Below are positions 1 through 64,000 of a stretch of DNA of 64,000 nt, piece by piece. Below the pieces are notes generated by a model. It saw nothing but the letters and a program-made list of their open reading frames with translations, was not told the origin of the DNA and ran no database searches. The DNA is from Euptelea pleiosperma (lineage: Eukaryota; Streptophyta; Magnoliopsida; Ranunculales; Eupteleaceae), in the NCBI GenBank assembly GCA_035048495.1, contig CM068552.1:21268154-21332153 (forward strand), given 5' to 3'. Both the position numbers and the translations under genes were made by a program. Every line of letters starts with the position of its first letter. Within the stretch, counting starts at the first letter, position 1.

Positions 1-59
1 TGACACATCCTCACGCTGTCTGCGTCTATTCCTGTCCCTTCTCCTTCTGCAAGCCCTCT

Positions 60-1331
60 TCTTTTTCAGTTGAAATGGTCCAACCCCTTGTTTCTTCCTA
101 GTACGACTCGATGCCGTGCTACGGCCCCAAAGACTGGCTCACATCTGTCCTCAGCCCATTCGTATAAGCTAGGCTCGTCAGTAGAGAGAGCACTAACGTG
201 CACCAAAGAAGGGAAGGAGATTACATGCGCCTCCGTCGGAAGTCTGTTCACCTGACCCGAGTGCTCCGTTGTCATGGCCAGCATTACTGTTGTAATATTA
301 CCCGAAGTACCCACCAATTCTCCTCTCTGCTCAGCTAATAACCTCCTATTGGCTATGTCTGCATTCCCCTCCAAAGGCGGTGATTCCTTGAGTTTCAGAA
401 TCTCGATAATCACCTTTAGGATGGTACCTCGATCATTGATCAAAATGGAACGCGGGATGTCCAGCTCCCCTGCATTCATGCAAATTTTGGCTTCTTTAAG
501 ATTGAGAAGTTTCTCCTAGCCCCTATCGAACTCTACAAGACCACCCATAGAATCTTCGATTGTCCTCAAGGTAAATGGATAGCGTTGAGATTAGGGGTCC
601 ATCTACTAAAGTGGACTCTACTGTCACTGATGACAACCGAACCTAGGTCACACAGGAAAAGTGCTACCTCCATCGACGGAGCAAGAAACAGCATGTTCTG
701 GGTGTTTAGGGGTCTGAGGATCATCGAAGTATCCACGCCTATGAGACCCTACATTGCCTCCTAAACATCGACCCAGTGGATCTCCTGGTTCTCCACTGAG
801 CATACTATCGCCATGCTCCACCCTCCAAAAGCCCCCCACTCTGAGCTGTAATAACAAGTCACCACCTGCGGTATGGAGTTCGCTCCTATAATCTTACCCT
901 CAACATTCGAAAACAGCGGCAGAGCTAGCTACTCTTGAGACAGGCTTCTTAGGTGACTCAAGGCGTCGAATAGACTTGTTACCCACCGACTGCGAAAGCA
1001 CCAGTGCTAGCGTCCTCCACCAGCGACCTTCACTGCCCATGGGGACGAGGATTCTCCTATTCTTTCCCACCGCCGTGAACTCCACCAGTCTGAATATTGC
1101 TCCCCCTCTGTTATGTTGAATGTCCCCAATAAATGTCCACCCATTCATCGTTCTCTTTCTCCACAGAGCGCCCCTCTTCATCTTGCCTACCGCCTCTTCC
1201 AGCACAGAGATGAGCCAAACACAATCTGCGCTTGAGAAAAGCATCTCCACCTCATGTCGTCTTCCCAGCCTCTCGAATGGTGAATCGCTGCACACCCACC
1301 CATCTCGCGATCTGGAAGACTTTCGACTCAA
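60..1331 (-). pseudogene. Decayed LINE ORF1-like coding remnant
   Basis: Three minus-strand open segments (1331-900, 857-648, 479-66) follow one another in different frames, separated by stops and frameshifts. The first contains a WTFIGDIQ...RRILVPMGSEGRWW stretch like the basic region of plant ORF1 proteins of LINEs and related gag-like proteins. This is recognised by style only, not by alignment. No host-gene splice pattern joins the segments. If it is a LINE ORF1, its ORF2 would lie beyond the left edge of the window. It could also be a decayed lineage-specific plant gene. Confidence 0.35.
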
Positions 1332-1344
1332 TCTTAAGTTCTAG

Positions 1345-2089
1345 CATCATCTCCCATCCCCCCCCCCCAAAAGAAAAAAAAATGGAGTTATCATTATTGT
1401 TGCTACCCGGCCACTACACCAAAATGGGCGCAAATAACGATGAAAAGCCCGTCATTTCTAGTACATTTCTGAAACGAAAGGATAGTGCATTGTGTGATAT
1501 AAATGACGGACTTGATCTACTAAGTCAATTGTTTTTAGCACATTAATGAAAACTAACTACAGACTTTTCCGTTGTTTCGTGTAACATAAAGATCCGTTGT
1601 TTTTAGCACATTAATAAAACGACGGATTGTGTTTGTCATCCATCATTTTCTGTGGTAAAAACAGAGGAGACGATCTCCTCACCTCTCTTCTTTTTTCTCT
1701 TCCCTGGTTATCCCGCCATCCTGTATCCCGGTGAGCTCTCTCTCTATCACAAATTCTGTTGGGAATTTGTGAGTTTTATATATATATATATATATAAGAA
1801 CGTTGAAATGAAATAACTGCTTAAAGAGGAATTCAATTAGGTAAATTAAACTAGTTCGGTGCAATCAAAGAAAAAGTGAGGCACCACATTGAGTAGCAAC
1901 AACAAAGATGAAACCCTAGGAGAGAGAAGATAACTATTAGGGGAAAAAAGGGGGGAGCTTTGGACCAAGTCCCGGTCTTTGGGGTGAGTGACTAGAGGTG
2001 GTGAACCGAGAGGTTGCGACAGTGATGATGAGGAAGAGGGATTTGCTTCTTTGTATTTTTGGATTGAAATACTTTTTAAAATAAAGTAA
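1345..2089. other. Intergenic AT-rich DNA with a possible CACTA-like left end
   Basis: A CACTACACCAAAATGG sequence at 1412 resembles a CACTA left terminus. It is followed by short repeats of the GACGGA/GTTGTTTTTAGCACATTAAT type up to about 1660. No matching right end or target duplication was found. A (TA)n tract lies at 1775-1796. No gene is seen here. Confidence 0.3.
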
Positions 2090-2390
2090 CACTACAAGAA
2101 AATTAGGCATTAGAGGCGGACTTTTAGCGGCGGCCAGGAAAAAACCGCCGCTGTAAAATGTTTTAGTGGCGGCCGGGTGGAAAACCGCCACTAAAGGTTC
2201 CTTGGAAATTATGGGGGGAAAAATTTGATGACTTTTACCAGCGGTCAGATAATCACCGCCACTATAGAGTCTATTAGCGGCGGTTTTTTATTCGACCGCC
2301 ACTATAGGTGCAAAAATCGCCCCTAATAGATCTTTAGCAGCGGTCACAACCTGGCCGCCGTTGAAAGGGTTTGAGATATAAAAAAAAAAA
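2090..2390. repeat. CACTA left terminus and subterminal repeats
   Basis: This stretch has the CACTA terminus plus at least six GCGGCGG/CCGCCGC-type motifs in alternating orientation. In known CACTA elements such arrays bind the transposase (TnpA-like). That role is inferred from the family. They match the array at 9970-10490, tying the two ends together. Confidence 0.85.
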
Positions 2391-2559
2391 AATTTTTACT
2401 TTACCTTTCCTCTCCATTTTCGGCGAATTGAACCAACTGCTTCAAAATCAAAGGAAGTCTACGTAAGTTTTTGTGTCCTTCTTTGTTTTCCTATCAATTT
2501 TCTTATGTACTACTAAATTGATCGATATTATCATTACTGTTATTTGTTTCCGAATATAG

Positions 2560-3876
2560 GAGGAGCTTAAGCAGCTAGAGTCTCAGCCATTGGAGGAGGG
2601 TGATGCCCCCATGACCGAGGATCAGAGGTTTATCGCAGTGCTTGGACCAGAGCGGTCAGGATATATACGTGGTCGTGGGGCTGGACCGAAGCCCACAACA
2701 TCAACGGCTGGGCAGCGGATTCGTGCGCAGCTAGAGAGGGAGAATGAGGAGTTTAGAAGACAGACTGAAGTGGATATGAAGCGGTTGGAGTCGTTGGAGA
2801 AAGAGAATGCAGAGTTTAGGACACACTTAGAGTCCCAGGTAGCCTCACAGCAGACACAGGTGCTTGATCAGGTGCAGGCCGCGTTCCAGTCCCAGCTTGC
2901 CACCCTCCTCCAATAGTTCAAAGAGTCGGGGCAAATTCCTACTGCTACTCATTCTGACAGGGTAAGATCCCATTAATTATAAAGTTAACTATAAAATTTA
3001 AAACATTATTTGTTTGATTGGCTCAAAATCTATACAAACACTTTATTACATTTATACTTTATTTATTGTTTCTTCTTATGGATTATTGACACAAATTGTT
3101 TGCTGATTGCCTTAAAATCAACACAAACACCTTATTACATTTATGTTTTATTTATTTTTCTTCTTATGGATTATCGACACAAACACATCATTGTTTCTAC
3201 TAGTCGAAGTGTTAAGATTAGCATATATGTATGGTTAGTCGACATAAGGGATTGTATGGATCTATAATTTATAAATATAAATTGTGTCTATTAGGTGATA
3301 ATTTTGCAAACGTCAATAAAACAGAAGAGACTCTGCCGAATTTTTTGTAGACATGGTCAATTTCAAATTTAAGTTCCAACAAAAATTTGTATCCCAACTC
3401 CTAAGGTACTTGGTGATTAAAGATAGAGAAATCTATTAGTAATGCCTTTCAATATGGGGTCAAATCAATCTCAAATTGCCATAGGATTTATCTATTGTAT
3501 ATTTTGGCTGCTATGAAAAATCAAAGTATTTTAAATTCTCCCGAGAATGAGTGGTGTAGAACTACCTAGTATGTAACCTATGTTTATTTGTGGAATTAAA
3601 ATGAATGACTAGTCGGCATTAGGGATTGTATAAATCTTTAATTCAATTTATAAATTATTTCTATCAGGTGATAATTTTTTAAACATCAATAAAACAGAGG
3701 AGACTCTAACGAAATTTCTGTAGGCATATTCAACTCCAAAGTTTAGAGCTCGCTTTTTAAACTTAGAACTGTTAATTATTTTTAATTTATCACATATATC
3801 TCATATGTTGTATCTTTGGATAATATCTAATCATATTTTAGTTTTTTATTTGCAGGCAAGCAGAGACATATGACGC
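2560..3876 (+). pseudogene. C-terminal part of a Transposase_24 (Ptta/En/Spm) gene
   Basis: After an intron-like GTAAGT...ATAG segment (about 2463-2559), the reading frame runs EELKQLESQPLEEGD...LGPERSGYIRGRGAGPKPTT and then a Glu/Arg/Gln-rich coiled coil to LATLLQ. The GxxRxGYxRGxGxG block and trailing coiled coil are typical of the C-terminus of plant transposase-24-type proteins. An in-frame TAG at 2914-2916 interrupts the frame. The frame then continues to a donor GG|GTAAGATC near 2962. An acceptor TTTGCAG at about 3856 starts a short last exon ending in TGA. The codon at 2590 is TTG inside the frame, not a real start. The N-terminal catalytic part is missing. Confidence 0.75.
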
Positions 3877-4149
3877 AGAGCTTCTCAAAAACCCAATGAT
3901 CGTGATCATTTTAGTTGTATTTTTTGTTATGATCGCGTACATATAATTTAGTTGTATTTTTTATTATGACGACGTACATATAGTTTAGTTGTATATTTTG
4001 TTATGACGATGTACATATAGGTTGGCTAGATTTATGAATGAATATTTAACTTAAGCAAATTAACTTTGAAATTATGTTTCAGTGGTCAGTGGTGATTGAA
4101 TTTTTACATTGGTATTTTATATATAATGAAAATTTTCTTATTTTTAACA

Positions 4150-4765
4150 ATATTTAGTTGCAGCTAAACATAAAGGTGTTTTAATCGTGACTATAAGTTG
4201 TCACTAAAACTACGACACCGAACACTGTTGTGACGATATGCAGTTGTAGCTAAACATAAAGTTGTTTTTATAACTGCGACTATTAGTTGTCACTAAAACT
4301 ACGATACTGACCACTATGGTGGCGATACATAGTTGCAGCTAAACATAAAAAGTATTAACCGTGACTATAAGTCGCCACTAAAACAACGATACTGAACCCG
4401 TTTAGTGGCAATATGTAGTTGCAGCTAAATGTTTTTATTTTTGTCGCGAGTCGATATCGTCACTAAAAACTACGTTTAATTTATATTTTAGTGGCGATTT
4501 GTACATTTAGTGACAATAATTTGATTTAATTAGCGACAATATAACGCGTGGCTAAATGCTTTATTTTAGTGACGATAACAATGGTGCACCTAAAAGGTTG
4601 TCTTTTAGTGGCAATATCATAAAGTTGCCACTAAAATATTTAGCCACAGTACTTTCCGCGACGGCGTAGTGGCGGTGAAAATGTCGCCATTAAAAGATTT
4701 AGTGGCGACTTTTAGGCATGTAGCCGCGACAAAAATCGCAGCTAAAAGGTAGATTTCTTGTAGTG
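4150..4765. mobile_element. Right end of a second CACTA-type element
   Basis: About 600 bp carry dense repeats of the TAGTTGCAGCTAAA / TAGTTGTCACTAAAA type. They end in TTTCTTGTAGTG at 4765, an inverted CACTACAAGAAA terminus. The subterminal motif differs from that of the outer element. The flanking bases (CCT) do not match the outer TAA duplication. A paired left end was not found. The Transposase_24 tail just upstream may belong to this inner element. Confidence 0.7.
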
Positions 4766-6440
4766 CCTCCTTCTCCTACCCCTTTCCTTCGGTGGTCTCC
4801 CACAACAAAGTTGCCATTGCCGTTGCCGTTGTGGTGCCGTACGAGCTTGAGCCCAAAAACCCCTCCCTCCTACTCCTTCGTCCTGCCTCATCCCACCAGC
4901 CATTGTCGTCGCCGCATCGTCCTCTGCTGTGCCATCCACCGCTGCGCTGTCCCACCGTCGATTTCTCAGGTAAGGTTTATTTTCATTTTTTTTTTAATTT
5001 GAAACCCTTTTGATTCAAACGATGAAACCCTTATCGTTTAATTTCAAACGAAAGGGTTTATTTCCGTTAATTTTTATTCTGAAATCATGGGTTCAACCTA
5101 TTTTCATGGGTTGATTTTACTGAAACGAAAAGGTTTTATGGGTTGATTTTCATGGGTTCAACTTATTTTCATGGGTTCATTTTTTTCATTTTTTTTTCTG
5201 AAATTTGAGCATGGGTTGAAATCTAAAATTTCTAAAACCATTTCTTAAATTTCTAACACCATATGGTATTTGAAATTTCTGAAATCTGAGAATGGACAGT
5301 CTATTTTTTTTTCCTGAAATCTAAAGCTATTTTCATGGATTTATTTCCATTGACCATTCATTAAGGTTTCTTCTTTTTAAATCGTTCTTATTTAGATTTT
5401 TGGTTGGTTTTATCTCTGAAGGTAAATTCATAGATTTAGGGTTTGATTGTGAGACTTTTTGTAGGGTTTATGGTCTAGGATTTTATATGGGTAAGTGTAT
5501 GGCTTTTATTTTAGGCGACTTGAAGTGGCGTAGGTCCTCTCCATTCAAATGGATTCTTCAAGCTTGCCTTTAATCGAGTAGAAGTTATTATAATGCCCTG
5601 TTCAAGCTTCTGATTGGTAGTATAAATTTTTTTTTTGTTATTTTCTGTCATGGGTTTATGCCATTTGGGTTCTTGTATTTGTGCCAATGAATATAAGAGA
5701 TTTTATTATCTGGTATTGGGATAATTTTGGTCCATTAACATTTTTGGTCATTTTCTTTCACTGGTTTGTTTTTGTGCCATTTGGTTGTTCCCCAGCCAAA
5801 TAGATAGGTAGAGAGATGAGCAAATGGATTAGTGGCCCTATAAGGACTTGATTTAATTTAAATGAAAATGGGTATTGGATATAAAAAAGACCTAACATCT
5901 CTCTGATTTGAGTTTTGTTTGGGGTTGTTCTTGACCATGAGAAGAGAAGCATCATCATCTCTCGAGTTTTCATTTTTTCAGTTGTTTCATTTTCTTTAAG
6001 GATTTGGCACTCCTTGTTGATTTGATTTTAGCTCATTGAAAGCAAGCCTTCAATTTTCTCTTGTTTTTGTATCATCGGGTTGAGCATTTAAAATATATGT
6101 TTCATTGTATTGGCTTGTTTAGTTTTTCTTAACTTTTCTATCTTTGATCTTCTCTGTTTCGACGCCTGCTATGGTTGTTTCATTGCATCTTCTTTGTTGT
6201 AGTCTTTCTATCAATCCGTTTCTTCGTTGTTACACGTAGCTATTTAGTATCGAGTTTAAATGCTCCTCTGTTTTAGTCTTTCTATCAATCCGTTTCTTCG
6301 TTGTAACATGTAGCTTTTTTATCAACGAACTAGGTTTTTGTTCTACAAACTAACCCATATTTCTTGTTTGGGCTTGTCATTGTTTAATCTTCTCTTAGGT
6401 GTTTTAAACTTCTTTTATTGGTATAGAAATGGTTGGTCTG
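4766..6440 (+). other. Gene-like leader and intron sequence inside the CACTA element
   Basis: A GC-richer stretch (4770-4975) reads like the first exon of a plant gene and ends in a good donor, TTTCTCAG|GTAAGG. T-rich intron-like DNA follows, then a possible acceptor TTATTTTAG near 5514. No protein family was recognised in the two open frames over 4763-5013. It may be a host gene fragment captured by the transposon or simply the transposon's own leader. Confidence 0.4.
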
Positions 6441-9400
6441 ATGTCCAAATCGGGCAAACGAGGTCGGAATCTCCTGAAACTTCTTCCAATACTTCAAATG
6501 TATTGAAACAAATGTGTTGGAAGAGACGGGGTCAAATTCTGACGTTCGATTGGGAGATTGTAGTTACTTGTAGGTTTAGGCATTTAAGACTTGAAACTAA
6601 AATTCATTTCGGGACTTCAACGTCCAAATTTGGCAAACGATGACGGAATCTCCCAAAACTTCTTCCAACACTTAAAATGTGTTGAAACAAATGCGTTGGA
6701 AGATACGGGGTCAAATTCCGACGTTCGGTTGGGAGATTGTAGTTACTTGTAGGTTTAGGCATTTAAAACTTAGAACTAAAATCCATTTCGGGATTTCGAC
6801 GCCTAAATCGGGCAAACGAGGTCGGAATCTCCCAAAACTTTTTTCAACACTTCAAACGTATTGAAACAAATGTGTTGAAAGAGATGGGGTCAAATTCCGA
6901 GGTCGGGTTAGAAAATTATAGTTATTTGTAGGTTTAGGCATTTAAGACTTAGAACTGAAATCCATTTTGGGACTTCGACGCCTAAATCGGGCAAACAAGG
7001 TCGGAATCTCCCAAAACTTTTTCCAACATTTCAAACGTATTGAAACAAATGTGTTGGAAGAGATGGGGTCAAATGCTGGGGTCGGGTTAGAAAATTATAG
7101 TCATTTGTAGGTTTAGGCATTTAAGACTTAGAACTGAAATCCATTTTGGGGCTTCGACGCCTAAATCGGGCAAACAAGGTCGGAATCTCCCAAAACATTT
7201 TCCAAAACTTCAAACGTATTGAAAAAAATGTGTTGGAAGAGATGGGGTCAAATTCTGAGGTCGGGTTAGAAAATTATAGTCATTTGTAGGTTTAGGCATT
7301 TAAGACTTAGAACTGAAATCCATTTTGGGACTTCGATGCCTAAATCGGGCAAACGAGGTCGGAATCTCTCGAAACTTCTTTCAACACTTCAAACGTATTG
7401 AAACAAATGTGTTGGAAGAGACGGGGTCAAATTCCGAAGTCGGGTTAGAAAATTATAGTCATTTGTAGGTTTAGGCATTTAAGACTTAGAACTAAAATTC
7501 ATTTCGGGACTTCAATGCCCAAATCAGGCAAATGAGGTCGGAATCTCCCAAAACTTCTTCCGATACTTCAAATGTGTTGAAACAAATGTGTTGGAAGAGA
7601 CTGTCAAATTTTGACGTTCGGTTGGGAGATTGTAGTCACTTGTAGGTTTAGGCATTTAAGACTTAGAACTGAAATCCATTTTAGGACTTCGATGCCTAAA
7701 TCGGGCAAACGAGGTCAAAATCTCTCGAAACTTCTTTCAACACTTCAAACGTATTAAAACAAATGTGTTGGAAGAGACGGGGTCAAATTCTGAGGTCGGG
7801 TTAGAAAATTATAGTCATTTGTAGGTTTAGGCATTTAAGACTTAGAACTGAAATTCATTTCGAGACTTCAACGCCCAAATCTGGCAAACGAGGTCAGAAT
7901 CTCCCGAAACTTCTTCCACCACTTCAAATGTGTTGAAACAAATGCGTTGGAAGAGACGGGGTCAAATTCCGACGTTCGGTTGGAAGATTGTAGTTACTTG
8001 TAGGTTTAAGCATTTAAGATTTAGAACTAAAATCCATTTCGGGACTTCGAGCCTAAATCGGGCAAACGAGGTCGGAATCTCCCAAAACTTCTTCCAACAC
8101 TTCAAACGTATTGAAACAAATGTGTTGGAAGAGACGGGGTCAAATTCCGAGGTCGGGTTAGAAAATTATAGTCATTTGTAGGTTTAGGCATTTAAGACTT
8201 AGAACTGAAATTCATTTCGGGACTTTGACGCCTAAATCGGGCAAACGAGGTCGGAATCTCTCGAAACTTCTTTCAACACTTCAAACGTATTGAAACAAAT
8301 GTGTTGGAAGAGACGGGGTCAAATTCTGAGGTCAGGTTAAAAAATTGTAGTCATTTGTAGGTTTAGACATTTAAGACTTCGAACTAAAATTCATTTCGGG
8401 ATTTCAACGCCCAAATCGGGCAAACGAGATCGGAATCTCCCGAAACTTCTTCCGACACTTCAAATATGTTGAAACTAATGTGTTGGAAGAGACGGTGTCA
8501 AATTTCGACGTTCGGTTAGGAGATTGTAGTAACTTGTAGGTTTAGGCATTTAAGACTTAGAACTGAAATCCATTTTAGGACTTCGATGCCTAAATCGGGC
8601 AAACGAGGTCAGAATCTCTCGAAACTTCTTTCAACACTTCAAACGTATTAAAACAAATGTGTTGGAAGAGACGGGGTCAAATTCTGAGGTCGGGTTAGAA
8701 AATTATAGTCATTTGTAGGTTTAGGCATTTAAGACTTAGAACTGAAATTCATTTCGAGACTTCAACGCCCAAATTTGGCAAACGAGGTCAGAATCTCCCG
8801 AAACTTCTTCCACCACTTCAAATGTGTTGAAACAAATGCGTTGGAAGAGACGGTGTCAAATTCCGACGTTCGGTTGGAAGATTGTAGTTACTTGTAGGTT
8901 TAGGCATTTAAGATTTAGAACTAAAATCCATTTCGGGACTTCGAGCCTAAATCGGGCAAACGAGGTCGGAATCTCCCAAAACTTCTTCCAACACTTCAAA
9001 CGTATTGAAACAAATGTGTTGGAAGAGACGGAGTCAAATTCCGAGGTCGGGTTAGAAAATTATAGTCATTTGTAGGTTTAGGCATTTAAGACTTAGAACT
9101 GAAATTCATTTCGGGACTTTGACGCCTAAATCGGGCAAACGAGGTCGGAATCTCTCGAAACTTCTTTCAACACTTCAAACGTATTGAAACAAATGTGTTG
9201 GAAGAGACGGGGTCAAATTCTGAGGTCAGGTTAAAAAATTGTAGTCATTTGTAGGTTTAGGTATTTAAGACTTCGAACTAAAATTCATTTCGGGATTTCA
9301 ACGCCCAAATCGGGCAAACGAGATCGGAATCTCCCGAAACTTCTTCCGACACTTCAAATATGTTGAAACTAATGTGTTGGAAGAGACGGTGTCAAATTTC

Positions 9401-9620
9401 GACGTTCGGTTAGGAGATTGTAGTAACTTGTAGGTTTAGGCATTTAAGACTTAGAACTAAAATCCATTTTGGGACTTCGATGCCTAAATCGGACAAACAA
9501 AGTGGGAATCTCCCGAAACTTCTTCCAACACTTCAAATGTGTTGAAACAAATGTGTTGGAAGAGACATGGTCAAATTCCGACGTTTGGTTAGGAGTTGTA
9601 GTTACTTATAAGTTTAGACA
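6440..9620. repeat. Tandem satellite, 18 monomers of about 179 bp
   Basis: The anchor GGCAAAC (with variants) recurs 18 times between 6453 and 9491. Spacings are 177-179 bp (mean 178.7). Monomers share TTGAAACAAATGTGTTGGAA, GTAGGTTTAGGCATTTAAGA and TTCGGGACTTC blocks. Short open frames within it are repeats of the monomer, not genes. The array lies wholly inside the CACTA element. Confidence 0.95.
7690..9480. repeat. Higher-order duplication: five monomers (894 bp) in two tandem copies
   Basis: Anchors at 7704, 7883, 8061, 8240 and 8419 are each matched 894 bp later (8598, 8777, 8955, 9134, 9313). The two blocks share monomer-specific variants, including a 178-bp monomer lacking one base in TTCGAGCC and the ATTAAAACAAATG variant. 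Neighbouring monomers differ far more than monomers five units apart. Confidence 0.9.
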
Positions 9621-9969
9621 TGTAAAACTTCAATATAAAGTTTATTTCGAGTTTTTAACGATATATTTATTTTATTATAACTTATAACATATTTTATTCT
9701 AATAAGTTTACTAATTTTTTTTTGCAGGACCCAGGTGATTATTGATCTGATGTAGACCCAGTAGATGTTTGAGCCCTGGACTTTTTTATTTCGTTTATGG
9801 ATGTTTTTGAACAAACGATATTGTATTAATTAATTTTTGAGTTTAATGAACAGATTATTTTTATTTTTGTTTATTTGATTTAATTAGTATTACAGTAATC
9901 AAAATGCTACAGGTCTACAGGTGGTACAGGGCAGGTGAAAAAAAAAATAAAAAAAATAATCAAATAGTA
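9621..9969 (+). other. AT-rich linker with a possible last exon
   Basis: The acceptor-like TTTTTTTTTGCAG at about 9727 is followed by a short stop-containing tail and T-rich DNA resembling a 3' untranslated region. It may be the 3' end of the same transcription unit that starts in the gene-like leader. No protein is recognised. Confidence 0.3.
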
Positions 9970-10490
9970 AATCTGTATAGTAACCGCCGCTAAAAGAAGT
10001 ATTAGCAGCAGCCAGATTCTGGCCGCCGTTGAAAGTGTCTTTTAGCGGCGGTCACTGACCGCCGCTATAAGTATGCAATAGCAGTGGCTAAAGTCTGACC
10101 GCCGCTAAAAGGAGACATTAGCAGCGGCCACTCGCGCCACTAATACTCTATTTTAGCAGCGGTGCTATTCTGACCGCCGCTAATAGACACTTTTAGCGGT
10201 GGCCAGAACCTAGCCGCTGCTAATACTTCTTTTAGCAACGGTTACTGACCGCCGCTAATACTGATAATCCTCCCTCTAATATTGTTTTCCACAACGACTG
10301 TACCGTCGCTGGTGTGGTACTTTTTAGCGGCGGCCGATTTTCACCTGGCCGCTGCTATAAGTTTCAGCGACCAGGGTATCAGCGGTGGTCGGCGACCGCC
10401 GGCGTGGGCGCCGCTGAAAGGTTTAGCGGCGGTTTTTATGACTTTTACTTGCGGTCGAGGCCGCCACTAATACTCTATTTTCCTGTAGTG
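9970..10490. repeat. CACTA right terminus and subterminal repeats
   Basis: At least twelve copies of TTTAGCGGCGG/CCGCCGCTAA occur in both orientations, with about 25-35 bp between them. The array ends in the inverted CACTA terminus at 10490. It is longer than the left array. Confidence 0.88.
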
Positions 10491-10540
10491 TAATAGTCCC
10501 GTTGCAATCTATGTAGAGGACTCGCGCGGCCCTACGTAGA

Positions 10541-10775
10541 TCATTTTTACTCCTAATGACTAAGTGGATATTCAACCCACCTATTGGTGGATAAACACAC
10601 TAAAAATCAGCTTGATTGATGATTTCTAACCATTGGATTTACTACTCAAAAAACATGTTTGAATCTAATCCTAAAAAATACTAAAATCTGTTTAGAGATG
10701 ACCAATCAGGTTAACTTTTTGTTTGTATATCCAACTTGGGGTGGGCTAAATATCCATATGGTTATAGTGGTCTGA
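10541..10775. repeat. Fold-back MITE (CAGCCTGATTGGTGATTT family), copy 1
   Basis: Inverted arms TGGATATTCAACCCACC...TTGGTGGA and TTGGGGTGGGCTAAATATCCA flank AAAATCAGCTTGATTGATGATTTCTAACC and its inverse. It lies 3' of the DMP gene. Confidence 0.7.
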
Positions 10776-10938
10776 GGCCTTCTCTCACCTGGGGCCAAGA
10801 CGACCGCCTTATTGGCCTTATGGTAGAGACGGCCCTGTGTACAGATTTTGATTACGCTAGGCTGATATTGTTGGCTAAACCTTATGTTTTACTGATCTTA
10901 CAAAGAAGAAATACATTTTTTTCCACACTACACTTTCC

Positions 10939-11586
10939 TCAACTCCTAGAGTACAAAACGTCCCTCTTCAGCAAGAAAGGATACCCAATTCCCCTCCTTT
11001 TGGAAGGAAACACCACAAACAAAACGCTTATCACAAACCCAACAACAAGAGGAACAGTGTTTGTCACCTTTCTCGGCATCGACTGGTAATAACACTGGAC
11101 GACATCATTATTCGATGCTGCAAATGTAAGGAATGCTACTAATGAAAGTGAAGCATGGAAAAGATCAGCCCACCTCAGTCTGTAATCCGACGGTACGTTC
11201 GGTCTCTTTCTACCAGCATTAAACGTCCATATCCCCCTCAATGTTGCCAACCCATAATACAACCTCCCCGAGGTCGTGCGAAAGCTGTCCGTGAATGTGA
11301 AGAAGACACAAGAGACTGCTGATATCCCTAAGAAAACACCCATACACCATCGGTTTAGAGTGTTACATTTCCCGTCGTTTGTTAGGATGGGAACGAAGAT
11401 TGAGAAGGCGAGGATCGTAGCAGTCGGTAAGAGAACATTGAGGCGAGCCGTGCCGCTGAGGATCGTGTTGAGAACAAATATGATATAAGATCCATCGGTG
11501 CCATCGTCTATTAAGTCGTCGTCATCATCTATTATGTTGTCATTGTCGTGGCTTTGGATCAGGACTTTATGTGTCATGTCATCCAT
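10939..11586 (-). CDS. DUF679 membrane protein (DMP family)
   Basis: This single-exon gene encodes 215 residues. It shows the DMP pattern: an acidic, Asp-rich N-terminus (residues 10-32), then SGTARLNVLLPTATILAF with the first membrane helix (about 49-68). A second helix (81-98) leads into the FTDSF motif, followed by GRLYYGLAT, a third helix (142-158) and a fourth helix (177-195) ending in FPSKRRGIGYP. DMPs are plant-specific four-helix proteins of the endomembrane system and plasma membrane. Some members (DMP8/9) act in sperm-egg fusion and others in senescence or membrane remodelling. Which subgroup this is cannot be told here. The frame is open upstream to 11703, but the ATG at 11586 gives the usual family length. 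No frameshift or stop is seen, so the gene appears intact. Confidence 0.88.
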   Translation of the reverse strand: MDDMTHKVLIQSHDNDNIIDDDDDLIDDGTDGSYIIFVLNTILSGTARLNVLLPTATILAFSIFVPILTNDGKCNTLNRWCMGVFLGISAVSCVFFTFTDSFRTTSGRLYYGLATLRGIWTFNAGRKRPNVPSDYRLRWADLFHASLSLVAFLTFAASNNDVVQCYYQSMPRKVTNTVPLVVGFVISVLFVVFPSKRRGIGYPFLLKRDVLYSRS

Positions 11587-11840
11587 TATCAGGAAATTTA
11601 TCCGACGACCGACGGGCGAAATGATACAAGTAATGTGAGGACAAGGTGAGGCTATATTTGAGCTTGTAGGCAGGATTATTCTTTGATTAAGTGAGAGGAA
11701 CAAGAAATTCTATTTCTGTAGTCTTTCATTTTTTCCTTTTTCTCAGGTTTCTTTGGTTCCATACGTGCAACTTTTGGCATCTGCTCTTTCGGTTTGTCTT
11801 CTTAATATTTTCAAAAATGCAAGGAATATCACTTTTGTTC

Positions 11841-11848
11841 TTTTTATA
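11841..11848 (-). promoter_or_regulatory. Candidate TATA box of the DMP gene
   Basis: The minus strand reads AATATAAAAAGAAC here, about 255 bp upstream of the chosen ATG. That would leave a leader of roughly 220 nt, plausible for a plant gene. It is judged by sequence and position only. Confidence 0.45.
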
Positions 11849-11849
11849 T

Positions 11850-12377
11850 TCCACATGGTGGAAGCCTATAGGGAGAGAGAGAGAGAGGTGAGGTGGCGAA
11901 ACATGTGGGCCCCTTCGGGTCTGCCACTTCAGCTTCCACATGAAAGAAAACCCAATGGTCAACACTTATTCTCTCCTCTGTCAGTGTCACTTTAGCTGTT
12001 GATATAGCTTACATGCAGGTGGATGGGAGCTAACTGGATGTTTGTAACCATCCGATCAAAGAACTTTTTCTTTTCTTTTTGGATTGCTTACAGTACTTTT
12101 AGAATGATGAATCGGATGGTTATAATCATCTCGTTTGGTTGAATTTCTTACAAAAGAAATTTCATAGGTCAGCACATCAAATGGTTGGTCTGTTCCTATT
12201 CATTTTTCATCTTATTATTTGGTAGTCTTTGGAGCCTTGTTCCATCATCCTCGATGGACTCTACACCCCATAAGGCACACATGGCCTACCAACTCATTCA
12301 TCCAAACCATTCAACCAGTAGCTCTAGATGTTCCTCTGATTGGTCCGGTTTTCTGGCCTATGCACCAACAAGGTGGC
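11850..12377. other. Upstream region of the DMP gene
   Basis: The stretch holds a GA-rich tract (11874-11888) and AT-rich DNA. No gene or clear repeat was recognised. Confidence 0.4.
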
Positions 12378-12385
12378 TCCTCAAT

Positions 12386-13122
12386 TAGTGGTGGCAATTT
12401 GGCCCGCTGCCCAGACCGAAGTTGAGCCCTGCCCCGCCTGGCCCGTGAATAAGCTGGGTCGGGCCTCAGTTCATAAATCAAGCCCGCAGTCCGGCCCGAA
12501 ATAATGTCTCATGGGCTGGGCTCAGGCCGGTCTATGTGCTGGGCCTTCAAGCCCGAAGTTGAGCCCAGGCTCGCCTCCTTTATAAAATCCAACCGTTGGG
12601 TGCCCTTATCATGAATTGGTTTATGAATTAGTTTCAAGCCCATGATAATAAAAAATACTCAAATCCAATAGCTAGAAATCATTGATCATACGATTTTTGG
12701 TGCGGAGGTCCACCAAGGTGTCAACCAACTATTGATGGGTCATTGGGCCAATAATTCATTAATTGGACTAAATGCAGATCGACCAAGGAGTGGACCAAAC
12801 AATCATGGGACAATGGGCCCAAGAGTATACCACGTGGCATTTTTTGAGAGGTGAAGATCAAACTTTATTGCCACCTGGAACTGAGTACGACGCTCCTCTA
12901 CAACCAACATTACATCGACCACCTTTTTTCCTTTTGCTACCTCTTGTGCCACGGCATTCAAGCCCGCAACCTTGCCCGTTGCCCGGCCTGGCCCCGGACC
13001 AAGCCCATCGGCCCGACTATGGACCAGGCCATGGGCTGGGCCTGGGTTTGAATTTTGGAGTGAAGCCCGACCTAAGTAGCCTGCGGGCTTGGTAAGCCCG
13101 GCAAGCTAAATTGCCACCTTTA
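12386..13122. mobile_element. Non-autonomous hAT transposon with 8-bp target duplication
   Basis: The element starts TAGTGGTGGCAATTT and ends AAATTGCCACCTTTA, inverted terminal repeats of the plant hAT type. The 8-bp TCCTCAAT is found on both sides (12378-12385 and 13123-13130), the target duplication length of hAT elements. The interior is rich in GCCCG/GGGCC runs near both ends and contains no transposase. Open frames crossing it have no family resemblance. A partial second left end (AAAGGTGGAAATTTGGCCC) begins right after the target duplication, at about 13132. Confidence 0.9.
12590..12850. repeat. Fold-back MITE copy 2, nested in the hAT element
   Basis: Degenerate left arm (AACCGTTGGGTGCCC, AAGCCCATGATAATAAAAAA) and a clear right arm (TAGAAATCATTGATCA, GGTCCACCAAGG, CCACGTGGCATTTTTTGAG) identify it. 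It sits inside the hAT element. Confidence 0.6.
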
Positions 13123-13189
13123 TCCTCAATTAAAGGTGGAAATTTGGCCCATCAGACCTAAGTAGGGTCGAGCTTCACACCAAAAGTCA

Positions 13190-14110
13190 AACTCAGGCAC
13201 AGTCCATGGCCCGGTCCATAGTGATAGTGCCCTTCCCCGAGATAGAGGAGGGGTTCCTATCTGCAACCTGAACCTTATTTTTACCAGAACAAATATTGTA
13301 GGAGGAAAAAATGGAGGGCATATCAGTCATATGATCAAAGGCACCAAAATCAATGATCATAAAGGGACCATTGGGTGAAGTAAACACAAGTAGATGTAGA
13401 GAGACCATCCAATGAAGCTGGTGAAGCTTTGTCAATGTCTATGCTGGAGATGATACTAGGCAGTCTAAAGGATGAAGGCATCATATTGGAAGACTCCTGA
13501 CTAGTAGCATGAGCTACAGAGGTTCCTTATTTAGCACTAGAAGGCTTCATAATTGAGCTTTGCTTGCCACAAGAGAAATGTGTAGGGCGACCATGTAGAC
13601 TCTAGTAGATCTCCCAAGTGTGGTGATGTCGACCACAGTGGTCACAACGAAGCTTGTCACGATCATCAGACTCCCCATCTTTCTTAGATACATGTTTGGT
13701 CTATTTTTGAGTGGCTAAAGCTGACTTCTTAGAAAATAGAAGTCAATAATTCGAGTTCGCTCAACCATCTTCCAAAACTCTGTAGCATCAGTCGTACAAG
13801 ATAGACAATAGGTTTTGTAGTAATCTATACTTATTCCCACTTATTCCGTAGGGTAGCATGGTAAGTTCCCAATGGAAGATTGCCTTGCTTCAGGCACGCA
13901 ATGTCCTATTGAAGTTTGTACATCTTAGCAAAATTCCCAACCTAGGAATACGTATGAGATACAACATCCTAAGTATCCTTGGTTGTCAAAAAATAAGGGC
14001 AGGCCTTTGCTAATGGATGGTTTCATGGAGTGAAACAACCATGACATAACCATTGAGTTTTTTGCTTCCCATTTTCCAAATGTGACATAATCTCTTATGG
14101 TGCAATTATT
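13190..14110 (-). pseudogene. Copia-type gag-protease remnant
   Basis: On the minus strand a CDHCGRHHHTWEIYW zinc-knuckle-like block (about 13,600-13,660) precedes the aspartic-protease region. That region reads FMIIDFGAFDHMTD in place of the usual D-S/T-G-A catalytic motif. This order is that of Ty1/Copia polyproteins. Several stops and a changed catalytic context show that it is dead. It runs toward lower coordinates and ends at the partial hAT end. Confidence 0.75.
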
Positions 14111-14775
14111 TGGCTAATAATGTATCCCACTTTCCAAATGCGGCATCGAGTTTTAACTATTAGAGCCAGTGCATTTTTTATTCCAAGTATGGTGATGGCA
14201 GAACAGGCCAATGATCTGGTGGACCATATAGAAACCAGGCTAGACAACTTAGTACCATTCACATGCATAAGGTTTCCACGTAGGTACAGGCATAGGTTTT
14301 GTAGTAATCTATACTCATTCCCACTTATTCCGTAGGGTAGCATGGTAAGTTCCCAATGGAAGATTGTCTTGCTTCAGGCATGTAATGTCCTATTGAAGTT
14401 TGTACATCTTAGCAAAATTCCCAACCTGGGAATACGTATGAGATACAACATCCTAAGTATCCTTGGTTGTCAAAAAAAAAGGGCAGGCCTTTGCTAATGG
14501 ATGGTTTCATGGAGTGAAACAACCATGACATAACCATTGAGTTTTTTGCTTCCCATTTTCCAAATGTGACATAATCTCTTATGGTGCAATTATTCGGCTA
14601 ATAATGTATCCCACTTTCCAAATGTGGCATCGAGTTTTAACTATCAGAGCCAGTGCATTTTTTATTCCAAGTATGGTGATGGCAAAACAGGCCAATGATC
14701 TGGTGGACCATATAGAAACCAGGCTAGACAACTTAGTACCGTTCACATGCATAAGGTTTCCACGTAGGTACAGGC
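13812..14775. repeat. Tandem duplication, two copies of 482 bp
   Basis: The sequence 13812-14293 is repeated at 14294-14775 with only a few base differences. Anchors AGGTTTTGTAGTAATC and GGTTTCCACGTAGGTACAG recur at the same spacing. The duplicated block comes from the Copia remnant's gag-side sequence. Confidence 0.92.
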
Positions 14776-15585
14776 AATCTCGAGGCACCTTGAGACATTC
14801 CTAGCCACCACGACTTCACCAACCCTTATCACGAACGTGCGAAGGGATTCGATGCAGTTCAAAGAAGGGAGAGTTCTGCGATTTCAACAGGTGCACCCGG
14901 ACACAGAAGAGGTTCAATCACCTTCCACGATTTCTAAGGTGTCACTTGCGAAATCAAGTGTCTGTGTCAAAGCCCAAATTAGCTCCAACAAAGCCAAAGG
15001 CTGCACCGAAACCAAAAATCGTTAACAAGACGAAGTCCACGTCCCAAAAGAAGGCAAAGTCGACGTTAAAGGCTAAGACTGTAAAGGCTTTGAGCGACGA
15101 AGACTTCACTGAGGAAAAGGTGATGACTAAGGTTGGAAAATGCGCCAACACAAAGCCAAGCGCAATGACTTTCCCACTAGCAAGTAGACAACGGGAGGAG
15201 ATTTCGCCAGCAAGCAGACAACCTCATGCTCACTTACCTCCTGATTCATATTACTAGTAACACTACAAGATTCAACATCGATATCATGGGCGAATGCAAT
15301 TTGGGATCTTGTGGCATCGACCTTGAGGACAATGTTACTTTCAAGGGTGCGGGGATGTTGCCACACCCTTGCCGTCGACGTCCGAAGAGCAACACCAGTC
15401 ATCTCCGTAGTCGCCGTGCTCAAGTTGATTGTGGGTCATAGTGCGGTTCCCTTTAGGAATTACTTGGAGAGGAGAAGCGATCGGAGGAAGGTGATTAATT
15501 CTCTGTCCTTTATTTCTGATGGATCTGTCGGAGTTTGAGTTCCCTACCCTCATCGCTGTGGGAGATAACCATCGTTTGCATCAAT
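14776..15585 (+). other. Unidentified region with a lysine/proline-rich open frame
   Basis: The frame 14946-15257 reads KPKLAPTKPKAAPKPK followed by further Lys/Ala/Thr-rich sequence. This resembles the tail of plant linker histone H1, but no globular domain is seen upstream. The rest has short overlapping open frames without recognisable families. It may be a piece of transposon or of an H1 pseudogene. Confidence 0.25.
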
Positions 15586-15835
15586 GGTGAAGCAATCATT
15601 GGATGTTAATTTGAGTGCTCTGCCTATGCCATGCGTTAAGGGAGACTATACTACTATTCGCATCTCAGAAGTTAGATTCGATAACGATACTCGTTCTAGA
15701 ATATATGGTCATTTCGCTAGAGTCTTGGTCGACTTGGATCTCACCAAAGACAATCCTTCTGAAATACTCCTCCAATGAAGCTAAGGCCTGCAATACGTCT
15801 AAGATTTCCACAAGTAGCTCGCATTAACATTATTG
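15584..15835 (+). pseudogene. LINE ORF1 (DUF4283-type) fragment
   Basis: The frame contains RIYGHFARVLVDLDLTKDNPSEIL, close to the GxFARVxVxxDLSKP block that ends the DUF4283 RNA-binding region of plant LINE ORF1 proteins. It stops at 15776-15778 soon after. Nothing of ORF2 follows, so this is a short broken fragment. Confidence 0.65.
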
Positions 15836-15839
15836 TCTA

Positions 15840-16520
15840 GAGTATATTTCTGTTAAACTTCATAGAACTTGAGATTTTGATAGGTAAGTTTACATTGAGT
15901 AGATTGGAGAAGAGAGGTTTTTATTTTGGAGGAATGTTTCGGTCAAGTGAAAAATTGAGACAGACTCTGAAAGGAAACGAAACATTCACAAGCATTGAAA
16001 AAATAGCGAAACAAAGTGAAACAATTCCGTAACATTCTTGAGACATTCCCAAAACCATGAAATCTTATTTTTTATTGTATCTGATTGTACCATAGTGTCT
16101 TGGTTTGTCTCGGCCCAAAACATTCCAAAACGGAACCAAACATTCCACCTCCCACATGCACACACCTTTTTCATATAAACCTCATCCCAATCAGATCGAC
16201 CTAAGAACATGGATGGGGAGACCTCATAACTAGTACATTTTCAATGCAAAGTTATTATTTACATGTAATCGTAAATTTCATATGCGCCTACTCAAATACA
16301 TTATTATGCAAATAACAATAAAACACATAGTACATTGGAAAATAACAGAAAAAATGGCGCTGAAATTCAAGTTTTGAAATTTCAAAAACAAAAAATAACG
16401 AAAAAATAACGGTCGCTATTTTTTGAGCATTTTAACAGTACATAACGTAACGGGGGAGGTCCGAATCCATTATGACGGCCGTTAACGGGCCTTTTTTAAA
16501 TCATGATAGAGACAATAATT
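15840..16520. repeat. MITE-like AT-rich repeats
   Basis: GAAACATTC/GAGACATTCC motifs recur at 15,950-16,130. A second unit at about 16,390-16,508 ends GACGGCCGTTAACGGGCC...AAATCATG and resembles units near 36.5 and 56.3 kb. No coding sequence is recognised. Confidence 0.4.
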
Positions 16521-17489
16521 ACACTTGCAGACACATTGAATTCTGAAGAACAGCCACAGTAAGTTAATTTATTGTGTAAAATTATAAAGTCCAAGCACAG
16601 TTCGCAAGTCAGTTCTTACCTTACAGTAGTATATTTTGCCCAAATTAGGTTGAAATTTTACTTATGCTTCACATAGAAATGGACGTATTGGTTCACGTAA
16701 GGACATAGAACACTAAAAGGAGACATTCACTGATCAACCCTACCTTCCTTTTCATTCTTCTTGCCACCTCTTCCTCTCCCATCTCGCCTTGGAAGAAGAA
16801 AAATCATCCTTCTGACACTTATTTTTTAGAGGCGTGTGAGCTAGCTCTTCTTGAAGATAGTTTTAGCCTCCCACAAAGGTGCAAGGGAATACAAACAACA
16901 CAATCTCCGGGACTTAACAACCCAGACTCAATTTGAGTCTCAATGGGGTGGCACATTCCCCATAATATAGAAAAGAAATTATAAGATGAAATACTTGGTG
17001 CACCAGGTTTAACTTATCGTCTCTTACATGGGAAATACAAAGAGTTCTTTCATGGTTGAGAGTCTATGAGCTGACCCACTACGTTTTAATTTCAAAATAA
17101 ACCATTTTGAAACACTTAAAACTCAACAGACTCATCTCCATGTGGGCTCCATTATTGTATGGAACAATGAGGACTGCCATAGTAAGGTCGTGTAACATCA
17201 TAATTTCTTCCATAACACACCATCTCCCAATAAATGAACTTACTTTAAGTCACATTAGATGCATAATAGATAGCTTCCAAAGTGAAGAAACTCCAGTTAT
17301 CTCCAAAATATGGCTTCATTATCTAGGAATCCATCTCAAGGCAATCAAAGTAAAAAACCAACTAAATGAAAATATTACTCCCAATTTAAGTTGCTGTGCA
17401 AACCTCTCCAGCTTGAACAACCTGAAAGCTGAAAGAATATAGAAACTTTCTGGTACTCATAAAGCTGTGAATTGCAAGCATGTACAACC
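16521..17489. other. No recognisable feature
   Basis: This is AT-rich DNA with short open frames of random character. Nothing in either strand could be tied to a gene or a known repeat. Confidence 0.4.
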
Positions 17490-18262
17490 ACATATTTCAT
17501 GATGAAGGATTTAAGGTAGCTTTGAACCCTCATGGTATGGTATGAAGTTGAGGCAGCCAACGCAGGAACCGATATTACTGTTTCCTTTAAGGTTACATTG
17601 TCGATTAAGGGTGGACGAGCATCTTCATACTCATCTTCTCCTTCAAGAAGGAAAAATTGCCTTTTCTTTACAGTGATGTCCCATTACATACCTTTCGTCA
17701 CAATTGTAGCGCAATCCTTTTTCCCTTGGTTCCTTCATTTCTACTTGGGAGATTCGTTTAATGGGTGGAATAATATCATGTGGCATTTGTTTCTTGGGTG
17801 GCATGTAAAGAGTGGGAGGTTTGGAGGTAGCTCTAGCCCCTCAAACCACATCCTCCATTGTTCCTTCTTGCAACCAAGCTAACCCAATGGCTTGGGTTAA
17901 TGTTGATGCTGCAAACATCATCATACCATTTCTCACCTCATCTTTTAGACCATTTGTGAAACAACTCACAAAGAAGTTTTCGGATAAGCTGTTGATTCGT
18001 CTCACAAGAGTCTCGAATTGATCTTGATATGCTTGCACAAAGCCCCCTTGCATCATCATCACTCAATCGACTAGCGAGTTGGTCGTATTTGAGGTTCATC
18101 GCCGTTGCAAGGTGTGATAATTCCTTTAGAGTTGCAGTTTGCTTGTCTGAGCTTTCTCTTAGGTGTGTGATCGTGTCATTGATGCTTTTAGCTTCTTGTG
18201 ATCTAATCCCCTTCGCCATAATCAACTGTTAACACGGCAATATCGTTGCTCTAATATCATTT
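17490..18262 (-). pseudogene. Ty3/Gypsy gag remnant with primer-binding-like site
   Basis: A TTAGAGCAACGATATTG sequence (minus strand, about 18,236-18,255) resembles the primer-binding/leader start. It is followed by an ATG frame, MAKGIRSQEAKSINDTITHL. A shifted frame then continues as YQDQFETLVRRINSLSENFF...CFTNGLKDEVR, the core of plant Gypsy gag (YxxxFE...L, FxxGLxxxIR). Downstream a linker of the EEEDEDARPPLIDNV type leads toward a protease that is lost. The frame change near 18,050 and the missing pol make this a dead fragment. Confidence 0.75.
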
Positions 18263-18640
18263 GATGCGAATGGCCAAGAAGAATAAGACGAGACTTAAGC
18301 AACCTCCCGCATCTAGGGGGGAACCTTCCAAAAGACCTTGTTCATTCAAATTATCGATGCCAAAGTCCTATCCCATGATTGCCTTATAAAGGCTTACAAG
18401 ATAACTCCGATTTTCCTAATTTAAGCAAGTAATTAACTACCCTAATGACTCCACCATTCCACATATGGTAATGGATTGTCTTTATTGTTCCTCCTAATTC
18501 AAAAACTTCCTTGCATGAGAATGATAATGGCTGAGATTAGAAACCTTCCTTGCACGAGAATGGTAACAGCAGAAAATTATAACCTCACACGAGAATGGTA
18601 ACGGCTGTCACATCGGCCCAAACTCCATACATGCATCATA
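18263..18640. repeat. Probable LTR remnant with short direct repeats
   Basis: It directly abuts the Gypsy leader, so it probably is the remains of the LTR. Three copies of CACGAGAATGGTAACGG-like sequence lie between 18,511 and 18,605. Confidence 0.4.
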
Positions 18641-18975
18641 TCCACAGGATATGACACGGACACAGGTAGGATACAACTAAGATATGGGCAAGATACTTCA
18701 GATATTTATTTATTAAAAAAATACAAAAAAATAGTACATTAATATTAACATTAGTTTAAATTAATAGTCCAACTATTTTAATTTTACAGGTAATATAAAA
18801 TAAAACATTTATAGCACTTATTTGGTTATCATATACTTTTTTATTAGATATTTACACTCAAGATTGTGTATCTATGTGTGTACACTTTATAACATCATAT
18901 GTGGAAATATCTATGCCATAAATTTTAGGACATGGGTAGGATACTCATATCCGTATGTGTCCCTGATTTAGAAAA
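18640..18975. repeat. MITE-like inverted repeat (GACACGGACACAGG / TATGTGTCCCTG)
   Basis: The left end has ATATGACACGGACACAGGTA and the right end ATATCCGTATGTGTCCCTGA in inverse orientation around AT-rich DNA. Related GTGTCCGACACG-type sequences occur near 23.05 and 61.7 kb. Confidence 0.5.
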
Positions 18976-18997
18976 ATGCCAGTCGAATCCCCGCTTC

Positions 18998-19036
18998 CCG
19001 TATTCGTATCCATATCCGTATCCGTATCCGTATCCG
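18998..19036. repeat. (TATCCG)n microsatellite
   Basis: About six near-perfect hexamers of TATCCG/CATATCCG occur here. Confidence 0.85.
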
Positions 19037-19039
19037 GGC

Positions 19040-19890
19040 ATCATAGATGCAAATCATTGCCTGAAATTGAATCTGCCACTACATAAGGCTTCCAACTGGC
19101 AATTGGCATTTTACAGATACAATACTAAAATACATCAAATAATATGAAAAGCAATGAAGGAAAGAGGTTCAAGCACAGGTATTCAGACACTCAAGAGATA
19201 TCAATTCTGATTCTCAAGTGGAAAAAGACAAGAAGCCAGAAATTTAAGTAACAAAACATTGTTTCAGAGATGCAACACTATGAAGCAGAACACACTAACA
19301 ATAGTCCACCCATCCTGATGTTAATTTTGGATCCAAAACTGCCGGAATCCATGCAACAAGTGACTACGATATCATTACCCCAATAAAACTCCTTTTAAGC
19401 ACTGTGACTCTTGAGAAAATTAAGGAATGAGTATAAGAGTTATATCAACAAACCTGGTCCTGATTTTCCATCTACAAATAACTGAATGATGCTGTAGGTA
19501 AAGTAACTGCGAGGGAATAACACCAATATCAAAACAGCAAGAAACCTGCTTTTGCAAGACGTGTCACGAATCATGCTTCTTTATAAATGCCAAATTTACA
19601 TTGTTTGCAAAGAAATGTACTTATCATTGATCATCTTCATCTTTTTACAATCTTCATTGAACTCGATAGTATATAGAAAAAAAAAGGAGGAACTGAAAAA
19701 GAATCAGTTGACTTCATGGACCTATAAAGATGAAACTAACCCCAGAAATTTGCTAAATAACGCAAAAACAAATGGGGGTATATAAACTGTGACAGACATC
19801 TATGTACAGTTCCTTGAAAATGAACAGAAGAAATAGCTAAAAACTCAAACACAAGGTAGACATTGCCTAAATCCGATGCAGACATGGAAA
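19040..19890 (-). other. 3' flank and probable 3' UTR of the FAB1 gene
   Basis: AT-rich DNA lies downstream of the FAB1 stop codon. No other gene was found. The exact polyadenylation site cannot be fixed by eye. Confidence 0.4.
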
Positions 19891-22800
19891 TTATTTGGTT
19901 TCTCTCTGCTCTGTGTTTGTTAATTGAAAAGAGTCACCACTTCTGTTGCCACAAAACTTGCAAGGGCCCGAAGATCTCTCTGGACAAGAATGATCTGGAA
20001 CAGTTAAGAAGTACATAGACATAAACTTTCTGAATCTTTTCTTGTACTCTTTTGGGGAGACAACTGTTGGAGACACATTTTTAGGGACAACGAGGGAGGC
20101 CTTCACCCATGTCTCAAGGTGTTTGTCCCAGGTATACTGCCTCAGATAGTCAATAATACCACATACAAGTTCACGCCGCCGCATGTCCACTCCCACAAGT
20201 AAAGAGTAATCCATGACATTGATTGACTGAAAATTTCAGCAGAACACAAAATTTTAAGCTCCTAAAATGCTTATTTCAATAACATAGAAACATAAAAGAA
20301 GCTGTGACTGCACACTCACAGTGAGGAAAGATGTGTCATTCCAAACAGCCCTTTGTAACAGATGTTTAGTTTTCCTACTGACATACAAAGGAGAGGTACT
20401 CATGTCTTCAACAAAGTTCTGATCCAAAAGAACTTTTCCCACACCATTTGCTTCTGAAGTGTATCGTGCATGCTGAGCTCCTTTGAGATCATACAGACGT
20501 GTTATGTTACGACCGAAAGTAAGATTCTCCATGACCATCAGATCGTATTTCAGATCTTTTCCACTTTTTGAATGCCTTATGGTAACCTGCAATGGAAAAC
20601 GAAGGCACAGGATAAAGAAGGTACAATCATTAAAGGGACAAGTCAGGAACTCACCTAAAATAAAGATATAAGCCACGTTTAAAATATCATTTCGTCTCGT
20701 TGTCTTCATAAGCTCACAAAATGAGACATCCCAACCGAGACAAAATGAAAGGAAGTAGACAAAGATAAAAAACAGTATATGTCTCAATAAGATTAAATCG
20801 TTTTCTAATGCATAATTAGGTTATAAATTTGTTTTTAACATTTATATGTGTTACAAAAGACACATGTTATCATAAGAATAAGCTTTAAACACCAGTTTTA
20901 ATTTAAATCTTAAAATAGGCTTTTTACATGAGATGATACATTCCTTTATGTATCGTCTCGGTACACTACCGGAACGAAACGTCTCGGCTAAGACGGAACA
21001 AGAAGAAACAAGATTTTGAACCATGGATATAAGAACAACTGACCTGATAGATCCCTAGTATTTTTGCAAGGCACGTCTGGCTTCCTGAGCTGAGAGACTG
21101 ATTAATGTACACGAAATAATCTTGGGCAAACTTCAAAAATGAATCAAATTCTGTCTTCTTAATTTGCTTTATGATAAACCGTTCATCCAGTGTCTTTACA
21201 AAGAAAGATCCACTCTTCCCACCTTTGGCATCCCAGTTCTTACAACGGCTTAGGGAAGCAATATAATCAAGCTCGCATGGACAGCAGCGCTTTCGAAGAG
21301 CATGAAATTGTTTTGCATATATGCAAACTACTGAATATTTACCCTTCCCAGGTAATTTTCCAACCCCTAGATGGATCTCTGGATGAAGAGCATCCAAAGA
21401 CGGAACAGAATCCACCAGGTTAAACCCATCAAAACTTGAGGTGTATGACTCTTCCGATGAAACAGTTTCACCTGCATGCATGCCTTCTGAATCCAAAGAA
21501 CCATTTGAAGACCAATATGGTGAAGCCACAGAGGCATCAGAAGCCAGGCAGTGTGCATTCTGATATCCATTATTGTCCTCTCCTTTCTCTTTCCTCATGT
21601 CCTTCTCAACTAAACCTTCAGTTGAACTGTGCCGATCCTGCAGCAAGGCTAGAGCACAGGCGATTATGCTTGTGGGTTCACCCTCAAAGACTGAAACTAC
21701 ACCGTCATCAGGTCCAAGAGGGATGTGCAACCTGGACCCTTCCTCGGAAATCAGTTGATGGACCGAAGACAGCCATTCTGGAGTATAGCTGTTGATGAAT
21801 TCAAATTTCTGTGAGTAACCTCTCTGGAGATCCTTTCTGTATGCCTTGCGAGTTTCTGAAAAAGGAGTCCAAACCCAAAACTCAGAGTCATCCAATTTTG
21901 ATACTAGTGACTTTTGACATACAGACATGCCTTGGTCCAGTCCCTTGAACCTGAACTTTGATGATACCTCACCCAGTGTTGAGCCATGAAGATCTAAGTT
22001 GGCAACAGAATCAGTGTGTCTCAAAAGTTCTTTAGTAATTGTAGTAGTTTGGTTCACCTGTAAGGGTTCAGAAATGGGCAAACACTCCTCTTGACAATTC
22101 TCACCACGCAAAGGAATGGCAGAGAGGTGAGAGAGTCCAGTAGAAGGGTCTTGACCTAGAACAGAGTCATTCAACAGTCCATCTGTAGTGGGTGCAGCCC
22201 ACTCATCAACAGATGATCCATCAAGGTTTAAGCTCCCCATGGTTAGCCTGTCATTAGCCTCGACATTAATAGAAGTATTGACTGAATTGTTTGGGTACCC
22301 GGATCCTAGGACCAGACCTTCATATTGTGGTTCTGAAACTTGGAACTCTGTAACAGAATTTTCACTTGCTACTATAGATGTTTCATCTAACTTGATTTCC
22401 AACTCAGCTTCAAGGTTGCCACTATGAATTACAGCATTACTGTAATCATTAGAAGATAACGACGATTTGTCATTGATGGGTGCAATAAGATTAGCAGCTG
22501 TCCCATGAGAAATTTTGTCGCCGTAGCGCAGAGAATTATTATTTTTTCTCTTGATTCTTCCAGCAGCAATGGCATCCTTCTGCAACAGAAACTGTACTTG
22601 TTCTTCATGCATTGTATCAGTGGTACCACTGTTAACTATTCTAGAATTAGGCGAAAGAAGCAAATGCAAACGTCGATCCCAAACATATGACTCCAGCACA
22701 AGTTCCTGGATTAAACGATTCAAACTGAGAAGCTCGTGTACAACCTGCCCCAGACGCTCATTCTTGTCTATAGCCTTGAGAACGTGTGACTGATTTTTAT

Positions 22801-25800
22801 AGAGAGGCAGAAAAAGAAGAACATGATCTTAGCATCTTGTTAAATGAAAAATAAAAAGAAAGCAATGGGTGCATTTACAATGATGGTACAGGTACAAGTG
22901 TCAGAATCCAACATGGATAATGAGTATCAGACTCAGAGATACCCGAAATTGCATATACTAACATAAACACATATTATAATGAGTCTGTCTAGAGCTACAC
23001 CCATTTCTTACACCCTATGTAACAAAGACATGGATACAAGTGTTGGTGTCCAACATATACGGAGTGTCCGACACGCTGACCCCCACAAACCCGATATGTC
23101 GACACATAAAAACAGTTCATTCCTTATACAGAAAGATATATCTTTTGAATACCCTAGCCCATGTTAAGTATACAATATGCAAATAATATATTCAATTAAG
23201 CTGATATACACTAAAATCACATAGACTGTATATAATAATAGCCGAAAACAAAATATTTGAATAAATTGAGATTTGTTTGAAAAGGCATGTCGGCTTGTGT
23301 CCGACAAGTGAATATTACAAGGTGCCCAACATGTCAAATTCTTAGAAACCAGAGTGTCCTTGTTACATAGCTTACATTCGATTCTTACGCCCGATGTAGG
23401 TGCCCACATGGAGATCATTTTGGACAATCCAACCGCACAGCCAATTGTCCATACAGTGGAGACCTTCCTCACAAAAAATCAGTTCATTCTGACATTCCTA
23501 ACCTAATGAAATCGGCATGATTTTGAAAAATCCAGGCCACCCAATCAAACCATTACTTTAGTTCACCTTTTTACATAGTTATTAGTATCAGCATGGATTC
23601 TTTTTGGTGGAGACTATCATAATGACAAGGACAGCTCCATGCATGGTTAGATTGTCCAACATGATTTTCATGTGGGCCCACCACTAGATGTAAGAATAGG
23701 GTGTAGCTCTAGACAGACTCTATTACAATTCTGTGGCGAGATATTCTAACGCACCTTATCTTGACACGCCATATAACATCCCCCATTCTGAAAATCAACC
23801 CTATTAAATGAACGGTCAAACAATTTTTAGCTTGCAATCCACTTTTACCCATGGAGATCATCCACACCAAAAATCATCCCTTGAGTAATCTTCATGTGGG
23901 CAACACAGGCATATGGCATGTTAAGATAAAAAAGCATATGGTTTTTTAACATTATGTTCTATACTTAAGTGATATATATACACATATAATTAGGCTGAAC
24001 AAGTTAAGTTTGATTCTCTTTGTTTTTTCTCCTCTTTTCTTTTCATCTTCTCTCCACTCCATATTCTCTAACTTTACATGGTATCAAAGCAACTCTAATA
24101 CGTGAACAGTATTGCAGCCCTAATCTCTTTTTCTTATTTTTCCTTTGTTCTCTCTTGGAAGATCAAGTCGAAGTGATTCAGCCTAGGGTTTTTTTATCAT
24201 TAAGGGTGCCACAGATTAGAGTTTTGATCTAAGGCATGTGGCAACTAGAGTTTTGGTTTCTAAGGATACGACAAGCTAGGGTTTGTATTTTAAGGCAACC
24301 GCAACCTATGTCATGATTGAAAATCTCATTCCATCTTGATCGAGACGTCTTGTTTCAGTGAGGTACAAGACGATACATAGGAGAATGTATTGTCTTGTGA
24401 CAAAAACTTAATTTACACACTAAAATTTGTCTTATTTTCATGGTAGATATACATTTATAAAGCATATAAAATACCAGAAAACAAATTTGTAACCTAACTA
24501 TGATTAAAAATTTGTTTAAACTTATTAAGACAGTTTTTTTTTCCATTATCTCGTTCTATCTCGTTTCGTCTCAGTCGATACATATCATTCCATCAGCTTA
24601 CTGAGACAATGTGATGGAACGATATTTTAAACCTTGACCAATGTAAAGGCTACCGCAAGTCCTAGTGTAAGGTGGTGTTGCTAGATTACAGTGTCCTAGC
24701 GCCTGAAGTGGTGACTAGTTGTGTTCTTGATGTCAAAGTCCCTATAGCGATGATTTGTTGCTGGTTTCTGATATTATAGCCTCTAAAGTGGTGATTTGAT
24801 GCTTCCGCAAGGTTAGTGTGACATTCATGTTCATTAAATTCATCTTCGACATAATTGATTGAGTTGTTTAGTTTTGATGGCTACTTCTAGTGATGTTAAA
24901 TCCTTATTTGGGCTGTCAGATGGGGTTGGAGCCCAAATTACCACACTATTAAATTGAATGGTACAAATTAACTGTTAGGGTCACAATCGATTGAAGGTTT
25001 TTTGTGAAGATGAAACTAAAATATTTTATTGATGATCCTCCACCTGAAGGTGACAGTCCCTATTTGGGCTACGTCAGATGGGGTTGGAGCCCAAATTACC
25101 ACTATTAAATTGAATGGTACAAATTAATTGTTATGGTCACAATCGGTTAAAGTTTTTTTGTGAAGAAGAAACTAAAGTATTTTACTGACGATCCTCCTCC
25201 TGAAGGTGACAGTGGATATAAATTGATTGAGTGAAATTTCCTTAGTGATGACCTACCTATGGAATAGTACGGAGAAGCCCATATGCGCGAATGTAATATC
25301 CTTGGATACAACTAAACAGGTTTGGGATGTAATAAAGAAAATGTATTCACAGGATCAGAATGTGTATAAAATTTATCAATTGTTCGAGACAATGTTCAGT
25401 ATGAAACAAGATCTAGCATACACATTGTTGAGATTAGGGAGGGATTCATTGGCCATAATCTGTCCCTTGATTCAATGAAACTCAGAATTCAGACTTGACA
25501 GAAACAAGCCAACTTGAAACTCCTCCCTCTGACGTTTCTGCACTTCTATATTAGTAGTGAGAGGTTTTGATACATTTGCAGTTCCCACGTGCCTCGGAGA
25601 TTGCTAAGTACTCGCTAAGAGATGTACACCTTGTTTTTTTTTTTTTTTTGATAAGTAGATTTAGAGAACATCTCTCAGGGAGTACCAACTTCATAAACTA
25701 ATCGTTCCAAAGAGAATTCAGCCCTTCTATCTTCTGGTGGTCGTGGAAGTGGTTCTGGCAGGCGTGGCAATTTTTCCAGTGGTTGCGAAATTTTTTCTGG

Positions 25801-28800
25801 TGGTAGTGATCATTTTTTGGATGGTTGTGGAAATTTTTCTAGTGGTCATGGGAACTTCTTGGTGGTCATGGTAATTTTTCTAGTGGCCGTGGTGATGGCA
25901 GATGTGAGCAACGAAAGTGTACATACTATGGTGTTGTTGTTATATTACTGATTGGTGCCGGGATAAAGGGAGTAAACCAACTTGTGCAAATCAGGCATCT
26001 GAGGAGGTGTAGCAAACTACTACAGAGAATGTCACCTACTGGGGTTTCTGGGAGAGTTGATGCTTGTGCTAACACAACAATGTACAAGCTTGATAACCCA
26101 ATTCCGTTACTATTTGAGTGTTTTTGTTTATTACCACTGCTAGAAAGAGAATTGAGGTTGAGGTTATGTATTACGTTTACAACATTTACAAGGGTAAATG
26201 CAGCTATTAATTGATTGATTGGATCTCTTGAAGATTTGAAGAAAGTGAATTACCACAAGACTATATGATTAAAAGTTCAGTCGATCAAGAGAGATTTCTC
26301 AGAGGCCTCCTGTGTTGCTTTGAAGCTGTTTCAGGGCTTCGAATGAACTTGGGCAAGAGTAAGGTGTATGGGGTGGGGGTGGTGGAGCATATATCGGCTT
26401 TGGCTGAAACTCTGAATTGCCGTAGTGATAACCTGCCCACAACCTAATTGGGCCTTCCCTTAGAGGTGTCCTATAGGTCCAAAGCTTTGTGTGGGAGCCA
26501 GTCATTAAGCGTTTCAGGACAAGGTTAGCCTTGTGAAAATCTAGATACCTTTTGAAGGGGGCCAAAGTGGTGATCGTCAATAGCACACTCTCAAGCTTAC
26601 CTATCTACTGTGGTGCTTGAACTCGAAAAGCTCATGAGGAACTTCTTGTGGCATGATAGGATGGACAATCACAAAATGCATTTGGTGAGATGGCAATCGG
26701 TGTGTAAGGATAAGGAAAGAGGGGGATTGAGGATCAAGAAAATTAAAGAGATGAATCAGGCTCTCCTGGGCAAATGTCTATGGAGGTTCGGCGTGGAGCT
26801 CTCTATCCCTTAGAGGGAGATCATAGAGGGCAAGTATGGGGTTTCTCACTTTGGGTAGGAAAGTAGAATGACCCCCTCCCATATGGATACAGTGTTTGGA
26901 GGGGGATTTTGAAGTTATCTGGGGAGTTTGCTAGAGGGATTCAGTATGCTGCAGGGTTGAGGAATAGGATCAAGTTTTGGGAGGACAACTGGTGTGGAGA
27001 CTGCCCCTCCAAGGATGAATTTCTAGAGCGCTACTCTCTCTCTGAGAAGAAGAACTGGTCTATTTAGGATTGTGCTCTTAGTAGGGGGAGGTGGCGAGGT
27101 GGAACTTCGGATTCCGGAGAAATCTCAATGACTAGGAGATAGAGCCTCTTTCTAGATTGCTCGCCCGGCTACATGATGTACATCTTCCTCCTTTGGCCCA
27201 AGACAAGTGTGTTTGGATCTGGTCGAACGTGGTGTGTTCTCTGTTCGGTCCTTCTACAATGAGTTGCATAGACTGGCTAGCTCTTACTTTACGACATCCT
27301 TGGTTTGGAAGTCTAGAGTCCGACTAAAGTTGTTTTCTTTGTATGGGCAGCTGCCTTGGAAAATATTTTGACCATAGATCACTTGATAGCTAGAGGGCTA
27401 TTTTTGGTTGACTATTGTTGTATGTGCAAGGAGAGACAGTGCACCATCTGCTAATGCATTGTGATGTTGTGAGGGAGGTGTGGTCTGTGTTCCTTATGGA
27501 ATTCGGGATGAGTTAGGCGATGTCGGGTTCTCTTATGGATCTCCTTAGTTGGCGACCTCCAGGTCGAATTATATGAAAATTACTCCCTTTCGCGATCTTT
27601 TGGGGGCTGCGGAAGGAAATGAACCAGTGAGTCTTCGAAGGCAAGAGCGAAGAATTGGCTTCCATCGTCCTCAACATCAAGGGGCTTTTATTCTTATGGT
27701 CTAAAGCGTTTATAGAATATAGAGGGCTTTTCTTTGAGGATTTTGTATTCCGATGGGACCTCCTTTGTCTTAGGGATGGCTGTTAGTTGGGGGCTCTAGG
27801 TTTCTTTTCCTTTGTTTGGGGTTTAACTTGTAGAGATCATCTCGACCTTTTTTTTTACAAGTACAAACAAAAAGGTAGAGATCATCTCGACCTCATTAGT
27901 ACTCTTGTTTTTCTGGCTTTGCCATCAATAATATTTTCACGTCAAAATAATATTTACACCTATCGAAAAAAAATTACCACAAGACTCCATTGTAACAGAT
28001 TTGAAAAAAAATTGCAAATTTTTTGCACCGAAAATAGGATTATTCATCAGACCTCTTATGTTCGTAAGTACAACAAAAAGGTGTGTTGAACGCAAACATC
28101 GACACTTGTTAGATGTTGCACGTACCTTGATGATAAATATTAATCTTCCAAAAACTTACCAGGGGATCTGTGTTACTGCTTGTTACTTGATTAACCGAAT
28201 GCCATCGTCTATTTAGGAAGGTCAATCTCCGTTTTCTACTTTTTTTTCGTAATGTTTCTCTATTCATCAAACCTCTTATGTTCATGAGTACCAACAAAAT
28301 GGTGTGTTGAACGCAAACATCGACACTTGTTAGATGTTGAACGCAAACATCGACACTTGTTAGATGTTGCACGTCCCTTGATGATAAATATTTAATGTTC
28401 CAAAAACCTACCGGGGGATCTGTGTTACTGCTTGTTACTTGATTAACCGAATGCCATCGTCTATTTAGGAAGGTCAGTCTCCCTTTTCTACTTTTTTTCA
28501 TAATGTTTCTCCATTTGGTCTGCCTCCATTACATGGAAAAAGAAAAAAGGGAACGCCAGAAGTGACACAACAGAATCTGTGGAGTATCGGAATTTGTGTA
28601 ATATAGTTGTAAATAGATGAAAGTTATTAGAAATGTAAGTAAGATAAGACTAACCACAAAATCGGATTTTTCCTGCTTCAACATGTCGTCAACTTCAGAG
28701 ATTTTTTTTACTGAGCATGTAAGATTCATAGGTGGGTTTGGAAGTGAGCTGCAAACTCCAAGTCCCATCTTAGACAAGAAGTTTGAAACCTCTGTGAACA

Positions 28801-31800
28801 TTAAAATCCCTTTTTGGAGCACCTTCAGATAAGTAAAAGAAAAAGGTCACTCGCAATAGATTGGCAAAGATAAGGTCCAAAAGCATCAGGAATCGTAAAA
28901 AGTAACTATTCTTGGCAAACAACTTGCCTTTCCGGCTTCTATCTTGATCCAATCTTGTCCTACTGGATTGTTGAACTCCAAAACAGGTGGTGGCATACAA
29001 GCAGCATAGATATCGACCGATGAGTATTTGAACATGGCGACCATGGAACCCAACCTGCACATGGCCCACAGATACCATGGATTATAAAATAAATCAAAAG
29101 AAAAAAGAAACAAAGACAAATCTCGTACCATAAAAAATGATTAGGATCAATAAGCCCTTACCCATAGAAACGGGGGTAGTCCTTATGCAGTGAATGCCCG
29201 CAACTAGATAACATATTTGAAGTAGAGTGGATTGAAAAGCTGAGCTCCAAGAACTTTCCGAATGATAGAGCACAGGCTGCAGTAGACAGCACCACTCTCC
29301 GTGTAGGTCTTTGGTTCCTGTTTGTGGGTTCGCATTTTGAACACAGTGTCCACGTCCAAAGCTTCCCATCTGCTTCACCAGGCAAACGCAACTCCACAGG
29401 AAGCTGTTTGACTCGTACTGTGAGCCTCCCATCCTGGTGCGTGTAATAGTAAACATGAGCTTCTGGTGCTTCACCACATACAGAGCACCGGTGCCTCTGC
29501 CATAAAAACAACAGTTTGTATCAGTGCCTACTTAGATTTGAAACCCTACAAGAATCTGGAAAATGAAGCAAGGAGTGAATGGCAAAGCTATACAAATTTG
29601 AATTCAAAATCAATTGAACTTTGAGAAACCTGATCGAGTAGGCCATCGCGCAAGAACCGTCTGAGGGATACATCAAAATTCTTGTAGTACTTGATACGAG
29701 AAAGATGGCTTTGCTCGCAAACCGTCCCTCTTAAGACACTCTGGCTAGACATCAAAAACAAAATGCTCTCGGCATCTAACACTGTGCTGATATCATCCTT
29801 ACATTGCATTTGGTCTTCATTAGCAATGTCATCTTTGCACAGATCCAATGGAACTTCACAGAAATCTGACAAGGATTTGTCTTGTTCACAATCAGGCGAC
29901 TTTATGTCATCAGTTCCATCCTTTGCTTCCATCTTACAATAAGTTAATGATTCAGGAGATGTGGAAACAGGAAAAACAGCTGTATTCTGGTTATCTGGTT
30001 CCCTTTCCTTGAAGTCTAAGTATGGCGAGAATGACTGGTGAGAATCAGAGGAAACGAGAGGGAAGCTGTCTCCAAGAACCTTCTTAAGAGAGGCTGACAG
30101 TGATGATAATATCTGCCCGCGAAGAATAGTCGGCGCAAATGGCTCACGAGATGTTTCTATCTGGTGGCCGATACTGTTTTCTGATATACTATGATGAGCC
30201 AAAGTACTTTCACCAATGTCATTCTCATATGAATTGATAACAGGACGACTAAAGCCAGATAATGTAGAATTTCCTTCTAAATCCAAGCCAGAGTTACAGG
30301 ATGTTCCATCATAGGCAGACTTTTCTCGGAGTACATCAGAAATGGGAATATCTATAGGAGGTGAGGAAGCAATTCCAGCCAAGGGCTCCTTGAGAGAAGA
30401 AGCATTTGAATTAAGTACAGTACTCGAGCCAACAATTGGCAGTTGTTGATATTTTGGAAATCCATCAACTACAACTGAATGAATGGTAGAGAACATTGCC
30501 CGTTGATCTACAAGGAAAGATGTTTCTAGAATTAAATGATACGCCACAATAACTGCACACTGCACCACACTCTTAATCTTCTTCAGTTCATCACTGTGTG
30601 TTCCCTTCAGCAAAATCTGCATAATGAAAACTATGACATTATTCATCCCGCTGACAGAGAATATTATGAAAGACAAACTTTCAACAAAATATAAAAAGAA
30701 ACTTGTGACACAAGGTTTTGTCATGCCAAACAGTTGAATTGAAGATTATTATACTTCATTAGGCAAAATGGTCACAAAAAGTGTGAATCTCATTTTTATT
30801 AGATAAATGGTCAATCAAAGTGGGATTCGAATTCGCATCAGATAAACTGAAAAATATTAAAGACACCCAAAACAAAGCTCTTGAGAATGACACATTCGAA
30901 TTTCTTTCAGCAAGCTCCAAGGGAGTGATCATCATTCACCAGCCCGTGTAATGTTAGTAAAACAGCCAATTATGTATTACCAATAGGTGTACATATAGAC
31001 TATGAAATGGCAAAACAACCAAAAAGTCTAGTCACAGTGTATGATTACAGACATATATGTATGTATGTAGTACAAGCGGTCTAACACTATGGCCTTTGAA
31101 AGTAACAATAACTTTCATAGTCTTGTCTCAGTTGCTTCATTCTGGTCGCAGAAAGAAAGTTTTGTTTGCATTAAATTTTGTAGATAGAGATTCCGTTAGA
31201 TCGGAACCAGTGTTGCACTGGTACAAATAAAGATGTGATAATCCAACGATCCATTAACTATCACACTCAAAAAAACCCAAAAAATAGGAAACAAAGATTC
31301 AACAATATATATTTAATCAATTTTAACAAAACAGTTATACCATAATAGAGTTGAAAATGTTATACGATAAGAAACATAACAGTGCTTATCATATACCTAG
31401 TGATAAGAACAAGACAAATTTGATGATATATTCACCAGACAAGATAAATCTTTTTGTTGAGAAAGGAAGGAATCAAAACTTAGGTATATATATATATATA
31501 TATATAAAGTTACGGTAGACGTAAATTACACTACACGTATATATATATAAAGTTACGGTAGACGTAAATTACACTACACGCAATTAAGAAAAAAATTCAA
31601 AAAGAAAAAGGAAGTATTGTACACTGGAAAGTATTCAAACTGCATTCCGTCTGCTTATAAAAATCCATACAGTACAGACAGGAACATAAGACAAAAAAAA
31701 AATGGAGAAATCAATAACACTAACTATAAATGAGTTGATTGTTGAGCATTTTGTGAACATTTTGCAACATCCCTGGAAGGAGGAGGGATGGATCTAATTA

Positions 31801-34042
31801 TCTAGCCCTGAAGACATTTCCAGATATGAGTGTTTTATACCATATTGAGTCAACGCATGAATACAAACATGTTATACATGCGTATATCCTAAATAATACA
31901 TAAAACAAGTAAGAAAGGTACAGCTACCACATTTAAGGAATGACAAGGTTCTTCTCTAGACAAGTGAAGTTGTTTGTTGCATTGTTTCCTGGAAAGTGGC
32001 TCATCTATCCTATTAACAATTCAAACTACATAAATTTAACATTCAAAAATGCCATGGTTAAAATCTTTCCTTTCAAATAACAGGAACTGTAAAACACATG
32101 AAGCAATTTAACATGAAAAGAATAGACTCACCGTACAGCCCAAAGGTCTAGGACAGCCCTCAAGAAACATTAAAGTCTTACTCGGCTTCTTTCCACCTTC
32201 CCTGGAAATGCCATTTTCCTCTACAAACTTTTCGAAGTGAAAAGAATCACATTGTTTCAGCTTCTGGATTATCAAACTGTCAGCAGGAGAGACAATCTGT
32301 GAACCAGTACAACGAGCAATTCTCTCTAAGCGGTTGAGCTTCATATCAAAGACTAGAGTTATTCCTTTCGCGAGAAGAGATTCTTGCACATCACGAGAAA
32401 CAGTTCTTTCCACTAATACCACATTTGGATGACACATCTCTATCGTCTCAATGACGGACTTCAGATCATCCCTCTCCTGTTTGCGACCAAACAATCAGCA
32501 CCAATGGTAGTATACTTCCGATGAGATGATGACTGATGAAATTCCAAACCAGTGTTACCTGCTCCATTGAATCAAATGACGACAACCCGCTCGAACTCTG
32601 TCCAAGCATGCCCTGGAGCAGCAACAGTTTAGGGTTTTTGTACTTGGTTGGCATATGCTTGTGTGCAGCGTTCTTCTTAAAAACCAAGCCTTTGATCAGT
32701 CGACTGCAGAACAAAAGAATCCTTTTCAAGGTTAAAAATATGTATCAATCCCAAATCAGATAACAGTCCTATGATGGAAAATATGTATCAATCGTAAACC
32801 AGATAACAGTCATTTGATGGCCTATGAAAAATCTCATAGACCTATAGAAGAGACTGCTGGTTAGCCTGGTTTAAGTGACCTACCTTTGGCTGCTGGAACC
32901 AGTTGCAATGCATTTCACCTTCACATAGCCTTCTGGATCCATTGCTTTCCCCTCAATAGCATTAGGCTTGACAAGTAATGCAGCTTCCCAAGACAAAGAA
33001 GTAACTATATCCACCCAATTCTCACCAGTCTCCCATGGAATGCCCTCGGATGTGAGAAGTCGACTCACAAGGCTCTTGAACTCCCTACTCATTACCTCTG
33101 TCATTGCCTTCTGACGTTCCTCTTTAAACCTGAAGCTGCAACTGCGTTCTCCACCAAATGTACTTAAAGAACTCGGTTGGCCCCATTTCATACCATCATT
33201 GAACTCATCATCGTCATCATCGTTGTTAGCCACACTACCCTCCATGTCATCCTCCAGGTCCTCTGGGCCAGGAGGTACCCAGATATGGGCATCTATTTCG
33301 ATATCAAAAGAATGAGAGAGGTTGGATCCTTCCTTCGAGGATGTAATTGGTTGGCTATTGTCGTCGACACCATCCTCAGCTCCTTCTAGACCATCACCAT
33401 CTCCTACAATTTGCACATCTTTTAATGTGCTGTTATCAAGGCTAAATGTATTCTCATCATTATTGCTGTCCTCAAGATATTCCACTTCTATCACGCCAGA
33501 TTCATCAATCCCTTTCTCTGGACTCAGGGAGCTTGAGTTGAGGTACTCTTGGTCAGTATCTGGTGCACCTTCATTTGCATCCTCTCTACCAAACAAGAAA
33601 AGCAGAAAACAAAACAATTCAGTCATCTGGGAAAAAATGCTAGCACCATAAAATCAAACACGGGTGTAACAGAAAAATATGACATACCTTCCCTGCAAAT
33701 TTTCATCAACCAAAAACTCACCTAAAACAAAGGATGCGAAAAAAAAAAAGAGTTGAAATCGTAACCACAATGTAATTTAGATAAATTTATTCAAAAGATC
33801 CATTAAAAAGGAAAACAAGAATAGGGTAAATTACTGCAGCTTGAGACAAAGCTATCGGTGCTTTTCAATGAAATAGTCGGACTGATCAATGGTGTTGCAT
33901 AAGGAGTGAAACCATCCCGCCTCAAAGACTCTTGCCTGTACTTCTCCCTGCAAAACTTACAGGTCCCAACAGGTTCTCTGCCGTCCAATCCAGAAGGAGT
34001 CTCTTTCAATTCCGCACCGCAAACATGGCACATTTTATACAT
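19891..34042 (-). CDS. FAB1: FYVE-less FAB1-type phosphatidylinositol-3-phosphate 5-kinase (PIKfyve homologue)
   Basis: Twelve coding exons join in phase: 34042-33835, 33721-33688, 33585-32884, 32703-32559, 32476-32132, 30616-29630, 29496-29162, 29054-28928, 28822-28655, 22789-21044, 20586-20320, 20226-19891. They total 5,400 nt, or 1,799 residues. The enzyme family phosphorylates PtdIns3P to PtdIns(3,5)P2 on endosomes and vacuole membranes. The N-terminus has only two CxxC pairs (CHVCG, CKFC), not a FYVE finger, as in plant FAB1C/FAB1D. A TCP-1/Cpn60-like domain spans about residues 320-560 (SSFDSMEQ, NVVLVERTVS, RIARCTGSQI, EGCPRPLGCT). A Cys-rich region begins near 808 (CSVCG, LCSKC). The C-terminal PIP-kinase domain covers about 1500-1790 and has FIIKQIKKTE (Lys ~1558), RLYDLKG (1629-1635), NVMDYSLLVGVD and IIDYLRQYTWDK. 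All catalytic motifs are present and no frame break is seen. The length fits plant FAB1 proteins. FAB1C versus FAB1D assignment would need a tree. Confidence 0.95.
20672..21028. repeat. MITE filling FAB1 intron 10
   Basis: Inverted ends TTTAAAATATCATTTCGTCTCG and its inverse (CTAAGACGGAAC...GATTTTGAACCATGG) enclose AT-rich DNA. The element occupies most of the 457-bp intron between exons 10 and 11. A related copy is at 24.3-24.6 kb. Confidence 0.6.
22981..23720. mobile_element. Mutator-like MITE with 9-bp target duplication
   Basis: The left terminus GAGTCTGTCTAGAGCTACAC is repeated inverted at the right end (finishing at 23720). The terminal repeats extend about 32 bp. The 9-bp flanks are TATTATAAT (22972-22980) and TATTACAAT (23721-23729), matching at 8 of 9 positions. 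Nine-base duplications are typical of Mutator-like elements. No coding sequence is inside. Confidence 0.8.
23745..23940. repeat. Small MITE related to the one at 53.9 kb
   Basis: Inverted ends CACCTTATCTTGACACGCCATA and TATGGCATGTTAAGATAAAA flank an interior. The interior shares CACCAAAAATCATCCCTT and TTGCAATCCACTTTT with the element at 53852-54193. Confidence 0.55.
24314..24645. repeat. MITE inside the Copia leader (second copy of the intron 10 family)
   Basis: The ends TGAAAATCTCATTCCATC and GATGGAACGATATTTTAAACC are imperfect inverted repeats. Internal GAGACG/CGTCTC blocks match the copy at 20672-21028. Confidence 0.55.
24903..25211 (+). repeat. Tandem duplication in the Copia gag (about 155 bp, two copies)
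   Basis: CAGATGGGGTTGGAGCCC through CCTGAAGGTGACAG occurs twice in direct succession with a few mismatches. Confidence 0.85.
26263..27971 (+). mobile_element. 5'-truncated L1-type LINE inserted in the Copia element
   Basis: The 15-bp sequence AATTACCACAAGACT flanks it on both sides (26248-26262 and 27972-27986). The 3' end is a short A-run after CACCTATCG, as in plant L1 elements. Coding traces are the end of the reverse transcriptase (FEAVSGLRMNLGKSKVYGVG, then the LP..LGLPL region) and the thumb/linker (LMRNFLWHDRMDNHKMHLV, GGLRIKK). A zf-RVT-like region of degenerate Cys/His residues follows. Several frameshifts and stops make it inactive. The endonuclease and most of the RT are missing from the 5' side. 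Confidence 0.9.
28040..28507 (+). repeat. Tandem duplication of the Copia integrase fragment (about 220-250 bp, two copies)
   Basis: The block from TATTCATCAGACCTCTTATG to TAATGTTTCTC is present twice. The second copy carries a further 30-bp internal repeat of GAACGCAAACATCGACACTT. Confidence 0.9.
28823..28927 (-). other. FAB1 intron 8 with a GC-AG donor
   Basis: The exon ends GCCGGAAAG and the intron begins GCAAGTTG, ending CTGAAG before VLQKGILMF. No GT donor keeps the frame and the conserved protein sequence at this point. AG|GCAAGT is the known consensus of GC-AG introns, which are about 1% of plant introns. Confidence 0.85.
30617..32131 (-). other. FAB1 intron 6 (1,515 bp)
   Basis: The donor is ACG|GTGAGT and the acceptor TTATGCAG|ATTTTG. 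It holds AT-rich DNA and a short tandem duplication at 31,487-31,582 of TATATATAAAGTTACGGTAG with its downstream bases. No gene is seen inside. Confidence 0.85.
33688..33721 (-). other. 34-nt microexon of FAB1 (exon 2)
   Basis: The exon lies between TTTTAG and GTATGTC and encodes EFLVDENLQG plus split codons at both ends. It is needed to keep exon 1 (phase 1 end) in frame with exon 3. Confidence 0.8.
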
Positions 34043-34925
34043 CCGATCCCAAAGAAACTCTAATCCGCTGACACCGAGTGAGATTCAATCTTGATTTCCT
34101 AATGAATTCTACCCCAAAAAAAAAAGATTATTAAGAAGGATTAAACTCAAATGAAACTTAAAAACGCAGAATGGCCCCAAGAAAAAGAACTATTGCAAGA
34201 AAAATTCCAAACCCACCTACCAAAATACTTCAGCTCCAAGATCCAAATCAAAACCTTATTTTATAAAGAACCCAAATCCTAAAACTAGTAGAATTTTCAG
34301 ATTCCAACCTCAGAAACCAAAATTTAGAGCAGAAAATCAGAAAGAAAGCAAAACCCAACTAAGAAAAATCCCAAAACAATCCAAATCTATAAAAAAAAAA
34401 ATTCAAACTAAAAATACTAATCAAACAGATTACCGAAATCTTGATGCTCCTCCTGCACACACAGAATCAAAACAAGAAATCTCCGGAAGAGCTCAAAATC
34501 ATGAACCCAAAAAGCCTAAACACACAGAGATTTCTAAACTTTCTTAACTGTTAAAACGGATAAAACCTTCCATAAATCTTGATTATTTCCAAAATAACAA
34601 GAAGAGAGTTCTTAGAATCTACTATTTTTAACATCAAAAAGCAAAAAAGAAACAAAACCAAGATTCAAATTGGAAAGAACAAAGAGCATAACGTACTGTT
34701 CAAGTAAGCCAAACAAGAAGTAATTCAACGGTGCCAAACCGATATCAGACATCACCACAGCTGCTGCCCCTTAATTTCAACTCTCCTCGCGAAGGAACGA
34801 ATAGAAACTCACACCTACGCTTGTGTATCGAAAGGAATTGAAGAATGAAGAACGAAGAAGACAATACAGTACTACGAGGAGGAAGGACGAAAGAGAAAGA
34901 AAAAATGCGTTTTTGGTGGGACCGA
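34043..34925 (-). other. FAB1 5' untranslated region, probably spliced
   Basis: The minus strand from about 34,925 is CT-rich, as in plant leaders. Candidate splice sites (donor GAACA|GTACGT near 34,697, acceptor GTGTGTGCAG near 34,455, donor TTTCG|GTAATC near 34,436) suggest one or two leader introns. The ATG at 34042 is followed by a second in-frame ATG nine bases on. Confidence 0.5.
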
Positions 34926-34951
34926 CTACTGTATCTACTTTGACACTCATT

Positions 34952-34959
34952 CTTATATA
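34952..34959 (-). promoter_or_regulatory. Candidate TATA box of FAB1
   Basis: The minus strand reads TGTATATAAGAATG. A pyrimidine-rich start region lies about 30 bp downstream. A fold-back MITE begins only a few tens of bases further upstream. Confidence 0.6.
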
Positions 34960-34984
34960 CATGAGTAAAACTTTGCTGACCGAT

Positions 34985-35290
34985 TGTTAGCGAAGACACT
35001 GACCGCCCATAATATGAGCCACATGGCACATTCTTAGAGGACACTGACCGTATTGGTGATTTATAAGCGTTATATTGGTTTCATTTTAATGGATTGATTT
35101 TAACCTTGGGAATTTGAGCATTATTGACCATTATTTGGGTACAAAGATTCAAATGTTTGAAATCACCAATCAGGCTGATTTTTTACTTGTAGGTCCAACT
35201 AGTGATTGGTCAAACATCCATACGGTCGTAGTCGTCTAAGAGCGTGCCACATGGCTCATATTCTGGGTGGTCAGCGAATTCGCTGACTGC
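34985..35290. repeat. Fold-back MITE copy 3, at the FAB1 promoter
   Basis: The left arm GCGAAGACACTGACC...AATATGAGCCACATGGCAC is matched by an inverted right arm (GTGCCACATGGCTCATATT...GGTCAGCGAATTCGC). The interior has the family core CACCAATCAGGCTGATTTTT. Confidence 0.8.
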
Positions 35291-35381
35291 CTTATATGCA
35301 TGGAGTCATCATGTACCAATTTACGCGGTTAATACATTCCTAAAGGCCCGTGTTTGCTGTTCCCGGGGGACTTCATCCCCC

Positions 35382-35670
35382 TCCAAAAATGCCACGTGGA
35401 ACATTCTTTCAGGCCCACAGATACATACATGTTCGGTTCACCTCTTGGTGGGCCTTTACACCAAAAATCATTTTAATTGGTATTTTTAGCCGTTGGATTT
35501 GAACATTTAATAGGGTGATTTATAGCCGTTGGATTTTGAGCTTTTTACTGCCAACATCTAACTGCCATAATCACCAATCAAGCTGATTTTTGGATTATGG
35601 ATCCACCAAGAATTTCGACAAACATCCATAAGGTTAGTGGGACCGAAAATAGTTTTTATTTGGCATTTTG
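35382..35670. repeat. Fold-back MITE copy 4
   Basis: It begins AAAAATGCCACGTGG and ends TTTGGCATTTT. The interior has CTCTTGGTGGGCC, AGCCGTTGGATTT and CACCAATCAAGCTGATTTTT in inverted arrangement. Confidence 0.85.
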
Positions 35671-36370
35671 AGAAGGGGGAGACTTGAAAACTTGAAGGAC
35701 TCACGACAGCAATATTTTCTCCATTTAATACTATATACGTATTTATATACGTAAATGGGAAGTAATATCGTATATGCACCCGTATAGAAGGACAGTGCAC
35801 CGACGGCCCTGAAAAGTGGGAACAGAACAATCCGAAGGCCCCAGAATCTAAGGAGGAGTATTTGTCGTATTAGGAAGGGGGCATTTACATTTACGAGGTT
35901 TTATTTATATAATAAAAAAGTATCATTTTTTTTTCTTTTTCAAGTAACGGTGATTTTCTTTCGTTTACTTGGTAAGAGAAAATATGAAAATATAGGGGTC
36001 CCACCAATAAAACAATCCAGATTGATTCATAGGTGGACACGACAACAACACATGGTTATGGTGTATAGTGTAAATGATTGATTTAAAGTTTGACTATTAT
36101 AGGTTGGAAAACCATGTACAACAGTACAAGCATGATACTAGGACACGTGGAGAATAAGGGTCACTAGATACTGTTTGCTGGGACCCACTAGGAAATGTCA
36201 TAGTTTAGGAGCTAACACAATCAAATGATCACAACTTATATAATTATTTTATAGAACACTCACTAGATTTTTCTAGGCTGTGATCGAATGGCTTGAGATC
36301 ATAGATTCATATTGACTTTTGATCCAGCTGACTTCTGTAGGGTGATCCATTGAATAAGGTAAGTTTTAAA
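35671..36370. other. No recognisable gene
   Basis: AT-rich intergenic DNA with no long open frame and no clear repeat boundary. Confidence 0.4.
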
Positions 36371-36374
36371 TTTG

Positions 36375-36598
36375 ACCCTCATAACGGATAACGTTACCTT
36401 TTTAACAGCCGTCACGGGTCACATCATAATTAAAAAGGTCAAAACAGTCATATTTTTTTGAATTTTTATCAAAATAACCGATAAAGGTTAAACCGTTAAA
36501 TAACAGTTAACTAACCAAATAACGGTTGTTACAACGTTAAGTCCATTATAGCAAATAACGTAACAGTCTCCTTATAATGGCCGTTTAAAAACCATGGA
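36375..36598. repeat. AACGG/CCGTT-rich dispersed repeat
   Basis: It contains ATAACGGATAACGTTACC, AACGGTTGTTACAACGTTA and ends TATAATGGCCGTTTAAAAACC. Similar units are at 16.4, 38.5-38.8 and 56.2-56.5 kb. Confidence 0.5.
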
Positions 36599-36734
36599 AT
36601 AGGATACCCACAAGTGGGTCGGACTCAAACTAAACTGTCGGTTCGGAGTCTAGACCCCGAACAAAACTGGGTCTAGGTATTCATTTTTGGCAGGCCCGGA
36701 TTTTCGATTATGGGTCGTTATGTAACAAGGCAAC

Positions 36735-37090
36735 CTGAGATCTTTTCAAATGAGGAAGCGCATTTGTGTTACTCACCGCTATCATCTAGGCCCACTGACC
36801 GCATGGATATTAAGCCCACCCCTTAGTAGATACTCATACCAAAAAGCAGCTTGTTTGATGATTTCTAGCCATTGGTTTTAGTACTCAAAGCTATGGTTGA
36901 ATTGAACGACTATAAAAACTCCTTTAAAAGTACTAAAATCTAATGGTTAAATATTACCAATCAGGCTGATTTATGGTGTGTATATCCACCAAGGGGTGGG
37001 ATAAACATCCATGCGGTCAGTGGGCCCAGATGACAGCGGTGAGTAACAAATATCGTGCTTCCGCATTTGAAAAAGTCCCAAAATGTATTA
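36735..37090. repeat. Fold-back MITE copy 5, long inverted arms
   Basis: TTTTCAAATGAGGAAGCGC...GTTACTCACCGCT...GGCCCACTGACCGCATGGAT is repeated inverted at the right side (ATCCATGCGGTCAGTGGGCC...AGCGGTGAGTAAC...GCATTTGAAAAAG). The arms exceed 100 bp. Confidence 0.88.
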
Positions 37091-37184
37091 TAGGTATACA
37101 TGGTTACATCTTTTTCCTCGAGTATTAAGTAGATCGTACCTATCGAATTGTCCCATCCCACCAATCTCCAACCTGTATTTACAG

Positions 37185-37475
37185 CCTTAATCACCGCTGC
37201 CCCCTGAGTTCACTGACCGCGTGGATGTTTAGCGCACCCCATGGGAGTATAAAAACTAAAAATCATCCTGATTGGTAATTTCTAACCATTAGATTTTAGC
37301 ACTTTTTAAGGCATGATTATAGACGTTGGATTCAACCATTTTTTGGTATTAAATCCAACGGCTAGAATTCGCCAAACAATCTGAATTTTGGTATGAATAT
37401 CCACGAATGTGTGGGCTAAACATCCATGCAATCAGTGAGCGCAGAGGACACAGGGTGAGTAACAAAAGATCTAGC
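37185..37475. repeat. Fold-back MITE copy 6
   Basis: CACCGCTGCCCCCTGAG, CACTGACCGCGTGGATGTTT and the inverse AAACATCCATGCAATCAGTG with GGGTGAGTAAC mark both arms. It lies less than 100 bp from copy 5. Confidence 0.8.
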
Positions 37476-37544
37476 TCGTCAAAATTCCAAGTGTCTAGAT
37501 TAAGGCTGCAGATGATCTAATGACTCATTTTTCTTTCAGCTCGG

Positions 37545-37733
37545 CACTCCGGAGCCCTCCTTTTTCTTACCCCTTGGGATTTGTATTCTCGGCTGTAGAT
37601 TCCGAGAACCCAATGGTTGTTGATAGCTGAGCTGGCATCACTTTTTGCAGCGTTATCAACCACCGTTGGATTCTCAAAATCCACGGCCGAGAACACCAAG
37701 AGGGGGCAGAAAAAGGGAGGCTCCTGACCTTTT
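37545..37733. repeat. Near-perfect hairpin MITE (about 190 bp)
   Basis: The left arm GGAGCCCTCCTTTTTCTTAC...TTCTCGGCTGTAGATTC...TTGTTGATAGC is mirrored by the right arm up to AAAAAGGGAGGCTCC. Arms of about 85-90 bp meet around TGGCATCACTTTTTGCAGCG. Open frames on both strands are only the two arms read in opposite senses. Confidence 0.85.
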
Positions 37734-37839
37734 TCTCTTATGTGGTCCAATCCGACAACATCATGCTGGATTGAGGTATTGGGCCTTATGGATCGGGTCT
37801 GGGTCTAGAAATTGGAATAAATCTTTGATGACTTCCCGG

Positions 37840-38125
37840 ATGTCAGCACACTTTTACAAACTAATGACCGTACGGAATTTTTTCAATCCCTAGGTGTACC
37901 TACATACCAAAAATCAACCCGATTAGTGATTTTTAACCTTTGAATCTGTGTACCTAAAATAATGCTTGATTGCCAACGGCTAAAAATAAACCCCCATGAA
38001 TAAGACTCCAATCCAACTGTTAGAAATCACTAATCAGGATGTTTTTTGTTAAATTGTAGGTGCACCTAGGGATGGCCCAAACATCCATACGGTCAGTGGT
38101 CTCTAAAAGCGTGCCACGTGGTCCC
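37840..38125. repeat. Fold-back MITE copy 7
   Basis: The arms are AATGACCGTACGGAATTT / AACATCCATACGGTCAGTGG, the core is AAAAATCAACCCGATTAGTG, and it ends AGCGTGCCACGTGGTCC. Confidence 0.8.
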
Positions 38126-39395
38126 ATCAAAGATTTACTTTAGGAATTGTGATCTAATAAGTTACGTAAACAATATTATATCAATGACGTGTACGCTGAG
38201 AAAAACTTTTCTCATTTGTTTATTTGTTATAGTTTTTGTTTTCTCTACATTAAACGGACATCAGCTCAATAGTGGTTCACTCAGAGCCATTCGATATCCC
38301 TGGGATTAGGAATAGATCCCATCCATTGAATTCTCTAGTCTGGATCAGTTCTGAATCGAGTGGCCCTACTATTTGATCGGTCAAGGATTGACCTTGACCC
38401 AATTGAACACAACCTATCGACCACCCTAGGCGAAAATATATCGCTACGGCTAGCGTGGAGACGAAAGATTGACGCTTTATAGCACACCATGTTGAAAGGT
38501 GATTGACAAATGTTTCAATAACGATAGTTATTACCCATTGATAATAACATTACAACGGTCTTGGGTCATACCTTGTCACACGCTATACAATATATAGTAA
38601 TGGCCCGTGCCCACGGCACTCTCCGACAAAAGCGTTTGCAACGGACTGGGGGCGTTACCATTTTCCCATTATAAAAGATTGTAACGCACAAGGGCAACAA
38701 CAACAGAAATAACATAAAATAATAGAAAATAGCGGCATTAAAATGCAAAATTCAAATTTTGAATTTCAAACTTTCAATATGTTGGTCAAATGAGTGGGAG
38801 TGACCGAATAAGTGAGGGGGATTGAGTGGCTGAAATCTAACCGTCCACAATAGATTGATGGATTTGATCTCAACCACTCTTTATCTTATGAAGCAGGGAT
38901 AAGATAAGAGATAAAGACAACTTCCATGTTTTGTAATATAGATGGTAAATAACTCCCCTAATTAATAAAATATTGGCCATTGTTGATTATTATTATCAAC
39001 GTCATTACCATTGTGATATAGTTATTTCATGACCGCTATAAGGTTTAACGTTATTTAATTATTTTAGAAATAAAATAAATAAAAACATTGTAATTTATCA
39101 ATAAAATATAGTAAAAAAAATCACCTATATATCATTGCAACTATTGTAATGGCGAATGATGGGTCCAACATCGTTATCCTCATTTATTTTTTGTATTTTA
39201 AACCTCGTGAATGACGACTTGCCTTTTCTTTCATCTTTTTTTTTTCATTTTTTTTAAAGCATAAATTTTTACAATGGCTATTATATATAATTGTTTATAA
39301 CGACATTTGTTGACAAAAACTTTTGCACTTGGATTAATTAGAGTGCAAAATTAAAAGGACAAATTTCAATGTTTTCATTGGTTTGAGAAGTGCGG
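38126..39395. other. Intergenic region with AACGG-type repeats
   Basis: Between about 38,515 and 38,775 there is a unit with TAACGATAGTTATTACC, TTACAACGGTC and GATTGTAACGC. A further unit occurs at 38,930-39,180. No gene is seen. Confidence 0.4.
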
Positions 39396-39605
39396 TATTT
39401 TTTTTTTTTTTTTGTGTAAGCCAAATATATTAACCACAAAAAGAGATAACATCAAGAGTGGCTATTACTCTTATCCTGATCAATGGCTTTTACCAACCAG
39501 ACTGGGAGGGTAAATGACCACTCATGCTTGATCGCTTGCAAAAGAGCCCATTGCACTGCTAAAGCTTCAGCTTCTTCTGATGTGTGGGCTCGAGCCTATT
39601 GTCCA

Positions 39606-42534
39606 TGTGAAACCCCGAAAAATCTCAATCGTTGGATTGATTCCCTTAGATTCAATAAACATCGAGATTCGAGCCTTTGGTAACCGAGAGCGGTAAATTC
39701 AACAAAATTTTATAACTTTTAATTAAAATAAAGATTAATTCAATTATAGAGTCTATAGTGTTAAAATAAAGAAATAATTTGAATTATAAATTGATGATAT
39801 TACTCGGGATTTGAATTGATGAATGGACCCTAGAGATAAGCTAAACAATCATACGGTTAGTGGTCTCAATTATAGGATGCCACTTCTTCTCGACGATGTT
39901 CAAAAATCACACGCTCAAGAACAAACTACGAATAAGACCTTAACCTAATAGATTTTTGGTATGTAGGTCCACCTAGGGATAGGTCATATGTGCCAGAATA
40001 GTAAGTGGACCATAAAGGTCGGGCCATCCTGATAAGTATAAATAGCAAATAAATAATAAAAGTAACAAAGTGAATATCTTAAAATTTTAATTATACTAAT
40101 ATAGGTCTAATCATCCAGGGATACATATAAACGGCGATAGGAATGTCGTGCTCATGTTAACACAACTTGTAAAACAAAGAAAATAAGAAAAATGTATAAA
40201 ATGATAATTTATAGAAATAGGATAATTTTCAAATGGTGGGGATGATTAGTGAAATTTCCACCCTTAACCATAACACAATCACTGAAAAGCAAGTAATTAA
40301 GAATATAGAATAAAAAATAAAAAAAAAATAGATAATAGTAAAAGCAAGTAGTGCACTCGTGTGAGGTTAAATTCAAAATTTCAATAATCCTAGAATAATA
40401 CCAGGACATTCACATGAAAAAAAAAATACAAAAGCTTTAGTGTCAACTTTGACTAAACCGGTCGAGTCAACTTACTTTAGTTTTTTTTCAAAAAGCAACC
40501 TCCGTACCTAATTATTTTAACTTAAAATGTAAAGTTTATTAGTTAGGTTAAATTTGACTTATTTCGACCATCTCACTCAGTCAACCCGTTACAATTGTTT
40601 TACCGATTTTGAACCAACATGACTTTTAGTTTTAAATAAATTTTGAGTTTTTCTAACCTTTTTTGTTTTGTCGAATCATCAAGTTTTGTTTATATTGATG
40701 GTTTATCAAGCTTCATTATTCGAACGATTTATTGAATTTTATTTTGATTATGATCTATTAGTGGATTTGATGGACTGGTGCTAGTTTTTATATCGTTGGT
40801 TTTTTTTTTTAACTATCTAAATAATAAGTTTTATCAGAAGATGAGTGGGTTTTCACTCAATTTTGTTCATTGGGTTTTTCAAGAAAATGGAAAAGGATGG
40901 GTGTTACAGATTTTGGGGATTGATTTGATGTGCGTGATCAGTAGTACGTTTGAAGGTATGGGATGCTTAGGCTACCCCGGATTTATAGATTTGGATCTTA
41001 TTGGGTGCCCAAGTGGACCCGGGGGTGCCATTATAGACCCAGTTGTATTGGTTGGTTTCAGATGAGGTTTGGACATATGGTTTCGAGATTGGGGCCCCTA
41101 CTAGCATACACACATGTCAGGGTACTAAGTGATCAAATAAATTAATGAAATGGAAAGAGAGGGTTTTTCCAAAAAAAAATAAAGAGATTTTAAATCAGAA
41201 ATAAAAGCTTTAGCAAGCCTAGGATTATATATATTATACGTATTAGGGTGAATTAGAAGGGTCAGTAGAGTCTTAGATAGAGGCGGTACCTATGTGTTCT
41301 TTTGATAGGATGGGGTATCACTAAAACTATGGGATATTAGCAACTATCCTAGAGTCTCGGTTCTTCTGAGGAACTCAGCATGATGCATTATTTACGGATG
41401 GTTAGCTGAGGGTTACACTACATGCCTGATAGGCACTTAGACGCGGGGCATGATGTAACTCTGCCCGGACTTTCTTTGGATCCATAGAAATTCTGTAGTC
41501 GTCGAACGTTTAGCCGACGTGATAATGTAGGCCAACTGCGACCTGAGCCGGAAACGTGGGGTGCAGCGCAGGACCAGCGCCAGATGAGTTCGATGGGTGT
41601 CAACGGTAGTTCCCATGCCGAAAATCAGGACAAGTAAAGACCGTGCAGCCCGCGTTAAGGTGCTAACGATGGTGTCCCACATCGGTGAATTTTGGGATAA
41701 GCCTCGACCGGGGCAAGTATACCGGTCGTAGCCTAAGGTGAAATCTCTTTAAATTCTGCATCGTCAAAACTATTATCTATACGTTATTGTGGGTTAAATG
41801 TTGGCAGATTTGAGTTTTGAGTTATATGATTTTGACGTTGCTTATCCGATTCTATTCTTAGTACATTATCATTGTTTAAATGCAAAATTATGTATCCGTT
41901 GTTTTTTTTATATACAGTAAATGTATGTCAGTGGACTTTGCATGTTACTGTCATACGATTTTTTTTTTTCATGTTTTATTGGCGGTTTTCTCTAGAGATG
42001 AAATCATGAGTAGTTTTAAACCACTCCCCACTACTGGGCTTTTTCTCGAAAGCTCACCCACCCCCAGATCTTTTGCAGAGAATCGATGATAGTTGGAGGA
42101 CCAAGAGGATGATTGGTGATATTCCAGTTGAGGAGACCATTGGTTATTATCAGAGAGAAACAATGTTGTTAGGATTTGTCTCCATCATGGTATAATTTAT
42201 TTTCTGCTACGATTTGACTTTGTTATTTTCAGAATATCTCATATATTTAAATAAAACCAAATCATTATATATGTGTACTATCACACTTTATCCCTTGTAT
42301 ATTGGATAGCATGTTTAGAAATTAATGAAATTACTTAAATTTTCCCAGTCAAATGATTCGATAGCTCATCTAATTGAAGTTATATAGGATATCACACTTG
42401 AGACCTCAACCCCACAGCTTACCTTCATCTGAAGTTATCATTTTAGCTTCGGGACTTAATGAATTTATAGATAGGAGGACTGTTAGGTAGACCGTTCACA
42501 CCTCGAGATCTGTGTTGGATTTCGGGGCGTGACA
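39606..42534. mobile_element. 2.9-kb solo LTR (Ty3/Gypsy, Tekay/Del-like)
   Basis: It starts TGTGAAACCCCGAAA and ends TTTCGGGGCGTGACA, inverted termini of the kind seen in Tekay/Del chromovirus LTRs. The 5-bp GTCCA is duplicated on both sides (39601-39605 and 42535-42539). No primer-binding site, polypurine tract or polyprotein is present, and LINE sequence resumes directly outside. It contains a degenerate fold-back MITE near 39,830-40,020. Confidence 0.88.
39825..40020. repeat. Degenerate fold-back MITE copy 8 in the solo LTR
   Basis: It has AAACAATCATACGGTTAGTGG, GGATGCCACTT and TTTTTGGTATGTAGGTCCACC fragments of the family. Confidence 0.45.
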
Positions 42535-45135
42535 GTCCACCTGCTAGAAGACTTACAGATCTGTCATTTCTAAAAATATAGCGCAGCCCCGTGGGTTTGT
42601 GAAGACTAAACCAAGCAGCTCATGTATTCATTTTTATTCAGCCTATAACAGGAGGTCTCCAAGAAGATTGTTGTGACGCCTTAGCTTTGCATTCTTCCTT
42701 AGGAGAGTTAATAAGGAATGATGGTATAGAAGCTAGGATTTTGAAGGAGTTGTGTTGTTTTCTTTGATGTATCGATGAGTTTCTCTGCCACCAAATCCTC
42801 CACATAAGTACACAGAAGTATTCCAACTCCCCCTCTAGATTTTGAAAGACTCCATCTTTGCCTACCAGTTTAGTCAGGCAAATTTTGATATCGATATCGC
42901 TCAATTGTTCCCATCTCATGGAGAGTGGGGAGGCAAACCAAATCTTAGCGCTATCCGAGAAGGAAAATAATAAATGGATACTTGTTTCTTTAGGGTGACC
43001 ACATCGGGGGCATTGCGCGCTCTTCAATATCTGGAATTCTTGAATGAAGGTTGGCCTTTGATGGGATGATGTCTCTAAGGACTTTCCATAGGAAAAATTG
43101 ACAGCGCTTGGGGATGTTTAGCTTACAATGTTTTTCCAAAGATTTGAGGGGATGTCATTAGGACTCGAGGCTGAAGAGCTCGATGCCAACAGATTGTAAG
43201 CTGATCGTACAGAGAATGTGCCTTTAGGATGACCATCCCAGAAAAGATGATCTTTTTGGCTTTGAGAGCCGAGAGGGATTTGGAGGATCTTGTTCCCTAT
43301 TTGGGATGGAAAGAGATTTTGAATCAGAGATCGGTACCCTTTCTACCCAGGAGTAATAAGATCTTTGACCTTTTGGACATTGCAATTTGGAGGTTCTGAG
43401 GAGTTCACCTTGTACCCCAGATTAAGCATAATCCATGGGTCTCTCCAAATGTTTATGGAGGATCCATCTCCTGGCAGCCAAATACAGTGGTTGATACTAG
43501 CCTTCTTTGCTTTTAGAATGCCTTTCCACACCCAAGAGTCTGAACTTTTTGGTTCCACTTCCAATATAGATTTGTCTTGTCAGTATTTAGGACAAAGATG
43601 TTTAGAAAGAACTGATTGATTTCCCTCTTGGAGGCGCCAAATATTTTTGAGCAAAAGAGCTAAGTTGCAATTGTGGAAGTTTCGTATTCCCAATCCTCAT
43701 ATATTAATTGGTTGACAAATAGAATCCCAATTGGCCAGCCTCATAATTCTTTTGTTTTCGATGCCGCCCCATCAAAATTGATTTATAGTTGAATCCAATT
43801 TTTTGCAGAGACCTTTTAGGGAAAATGAATGAGGACATAAGGTATATCAGAATGCTTGAGGCGACTAATTTTATCAGAGTGTCTTGCTCGCTTGAGAGAG
43901 GAATTTTGATCTCCAACCTGCTAGAAGTTTTTGTAGACGATCTAAGCAACTTCGAGGGCTAAAGTTTTGGACCTTCCTATGAATAGAGGCGTCCCCAAGT
44001 ACTTTTCAAAAAAAAATTAGGCTTTTAATATTCAGAATGTGAGCCAGTACTTTGTGGTGTCTACGATGTAGGTTGTCACTGAAGAGGATCCCAGACTTTT
44101 CAAAATAAACCTCTTGCCCTGAGAGAGAACAGAATTTATCGATGATGCCTTTCATATTCCTAGCTTCCACTAAATTAGCTCTGCAGAAAAGAAGGCAATC
44201 ATCTGCAAAAAGAATGTGAGAAATGGGAGGGCTAGACTTAGCAATTTGGATGCCATGGATCTGATTTTGCTGGGCAGCTTTTTGCAAAAGGGATGAGAGG
44301 ACCTCAGTGCATATAACAAACATGAATGGAGATAAAGGGTCACCTTGCCTGAGACCTCTAGATGGTCGAAATTTGCCCATCGGTGACCCATTGAGAATGA
44401 CAGAGAATGATGGCGTGGTGATGCATTTTTCAATCCAAGCTATCCATTTTTCACATAGCCTTAAGAGTTTGTAGAAGAAAAAGCCATTCCACCCTATCAT
44501 AAGCTTTTGACATGTCCAGCTTGATTGCCATAAAGCCATGTTTTCCTTTCTTCTTATTTTTTGGATTACTTCTTAGGCTCAAGAATGAACGTAGCTTGAT
44601 AGGATGAGATGATAAGGCTGAGCAAAGATTTGAACCTGGCTATCAGAATTTTGGAGATGATTTTGCAACTGACATTGCATAAACTGATAGGTTGAAAATG
44701 ATTGATGGAGCTGAGGCCTTCGACTTTGGGAATCATGGCAATGTTAATATGGTTGAGAATTTCAATAGAGTTTCTTCTTCGATCCATGAAATTTTTGACC
44801 AATTGGAAGATGTCATCTTTGAGCAGATTGATAGAAATGGGCTATAAATCCATAGGACTTGGGGCTTTGTAAGGGCCAAGGCTGAATACCGCTTCTTTTA
44901 CCACTTCTAATGTTAAAGGACAGATCAAAATCTCATTTACTTCTGAAGACACCGAAGGGGTTATCAACGAAGAAATAGACAGCAGATCATTTGTAGAAGA
45001 TGTTGTAAAGAGATTTTGGAAGAAATCCACAAAAGCTTGGCTTATGTTTTCCTTAGTATTATGAATTAATCCATTGGAATCTTTTATCCACCCGATTTTG
45101 TTTTTTCTTCTCTTGACTATGGTGGAAAGATGGAA

Positions 45136-47442
45136 TGAAACTATGGTTTTTCCAAGTCGTTGGATTCAGAAACTCTAATTTCAACAAGATTTGTAATTGA
45201 TCCAAGATTTTAATCCTGCAAAATTGAGATCTATATAGAGATTCGTGTCGGATGTCGATCCGCACTCGGGTAATTAGTTTGCACAATTCCAACACATAAA
45301 ATGACGGATTTGTAAGCCACAAAATTCTACTAAAGATGATAGAAGGGGTGAGAATGGTGAGGTGGATTTTTAAAACATTCTCATGATTGAGATAACTCTT
45401 TTTTTATTTATTCTATGAAGATGAAACTAAGAACATGAAAAGATTATGATGAGGGAAAAATAGTGATTCTACTCTTGCTTGGAGATGCTACCCAACATAA
45501 CTAGCTAAAAGGATCAAATGCCACTAGTGGTGAAAATATATTAGATTTATTGAATCAAGCCACACAAAAAATTTCATTACAAAGCCGTGAATCAAATAAA
45601 TAAAAATCAATCTAAACTAAAATGCTTTGAATAGAAGAAATAGAGAGATTGGGTGACTAACCTACAGGGTGAGGATGATGGAAGGAGTGGTGAAGGTGTT
45701 GCAGGCGCTCACCTACTGGTTAGTGGAAAACGTGGAGGGCTAGGCGGTATGGCATGTGTAGGACGATGCAGGTGCTGGGGTTGGCAGCCTCATGCGGTGG
45801 TGCAAGTGGTGGTTGGCGGTAGTGCAAAGGAGGCTGGTGGCGCTGGTGAGGACGGCTCCAAGGGAGGAGCAGGCGGTGAAGGGCAACTACTAGTGGCGTT
45901 GAAGGTGGAGCACCTTGCTGGTTCGGCCAGCAAGGTTCTAATGGTATTGTGAGGGTAAAGAGACGTGGGAGCAGCACACACCGACTAACGGTATGGAGGC
46001 ACGATGGTGATGAAGATGGTGCGTGGTGTAGTAGCGTTGGATGGCAACAAGGTGAGGACGATCTCCTCGCTTCTTCTCTTCGTCTTCTCTTTCTATTCTT
46101 TCTTCTTTCCTTTTCTTCTTTTTTTTTTTCTTGTTCTTTTTTCTTTAAGTGATGGACTGTTGAGGAAGAGGAAGAGGGTTACAGGCTGGTTTGTTGAAAC
46201 ATGGAATGGGAGATCCTTCGATAGAGTGGGCTGCACGATGGAGGTTAATGGAAGGGGCGGCATTGTGAGATCTCTAAATGAGGGAATGGCTTGGAGTTTT
46301 TAGCAAAATCGTAGGGGAGCTAGGGTTTGGTTGGCTTTGGCAAAAACATGGAGAGAAGCATGGGAATTAGAAGGTGGTTCCTTTATATAGAATCTAATAT
46401 TTAAAACTTCTCCCCCTCCTTTTCTTTTGGTAGGACCGTGGAATATTAGAAACCCACAGTTTCTAAAAAATTTAAAAACTCCCTTTAACTCTCCTTCCAT
46501 AAAAACCAAAGATTCCTTTTTGAAGAAATATTTAAAATCTTTCCCAAAAATTACTCTCATTTCCTTCTTCTTTTTTTTTTTTTAGAAACCGTTTCCTATC
46601 TATGCTAGGCATGTGGGTCCCACCGAGTGGCTGGGCCGTGGGTAATGGGATCGCACTTTGGCCCATGTGATAAAATGGTGATGCCCACAAGATTCTAAGA
46701 TGATGTGATGGATGATCGGGTGAATTGCCAATGATCGGATGGCAGAAGTGGGTGGCGATGATCGGGAGGATCATCAGATGGTGGAGATTGGCCAAGGTAG
46801 ACAGTAGGATTGAGTGACTGAGGAAGGAGAGATGATCGAATGATTTGGATTTGTGAGTAGAGAGAGAATGAGGATCTAGAGAGAGGAGAGAGAATATATT
46901 ACAAAATTAAAGAGAAAGTGCTAGCAGAGGGTCTTGAACCCTGGTCTTTGACTAAGTCTTCCGCATGCTTCATCAACTGAGCAATTCTTTGACATGTGTT
47001 AGTTGGTCAAGCTTTAATGCCTTTATTCTTCTCTCGAGGCTCGATTCTTCCTCTCTCTCTCTTGGTCTTCTCTCAGGCTCTTCCGACTCTCTGGCTTTTC
47101 CCGTTCTTGGTTTACATCATCTCATCCTCAGCCTGCATGCTCTTGAGCTTTGATTGTAGGTTCTAGGGGTTGACTGTGGGCCCGCATTCCCTCTATATTG
47201 TCCCATAGTGCTCCCGCGATAGAAAAATCGCGTAATGAGAATTATTCAAAATCGCTTCGCATGTAGGTCAAATAAACGCGTACGAGTGCATGCGAATATT
47301 CATTTTGTACAGAAAAGTGTGTTCTATGCAATGAGATAAACTCTTGTGTAGAAAAATTGATAAAAATGATAGTTTTACGTAAGAGAGTGTGATAACGCTA
47401 AAAGGATAATTACTAAAAATAAGCACTTTTGAATGAATATCA
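45136..47442. mobile_element. 2.3-kb solo LTR-like insertion in the LINE
   Basis: It begins TGAAACTATGG and ends GAATGAATATCA (TG...CA). The 5-bp TGGAA is duplicated at 45131-45135 and 47443-47447. Removing it with one duplication lets the LINE frame continue at the start of the RT region. No internal retrotransposon genes and no direct LTR pair were found, hence solo LTR. It contains Gly-rich and T-rich open frames of no known family and a tRNA-like module near 46,925-46,992. Confidence 0.82.
46920..46992 (-). repeat. tRNA-like module inside the solo LTR
   Basis: The minus strand has ATTGCTCAGTTGATGAAGC (A-box-like) and GGGTTCAAGACCC (B-box-like) about 40 bp apart. It does not fold as an intact tRNA and lies inside LTR sequence. 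Confidence 0.45.
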
Positions 47443-48600
47443 TGGAAGAACCTCAAATTTTTATCTCCCTCCAACCACGTTTCTTATCTGGATTTATCCC
47501 TCCAAAACATTTCTTTTGTTTCATCACCTTTTTTAATTCCAAATCGATTTCCTTTTCCTATTTGAGAGCTTGACAAGTGGGTGTCTTGGCTTGTATTTCC
47601 ATCAATTTCTGTTGGAAAATATTTGACTCTGTCTTGTATCTTGCCCACCATTTTCGAGTTCCACTTTTTTATCCTCACTTTGGTGGTCTTCAATTTTCGA
47701 TGAATTTGTGAAGGTTTAGGGCCATTCAGTTGCTTCTCCCACACATTCTGGACTATCTCACGTCATTGTGGCTCAGAAGCCCACATGGAATAGAAGTGGA
47801 AAGGTCTAGGGATATTTTCATGCTCAGGAAGAGTATCAATAAGAATCGGGCAATGATTAGAGGTCGATCGAATAAGATGAGAAGCTCTTGCATCTGGAAA
47901 AAGATGTCTCCACTCCGAATTTGCTATGGCTTTATCGAGTCATTCGCGGATATTAGCCATGCTAGTCCTATTGTTAGTCCAAGTATAGGGATTCCCTACA
48001 TAGCCAAAGTCAGTAAAATCTGCATGTTGAAGAAAATCCAAGTGAGCTTGGGTATAATTTTTTTTCGAGATGAACCTCCCACTTTTTACAATTACGCATA
48101 GATTTCATTGAAATCACCAGTGATTATCCAAAGACCAGATCTACAATTGTTCATAGACCATAAATCCCGCCATAAAATGTGACGGTGAGTGGATATGGGA
48201 TCCCCATATATAAAGGACGCAGTCCATGGGAGTCCAACAGGTTCTAAGCTAATTTTGACATGGATTCCACGATAATTTTTCTTTAAAAGCTTGAGTCTTA
48301 TTCCATTTTTCAACAGCAAAATTAAACCTCCACTGCATCCATTAGCTTCTTGATAGTAAAAAATTGTGAAACCCAATTTTTTTTTTTTTGCCAAACTTTC
48401 AGATTTAATGGTGTCAGCTTTTGTTTCTGATAAGAATATTAAGTCCAGATTCACCTTATTGATGTGGGTTTTTAGCACGCAAATTGTCGAGGGTTTCCTA
48501 CTCCCTCGACAATTCCATGCCAAAATTAACATTTAAGGTTGGCGACAGTATTGGGCCTGCCACCCACACCCTTGGACAGTTTTGGATGGAAATTGTAACA

Positions 48601-49710
48601 TATGGAATTATATTATAAACAAGTTGAGCAAATTTGAATAAGGGACGTAACTCCGTGTGGTTGATGTCTTGGTGGGTGATGATGTTGCTCTACCCCGCCT
48701 ATGTTGATCCCATGAGAAGCTCTTCGATGCTTTCAGCCTCGCGGTTGATGCGTTTTTTATTATATGAAATGAGTATGGGATCATCTGTATTATTTTTCTC
48801 TTGCATAACATTTGTAATGAATATTTTCATATTCTATTCTGGCAAAGATTCCGTGTAACATAAAATATTCATGTAACCTTACCTACGAGCACCAGTGTAG
48901 TATGAAGATGTTGTGGTACACATACTTCGTCAACTACGTGAAGACTAGAAGATAGAAACAGCAAGGATCAGATGGTTGATGACAAGAGTCATCTGAGTAA
49001 CTGCCCATTTGTCGGTTATAGATCATGTATGCTCGCTTAGGAAGGTAAGCGACTTAGTGGTCATAGTAATAGGTTTAAATTAATAAAATATAATGAACAA
49101 ACGTAGTCAATGGACAAACCCGAATCTAAGTCAAGATTTTGACTTCTAGGAAAGTTCGATCGATTGGACTATTTAGGCCAATCGATTAGACAAAGCCCAA
49201 TCGATCGGAGACCTCTGTGAAATCGATTGGAGCTTACTGGACAGAAACTTATTTAAGTTTGATCGATTGCACTATATACAAACGATTGGATTTACGAAGG
49301 AAAAACTCACCCGTACAAGACCAATCAATTGGACCCAAAGTACAATCGATTAGACTTAGCCCAATCGATTGGACCCAGAGTACAATCGATTGGACTTCAC
49401 ATGGATTGAGTCTTTCTTAGATCCAAAATTTTAGTCCCCACTCATCCCGCTTTCTAAATAGACTAGGCTACGATTTCTATAAATATAACTCATATTTGGT
49501 TTTACAAAACGCATTTCTATACTTTAGAATACAGAGAAGAAAGTTTTATTTATCGAGAGTTTCCATTAGAAGAGCAAAAGTTTTTAGTTCTCATAAATAT
49601 CTTGTGAGCTTTTCTCTTCTAGATCAAAGCCAAAAGTTTGATCTCTTACTCAACTTAGGTCTTCCACATAGAAATTTGACCTAGTAGTTTTCTAGAGTTA
49701 TGCATAGATT
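48601..49710 (+). repeat. LTR-like region with CCAATCGATTGG cluster and TATA box
   Basis: Ten ATCGATTGG-type motifs lie between 49,148 and 49,400. They are followed by TATAAATATA at about 49,480 and a pyrimidine-poor leader-like stretch. This is the order of enhancer, promoter and R/U5 in an LTR. Ends and target duplication could not be fixed. Confidence 0.45.
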
Positions 49711-51540
49711 CAACTTCATACGATTACACATGAATTCATGCTTGAAGAATATGTCAATATCAGAGATTTAAGAAAAGAAACATAGATCAAAAGAAAATAT
49801 GTAAAAAAGAATCATAAATATAAAAAGAAGTGATACCTCTATTTCTAAGCAAAGCACACAAGCTTCCTCTTCAATGGAACTTTTTTTTTCTTTCTTTCTT
49901 TTCTTTTCTCCTTTTTCTCTTGATTTACTCTCAAAGATGCTAAAAATTCTCTCATACTATGGGTGTGTCAAAGTGGGGTTTAGGGCTTGAAAGAATATTT
50001 TATAAGTCCCTTGCCAATGATTTCTAAAGGGGAGGATCTCCAACGACTTGGTTTAATTAGCTAGGGAGAGAGAATCTCCCACTCTCCTTACTAATTTTAA
50101 TTGGTTTCTAGAGTTTGCTCTTTATCAAAGTCAATACTTTCTAAAAATAACTCCTACTGGGTTTTTTTTCCAACACTAATTAATCTACTTAGATATAATT
50201 AATTCTAATTGATCTCTTAAGAGTTGCTAATTTTGAAAATTTTCTCCTTTCTATTAAGCGCCCAACGCTTTTCTTAATGTGGGGTCTACCATCCCAATTC
50301 AAATCTTCTAGAGTTATCCATGCTTTCTGTGTTCACACTATCACCCACCTCACTCAATGATTTTGCCTAAATTAATTATTGAAATTAATTTTAGATTATT
50401 ATACACCATATATAAAACATATTTATGCAATAAATTTTCAGATTATAGTACACAATATATGAAATATAATTGTGCAATTATGGGTCCTTACATAAAGCCA
50501 AATGGGTATCCGCCCACACAAGCTACACACATGATTAAACCATCCATGTACATAATTTGGACCCATTAAATTAACACATGCATACATAAGCCCACAACAA
50601 TATAAATACATGCATACATAAGACCCGATTTTCTTGTGTAAAATTATCAAACTACCTCTAACTAAGTTTTTAAATTTACAACTCATGAAATTACCAAAAT
50701 ACCCTCCAATGTTATATTAAAATACCCTTCTAAGAAAGTTTTGAATGTTACAAAGTTACTCTTGGAATGGTATAGGATTGTATTAGTAACAATTTTAACT
50801 ATCTAACCATTTTGGAGAACCCTTTCCTAGAGGGGTCAAATTGAATTCTTCAGAGAATCTCATCTTATGGGAAAATTACTATTTTGAGAATATTTAATTA
50901 AATTATGAAATAATTTGAAGGCTCCAAAAATTATTTCTATATATGCTTCTTATAAAATGAGTTTCTAAACAATGTGTAGGTTTCCCAAAAATGCATTATT
51001 TGCACAAGTTTCTTTTGTAAAATTCATTTAAGAGAAGCAGTTGCCATCCTCCACGTGTGGAGACTTGTTCACAACGTCAACAGTAGAGGTGGCTCATCCC
51101 ATGATTATTGGTTTCTAATATGAGAGGAAAACGAGATGAAATTAGAGTGTTTAAGTTTGATTAGAAAATGCGGATTTCTACTCCTAGCACACTGCTCAAA
51201 AGAGGAAATCTACCTGTGTGGGTTTGACCCCACGACCTCTCGAAAGAGGAGGATATACACCAACCATTTGAGCTACCATGCTGGGTGTGGAAGGAATTAC
51301 AGTCGATGGGCCATATTCTTACTATAAAAATTATAAGATAAAAGAGGTCTACAATTGATGAACTACATTTGAGTAGTCTTTCCTAAGGTGTACATCTGAT
51401 TTAGAGTTTGTTCAAGGTGTAGACCTCAAGGTCGACCCATATTGAACTTTGTCAAAAAACTCTGCAATTCTTTTTGTCTGAGTCGGATGGTATTTCCTGA
51501 TCTTGTCTCGATATTCTAGATGGAGAAAATGTCCGTTGTC
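49711..51540. other. Probable LTR-derived AT-rich DNA with a tRNA-like module
   Basis: Composition and style resemble the 45.1-47.4 kb insertion. At 51,213-51,288 the minus strand has TAGCTCAAATGG and GGGTCAAACCC, A- and B-box-like, around a short stem CCTCTTTCGAGAGG. No coding sequence is recognised. Confidence 0.4.
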
Positions 51541-51547
51541 CCCTCTC

Positions 51548-51834
51548 AAAATGCCATCTGGAGCTCACCTTTAGGCCCTACTGACCTTATGGATGTTTGT
51601 TCCACCTCTTGGTGGACTTACATACCGAATATCATGATTTCTAACAGTTGAATTTTAGCATCCAAAAAAAGAACTCAAATCTAACGGCCAAAAATACCGT
51701 TATTAAAATGCAAAATCCAACAGCTATTAACCGTCAATTATACTAATTTTTATGTGTGTAGATCCATCAAGAGGTGGACCAAATTTTCACAAGGAATGTG
51801 GGCCCTAAAGAGTACATACTTCACATGGCATTTT
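51548..51834. repeat. Fold-back MITE copy 9
   Basis: It begins AAAATGCCATCTGG and ends CACATGGCATTTT. The arms contain AGGCCCTACTGACC, CTCTTGGTGGA and their inverses. Confidence 0.85.
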
Positions 51835-51903
51835 AATAATTTAAAGAATATAAATGAAACAAATATATATAGAGGCAATTTGAAAATATTGAGGTTTGGG
51901 GTA

Positions 51904-53338
51904 TGTGGGTGCCGTATTTTCCAGCAAATCAAATATTGACGCGTGTCACTGGTTTAGCACGTGCGGTCTTAAAAAGATGACACCTATTGTTAGACAGCAC
52001 GCGAGAGCAAATGCGCCGGAGACATCATCAGGAGCCATAAATTGTCCCATCGTGTCCATTAATTGGAAACGCACGTGTCAAGATGGAATGATCGACATAT
52101 GGAAGCAATGCTAACAGAACGCATTAACGTTGTAGCCTTTAATATGTCGGGAAGCATTCAAATCTTGCCCGACATATTTATTCTTGGTTTACTTGACGAG
52201 ATCTATCTCAATCTCATCCCGGCAAGGTCACATGACTGGCTGGATGCATTTATCCCGACAAAGTCAGCAGACTTACTTGACGGGATCTATTTCAATCTCA
52301 TCCCGACAAGGTCAAATGACTGGCTGGATGCATTTATCCCGACAAGGTCAGTAGACTTACTTGACGGGATCTATTTCAATCTCATCCCGGCAAGGTCACA
52401 TGACTAGCTGGATGCATTTATCCCGATAAAGTCAGCAGACTTACTTGACGGGATCTATTTCAATCTCATCCCGACAAGGTCACATGACTGGCTGATGCAT
52501 TTATCCCGACAAGGTCAGCAGACTTACTTAACGGGATCTATTTCAATCTCATCCTGGCAAGGTCACATGACTTGGCTGGATGCATTTATCCCGACAAGGT
52601 CAGTAGACTTACTTGACGGGATCTATCTCAATCTCATCCCAGCAAGGTCACATGACTGGCTGGATGCATATATTTCGACAAGGTCAGCAGACTTATTTGA
52701 CGGGATCTATTACAATCTCATCCCGGCAATGTCATATGGGGTCAATAGACTTACGTGACAGGATCTCCTTACGAACGAGGTAAGTATTCTGAACATCATC
52801 AGTTTCTTAACCTATGAATATTAGCCACATGGCAGCTAGTTGAATTATTACAATTTCGACATCCCCTTATCCGAATACCTGACACGAAGGATGCCACCTC
52901 AGTGTCACTTCAATTATTTCAGGTATAACCGAATCAAGGAAGTCAAAATATAACCATAAGATTCTGTTTTATAACAGAATCCATCCGAGTCATCGTTGAC
53001 TGATAATGACTAGACACGTGGAAGGTGAGTCACGCCAGTTCTAAGGGTATAAATATGAGACCCTCGGAACTGAGGAAAGGATCTTGCTCTCTAGATCCAG
53101 ATAGCCTAAATTCTAAAACATTTTACTACTTTTGTGAAACCTGTTACATTTCCTAAGCTGACTTGAGCGTCGGAGCCTTGTCAACAGGTACAACCATATC
53201 TCATCTGGAGATCATCATATCCTTCGCAGAGGAGAAAGCAGTTTCATTCTGGAGCATCGGAGTCGTTCGATCATCACCAAAATCCGAATCGTCTGACCTC
53301 GAAGATTGTGTGGGTTAGATCAGATATTTTCCCCCACA
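51904..53338 (+). mobile_element. 1.4-kb solo LTR with 5-bp target duplication
   Basis: It starts TGTGGGTGCC and ends TTTTCCCCCACA, with inverted TGTGGG/CCCACA termini. GGGTA is duplicated at 51899-51903 and 53339-53343. A TATA box (GTATAAATATGAGACC) at about 53,048 sets the orientation as plus. A six-to-seven-copy 84-bp repeat occupies the upstream half. No primer-binding site or coding region follows. Confidence 0.9.
52180..52760 (+). repeat. 84-bp tandem repeat in the solo LTR
   Basis: GACTGGCTGGATGCATTTAT recurs at 52234, 52318, 52402, 52486, about 52568 and 52654. The unit is 84 bp, i.e. 28 codons, so one plus frame stays open over several units (LLDGIYFNLIPARSHDWLDA). Indels of one or two bases occur in two units. 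Confidence 0.93.
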
Positions 53339-53819
53339 GGGTATATCGTGAAGCTTACTTGGACGGCAACCCCCGTTTTGGCGTTATAGTAGTATAGATA
53401 GATGTGCCATCTTTTTTAGTATGATCTGCCTAGAAGAACTTTACTGATCATATATATAGTTGTAACTATCATAGATAGAACTATCAAACTGCAATTTTAG
53501 AGAGACGTCGAAGCAAAAGCATACAGGGTCACTTTTGTGACTAGATAACCAGCATTGAAAACCGTCTTTATATTGTATGGTCGTGTATTTATGATCTCCA
53601 ACTTATTGACCGTTACCATATAGTATTCATCTCTACTTGGTGATAAATAAACCACGCGTACCTCTTTGGATCTCTCAGAAATTTATAAGCGAGACTTTTG
53701 CTTGTTATAGAGTGAAAAAGGTCGTCTTCCTTTTGCCGACTAAAGTTACTATTTAGAGATTAATTTGCAACCAAACACATCCCAATACTTCAACTATATA
53801 ATGTATTTCTTCATAATAG

Positions 53820-53851
<32 letters not shown>
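53339..53851. other. Unidentified spacer ending in a (TA)n tract
   Basis: No gene or repeat family is recognised. A (TA)n microsatellite lies at 53,823-53,851. Confidence 0.45.
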
Positions 53852-54193
53852 GGGCTGGGATATTCTTACTAATGGACGTGGGGCCCACATGTGGTTGTGT
53901 TAAGGGATGATTTTTGGTGAGGGTGATCTCCTTACCACGGAGATCGTCCTCACCAAAAATCAGTAATTTTTAAAACTTCTAACCCTACCAAATACAGACC
54001 TAAATTTAACGGTGAAAATGGATGGTCCAAAATTTTTCAATTTGCAATCTACTTTTCACAAGGTTACTAATGTTGGAATGGGCTGATTTTTTGTATGGTT
54101 GACATCCACATTGAGAAGAATATTATCACCAAAAATCATCCCTTAACAAATCCGCATGTGGGCCCCACGTCCATTAGTAAGAATATCCCAGCC
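53852..54193. mobile_element. MITE with about 60-bp inverted ends, in a (TA)n tract
   Basis: GGCTGGGATATTCTTACTAA...GACGTGGGGCCCACATG is repeated inverted at the right end. TA microsatellite flanks both sides, so the target duplication cannot be told from the repeat. The interior is shared with the small MITE at 23.8 kb, and Mutator-like origin is likely. Confidence 0.82.
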
Positions 54194-54825
54194 ATATATA
54201 TATATATATATGAAAAAAAAATAAAATATATTTACGGCAGAAAAAGTTCTACAGTGACCAAAATGCCCCTGTTATATTTAACATGTATTAGATATTTTAG
54301 GGTGTTTGTGGAAAAAAGTGGCAAAACAATGCGCGAAAGAGTAGAGATTTCTCTTGTTGGTAGAATTCTCCCTCGTTGTGTTAGTTGAAAAAGTTAGGTT
54401 TGCTTCTTAAATGGTAGTTGAAGGGAAAAAAAATTATAAATTGATGTCGGGTGGAAACATAAAAAAAAAACGATGTTCCCCTTATTAAAGAAACCGCCAC
54501 CTATGTATTTAGGGCAAAATATTATGTAGGACCCGTAATAATTGTATAAATGTCGGTTACTTAGAACGGGGAACATCACGCTCTAGTCGAAGTAGTGGAA
54601 AATCAACAAGAAGAAAATTTGACAAAATTGCGGATAAGGTTATTCAAGTTCACCTGATGGCGCCTTGACTAGTAGAGAAGGAATGTGACTAGCACCATAT
54701 AAAGTAGCCAATGAGCATGCCTTGGAAGTTGAAATATGAAGAAAAATACTCCTATGGTACATGTCCCCGGACTCGTCGATATGAACTATTGATTGGTAGA
54801 TCTCCCATCGATATGAATCTAAATG
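54194..54825. other. No recognisable gene
   Basis: AT-rich DNA with short open frames only. Confidence 0.4.
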
Positions 54826-55008
54826 GGACAAAAAACAAATTATACCACGGGTATCCGGGCCTCTTAGAACACCAGACTAATCCCGTAGGGCACATAAGTC
54901 ACCCCTTTCCTTCCCCCACAATCCCAGGGGATATGGCCTCCCAAGGAATCGAACTCAGGACCTCCTGCTTATTAAGTCAGGATCCTGGCCATCTCCACCC
55001 ACTGGAAT
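54826..55008 (-). mobile_element. tRNA-derived SINE (Au-SINE-like)
   Basis: On the minus strand a tRNA-like head with GGTGGAGATGGCC and a B box GAGTTCGATTCC is followed by CCCTACGGGATTAGTC and GGCCCGGATACCCGTGG. The last two blocks match those I know from Au-type plant SINEs. It ends in a T-rich tail. Similarity is from recall and needs alignment. Confidence 0.7.
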
Positions 55009-56179
55009 AGAAAATGATGTTCAGTTCTCATGTATAAGAAAACCTCGTTTTTTTTTTTTTTTTGGGGCCAACTTGGCGTCACTGCTAAATTGAAAGTGAC
55101 AAAACAAAATACTTAAAAGTTCTATGAAGCGATACAAACAAACCAACCAGTCGGCCACCCCTTCAATGGACCTAGCTATGGCTGGAAAGTCGTCCAAAGT
55201 TTCAGATATTATATTGGTGGGCCCTTGTTTATCAAACAAAATGGTGTACCATCATGTTCGATGGGCTATGGGCCGCAACATAAAAGTCATATTTGATTAG
55301 TTAATTCTCAACTTATTATTAAGTAGCATACAACTACGTACAATATGCAAAAAAAGAGAAGGCAATGCAGTTGATTGGTTGTTCGTGGGGAGCGCACGGG
55401 TTGGCCGGCTCTATAGTCGTCTGAGTCCAGCTTACTTTGGTTGCCACCTACCAGCCCGTATTCTAGACCGGGACATGTTTTTGCAGCAATATGAAATGGG
55501 TCAGGCCCAAGCCAAACTTTTAACAGATAGTTTTGGTTTCGGATGTGAAACTTATAATCTTTCTGAATGTTAGGTTTGGGCCTAGTTCCCTATATTCTAA
55601 ACATGGGCCATAGTTGGCCTGGGCCTAGCCCATGTTACTCCAAGAATCATACATAGGAAACCTTTTCTATATGGAAAAAATTTAAAAAGTAACGATCGTA
55701 TATGTGGCGTGCGATCATTGGCGCATGATGGCCGCTTCAAAAAAAATTCTCCGCTATATGGGGTCTAGTGCCACAGAACACACCTTTGGGTCCATGGAGC
55801 TTAGGAATGTTTGGCCGCTCTTAATGTACCCATGCCACAAAAATCAGCTCGATTGGTGAAACTGGGCCATTGGATTCAGGTAATCTTTTTCCGTGGGCCT
55901 ATGCTTGAAAGCCACGGTCTGCGTGGGCCGGTCGTGATGAAAGGTTCAAATCAGAACTTCGAATCATCGCTGATCTTATCTCTGCTCTACAATTTAAGGG
56001 CTGTTTGAAAACGACATTGAAAAGATCACTTTGATAGCCAAGTTAGTGCCGTACACTGTATTGAAGGTGATTTGTGGGATGGGCGCACTTTACAGAGCCC
56101 AATCTGCACTCAAAACCTGGCGGAAACTGAAATAGAATCAACTGGACTTTCTGGTACATCCATAACTTACATTGAAACA
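55009..56179. other. Intergenic DNA with a partial fold-back MITE
   Basis: A T-run is at 55,048-55,064. From about 55,740 to 55,890 there are AGTGCCACAGAACACACCTTTGG-like, AGGAATGTTTGGCC and AAAAATCAGCTCGATTGGTGA sequences, the left half of the fold-back MITE family (copy 10). No gene is recognised. Confidence 0.45.
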
Positions 56180-56470
56180 AGGCAGATTGCTTATTTATAA
56201 CGGCCATTATAACGGTCAAGGTTTTAGATAGTTATTCACGTGGACATAACGGTTATTACAATAGGTCACATCTGAGTTAAGCTCGTTTTATTGGTTTTAG
56301 GTGTTATTTTCGAAATAAAGCAATGGGGTTAAGGTGTTTCTGTTATGACGGCCGTTTTTGAAATATTATTTGCAGAAAAAAACACTCCAGAAACCTAAAA
56401 ACAGACCTAACTTAACTACAACCGTTATTTTGTCCGTTATATATAACATTATAGCACCCATGGTTCAGGC
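56180..56470. repeat. AACGG/CCGTT-rich dispersed repeat
   Basis: It has TATAACGGCCATTATAACGG at the left, ATGACGGCCGTTTTTGAAAT inside and ACCGTTATTTTGTCCGTTAT at the right. Confidence 0.55.
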
Positions 56471-57183
56471 ATCTGAAGCACGACTTAAAAGACCTTTTTA
56501 GAATGGTAGATATAAATATCTCACCAATTTGGTTTTTGCAATTTATCAGTGGGTCCCTCCACTTGGTGTTGGTTCTTATATATAGCAGCATTTTGATGTC
56601 ATGACTCATGACAGCCTTGATAGCATAAACTTATAAGACGTAATGCTCTCCAACTCATCTTCCTTAGGTCCAGACTCCAAACCATTGGATGGTCCTTGAG
56701 ATTCACATCACACAAATCCCGATGATCATAATACGATACTGATATAGTGATATGCCCCTACTATATTTAATATTTTCATACCATGCTCTAGTTTATAATA
56801 TGGAATATCTAAATCTAATTCAAAAAAGTTGATGGTCCTCGAGATTTACATCACACAAATCACGAAAACAATTTAATGGTTTAGACCTAAAGACACCAAA
56901 ACTAAAGTATTATCGTCAAGACGATACTATCAAGTAAATAAGACAAAAAATATAAGACAAATATATATATATATATATGCGGTATCCGGTACCAATATCG
57001 ATATTGTATTTGCGACAATACAAGTATGCCGAACATGTTTAGAGATCCGGGTATCATAGAATTATAAAATCTGAGAAGAGGAAAGGTTGTATTAATTAGC
57101 AGAACGTGGGCCATGGGTAATGACCCGATTATTATTATTATTACGAAAAATTTTTAAAAAAAATTATAAAAACGAATACGCAT
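56471..57183. other. No recognisable gene
   Basis: AT-rich DNA with a (TA)n tract at about 56,961-56,978. Confidence 0.4.
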
Positions 57184-57354
57184 AGCCATTTGAATCGGCG
57201 TCAACCTTTTTGAAATTTAATCCCCAAAATACCCTTGTAGAATCCATTTCGATTGGCGTCAGATTACATCTGGCGCCAATTGAAATAGAGTCAGATCATG
57301 TCTGGCACCATTTCAATTGGCGCCAGATTAGATCTGTCGCCAATTCAAATGGCT
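57184..57354. repeat. Palindromic ATTGGCGCCAGAT cluster
   Basis: The block is bounded by AGCCATTTGAATCGGCG and its inverse CGCCAATTCAAATGGCT. About five GGCG(C/T)CAGAT units in alternating orientation lie between. Confidence 0.8.
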
Positions 57355-57751
57355 ACTAAACTTGTTGCACTCTCTCCTTTTTTTATATGAATAGGCCCAT
57401 TTTGGCTCATCACACATCTCTTTTACATATATCTCAATCTCTCTCTTTGATCTATACTTTCCAACATACTTACATCTTTGAAATGGCAGCAAAGTAAGCA
57501 AATATGGAGGTCAAATAGACGTGGATACGTCCCTTTCCGCATCGAGAAAGAAAACATGATATCAAACTCAGTGCCCCACTTTATTTTTATACTTTGAAAA
57601 ATTGCCAATTTGTTTATCAAATTCAACGCCCCTTTCCACTCTCGTCGTGGAATATGATTAAGATGCTATTAGGATTCTTTTTATCCAGAAATGATAGCAA
57701 GCAACGAGTTGCACAAATGCAACCCACCCCTTTAATTCAAAATTTTTTTTT
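57355..57751. other. No recognisable gene
   Basis: Short open frames on both strands without family resemblance. Confidence 0.4.
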
Positions 57752-58058
57752 TTCTTGCCATGTGGCACACTCTTTCAGGCCTTCTGACCCATGAATGTTT
57801 GGGCCCACGCCTTGGTTAATCTACACATCGGTGTGATTGGTGATGATTTCTTGATCTTGGATTTTAGTTCTTTTTCATCATGGGCTTCATCGATTGGCGT
57901 ATGTGTTGGTTCCAAGCCCATGATGAAAAAGTGCTCTCAAATCCAACTGCTAAAAAAAAACTAAATCACTCTTGACTTTTTTGTGTAGGTCCACCAAGAT
58001 GTGGGTCAAATATTCATGGGGTCAGTGGTCTTAAAAGAGTGCTCCACGTGATATTTTT
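57752..58058. repeat. Fold-back MITE copy 11
   Basis: It begins TTGCCATGTGGCACACTCTTT and ends AAGAGTGCTCCACGTGATATT. AGCCCATGATGAAAAAG-type arms surround the loop. Confidence 0.82.
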
Positions 58059-59095
58059 GAGGAATTTTCGTTTCAAACTTTCAGCATAGAAATTTATATA
58101 GTAGATTTTTCTGTTTGAGGGTGCCGTCTTGTGTACGAAACGCGTTGAACCAGTGTTTTCCAATGTATACTATTTATAATGAATGGGCCAAACATTGGGT
58201 CCAAGCCCATGATGAAAAAATAATGCCTTTGGTTGATTGCAAGGAACTAGTGTTCAATGGTTTCCTTGTCTCACTTGCAAATGGTGCAGATAGGATCATT
58301 AGGTAGACTTCTGTTGTGGATCATTACTATCCTTAGTTTGAATTGACCCTACGCAGACTTAACTCGTTTAAGTCGCTCTATTTTTATTAAGTTTTAGATG
58401 AATATTTTAAATCCGATCTTGTTTTCTCTTACCAATTCCATTGTAGACGAACAGACACGTTAGATTATGTAATCTATGGTAATTAGTAGACTTAGGTGGT
58501 GTTTGGTAAATTAAGTTATCGGATCTAAAAGCTTAAAGTGCTTAAGGTCTGATAGGTTAATGACTTCTGTCTGAATTACTTAAAATTAAGTCAAGGGCAT
58601 TGTGGGTATTTTAAAATATTTATTAGGATATTTTGTAAGTTTTTAATAGAGAAAGCTTTGAGAAAAGGGCAGTGTTGGTATTAAAAGAGAATCTGAGAAT
58701 CGTTTTTAAAGATTCTTTCACTTACTGTAATAAGTGAAGGGAGGGTCACTTTTCACTTTTCACTTAATTTCATTAAGTTTGGTGTGAAGTGCTACTTAGG
58801 GCAGGTGAGAATGATGCGTCCCCACCACAGGTGGATACTCAAGCTGCACCTACATAGAATGACGGTGGACTGTCCCAATGGATCTGCAGATTGCGCGCAC
58901 ACAAGGTGCCCTGACCAAGGTGTCATCGATGAGAGTGAATCGACAACCAACTTTGAAACTATGTAGTGACACATGAAAATAAACGAAGAATTGGTTGAAC
59001 CAAGAGTCTTCACTCTCCATATAGCTATGACGGTCGCTACACTCCTAGAATTGGTCTCCATTAGTCTAGCAGAACCAAGGGAGTCACTTGTACAA
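58059..59095. other. Intergenic DNA with a possible hAT-type MITE remnant
   Basis: GGTGGTGTTTGGTAAATTAAG at 58,495 and a weak inverse near 58,770 (CATTAAGTTTGGTGTG) suggest an old MITE of the TGTTTGGTA type. The rest is unremarkable. Confidence 0.35.
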
Positions 59096-59099
59096 GTCG

Positions 59100-59375
59100 A
59101 TAGCCGCCCCAAGAATATCTTCGGTGGATCTGCAAACTAAAAATCAGGCTGATTAGTGATTTACAACTTTTTGATCTTTGCACCCAAATAACGCTCAATA
59201 ATGCTCAAATTCTTACGGTTAAAATCAATCCATGAAAATAACCTCAATCCAATGCTTAGAAATCACGGATCAAGTTTATTTTTTGGTTTGTAGGTCCACC
59301 AAGTGATTGGCCAACCATCCATATGGTCAGTGACCACTAAGAATGTGCCATGTGGCTTGTATTGTTGGCTGTGAT
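59100..59375. repeat. Fold-back MITE copy 12
   Basis: The core AAAAATCAGGCTGATTAGTG, GTAGGTCCACCAAGTGATTGG, ACCATCCATATGGTCAGTG and end AATGTGCCATGTGGC define it. The left arm is eroded. Confidence 0.75.
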
Positions 59376-60111
59376 CGGCTTCGCTCACAGCATGGTGTGA
59401 GCGAGGGAAGGTTTACTCGGTGAAGATGGAGGGAAAGACATCAATCAAGTTTGAATTTCTTCCTGCTGAAGGAAATGAAAAGTAACAAAAAATGAACCTA
59501 AATATCTAACCGTGAACTAAAATGTTAAAAGTTGTTTTAGAGGGGGGCCTAAAGGTATGTATTTTCACAAATACGAACTTCTTTGTAATGTCCCTCAATT
59601 TTTGGTGCATGACCTTCAATCCTGACCCTACATTTGTCATTCAGTCACCCTTTTCCCCATCCAGCCTTCATCAAAGAAACGACCCATTCATTAGAGGGTC
59701 TTGATTACCCTTGACTTTGCCGCATACCTACACAAGAAGTTTTTGTACCTTCAAGGGGGGGTCTGGTTTATGATCATCCTCAAAAAGGTGCGTTCTTTTT
59801 TGGTCAGTGAATTCTTCAAAATCCAAGGAACAAAAACCCTGCCTCCAAACACCCCCCAAAAGTGTGTACAAGACAGTAAATATTAAGTGGTCACAAGGAT
59901 CTCATCTCTCCAAAACTGAGATCAATTAACAAGATAAACACAATATAAATGCACTCCCAAAAGATAAAACTAACAAAAAAAAAAGAGAGGATTTGCTTGA
60001 AAGTCTCAAAAAGTTAAAAAGAGTGAAGATATGCTATATGAAGGTTATAATTACAGTGACTGCACATCTATTTTAAGATGATGCTTGAAACTTGGATTTA
60101 CATCACAGGAA
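59376..60111 (-). other. 3' flank of the SPOC-domain gene
   Basis: AT-rich DNA downstream of the stop codon, probably including the 3' UTR. No other gene is seen. Confidence 0.4.
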
Positions 60112-63060
60112 TCAAAAACCTCTACTCCTAGGGACATCAGGTCTCCAGTCCATGCTATTCTGCCCGCCTCCAAATCCAGCAGGTGCCCCATAAAACTGCC
60201 CTTCAACGGGCGGACCACCAAAATTACAAGGCTGTATGAGCCCATTCGCCTGGACAGAGGGGCCACGGGAACCAGATTGTGGGGCCCAACTTGGAACTGG
60301 CTGCCAAGGAGAGGCCACATCTTGTTGACCTTGCATCATGTTCATCGGAGGTTGCAGAGACTGCAAAGACATGTGGCGGGGCACCAATTGTTGCATAAAG
60401 GGTCGAGATGGATGATGGGGTGGCTGCTGATGTGGCACTGACATCAAATGTTGTTGATTTACCAAGTAGGGTGGCAATGCGGGTGGCTGAAAGCTGTTTA
60501 CTGGAGGTTGGGGTGGGGGTGGGGGTGGGGGTAGTGGTGGCATCTGCTGTTGTTGGTGTTGGGGTTGCGGTTGCCACTCTGGGATGTCATCATCATCATT
60601 CCAAGGCTGAACCTCAACCCCAATTGTTCGACTTTGCTGCCAGTTCACCGGCTTAGCACTCATTTCACTATGCCCGTACTTGTGTATCAGCTCTCTCATC
60701 TGCTCAACTGGACGAGGAGGCAATTGAGCAGGAGGGTTGACGGGGGCCATGCCTGGCCCTTGAGAGGAATTGGGGGCAGAAAACTGTGAAACTGGCAGAT
60801 TTGAGCCTCTAACAAAGTCGAATTCTGGCAAGTCATCCTCATCCTTAGCAGCTGGTGGGCCAAAGCCTGGTGGAACATCATCAATGGGTTCATCTTCAGG
60901 CGGGGGTGCAGGGTTAGAGGGAGGTGGGCCCATAGGGAGGGGTGGTATTGGGATAGCATTCGAATTTGCATTCTTTCCTTGCTGTCTTCTTAAATGGTGC
61001 TGCTTTTTTGAGCTTTGCTTATGGTGCGAGGAAGAGTTGGGTGATATTGTGGAAGTTACAAGAGCCTTTCTCCATACAACAATGCCAATGAGGCCATTAT
61101 CTGTAGCATTAAGTGTTTCTGTGTGGTCCTTTGGCAGGTGCTTGCCAAGCATCTCAACTGTTCTCCTGTCGGGTGGGCAGAAGTACAGTTCCACACCTGG
61201 GGCAGGCTCAGCAAACCCCACTCGCTCGTCCACAACATATGAATCCACCACCTGCAGGAGAGGAATTTGGGGTGAGGACACAACTGCCAACTGTTGAGTG
61301 TTGATGCCAGGAATGCAAAAAATGAGGAAGTGAGCAAGCCGTTACCTCAGAAAGGTTCGCACTGCCACTCTCGGGGGACCCCTCCTTACAACAAAATTGA
61401 ACCACCTGAAGAGGACAAGAATGTCACAAACAACCAACCGAACGATGAAAATTTACCTTTTAAATGTGGTTAATATATAAAATAACAGAAACATGGAATT
61501 CAAATCTAAGTCAAGCTGTATGAATGAGTCAAACACTACTTTCTTTTCCTCCAGCGTGCTTTGATTCGATTGTAGATATTGTGAAAACCTCATTAGCTAA
61601 CAGGATCCACCATAAAAGGATTTAATTGTATGGTGTATAATCGATCCTAATTTATCATTTCTCTTTAGCTATGTTGCAAACATACAAGAGCAAGTGTCCG
61701 AATCGACACAGGTACCAGATGTCAAACGCCATGTAACTTGAAAAAAAAAAAGGGGAGAATTGCTAAAAAAAAGGCTATCTAATCATGCTTTGTTTATTCA
61801 TATTTTGTTTTTTAAGTACGGGTCCCATTTTTCTTTTTCTTTTTAGGGTTAGCATTTCTTAAATCATGTTTTGTTTACTACAGTAATTTAAATGGTAAAA
61901 GTAGTAAGTGGGAACTAAAAGTAGGATCTGAAAGAAATGGATGCCCATGCAAATTGTGTAAAGGCGATCCTTAGTTGTCATATTCAGCCTACAATCCTCT
62001 GCGGGTATTTCTTTCAAAAAGTTATCCTTCTTAGCAATTTTTCCAAAAGAAAAAAAAAGGTTGGATTCAATAGTATGATGTTAGTAACATAAAAATAATT
62101 AATACCTTTAATAAACAGTAATTTCTTTATAAGAAGAAAAAAAATTACTGGGATGTATCATATATCTAGTAATAATACATTCAGTATTATCATGTTAATA
62201 ACATAAAAAGAATTAATGTGTTAATAAAATAGTAATTTTTTTACAAGTAAAAAAATTGTTTTTAATGAGATGTATCATATATCTAGTGACAAGACCATAT
62301 ATAAATCTGATCTCATATTTTCTAGAAAGATGCTTTTACTGGGAAGGGTAAAACTATCAACTTAATGATGCCACTCAGGCAAATAAATAAAGGTGATTTG
62401 GTGGTGTCATGCCAGAAATACAAGTTATGCGTTGCGAGCCAGCATGTGTAGACACTGATACATCATCCGACATAGCTCTAGAAATCTATTATCTTTGGGA
62501 CTTGTATTACCGAGAACTCCCCTCAGCATAGTAATGTGAGAATTATTGCTACTCAGCAAAAGTACCCACACATACAAATGCTTCAAGTGATTTGTTTAAG
62601 CTACACCTAGACTTACTCGTTCTAGGCTGCCAACCTTTTTCTCATGTCAGGCGCATGTTTTCTTATTATATAAAAATGAATACAAAAAGCTTAAGTTAGA
62701 AAATTTTATATGGGATCTTGAAGGATTCTATGAAACATAAATTGTTTCCTTTCAAAATGATCCCCTTTTTTTTCCTCTTCTTACTTTTCACATTCAAAGC
62801 CAACATCATATAACTGCAGCTGGTCAGGTGTAGAATTAATGTAGATCATAAGATAATATATTGCATCAATAGCAGTCATGATATAAAGACAAGAAATGAA
62901 ATGATATACACAATCAATTACAAGAAAACTATGATATACCATGATCGCACGACTTCGAGACATAGGAAGCTCTTGGAGGAACTTCTCAAATGCATCAAGT
63001 CTGACTCTACCCTTTATCTCAAGAAAGTTCGGCCACTCATTTGTAGACGTTTTTTCACCA
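60112..63060 (-). CDS. SPOC-domain protein, C-terminal exons (plant TFIIS-central/SPOC type), 5' part outside window
   Basis: Three exons join in phase on the minus strand: 63060-62940, 61405-61346 and 61251-60112. They give about 440 C-terminal residues. The SPOC domain is read across them: GEKTSTNEWPNFLEIKGRVR, LQELPMSRSRAIM, VVQFCCKEGSPESGSANLSE and VVDSYVVDERVGFAEPAPGV, then ELYFCPPDRRTVEMLGKHLP. A basic stretch (HHKQSSKKQHHLRRQQGKN) and a long Pro/Gln-rich tail with eight consecutive prolines follow. Proteins of this kind in plants pair a TFIIS central domain with SPOC and resemble animal PHF3/DIDO. SPOC domains bind phosphorylated partners such as the RNA polymerase II tail. The exon upstream starts with a split codon (phase 2) and lies beyond 63,063, probably beyond the window. 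No break is seen. Confidence 0.9.
61406..62939 (-). other. Intron of the SPOC gene (1,534 bp)
   Basis: The donor is ATCATG|GTATATC and the acceptor CTCTTCAG|GTGGTTC. It holds AT-rich DNA and a GTGTCCGAATCGACAC motif near 61,690 related to the repeat at 18.6-19.0 kb. Confidence 0.85.
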
Positions 63061-64000
63061 CTGTAACAACCCAAAAAAATAAAAGAAATATCAGCAAGCA
63101 GGAACAAGGACCACATACGGATGTCAAGATTCGGATTGAGCTTCTTGCGTGAAACTTCTGAATTCAACATGATCATCCCAATCTTTTTGTTAAACAAAAA
63201 TCAGCTGTCAATAAGAAAAATCTGAAGGTTACATCCCCCAAAATTGAAAGGGCTACTCTCTCGGGATATTAACATGCAACTTTAATGAATTCAATAAAAT
63301 AATAGCAGGAAGCCATAATTCGTTTTACATATGTAGTATCAATGTTAAAAGTTCCAACTCTAGGCTGAAAGATACTCCCCAGCAGACCAAGTATGATAAC
63401 ATGCACGTACTTAATAGATCCAATCATGAAGAGCCAAATACTTCAAACTTACACCAAAGAATTTCTATATGAACTACTTTTCTTTGTTTTGTTTTGTTTT
63501 GTATTTCTGTTTTTTTTAAGCAGGTCAATTCAATTCATAATTGCCAGAGAGAAATGAATGCTGGATATGATGTGAAAAATGGATGCAAAGGACTCGTTTT
63601 ACAACATCTAGAACATCGGCATCATTTCATCCAAGTCTTGTACCAACTATTTGGGGTCTGCTACTTTAGATGCACAAAAATAGCTGAAGCATCAGGACCA
63701 TCCATGTGTCATGATCACACGATCTCAAATCATCATCAAGCTCTCAGACCAAGAAGGGGGGCATAATAAGACTCCGATTTTAGCGGATCCAGCCAGTAAC
63801 AAGGTCGGACAACTACCCAACCACCTGAACGAAGAAGCATCAAGTCCAACTATTTAGCAGAAATGACCATCCTACCAGAAATGCATACATGCCAATCATG
63901 CAACAGCAGAGCCATAGGGTTGAACTCCTAAAAGAAAACAAATATCGACAGGTTGCCAATTTAGAGAAGGAAAGTAATAGTGTGTCACTATCGGATCTGA
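63061..64000 (-). other. Upstream intron of the SPOC gene, to the window edge
   Basis: The acceptor GGTTGTTACAG precedes the first exon seen. No further SPOC or TFIIS exon was recognised to 64,000. A TACCAACTATTTGGGGTC motif at about 63,640, common in plant repeats, lies here. Confidence 0.6.

What the first reader, a model, noticed from the sequence alone, without database searches (positions are those of the whole stretch)
10541..59375. High-copy fold-back MITE family with G-box-like ends
About twelve copies share AAATCAGCCTGATTGGTGATTT cores, CCAACGGCTAGAAATC arms, GGTCCACCAAGGGGTGGGCC and CCATACGGTCAGTGG blocks and ends of the AAAATGCCACGTGG type. CACGTG is the core of bZIP/bHLH G-boxes; it is kept in at least four copies (12.83, 35.39, 38.11, 58.04 kb). 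One copy per ~5 kb suggests tens of thousands genome-wide and a possible spread of regulatory sites.
Basis: partly seen in the sequence, partly recalled or inferred. Interest (0 to 1): 0.75.

Follow-up and report, generated by a model that had tools for sequence, protein, structure and literature searches.

The report
Mutator-type mini-transposons carrying G-boxes
A very abundant family of short, hairpin-shaped jumping-DNA remnants in a flowering plant carries the common plant switch sequence CACGTG at one fixed place and appears to have scattered it widely, although nobody has yet tested whether those copies switch genes.

Summary
The repeat family is real. The window holds 12 copies (two are fragments), covering 5.4% of it. 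They are fold-back MITEs, and target-site duplications (TSDs) place them in the Mutator (MULE) superfamily: the signal peaks at 9 bp in the e-type and at 9-10 bp in the c-type (0 of 1000 permutations each). One interior is shared by three subfamilies whose outer ends do not match.

In 20 x 10 kb of the 613-Mb host genome the family covers 6.3% (bootstrap 3.4-9.5%), roughly 120,000 copies (67,000-182,000). One subterminal 22-mer alone matches 16,470 times (<=2 mismatches); the reversed control matches 0.

CACGTG is not at the ends but roughly 20-60 bp inside, at one aligned position: all 22 boxes in aligned arms share one model column. Elements hold 19 of 54 CACGTG in the sample (rotation null 5.0). 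The box decays much like other CpGs of the element, mostly to CATGTG/CACATG, and is not clearly better conserved. So G-box spread is shown, regulation is not.

No autonomous MULE with matching ends was found, but few were examined. TE libraries and binding data were out of reach. Known kind of system, unusual scale.

The parts
10529..10792 (+). Element A: fold-back copy, both arms, closest to the e-type model; outer ends not recognised, no CACGTG
   Evidence: arm model hits, subfamily models (etype 122 bits)
12646..12862 (-). Element B: two arms in the same orientation (tandem arms, no left arm found); CACGTG at 12831-12836
34963..35291 (+). Element c: c-type copy, left end GAGTAAAACTT, part of the left arm and the right-end motif lost; TSD by eye TTATATACAT / TTATATGCAT (34953-34962 / 35292-35301, 9 of 10). 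Boxes decayed to CACATG (left arm) and CATGTG (right arm), read outside to inside
35344..35721 (+). Element d: d-type copy (ends ..GCCCGTGTTTGCTGT / GACAGCAATATTTTCTC); CACGTG at 35393-35398; no clear TSD
36709..37120 (+). Element e: e-type copy (ends GGGTCGTTATGTAACAAGG / GGTTACATCTTTTTCC), no G-box; sits inside a larger repeated unit
37187..37467 (-). Element f: second e-type copy in the same larger unit; the outermost part of the e-type model is not matched
37815..38140 (-). Element g: c-type relative, ends GAATAAATCTT / AAGATTTACTT, TSD by eye TAGAAATTG / TAGGAATTG (37806-37814 / 38141-38149, 8 of 9); CACGTG at 38115-38120, 20 bp from the end
39829..39987 (-). Element k: fragment, two short arm pieces
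51523..51834 (+). Element h: d-type relative, left end GAGAAAATGTCCGTTGTCC; box decayed to CATCTG (left) and CATGTG (right)
55767..55886 (+). Fragment: a single arm
57756..58062 (+). Element i: d-type relative; CACGTG at 58045-58050 in the right arm, CATGTG in the left
59075..59389 (-). Element j: c-type copy with a truncated left arm; its one box decayed (CATGTG on the + strand)

Best explanation
A non-autonomous group of Mutator-superfamily MITEs, about 380-410 bp when complete. Each is a near-complete hairpin of two ~150-bp arms around a short centre. They were moved in trans by MULE transposase (inferred), left 9-bp (9-10 bp) target-site duplications (shown for the c- and e-types, seen in single copies of the d-type), and multiplied in old bursts to roughly 120,000 copies (estimated from a sample). 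The G-box core CACGTG belonged to the ancestral subterminal sequence of the c- and d-type elements. It was copied with every insertion and now decays mainly by C-to-T change at its CpG (shown by the CATGTG/CACATG excess). The simplest reading is that the box is a passenger, or a site used by the element itself. Each intact copy is nevertheless a candidate bZIP/bHLH binding site (inferred, untested).
For: TSD, e-type: flank matching peaks sharply at 9 bp (0.618 vs 0.393 for shuffled pairs, z 5.6, 0 of 1000 permutations; 16 pairs with both ends recognised out of 21 sequences; exact 9-bp repeats in L093, L095, L100). TSD, c-type: peaks at 9 and 10 bp (z 5.0 and 5.4, 0 of 1000; 31 end pairs). d-type: both end motifs recognised in 6 of 21 sequences, one exact 9-bp repeat there (L049), and one offset by one base in L051 seen by eye; no permutation test. 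In the window 2 of 12 elements, c and g, show TSDs with one mismatch (chance of >=8 of 9 about 0.0002 per comparison). Ends begin with G. Hairpins. Copy number: (16,470 of one 22-mer, reversed control 0). Box in one homologous column in 22 of 22 CACGTG found inside aligned arms. Of 62 arms read through the box: 20 CACGTG, 12 CATGTG, 5 CACATG, 2 CATATG, 23 other. 1,851 sites with exact flanks; in the first 100 listed, all on contig C1, 57 CACGTG, 15 CATGTG, 17 CACATG, 1 CATATG, 10 other (counted by hand).
Against: No MULE with the same ends was found. In the c-type the signal at 10 bp is as strong as at 9, weaker signals also appear at 5-7 bp (z 3.0-3.8), and 21 of 31 pairs match at 4 or fewer of 9 positions, as one expects of old copies but not proof. 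The 31 pairs are not all independent (L020 and L083 give two each). Window copy d has no clear TSD. Copy number rests on 200 kb at fixed round-number positions on contigs C1-C13; 9 of 20 stretches held no element, so the interval is wide.
Confidence: 0.87

Rival explanations
1. The G-box is under selection as a host regulatory site: copies near genes that bind bZIP/bHLH factors are kept.
For: 19 of 54 CACGTG in the sample lie in elements (rotation null mean 5.0, 0 of 5000 reach it). In d-type copies the left box CpG is intact in 12 of 19, above the five other well-covered d-type CpGs at 0.25-0.45. The four fixed letters of the box (CA..TG) average 0.87 identity against 0.77 for non-CpG columns. 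Box B (12831) lies about 1.2 kb upstream of the start of the DUF679 reading frame.
Against: In the sample the box CpG is intact in 43% (n 72) against 47% for another CpG of the arm (n 74) and 20% for a third (n 85). The whole box ranks 32 of 125 windows for conservation. In c-type copies its two CpGs (0.74 and 0.62) lie within the range of the other CpGs (0.35-0.75).
Confidence: 0.12
2. The box is a working part of the element: a site for transposase or for a host factor that drives transcription or mobility of the MULE, hence kept in the master copies.
For: Same aligned place in the c- and d-type subfamilies, whose ends otherwise differ. PMC3310237 (abstract read) says Mutator TIRs hold transposase-binding sites and promoters.
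Against: The e-type consensus has no box there, yet the e-type is also abundant (5,927 first-look candidates with an e query; the shared interior makes such counts overlap between types). The d-type right arm has CATGTG already in its consensus.
Confidence: 0.25
3. hAT-type MITE (8-bp TSD) rather than Mutator.
For: Two single copies parse as exact 8-bp repeats when offsets are allowed (L021, L023).
Against: Pooled flank matching at 8 bp is much weaker than at 9 (c-type z 2.3 vs 5.0; e-type z 2.7 vs 5.6).
Confidence: 0.05

Closest known systems
Plant Mutator-type (MULE) MITEs
   Same: Short, non-autonomous, long inverted repeats, 9-10 bp TSD. PMC12550479 (passages and section 3.2 read) gives Mutator as 41.5% of MITEs in 207 plant genomes.
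   Different: Scale: this one related group covers about 6.3% of the sample (bootstrap 3.4-9.5), whereas that survey reports 6.04% for all MITEs in rice and nearly 5% in Amborella. Methods differ, so the comparison is rough.
MITEs that spread transcription-factor sites: E2F in Brassicaceae (Henaff 2014, seen only through passages of review PMC12595863) and LHY/RVE in carrot (PMC13102513, abstract read)
   Same: A short binding motif inside a MITE is multiplied through the genome.
   Different: Here the motif is the G-box core, and I have no binding or expression data.
MULEs with multiple long TIRs (PMC3310237; abstract and section 3.1 read)
   Same: Extra inverted-repeat arms in one element; window copy B has two arms in the same orientation.
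   Different: That paper's internal and external TIRs are alike; here outer ends differ between subfamilies around one shared interior. Tomato had about 28,000 MULE copies in all, fewer than estimated here for this group.
Tm1 Mutator/foldback elements of root-knot nematodes (PMC3169594; search listing only)
   Same: Foldback structure in the Mutator superfamily.
   Different: Animal host; sequence not compared.

Membership tests
Mutator-superfamily MITE | 9-10 bp target-site duplication | tested here: met
   c-type, e-type, window copies c and g; d-type only in single copies
Mutator-superfamily MITE | Long terminal inverted repeats, element < 1 kb | tested here: met
   complete copies about 380-410 bp
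Mutator-superfamily MITE | Autonomous MULE with the same ends in the genome | tested here: inconclusive
   PF10551: 673 first-look candidates, 150 scored, all 150 over the cut-off. The flanks of only one copy were read on both sides (2.5 kb each), plus 1 kb behind a second; no matching inverted ends seen, but the limits of that element are unknown.
hAT MITE | 8-bp TSD | tested here: not met
Tourist / Stowaway MITE | 3-bp TAA/TWA or 2-bp TA duplication (recalled) | tested here: not met
   duplications are 9-10 bp; lengths 2-3 were not in the profile
Named family in Repbase / P-MITE / plant TE libraries | Sequence match to a library entry | not testable with these tools
   libraries not held; full-text string searches for the motifs showed no plant repeat paper among the titles listed (2 of 2 and 40 of 220 papers listed)
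Functional G-box (bZIP/bHLH target) | Factor binding and effect on expression | not testable with these tools
   only the sequence CACGTG was tested

The most novel reading that the evidence does not exclude
One MITE group, moved by MULEs with at least three different end sequences around a common fold-back interior, has supplied about a third of all G-box cores in this genome. It would have reshaped where bZIP/bHLH light- and stress-response factors bind, either as a sponge or as new regulatory sites beside genes.
Probability: 0.25. Interest if true: 0.75.

Novelty: new member of a known kind. Interest (0 to 1): 0.5.

Why it matters
The published precedents I saw for motif spread by MITEs (E2F, LHY/RVE) involve other motifs. 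If intact copies bind G-box factors, this plant offers, by extrapolating 19 boxes per 200 kb, something like 58,000 CACGTG sites delivered by one datable family, with decayed sister copies (CATGTG/CACATG) as natural controls. That would test how transposons rewire, or dilute, a regulatory network. Even if the boxes are inert, one interior with three different sets of ends is a clear case for studying how MITEs change transposase partners.

Tried and rejected
Considered and rejected: hAT, Tourist and Stowaway (TSD length); chance or base composition as the source of CACGTG; strong purifying selection on the box (a mild hint remains in the d-type).

Autonomous partner. One repeated MULE with an 854-aa open frame (five places) was looked at. 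Upstream of one copy there is an arm-like piece pointing inward (L109 1554-1612, E 6e-6) that lies outside a GGGTAATTC word which I took, without a TSD, for the MULE's start. Downstream lie broken arms pointing mostly the other way (L110 567-1626; one short piece at 1371-1408 points forward), probably after the end of the frame (not translated). Those out to L110 1315 travel with the MULE: L111, behind a second copy, is 95.9% identical over 1,001 aligned bases. The orientation, left-arm-like in front and mostly right-arm-like behind, is what true ends would show, so a partner or its relative is not excluded. But a comparison of the two flanks found no inverted repeat beyond one 18-base match at E 0.22. 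I read it as a MULE carrying MITE debris.

Led nowhere: paper searches for motif strings, for foldback MITEs (no paper), for G-box MITEs (20 of 31 and 2 of 2 papers listed, none opened) and for MITE content of early eudicots (10 of 14 listed, none opened); viral contigs pattern scan, 0 matches; Rfam scan of the window at gathering cut-offs, 0 matches. The species was not identified. The DUF679 protein is 71-81% identical to proteins of Protea, Macleaya, Tetracentron, Magnolia and Persea, among the best of 217 hits (120 listed), so an early-diverging eudicot or magnoliid is likely but not shown. Buxus (14 chromosome scaffolds, 764 Mb; PMC8810787, passages read) was considered; its size does not fit this 613-Mb assembly.

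A genome-wide control count for a second CpG (GGCCAAACATCCATANNGTCAG) was tried repeatedly and never answered; another control pattern did not complete. The CpG comparison therefore rests on the sample and on 80 fetched copies chosen for similarity, so biased. Two exact matches in the listing (C1:5284729, C1:26462680) are missing from the listing of exact matches, so the pattern counts may be slightly low.
Full report
OBSERVATION. Aligning the halves of the copies, outside to centre (18 halves from 10 elements), shows one homologous arm: GCCACGTGGCACACTCTT..GGCCCACTGACCGTATGGATGTTTGGCCCACC.CTTGGTGGACCTACA.ACC.AAAAATCAGCCTGATTGGTGATTTCTAGCCGTTGGATTT. An arm profile finds 23 arms in the window; with subfamily profiles they form 10 intervals, which I read as 12 elements, two of them fragments, covering 5.4% of the window.

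HOST. G000 is a 613,332,137-base assembly of 247 contigs; the window lies at C13:21268154-21332153. Genes in the window include a DUF679 membrane protein and a reading frame with a PIP5K kinase domain, and there are reverse transcriptase and endonuclease pieces (that these belong to a LINE is my inference). It is a flowering plant; the species was not identified.

STRUCTURE AND SUPERFAMILY. Copies fetched from the genome show three subfamilies. c-type: ends GAGTAAAACTT...AAGTTTTACTC. d-type: ends GAGCCCGTGTTTGCTGTCCC...GGGACAGCAAATATTTTCTC. e-type: ends GGGTCGTGATGTAACAAGG...CCTTGTTACATCTTTTTCC. The three profiles hit the same interior, but across types only from about model positions 30-95 inward. 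For example, window copy e matches e-type positions 4-404, c-type only 65-305 and d-type only 58-303. The interior is therefore shared and the outer ends are not. TSDs: e-type peak at 9 bp, c-type at 9-10 bp, each 0 of 1000 permutations. The c-type test pooled 31 end pairs from the fetched loci and the sample; its profile also has weaker rises at 5-7 bp, and 21 of 31 pairs match at 4 or fewer of 9. The 16 e-type pairs (of 21 sequences; in five an end was not recognised) include the window copy and four loci (L089-L092) that share its flanks and so are not independent insertions; those five match at 0-3 of 9, and 9 of the other 11 match at 7 or more of 9. The d-type was not tested by permutation: both ends were recognised in 6 of 21 sequences. 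Window copies g (8 of 9) and c (9 of 10) carry TSDs found by eye; the other ten window elements show none that I could establish. Ends beginning with G plus 9-bp TSDs are what I recall of Mutator elements. Folded as RNA, e reaches -199 kcal/mol against -93 for shuffles (z -20.7) and d z -5.2.

ABUNDANCE. The 22-mer GCCACGTGGCTCATATTGTGGG with <=2 mismatches occurs 8,299 + 8,171 times; the reversed control occurs 0 times. In 20 stretches of 10 kb at fixed round-number positions on contigs C1-C13 (C14 and the smaller contigs not sampled) the arm profile found 81 arms (0 in the reversed sequence), 80 in the run combined with the window. The elements cover 6.3% (bootstrap 3.4-9.5%), which extrapolates to about 123,000 copies (67,000-182,000), counting two arms per copy. 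9 of 20 stretches held none, so the family is clustered. For scale: section 3.2 of PMC12550479 gives 6.04% of the genome for all MITEs in rice and nearly 5% in Amborella.

AGE. 47 copies or pieces of at least 100 aligned bases from the sample and window have a median distance to their subfamily consensus of 0.17 (Kimura, CpG left out; e 0.146, c 0.167, d 0.223). The closest fetched pairs are 0.15 (c), 0.05 (e) and 0.02 (d), and those of e and d share flanks, so they look like duplications of larger units rather than new insertions. These are old bursts with little sign of recent movement.

THE G-BOX. In the 264 kb of sample plus window, 23 of 65 CACGTG lie in elements (sample alone 19 of 54; rotation null mean 5.0, maximum 15 in 5,000; bootstrap share 17-51%). 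The 22 that fall inside aligned arms all sit in one model column. Of 64 palindromic hexamers CACGTG is the most enriched in elements (8.4-fold; CCTAGG follows at 7.6), so it is not alone: it is one of several words fixed by common descent. Of 62 arms read through the box, 20 have CACGTG; the commonest alternatives are CATGTG (12) and CACATG (5), the products expected from loss of a methylated CpG. Genome-wide, 1,851 sites have exact flanks around the two middle bases; among the first 100 listed, all on C1, 57 are CACGTG, 33 are CpG-decay forms and 10 are other changes.

IS THE BOX KEPT? In the sample its CpG is intact in 43% (n 72), against 47% (n 74) and 20% (n 85) at two other CpGs of the arm; a fourth at the rim is intact in 8 of 10. 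The four other letters of the box average 0.87 identity against 0.77 for non-CpG columns, yet the whole box ranks only 32 of 125 six-column windows. In 40 c-type copies its two CpGs are intact in 28 of 38 and 25 of 40, against 0.35-0.75 elsewhere; in 20 d-type copies the left box is intact in 12 of 19, above five other well-covered d-type CpGs (0.25-0.45); these copies were picked for similarity, so are biased. On balance there is no convincing special conservation, with a mild hint in the d-type. The e-type consensus has no box at the homologous place.

AUTONOMOUS PARTNER. The genome holds many MULE transposases (673 first-look candidates; 150 scored, all above the cut-off, many in long open frames). 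Flanks of one copy of an 854-aa group were read. They contain MITE arm fragments, part of which also occur behind a second copy on another chromosome (95.9% over 1,001 aligned bases), so this MULE has carried MITE-like arms along. The front piece and most of the rear pieces point the way true ends would, but the two flanks share no inverted repeat beyond an 18-base match at E 0.22 and the element's limits are unknown. The partner remains unknown.

MECHANISM. Shown: homologous fold-back arms, TSDs, copy number in the sample, one fixed box position, CpG decay. Inferred: mobilisation in trans by MULE transposase; change of ends by recombination or new partners; potential factor binding. Regulation of nearby genes is speculation until tested.

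VERDICT. A very abundant member of a known kind (Mutator-type MITE), with a real multiplication of the G-box core. The concept of MITEs spreading factor sites is already in print (PMC12595863, passages read; PMC13102513, abstract read). Whether this family is already named could not be checked, so 'new' means only not found in the searches named here.

Noticed in passing
about 36500-37480 (limits unknown) and L089-L092: Elements e and f sit together inside a larger repeated unit: four other loci (94, 94, 92 and 90% identical to e) share flanks on both sides. The limits of that unit were not found.
   Followed up: partly
L110:551-1626 and L111: Behind a repeated 854-aa MULE frame lies a mosaic of broken c- and d-type arms plus other hairpins; the part out to L110 1315 travels with the MULE (95.9% between two chromosomes).
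   Followed up: partly
6447-9630: Tandem array of a 179-bp unit, 17.8 copies, 87% matches.
   Followed up: no
2121-2367 and 9979-10258: Other fold-backs built of GCGGCGGTCA/TGACCGCCGCTA words, a different hairpin family that resembles CACTA-type MITEs (recalled, not tested).
   Followed up: no
53853-54193: Inverted repeat with 132-nt arms, 77% complementary, not hit by this family's models.
   Followed up: no
52189-52738: 84-bp tandem repeat, 6.5 copies, 91% matches, overlapping two long open frames.
   Followed up: no
13808-14776: Tandem duplication of 484 bp, 97% alike.
   Followed up: no
L029-L048: The family is patchy: 9 of 20 ten-kb stretches have none while others reach 20%. Possibly gene-rich against retrotransposon-rich DNA; not tested.
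   Followed up: no
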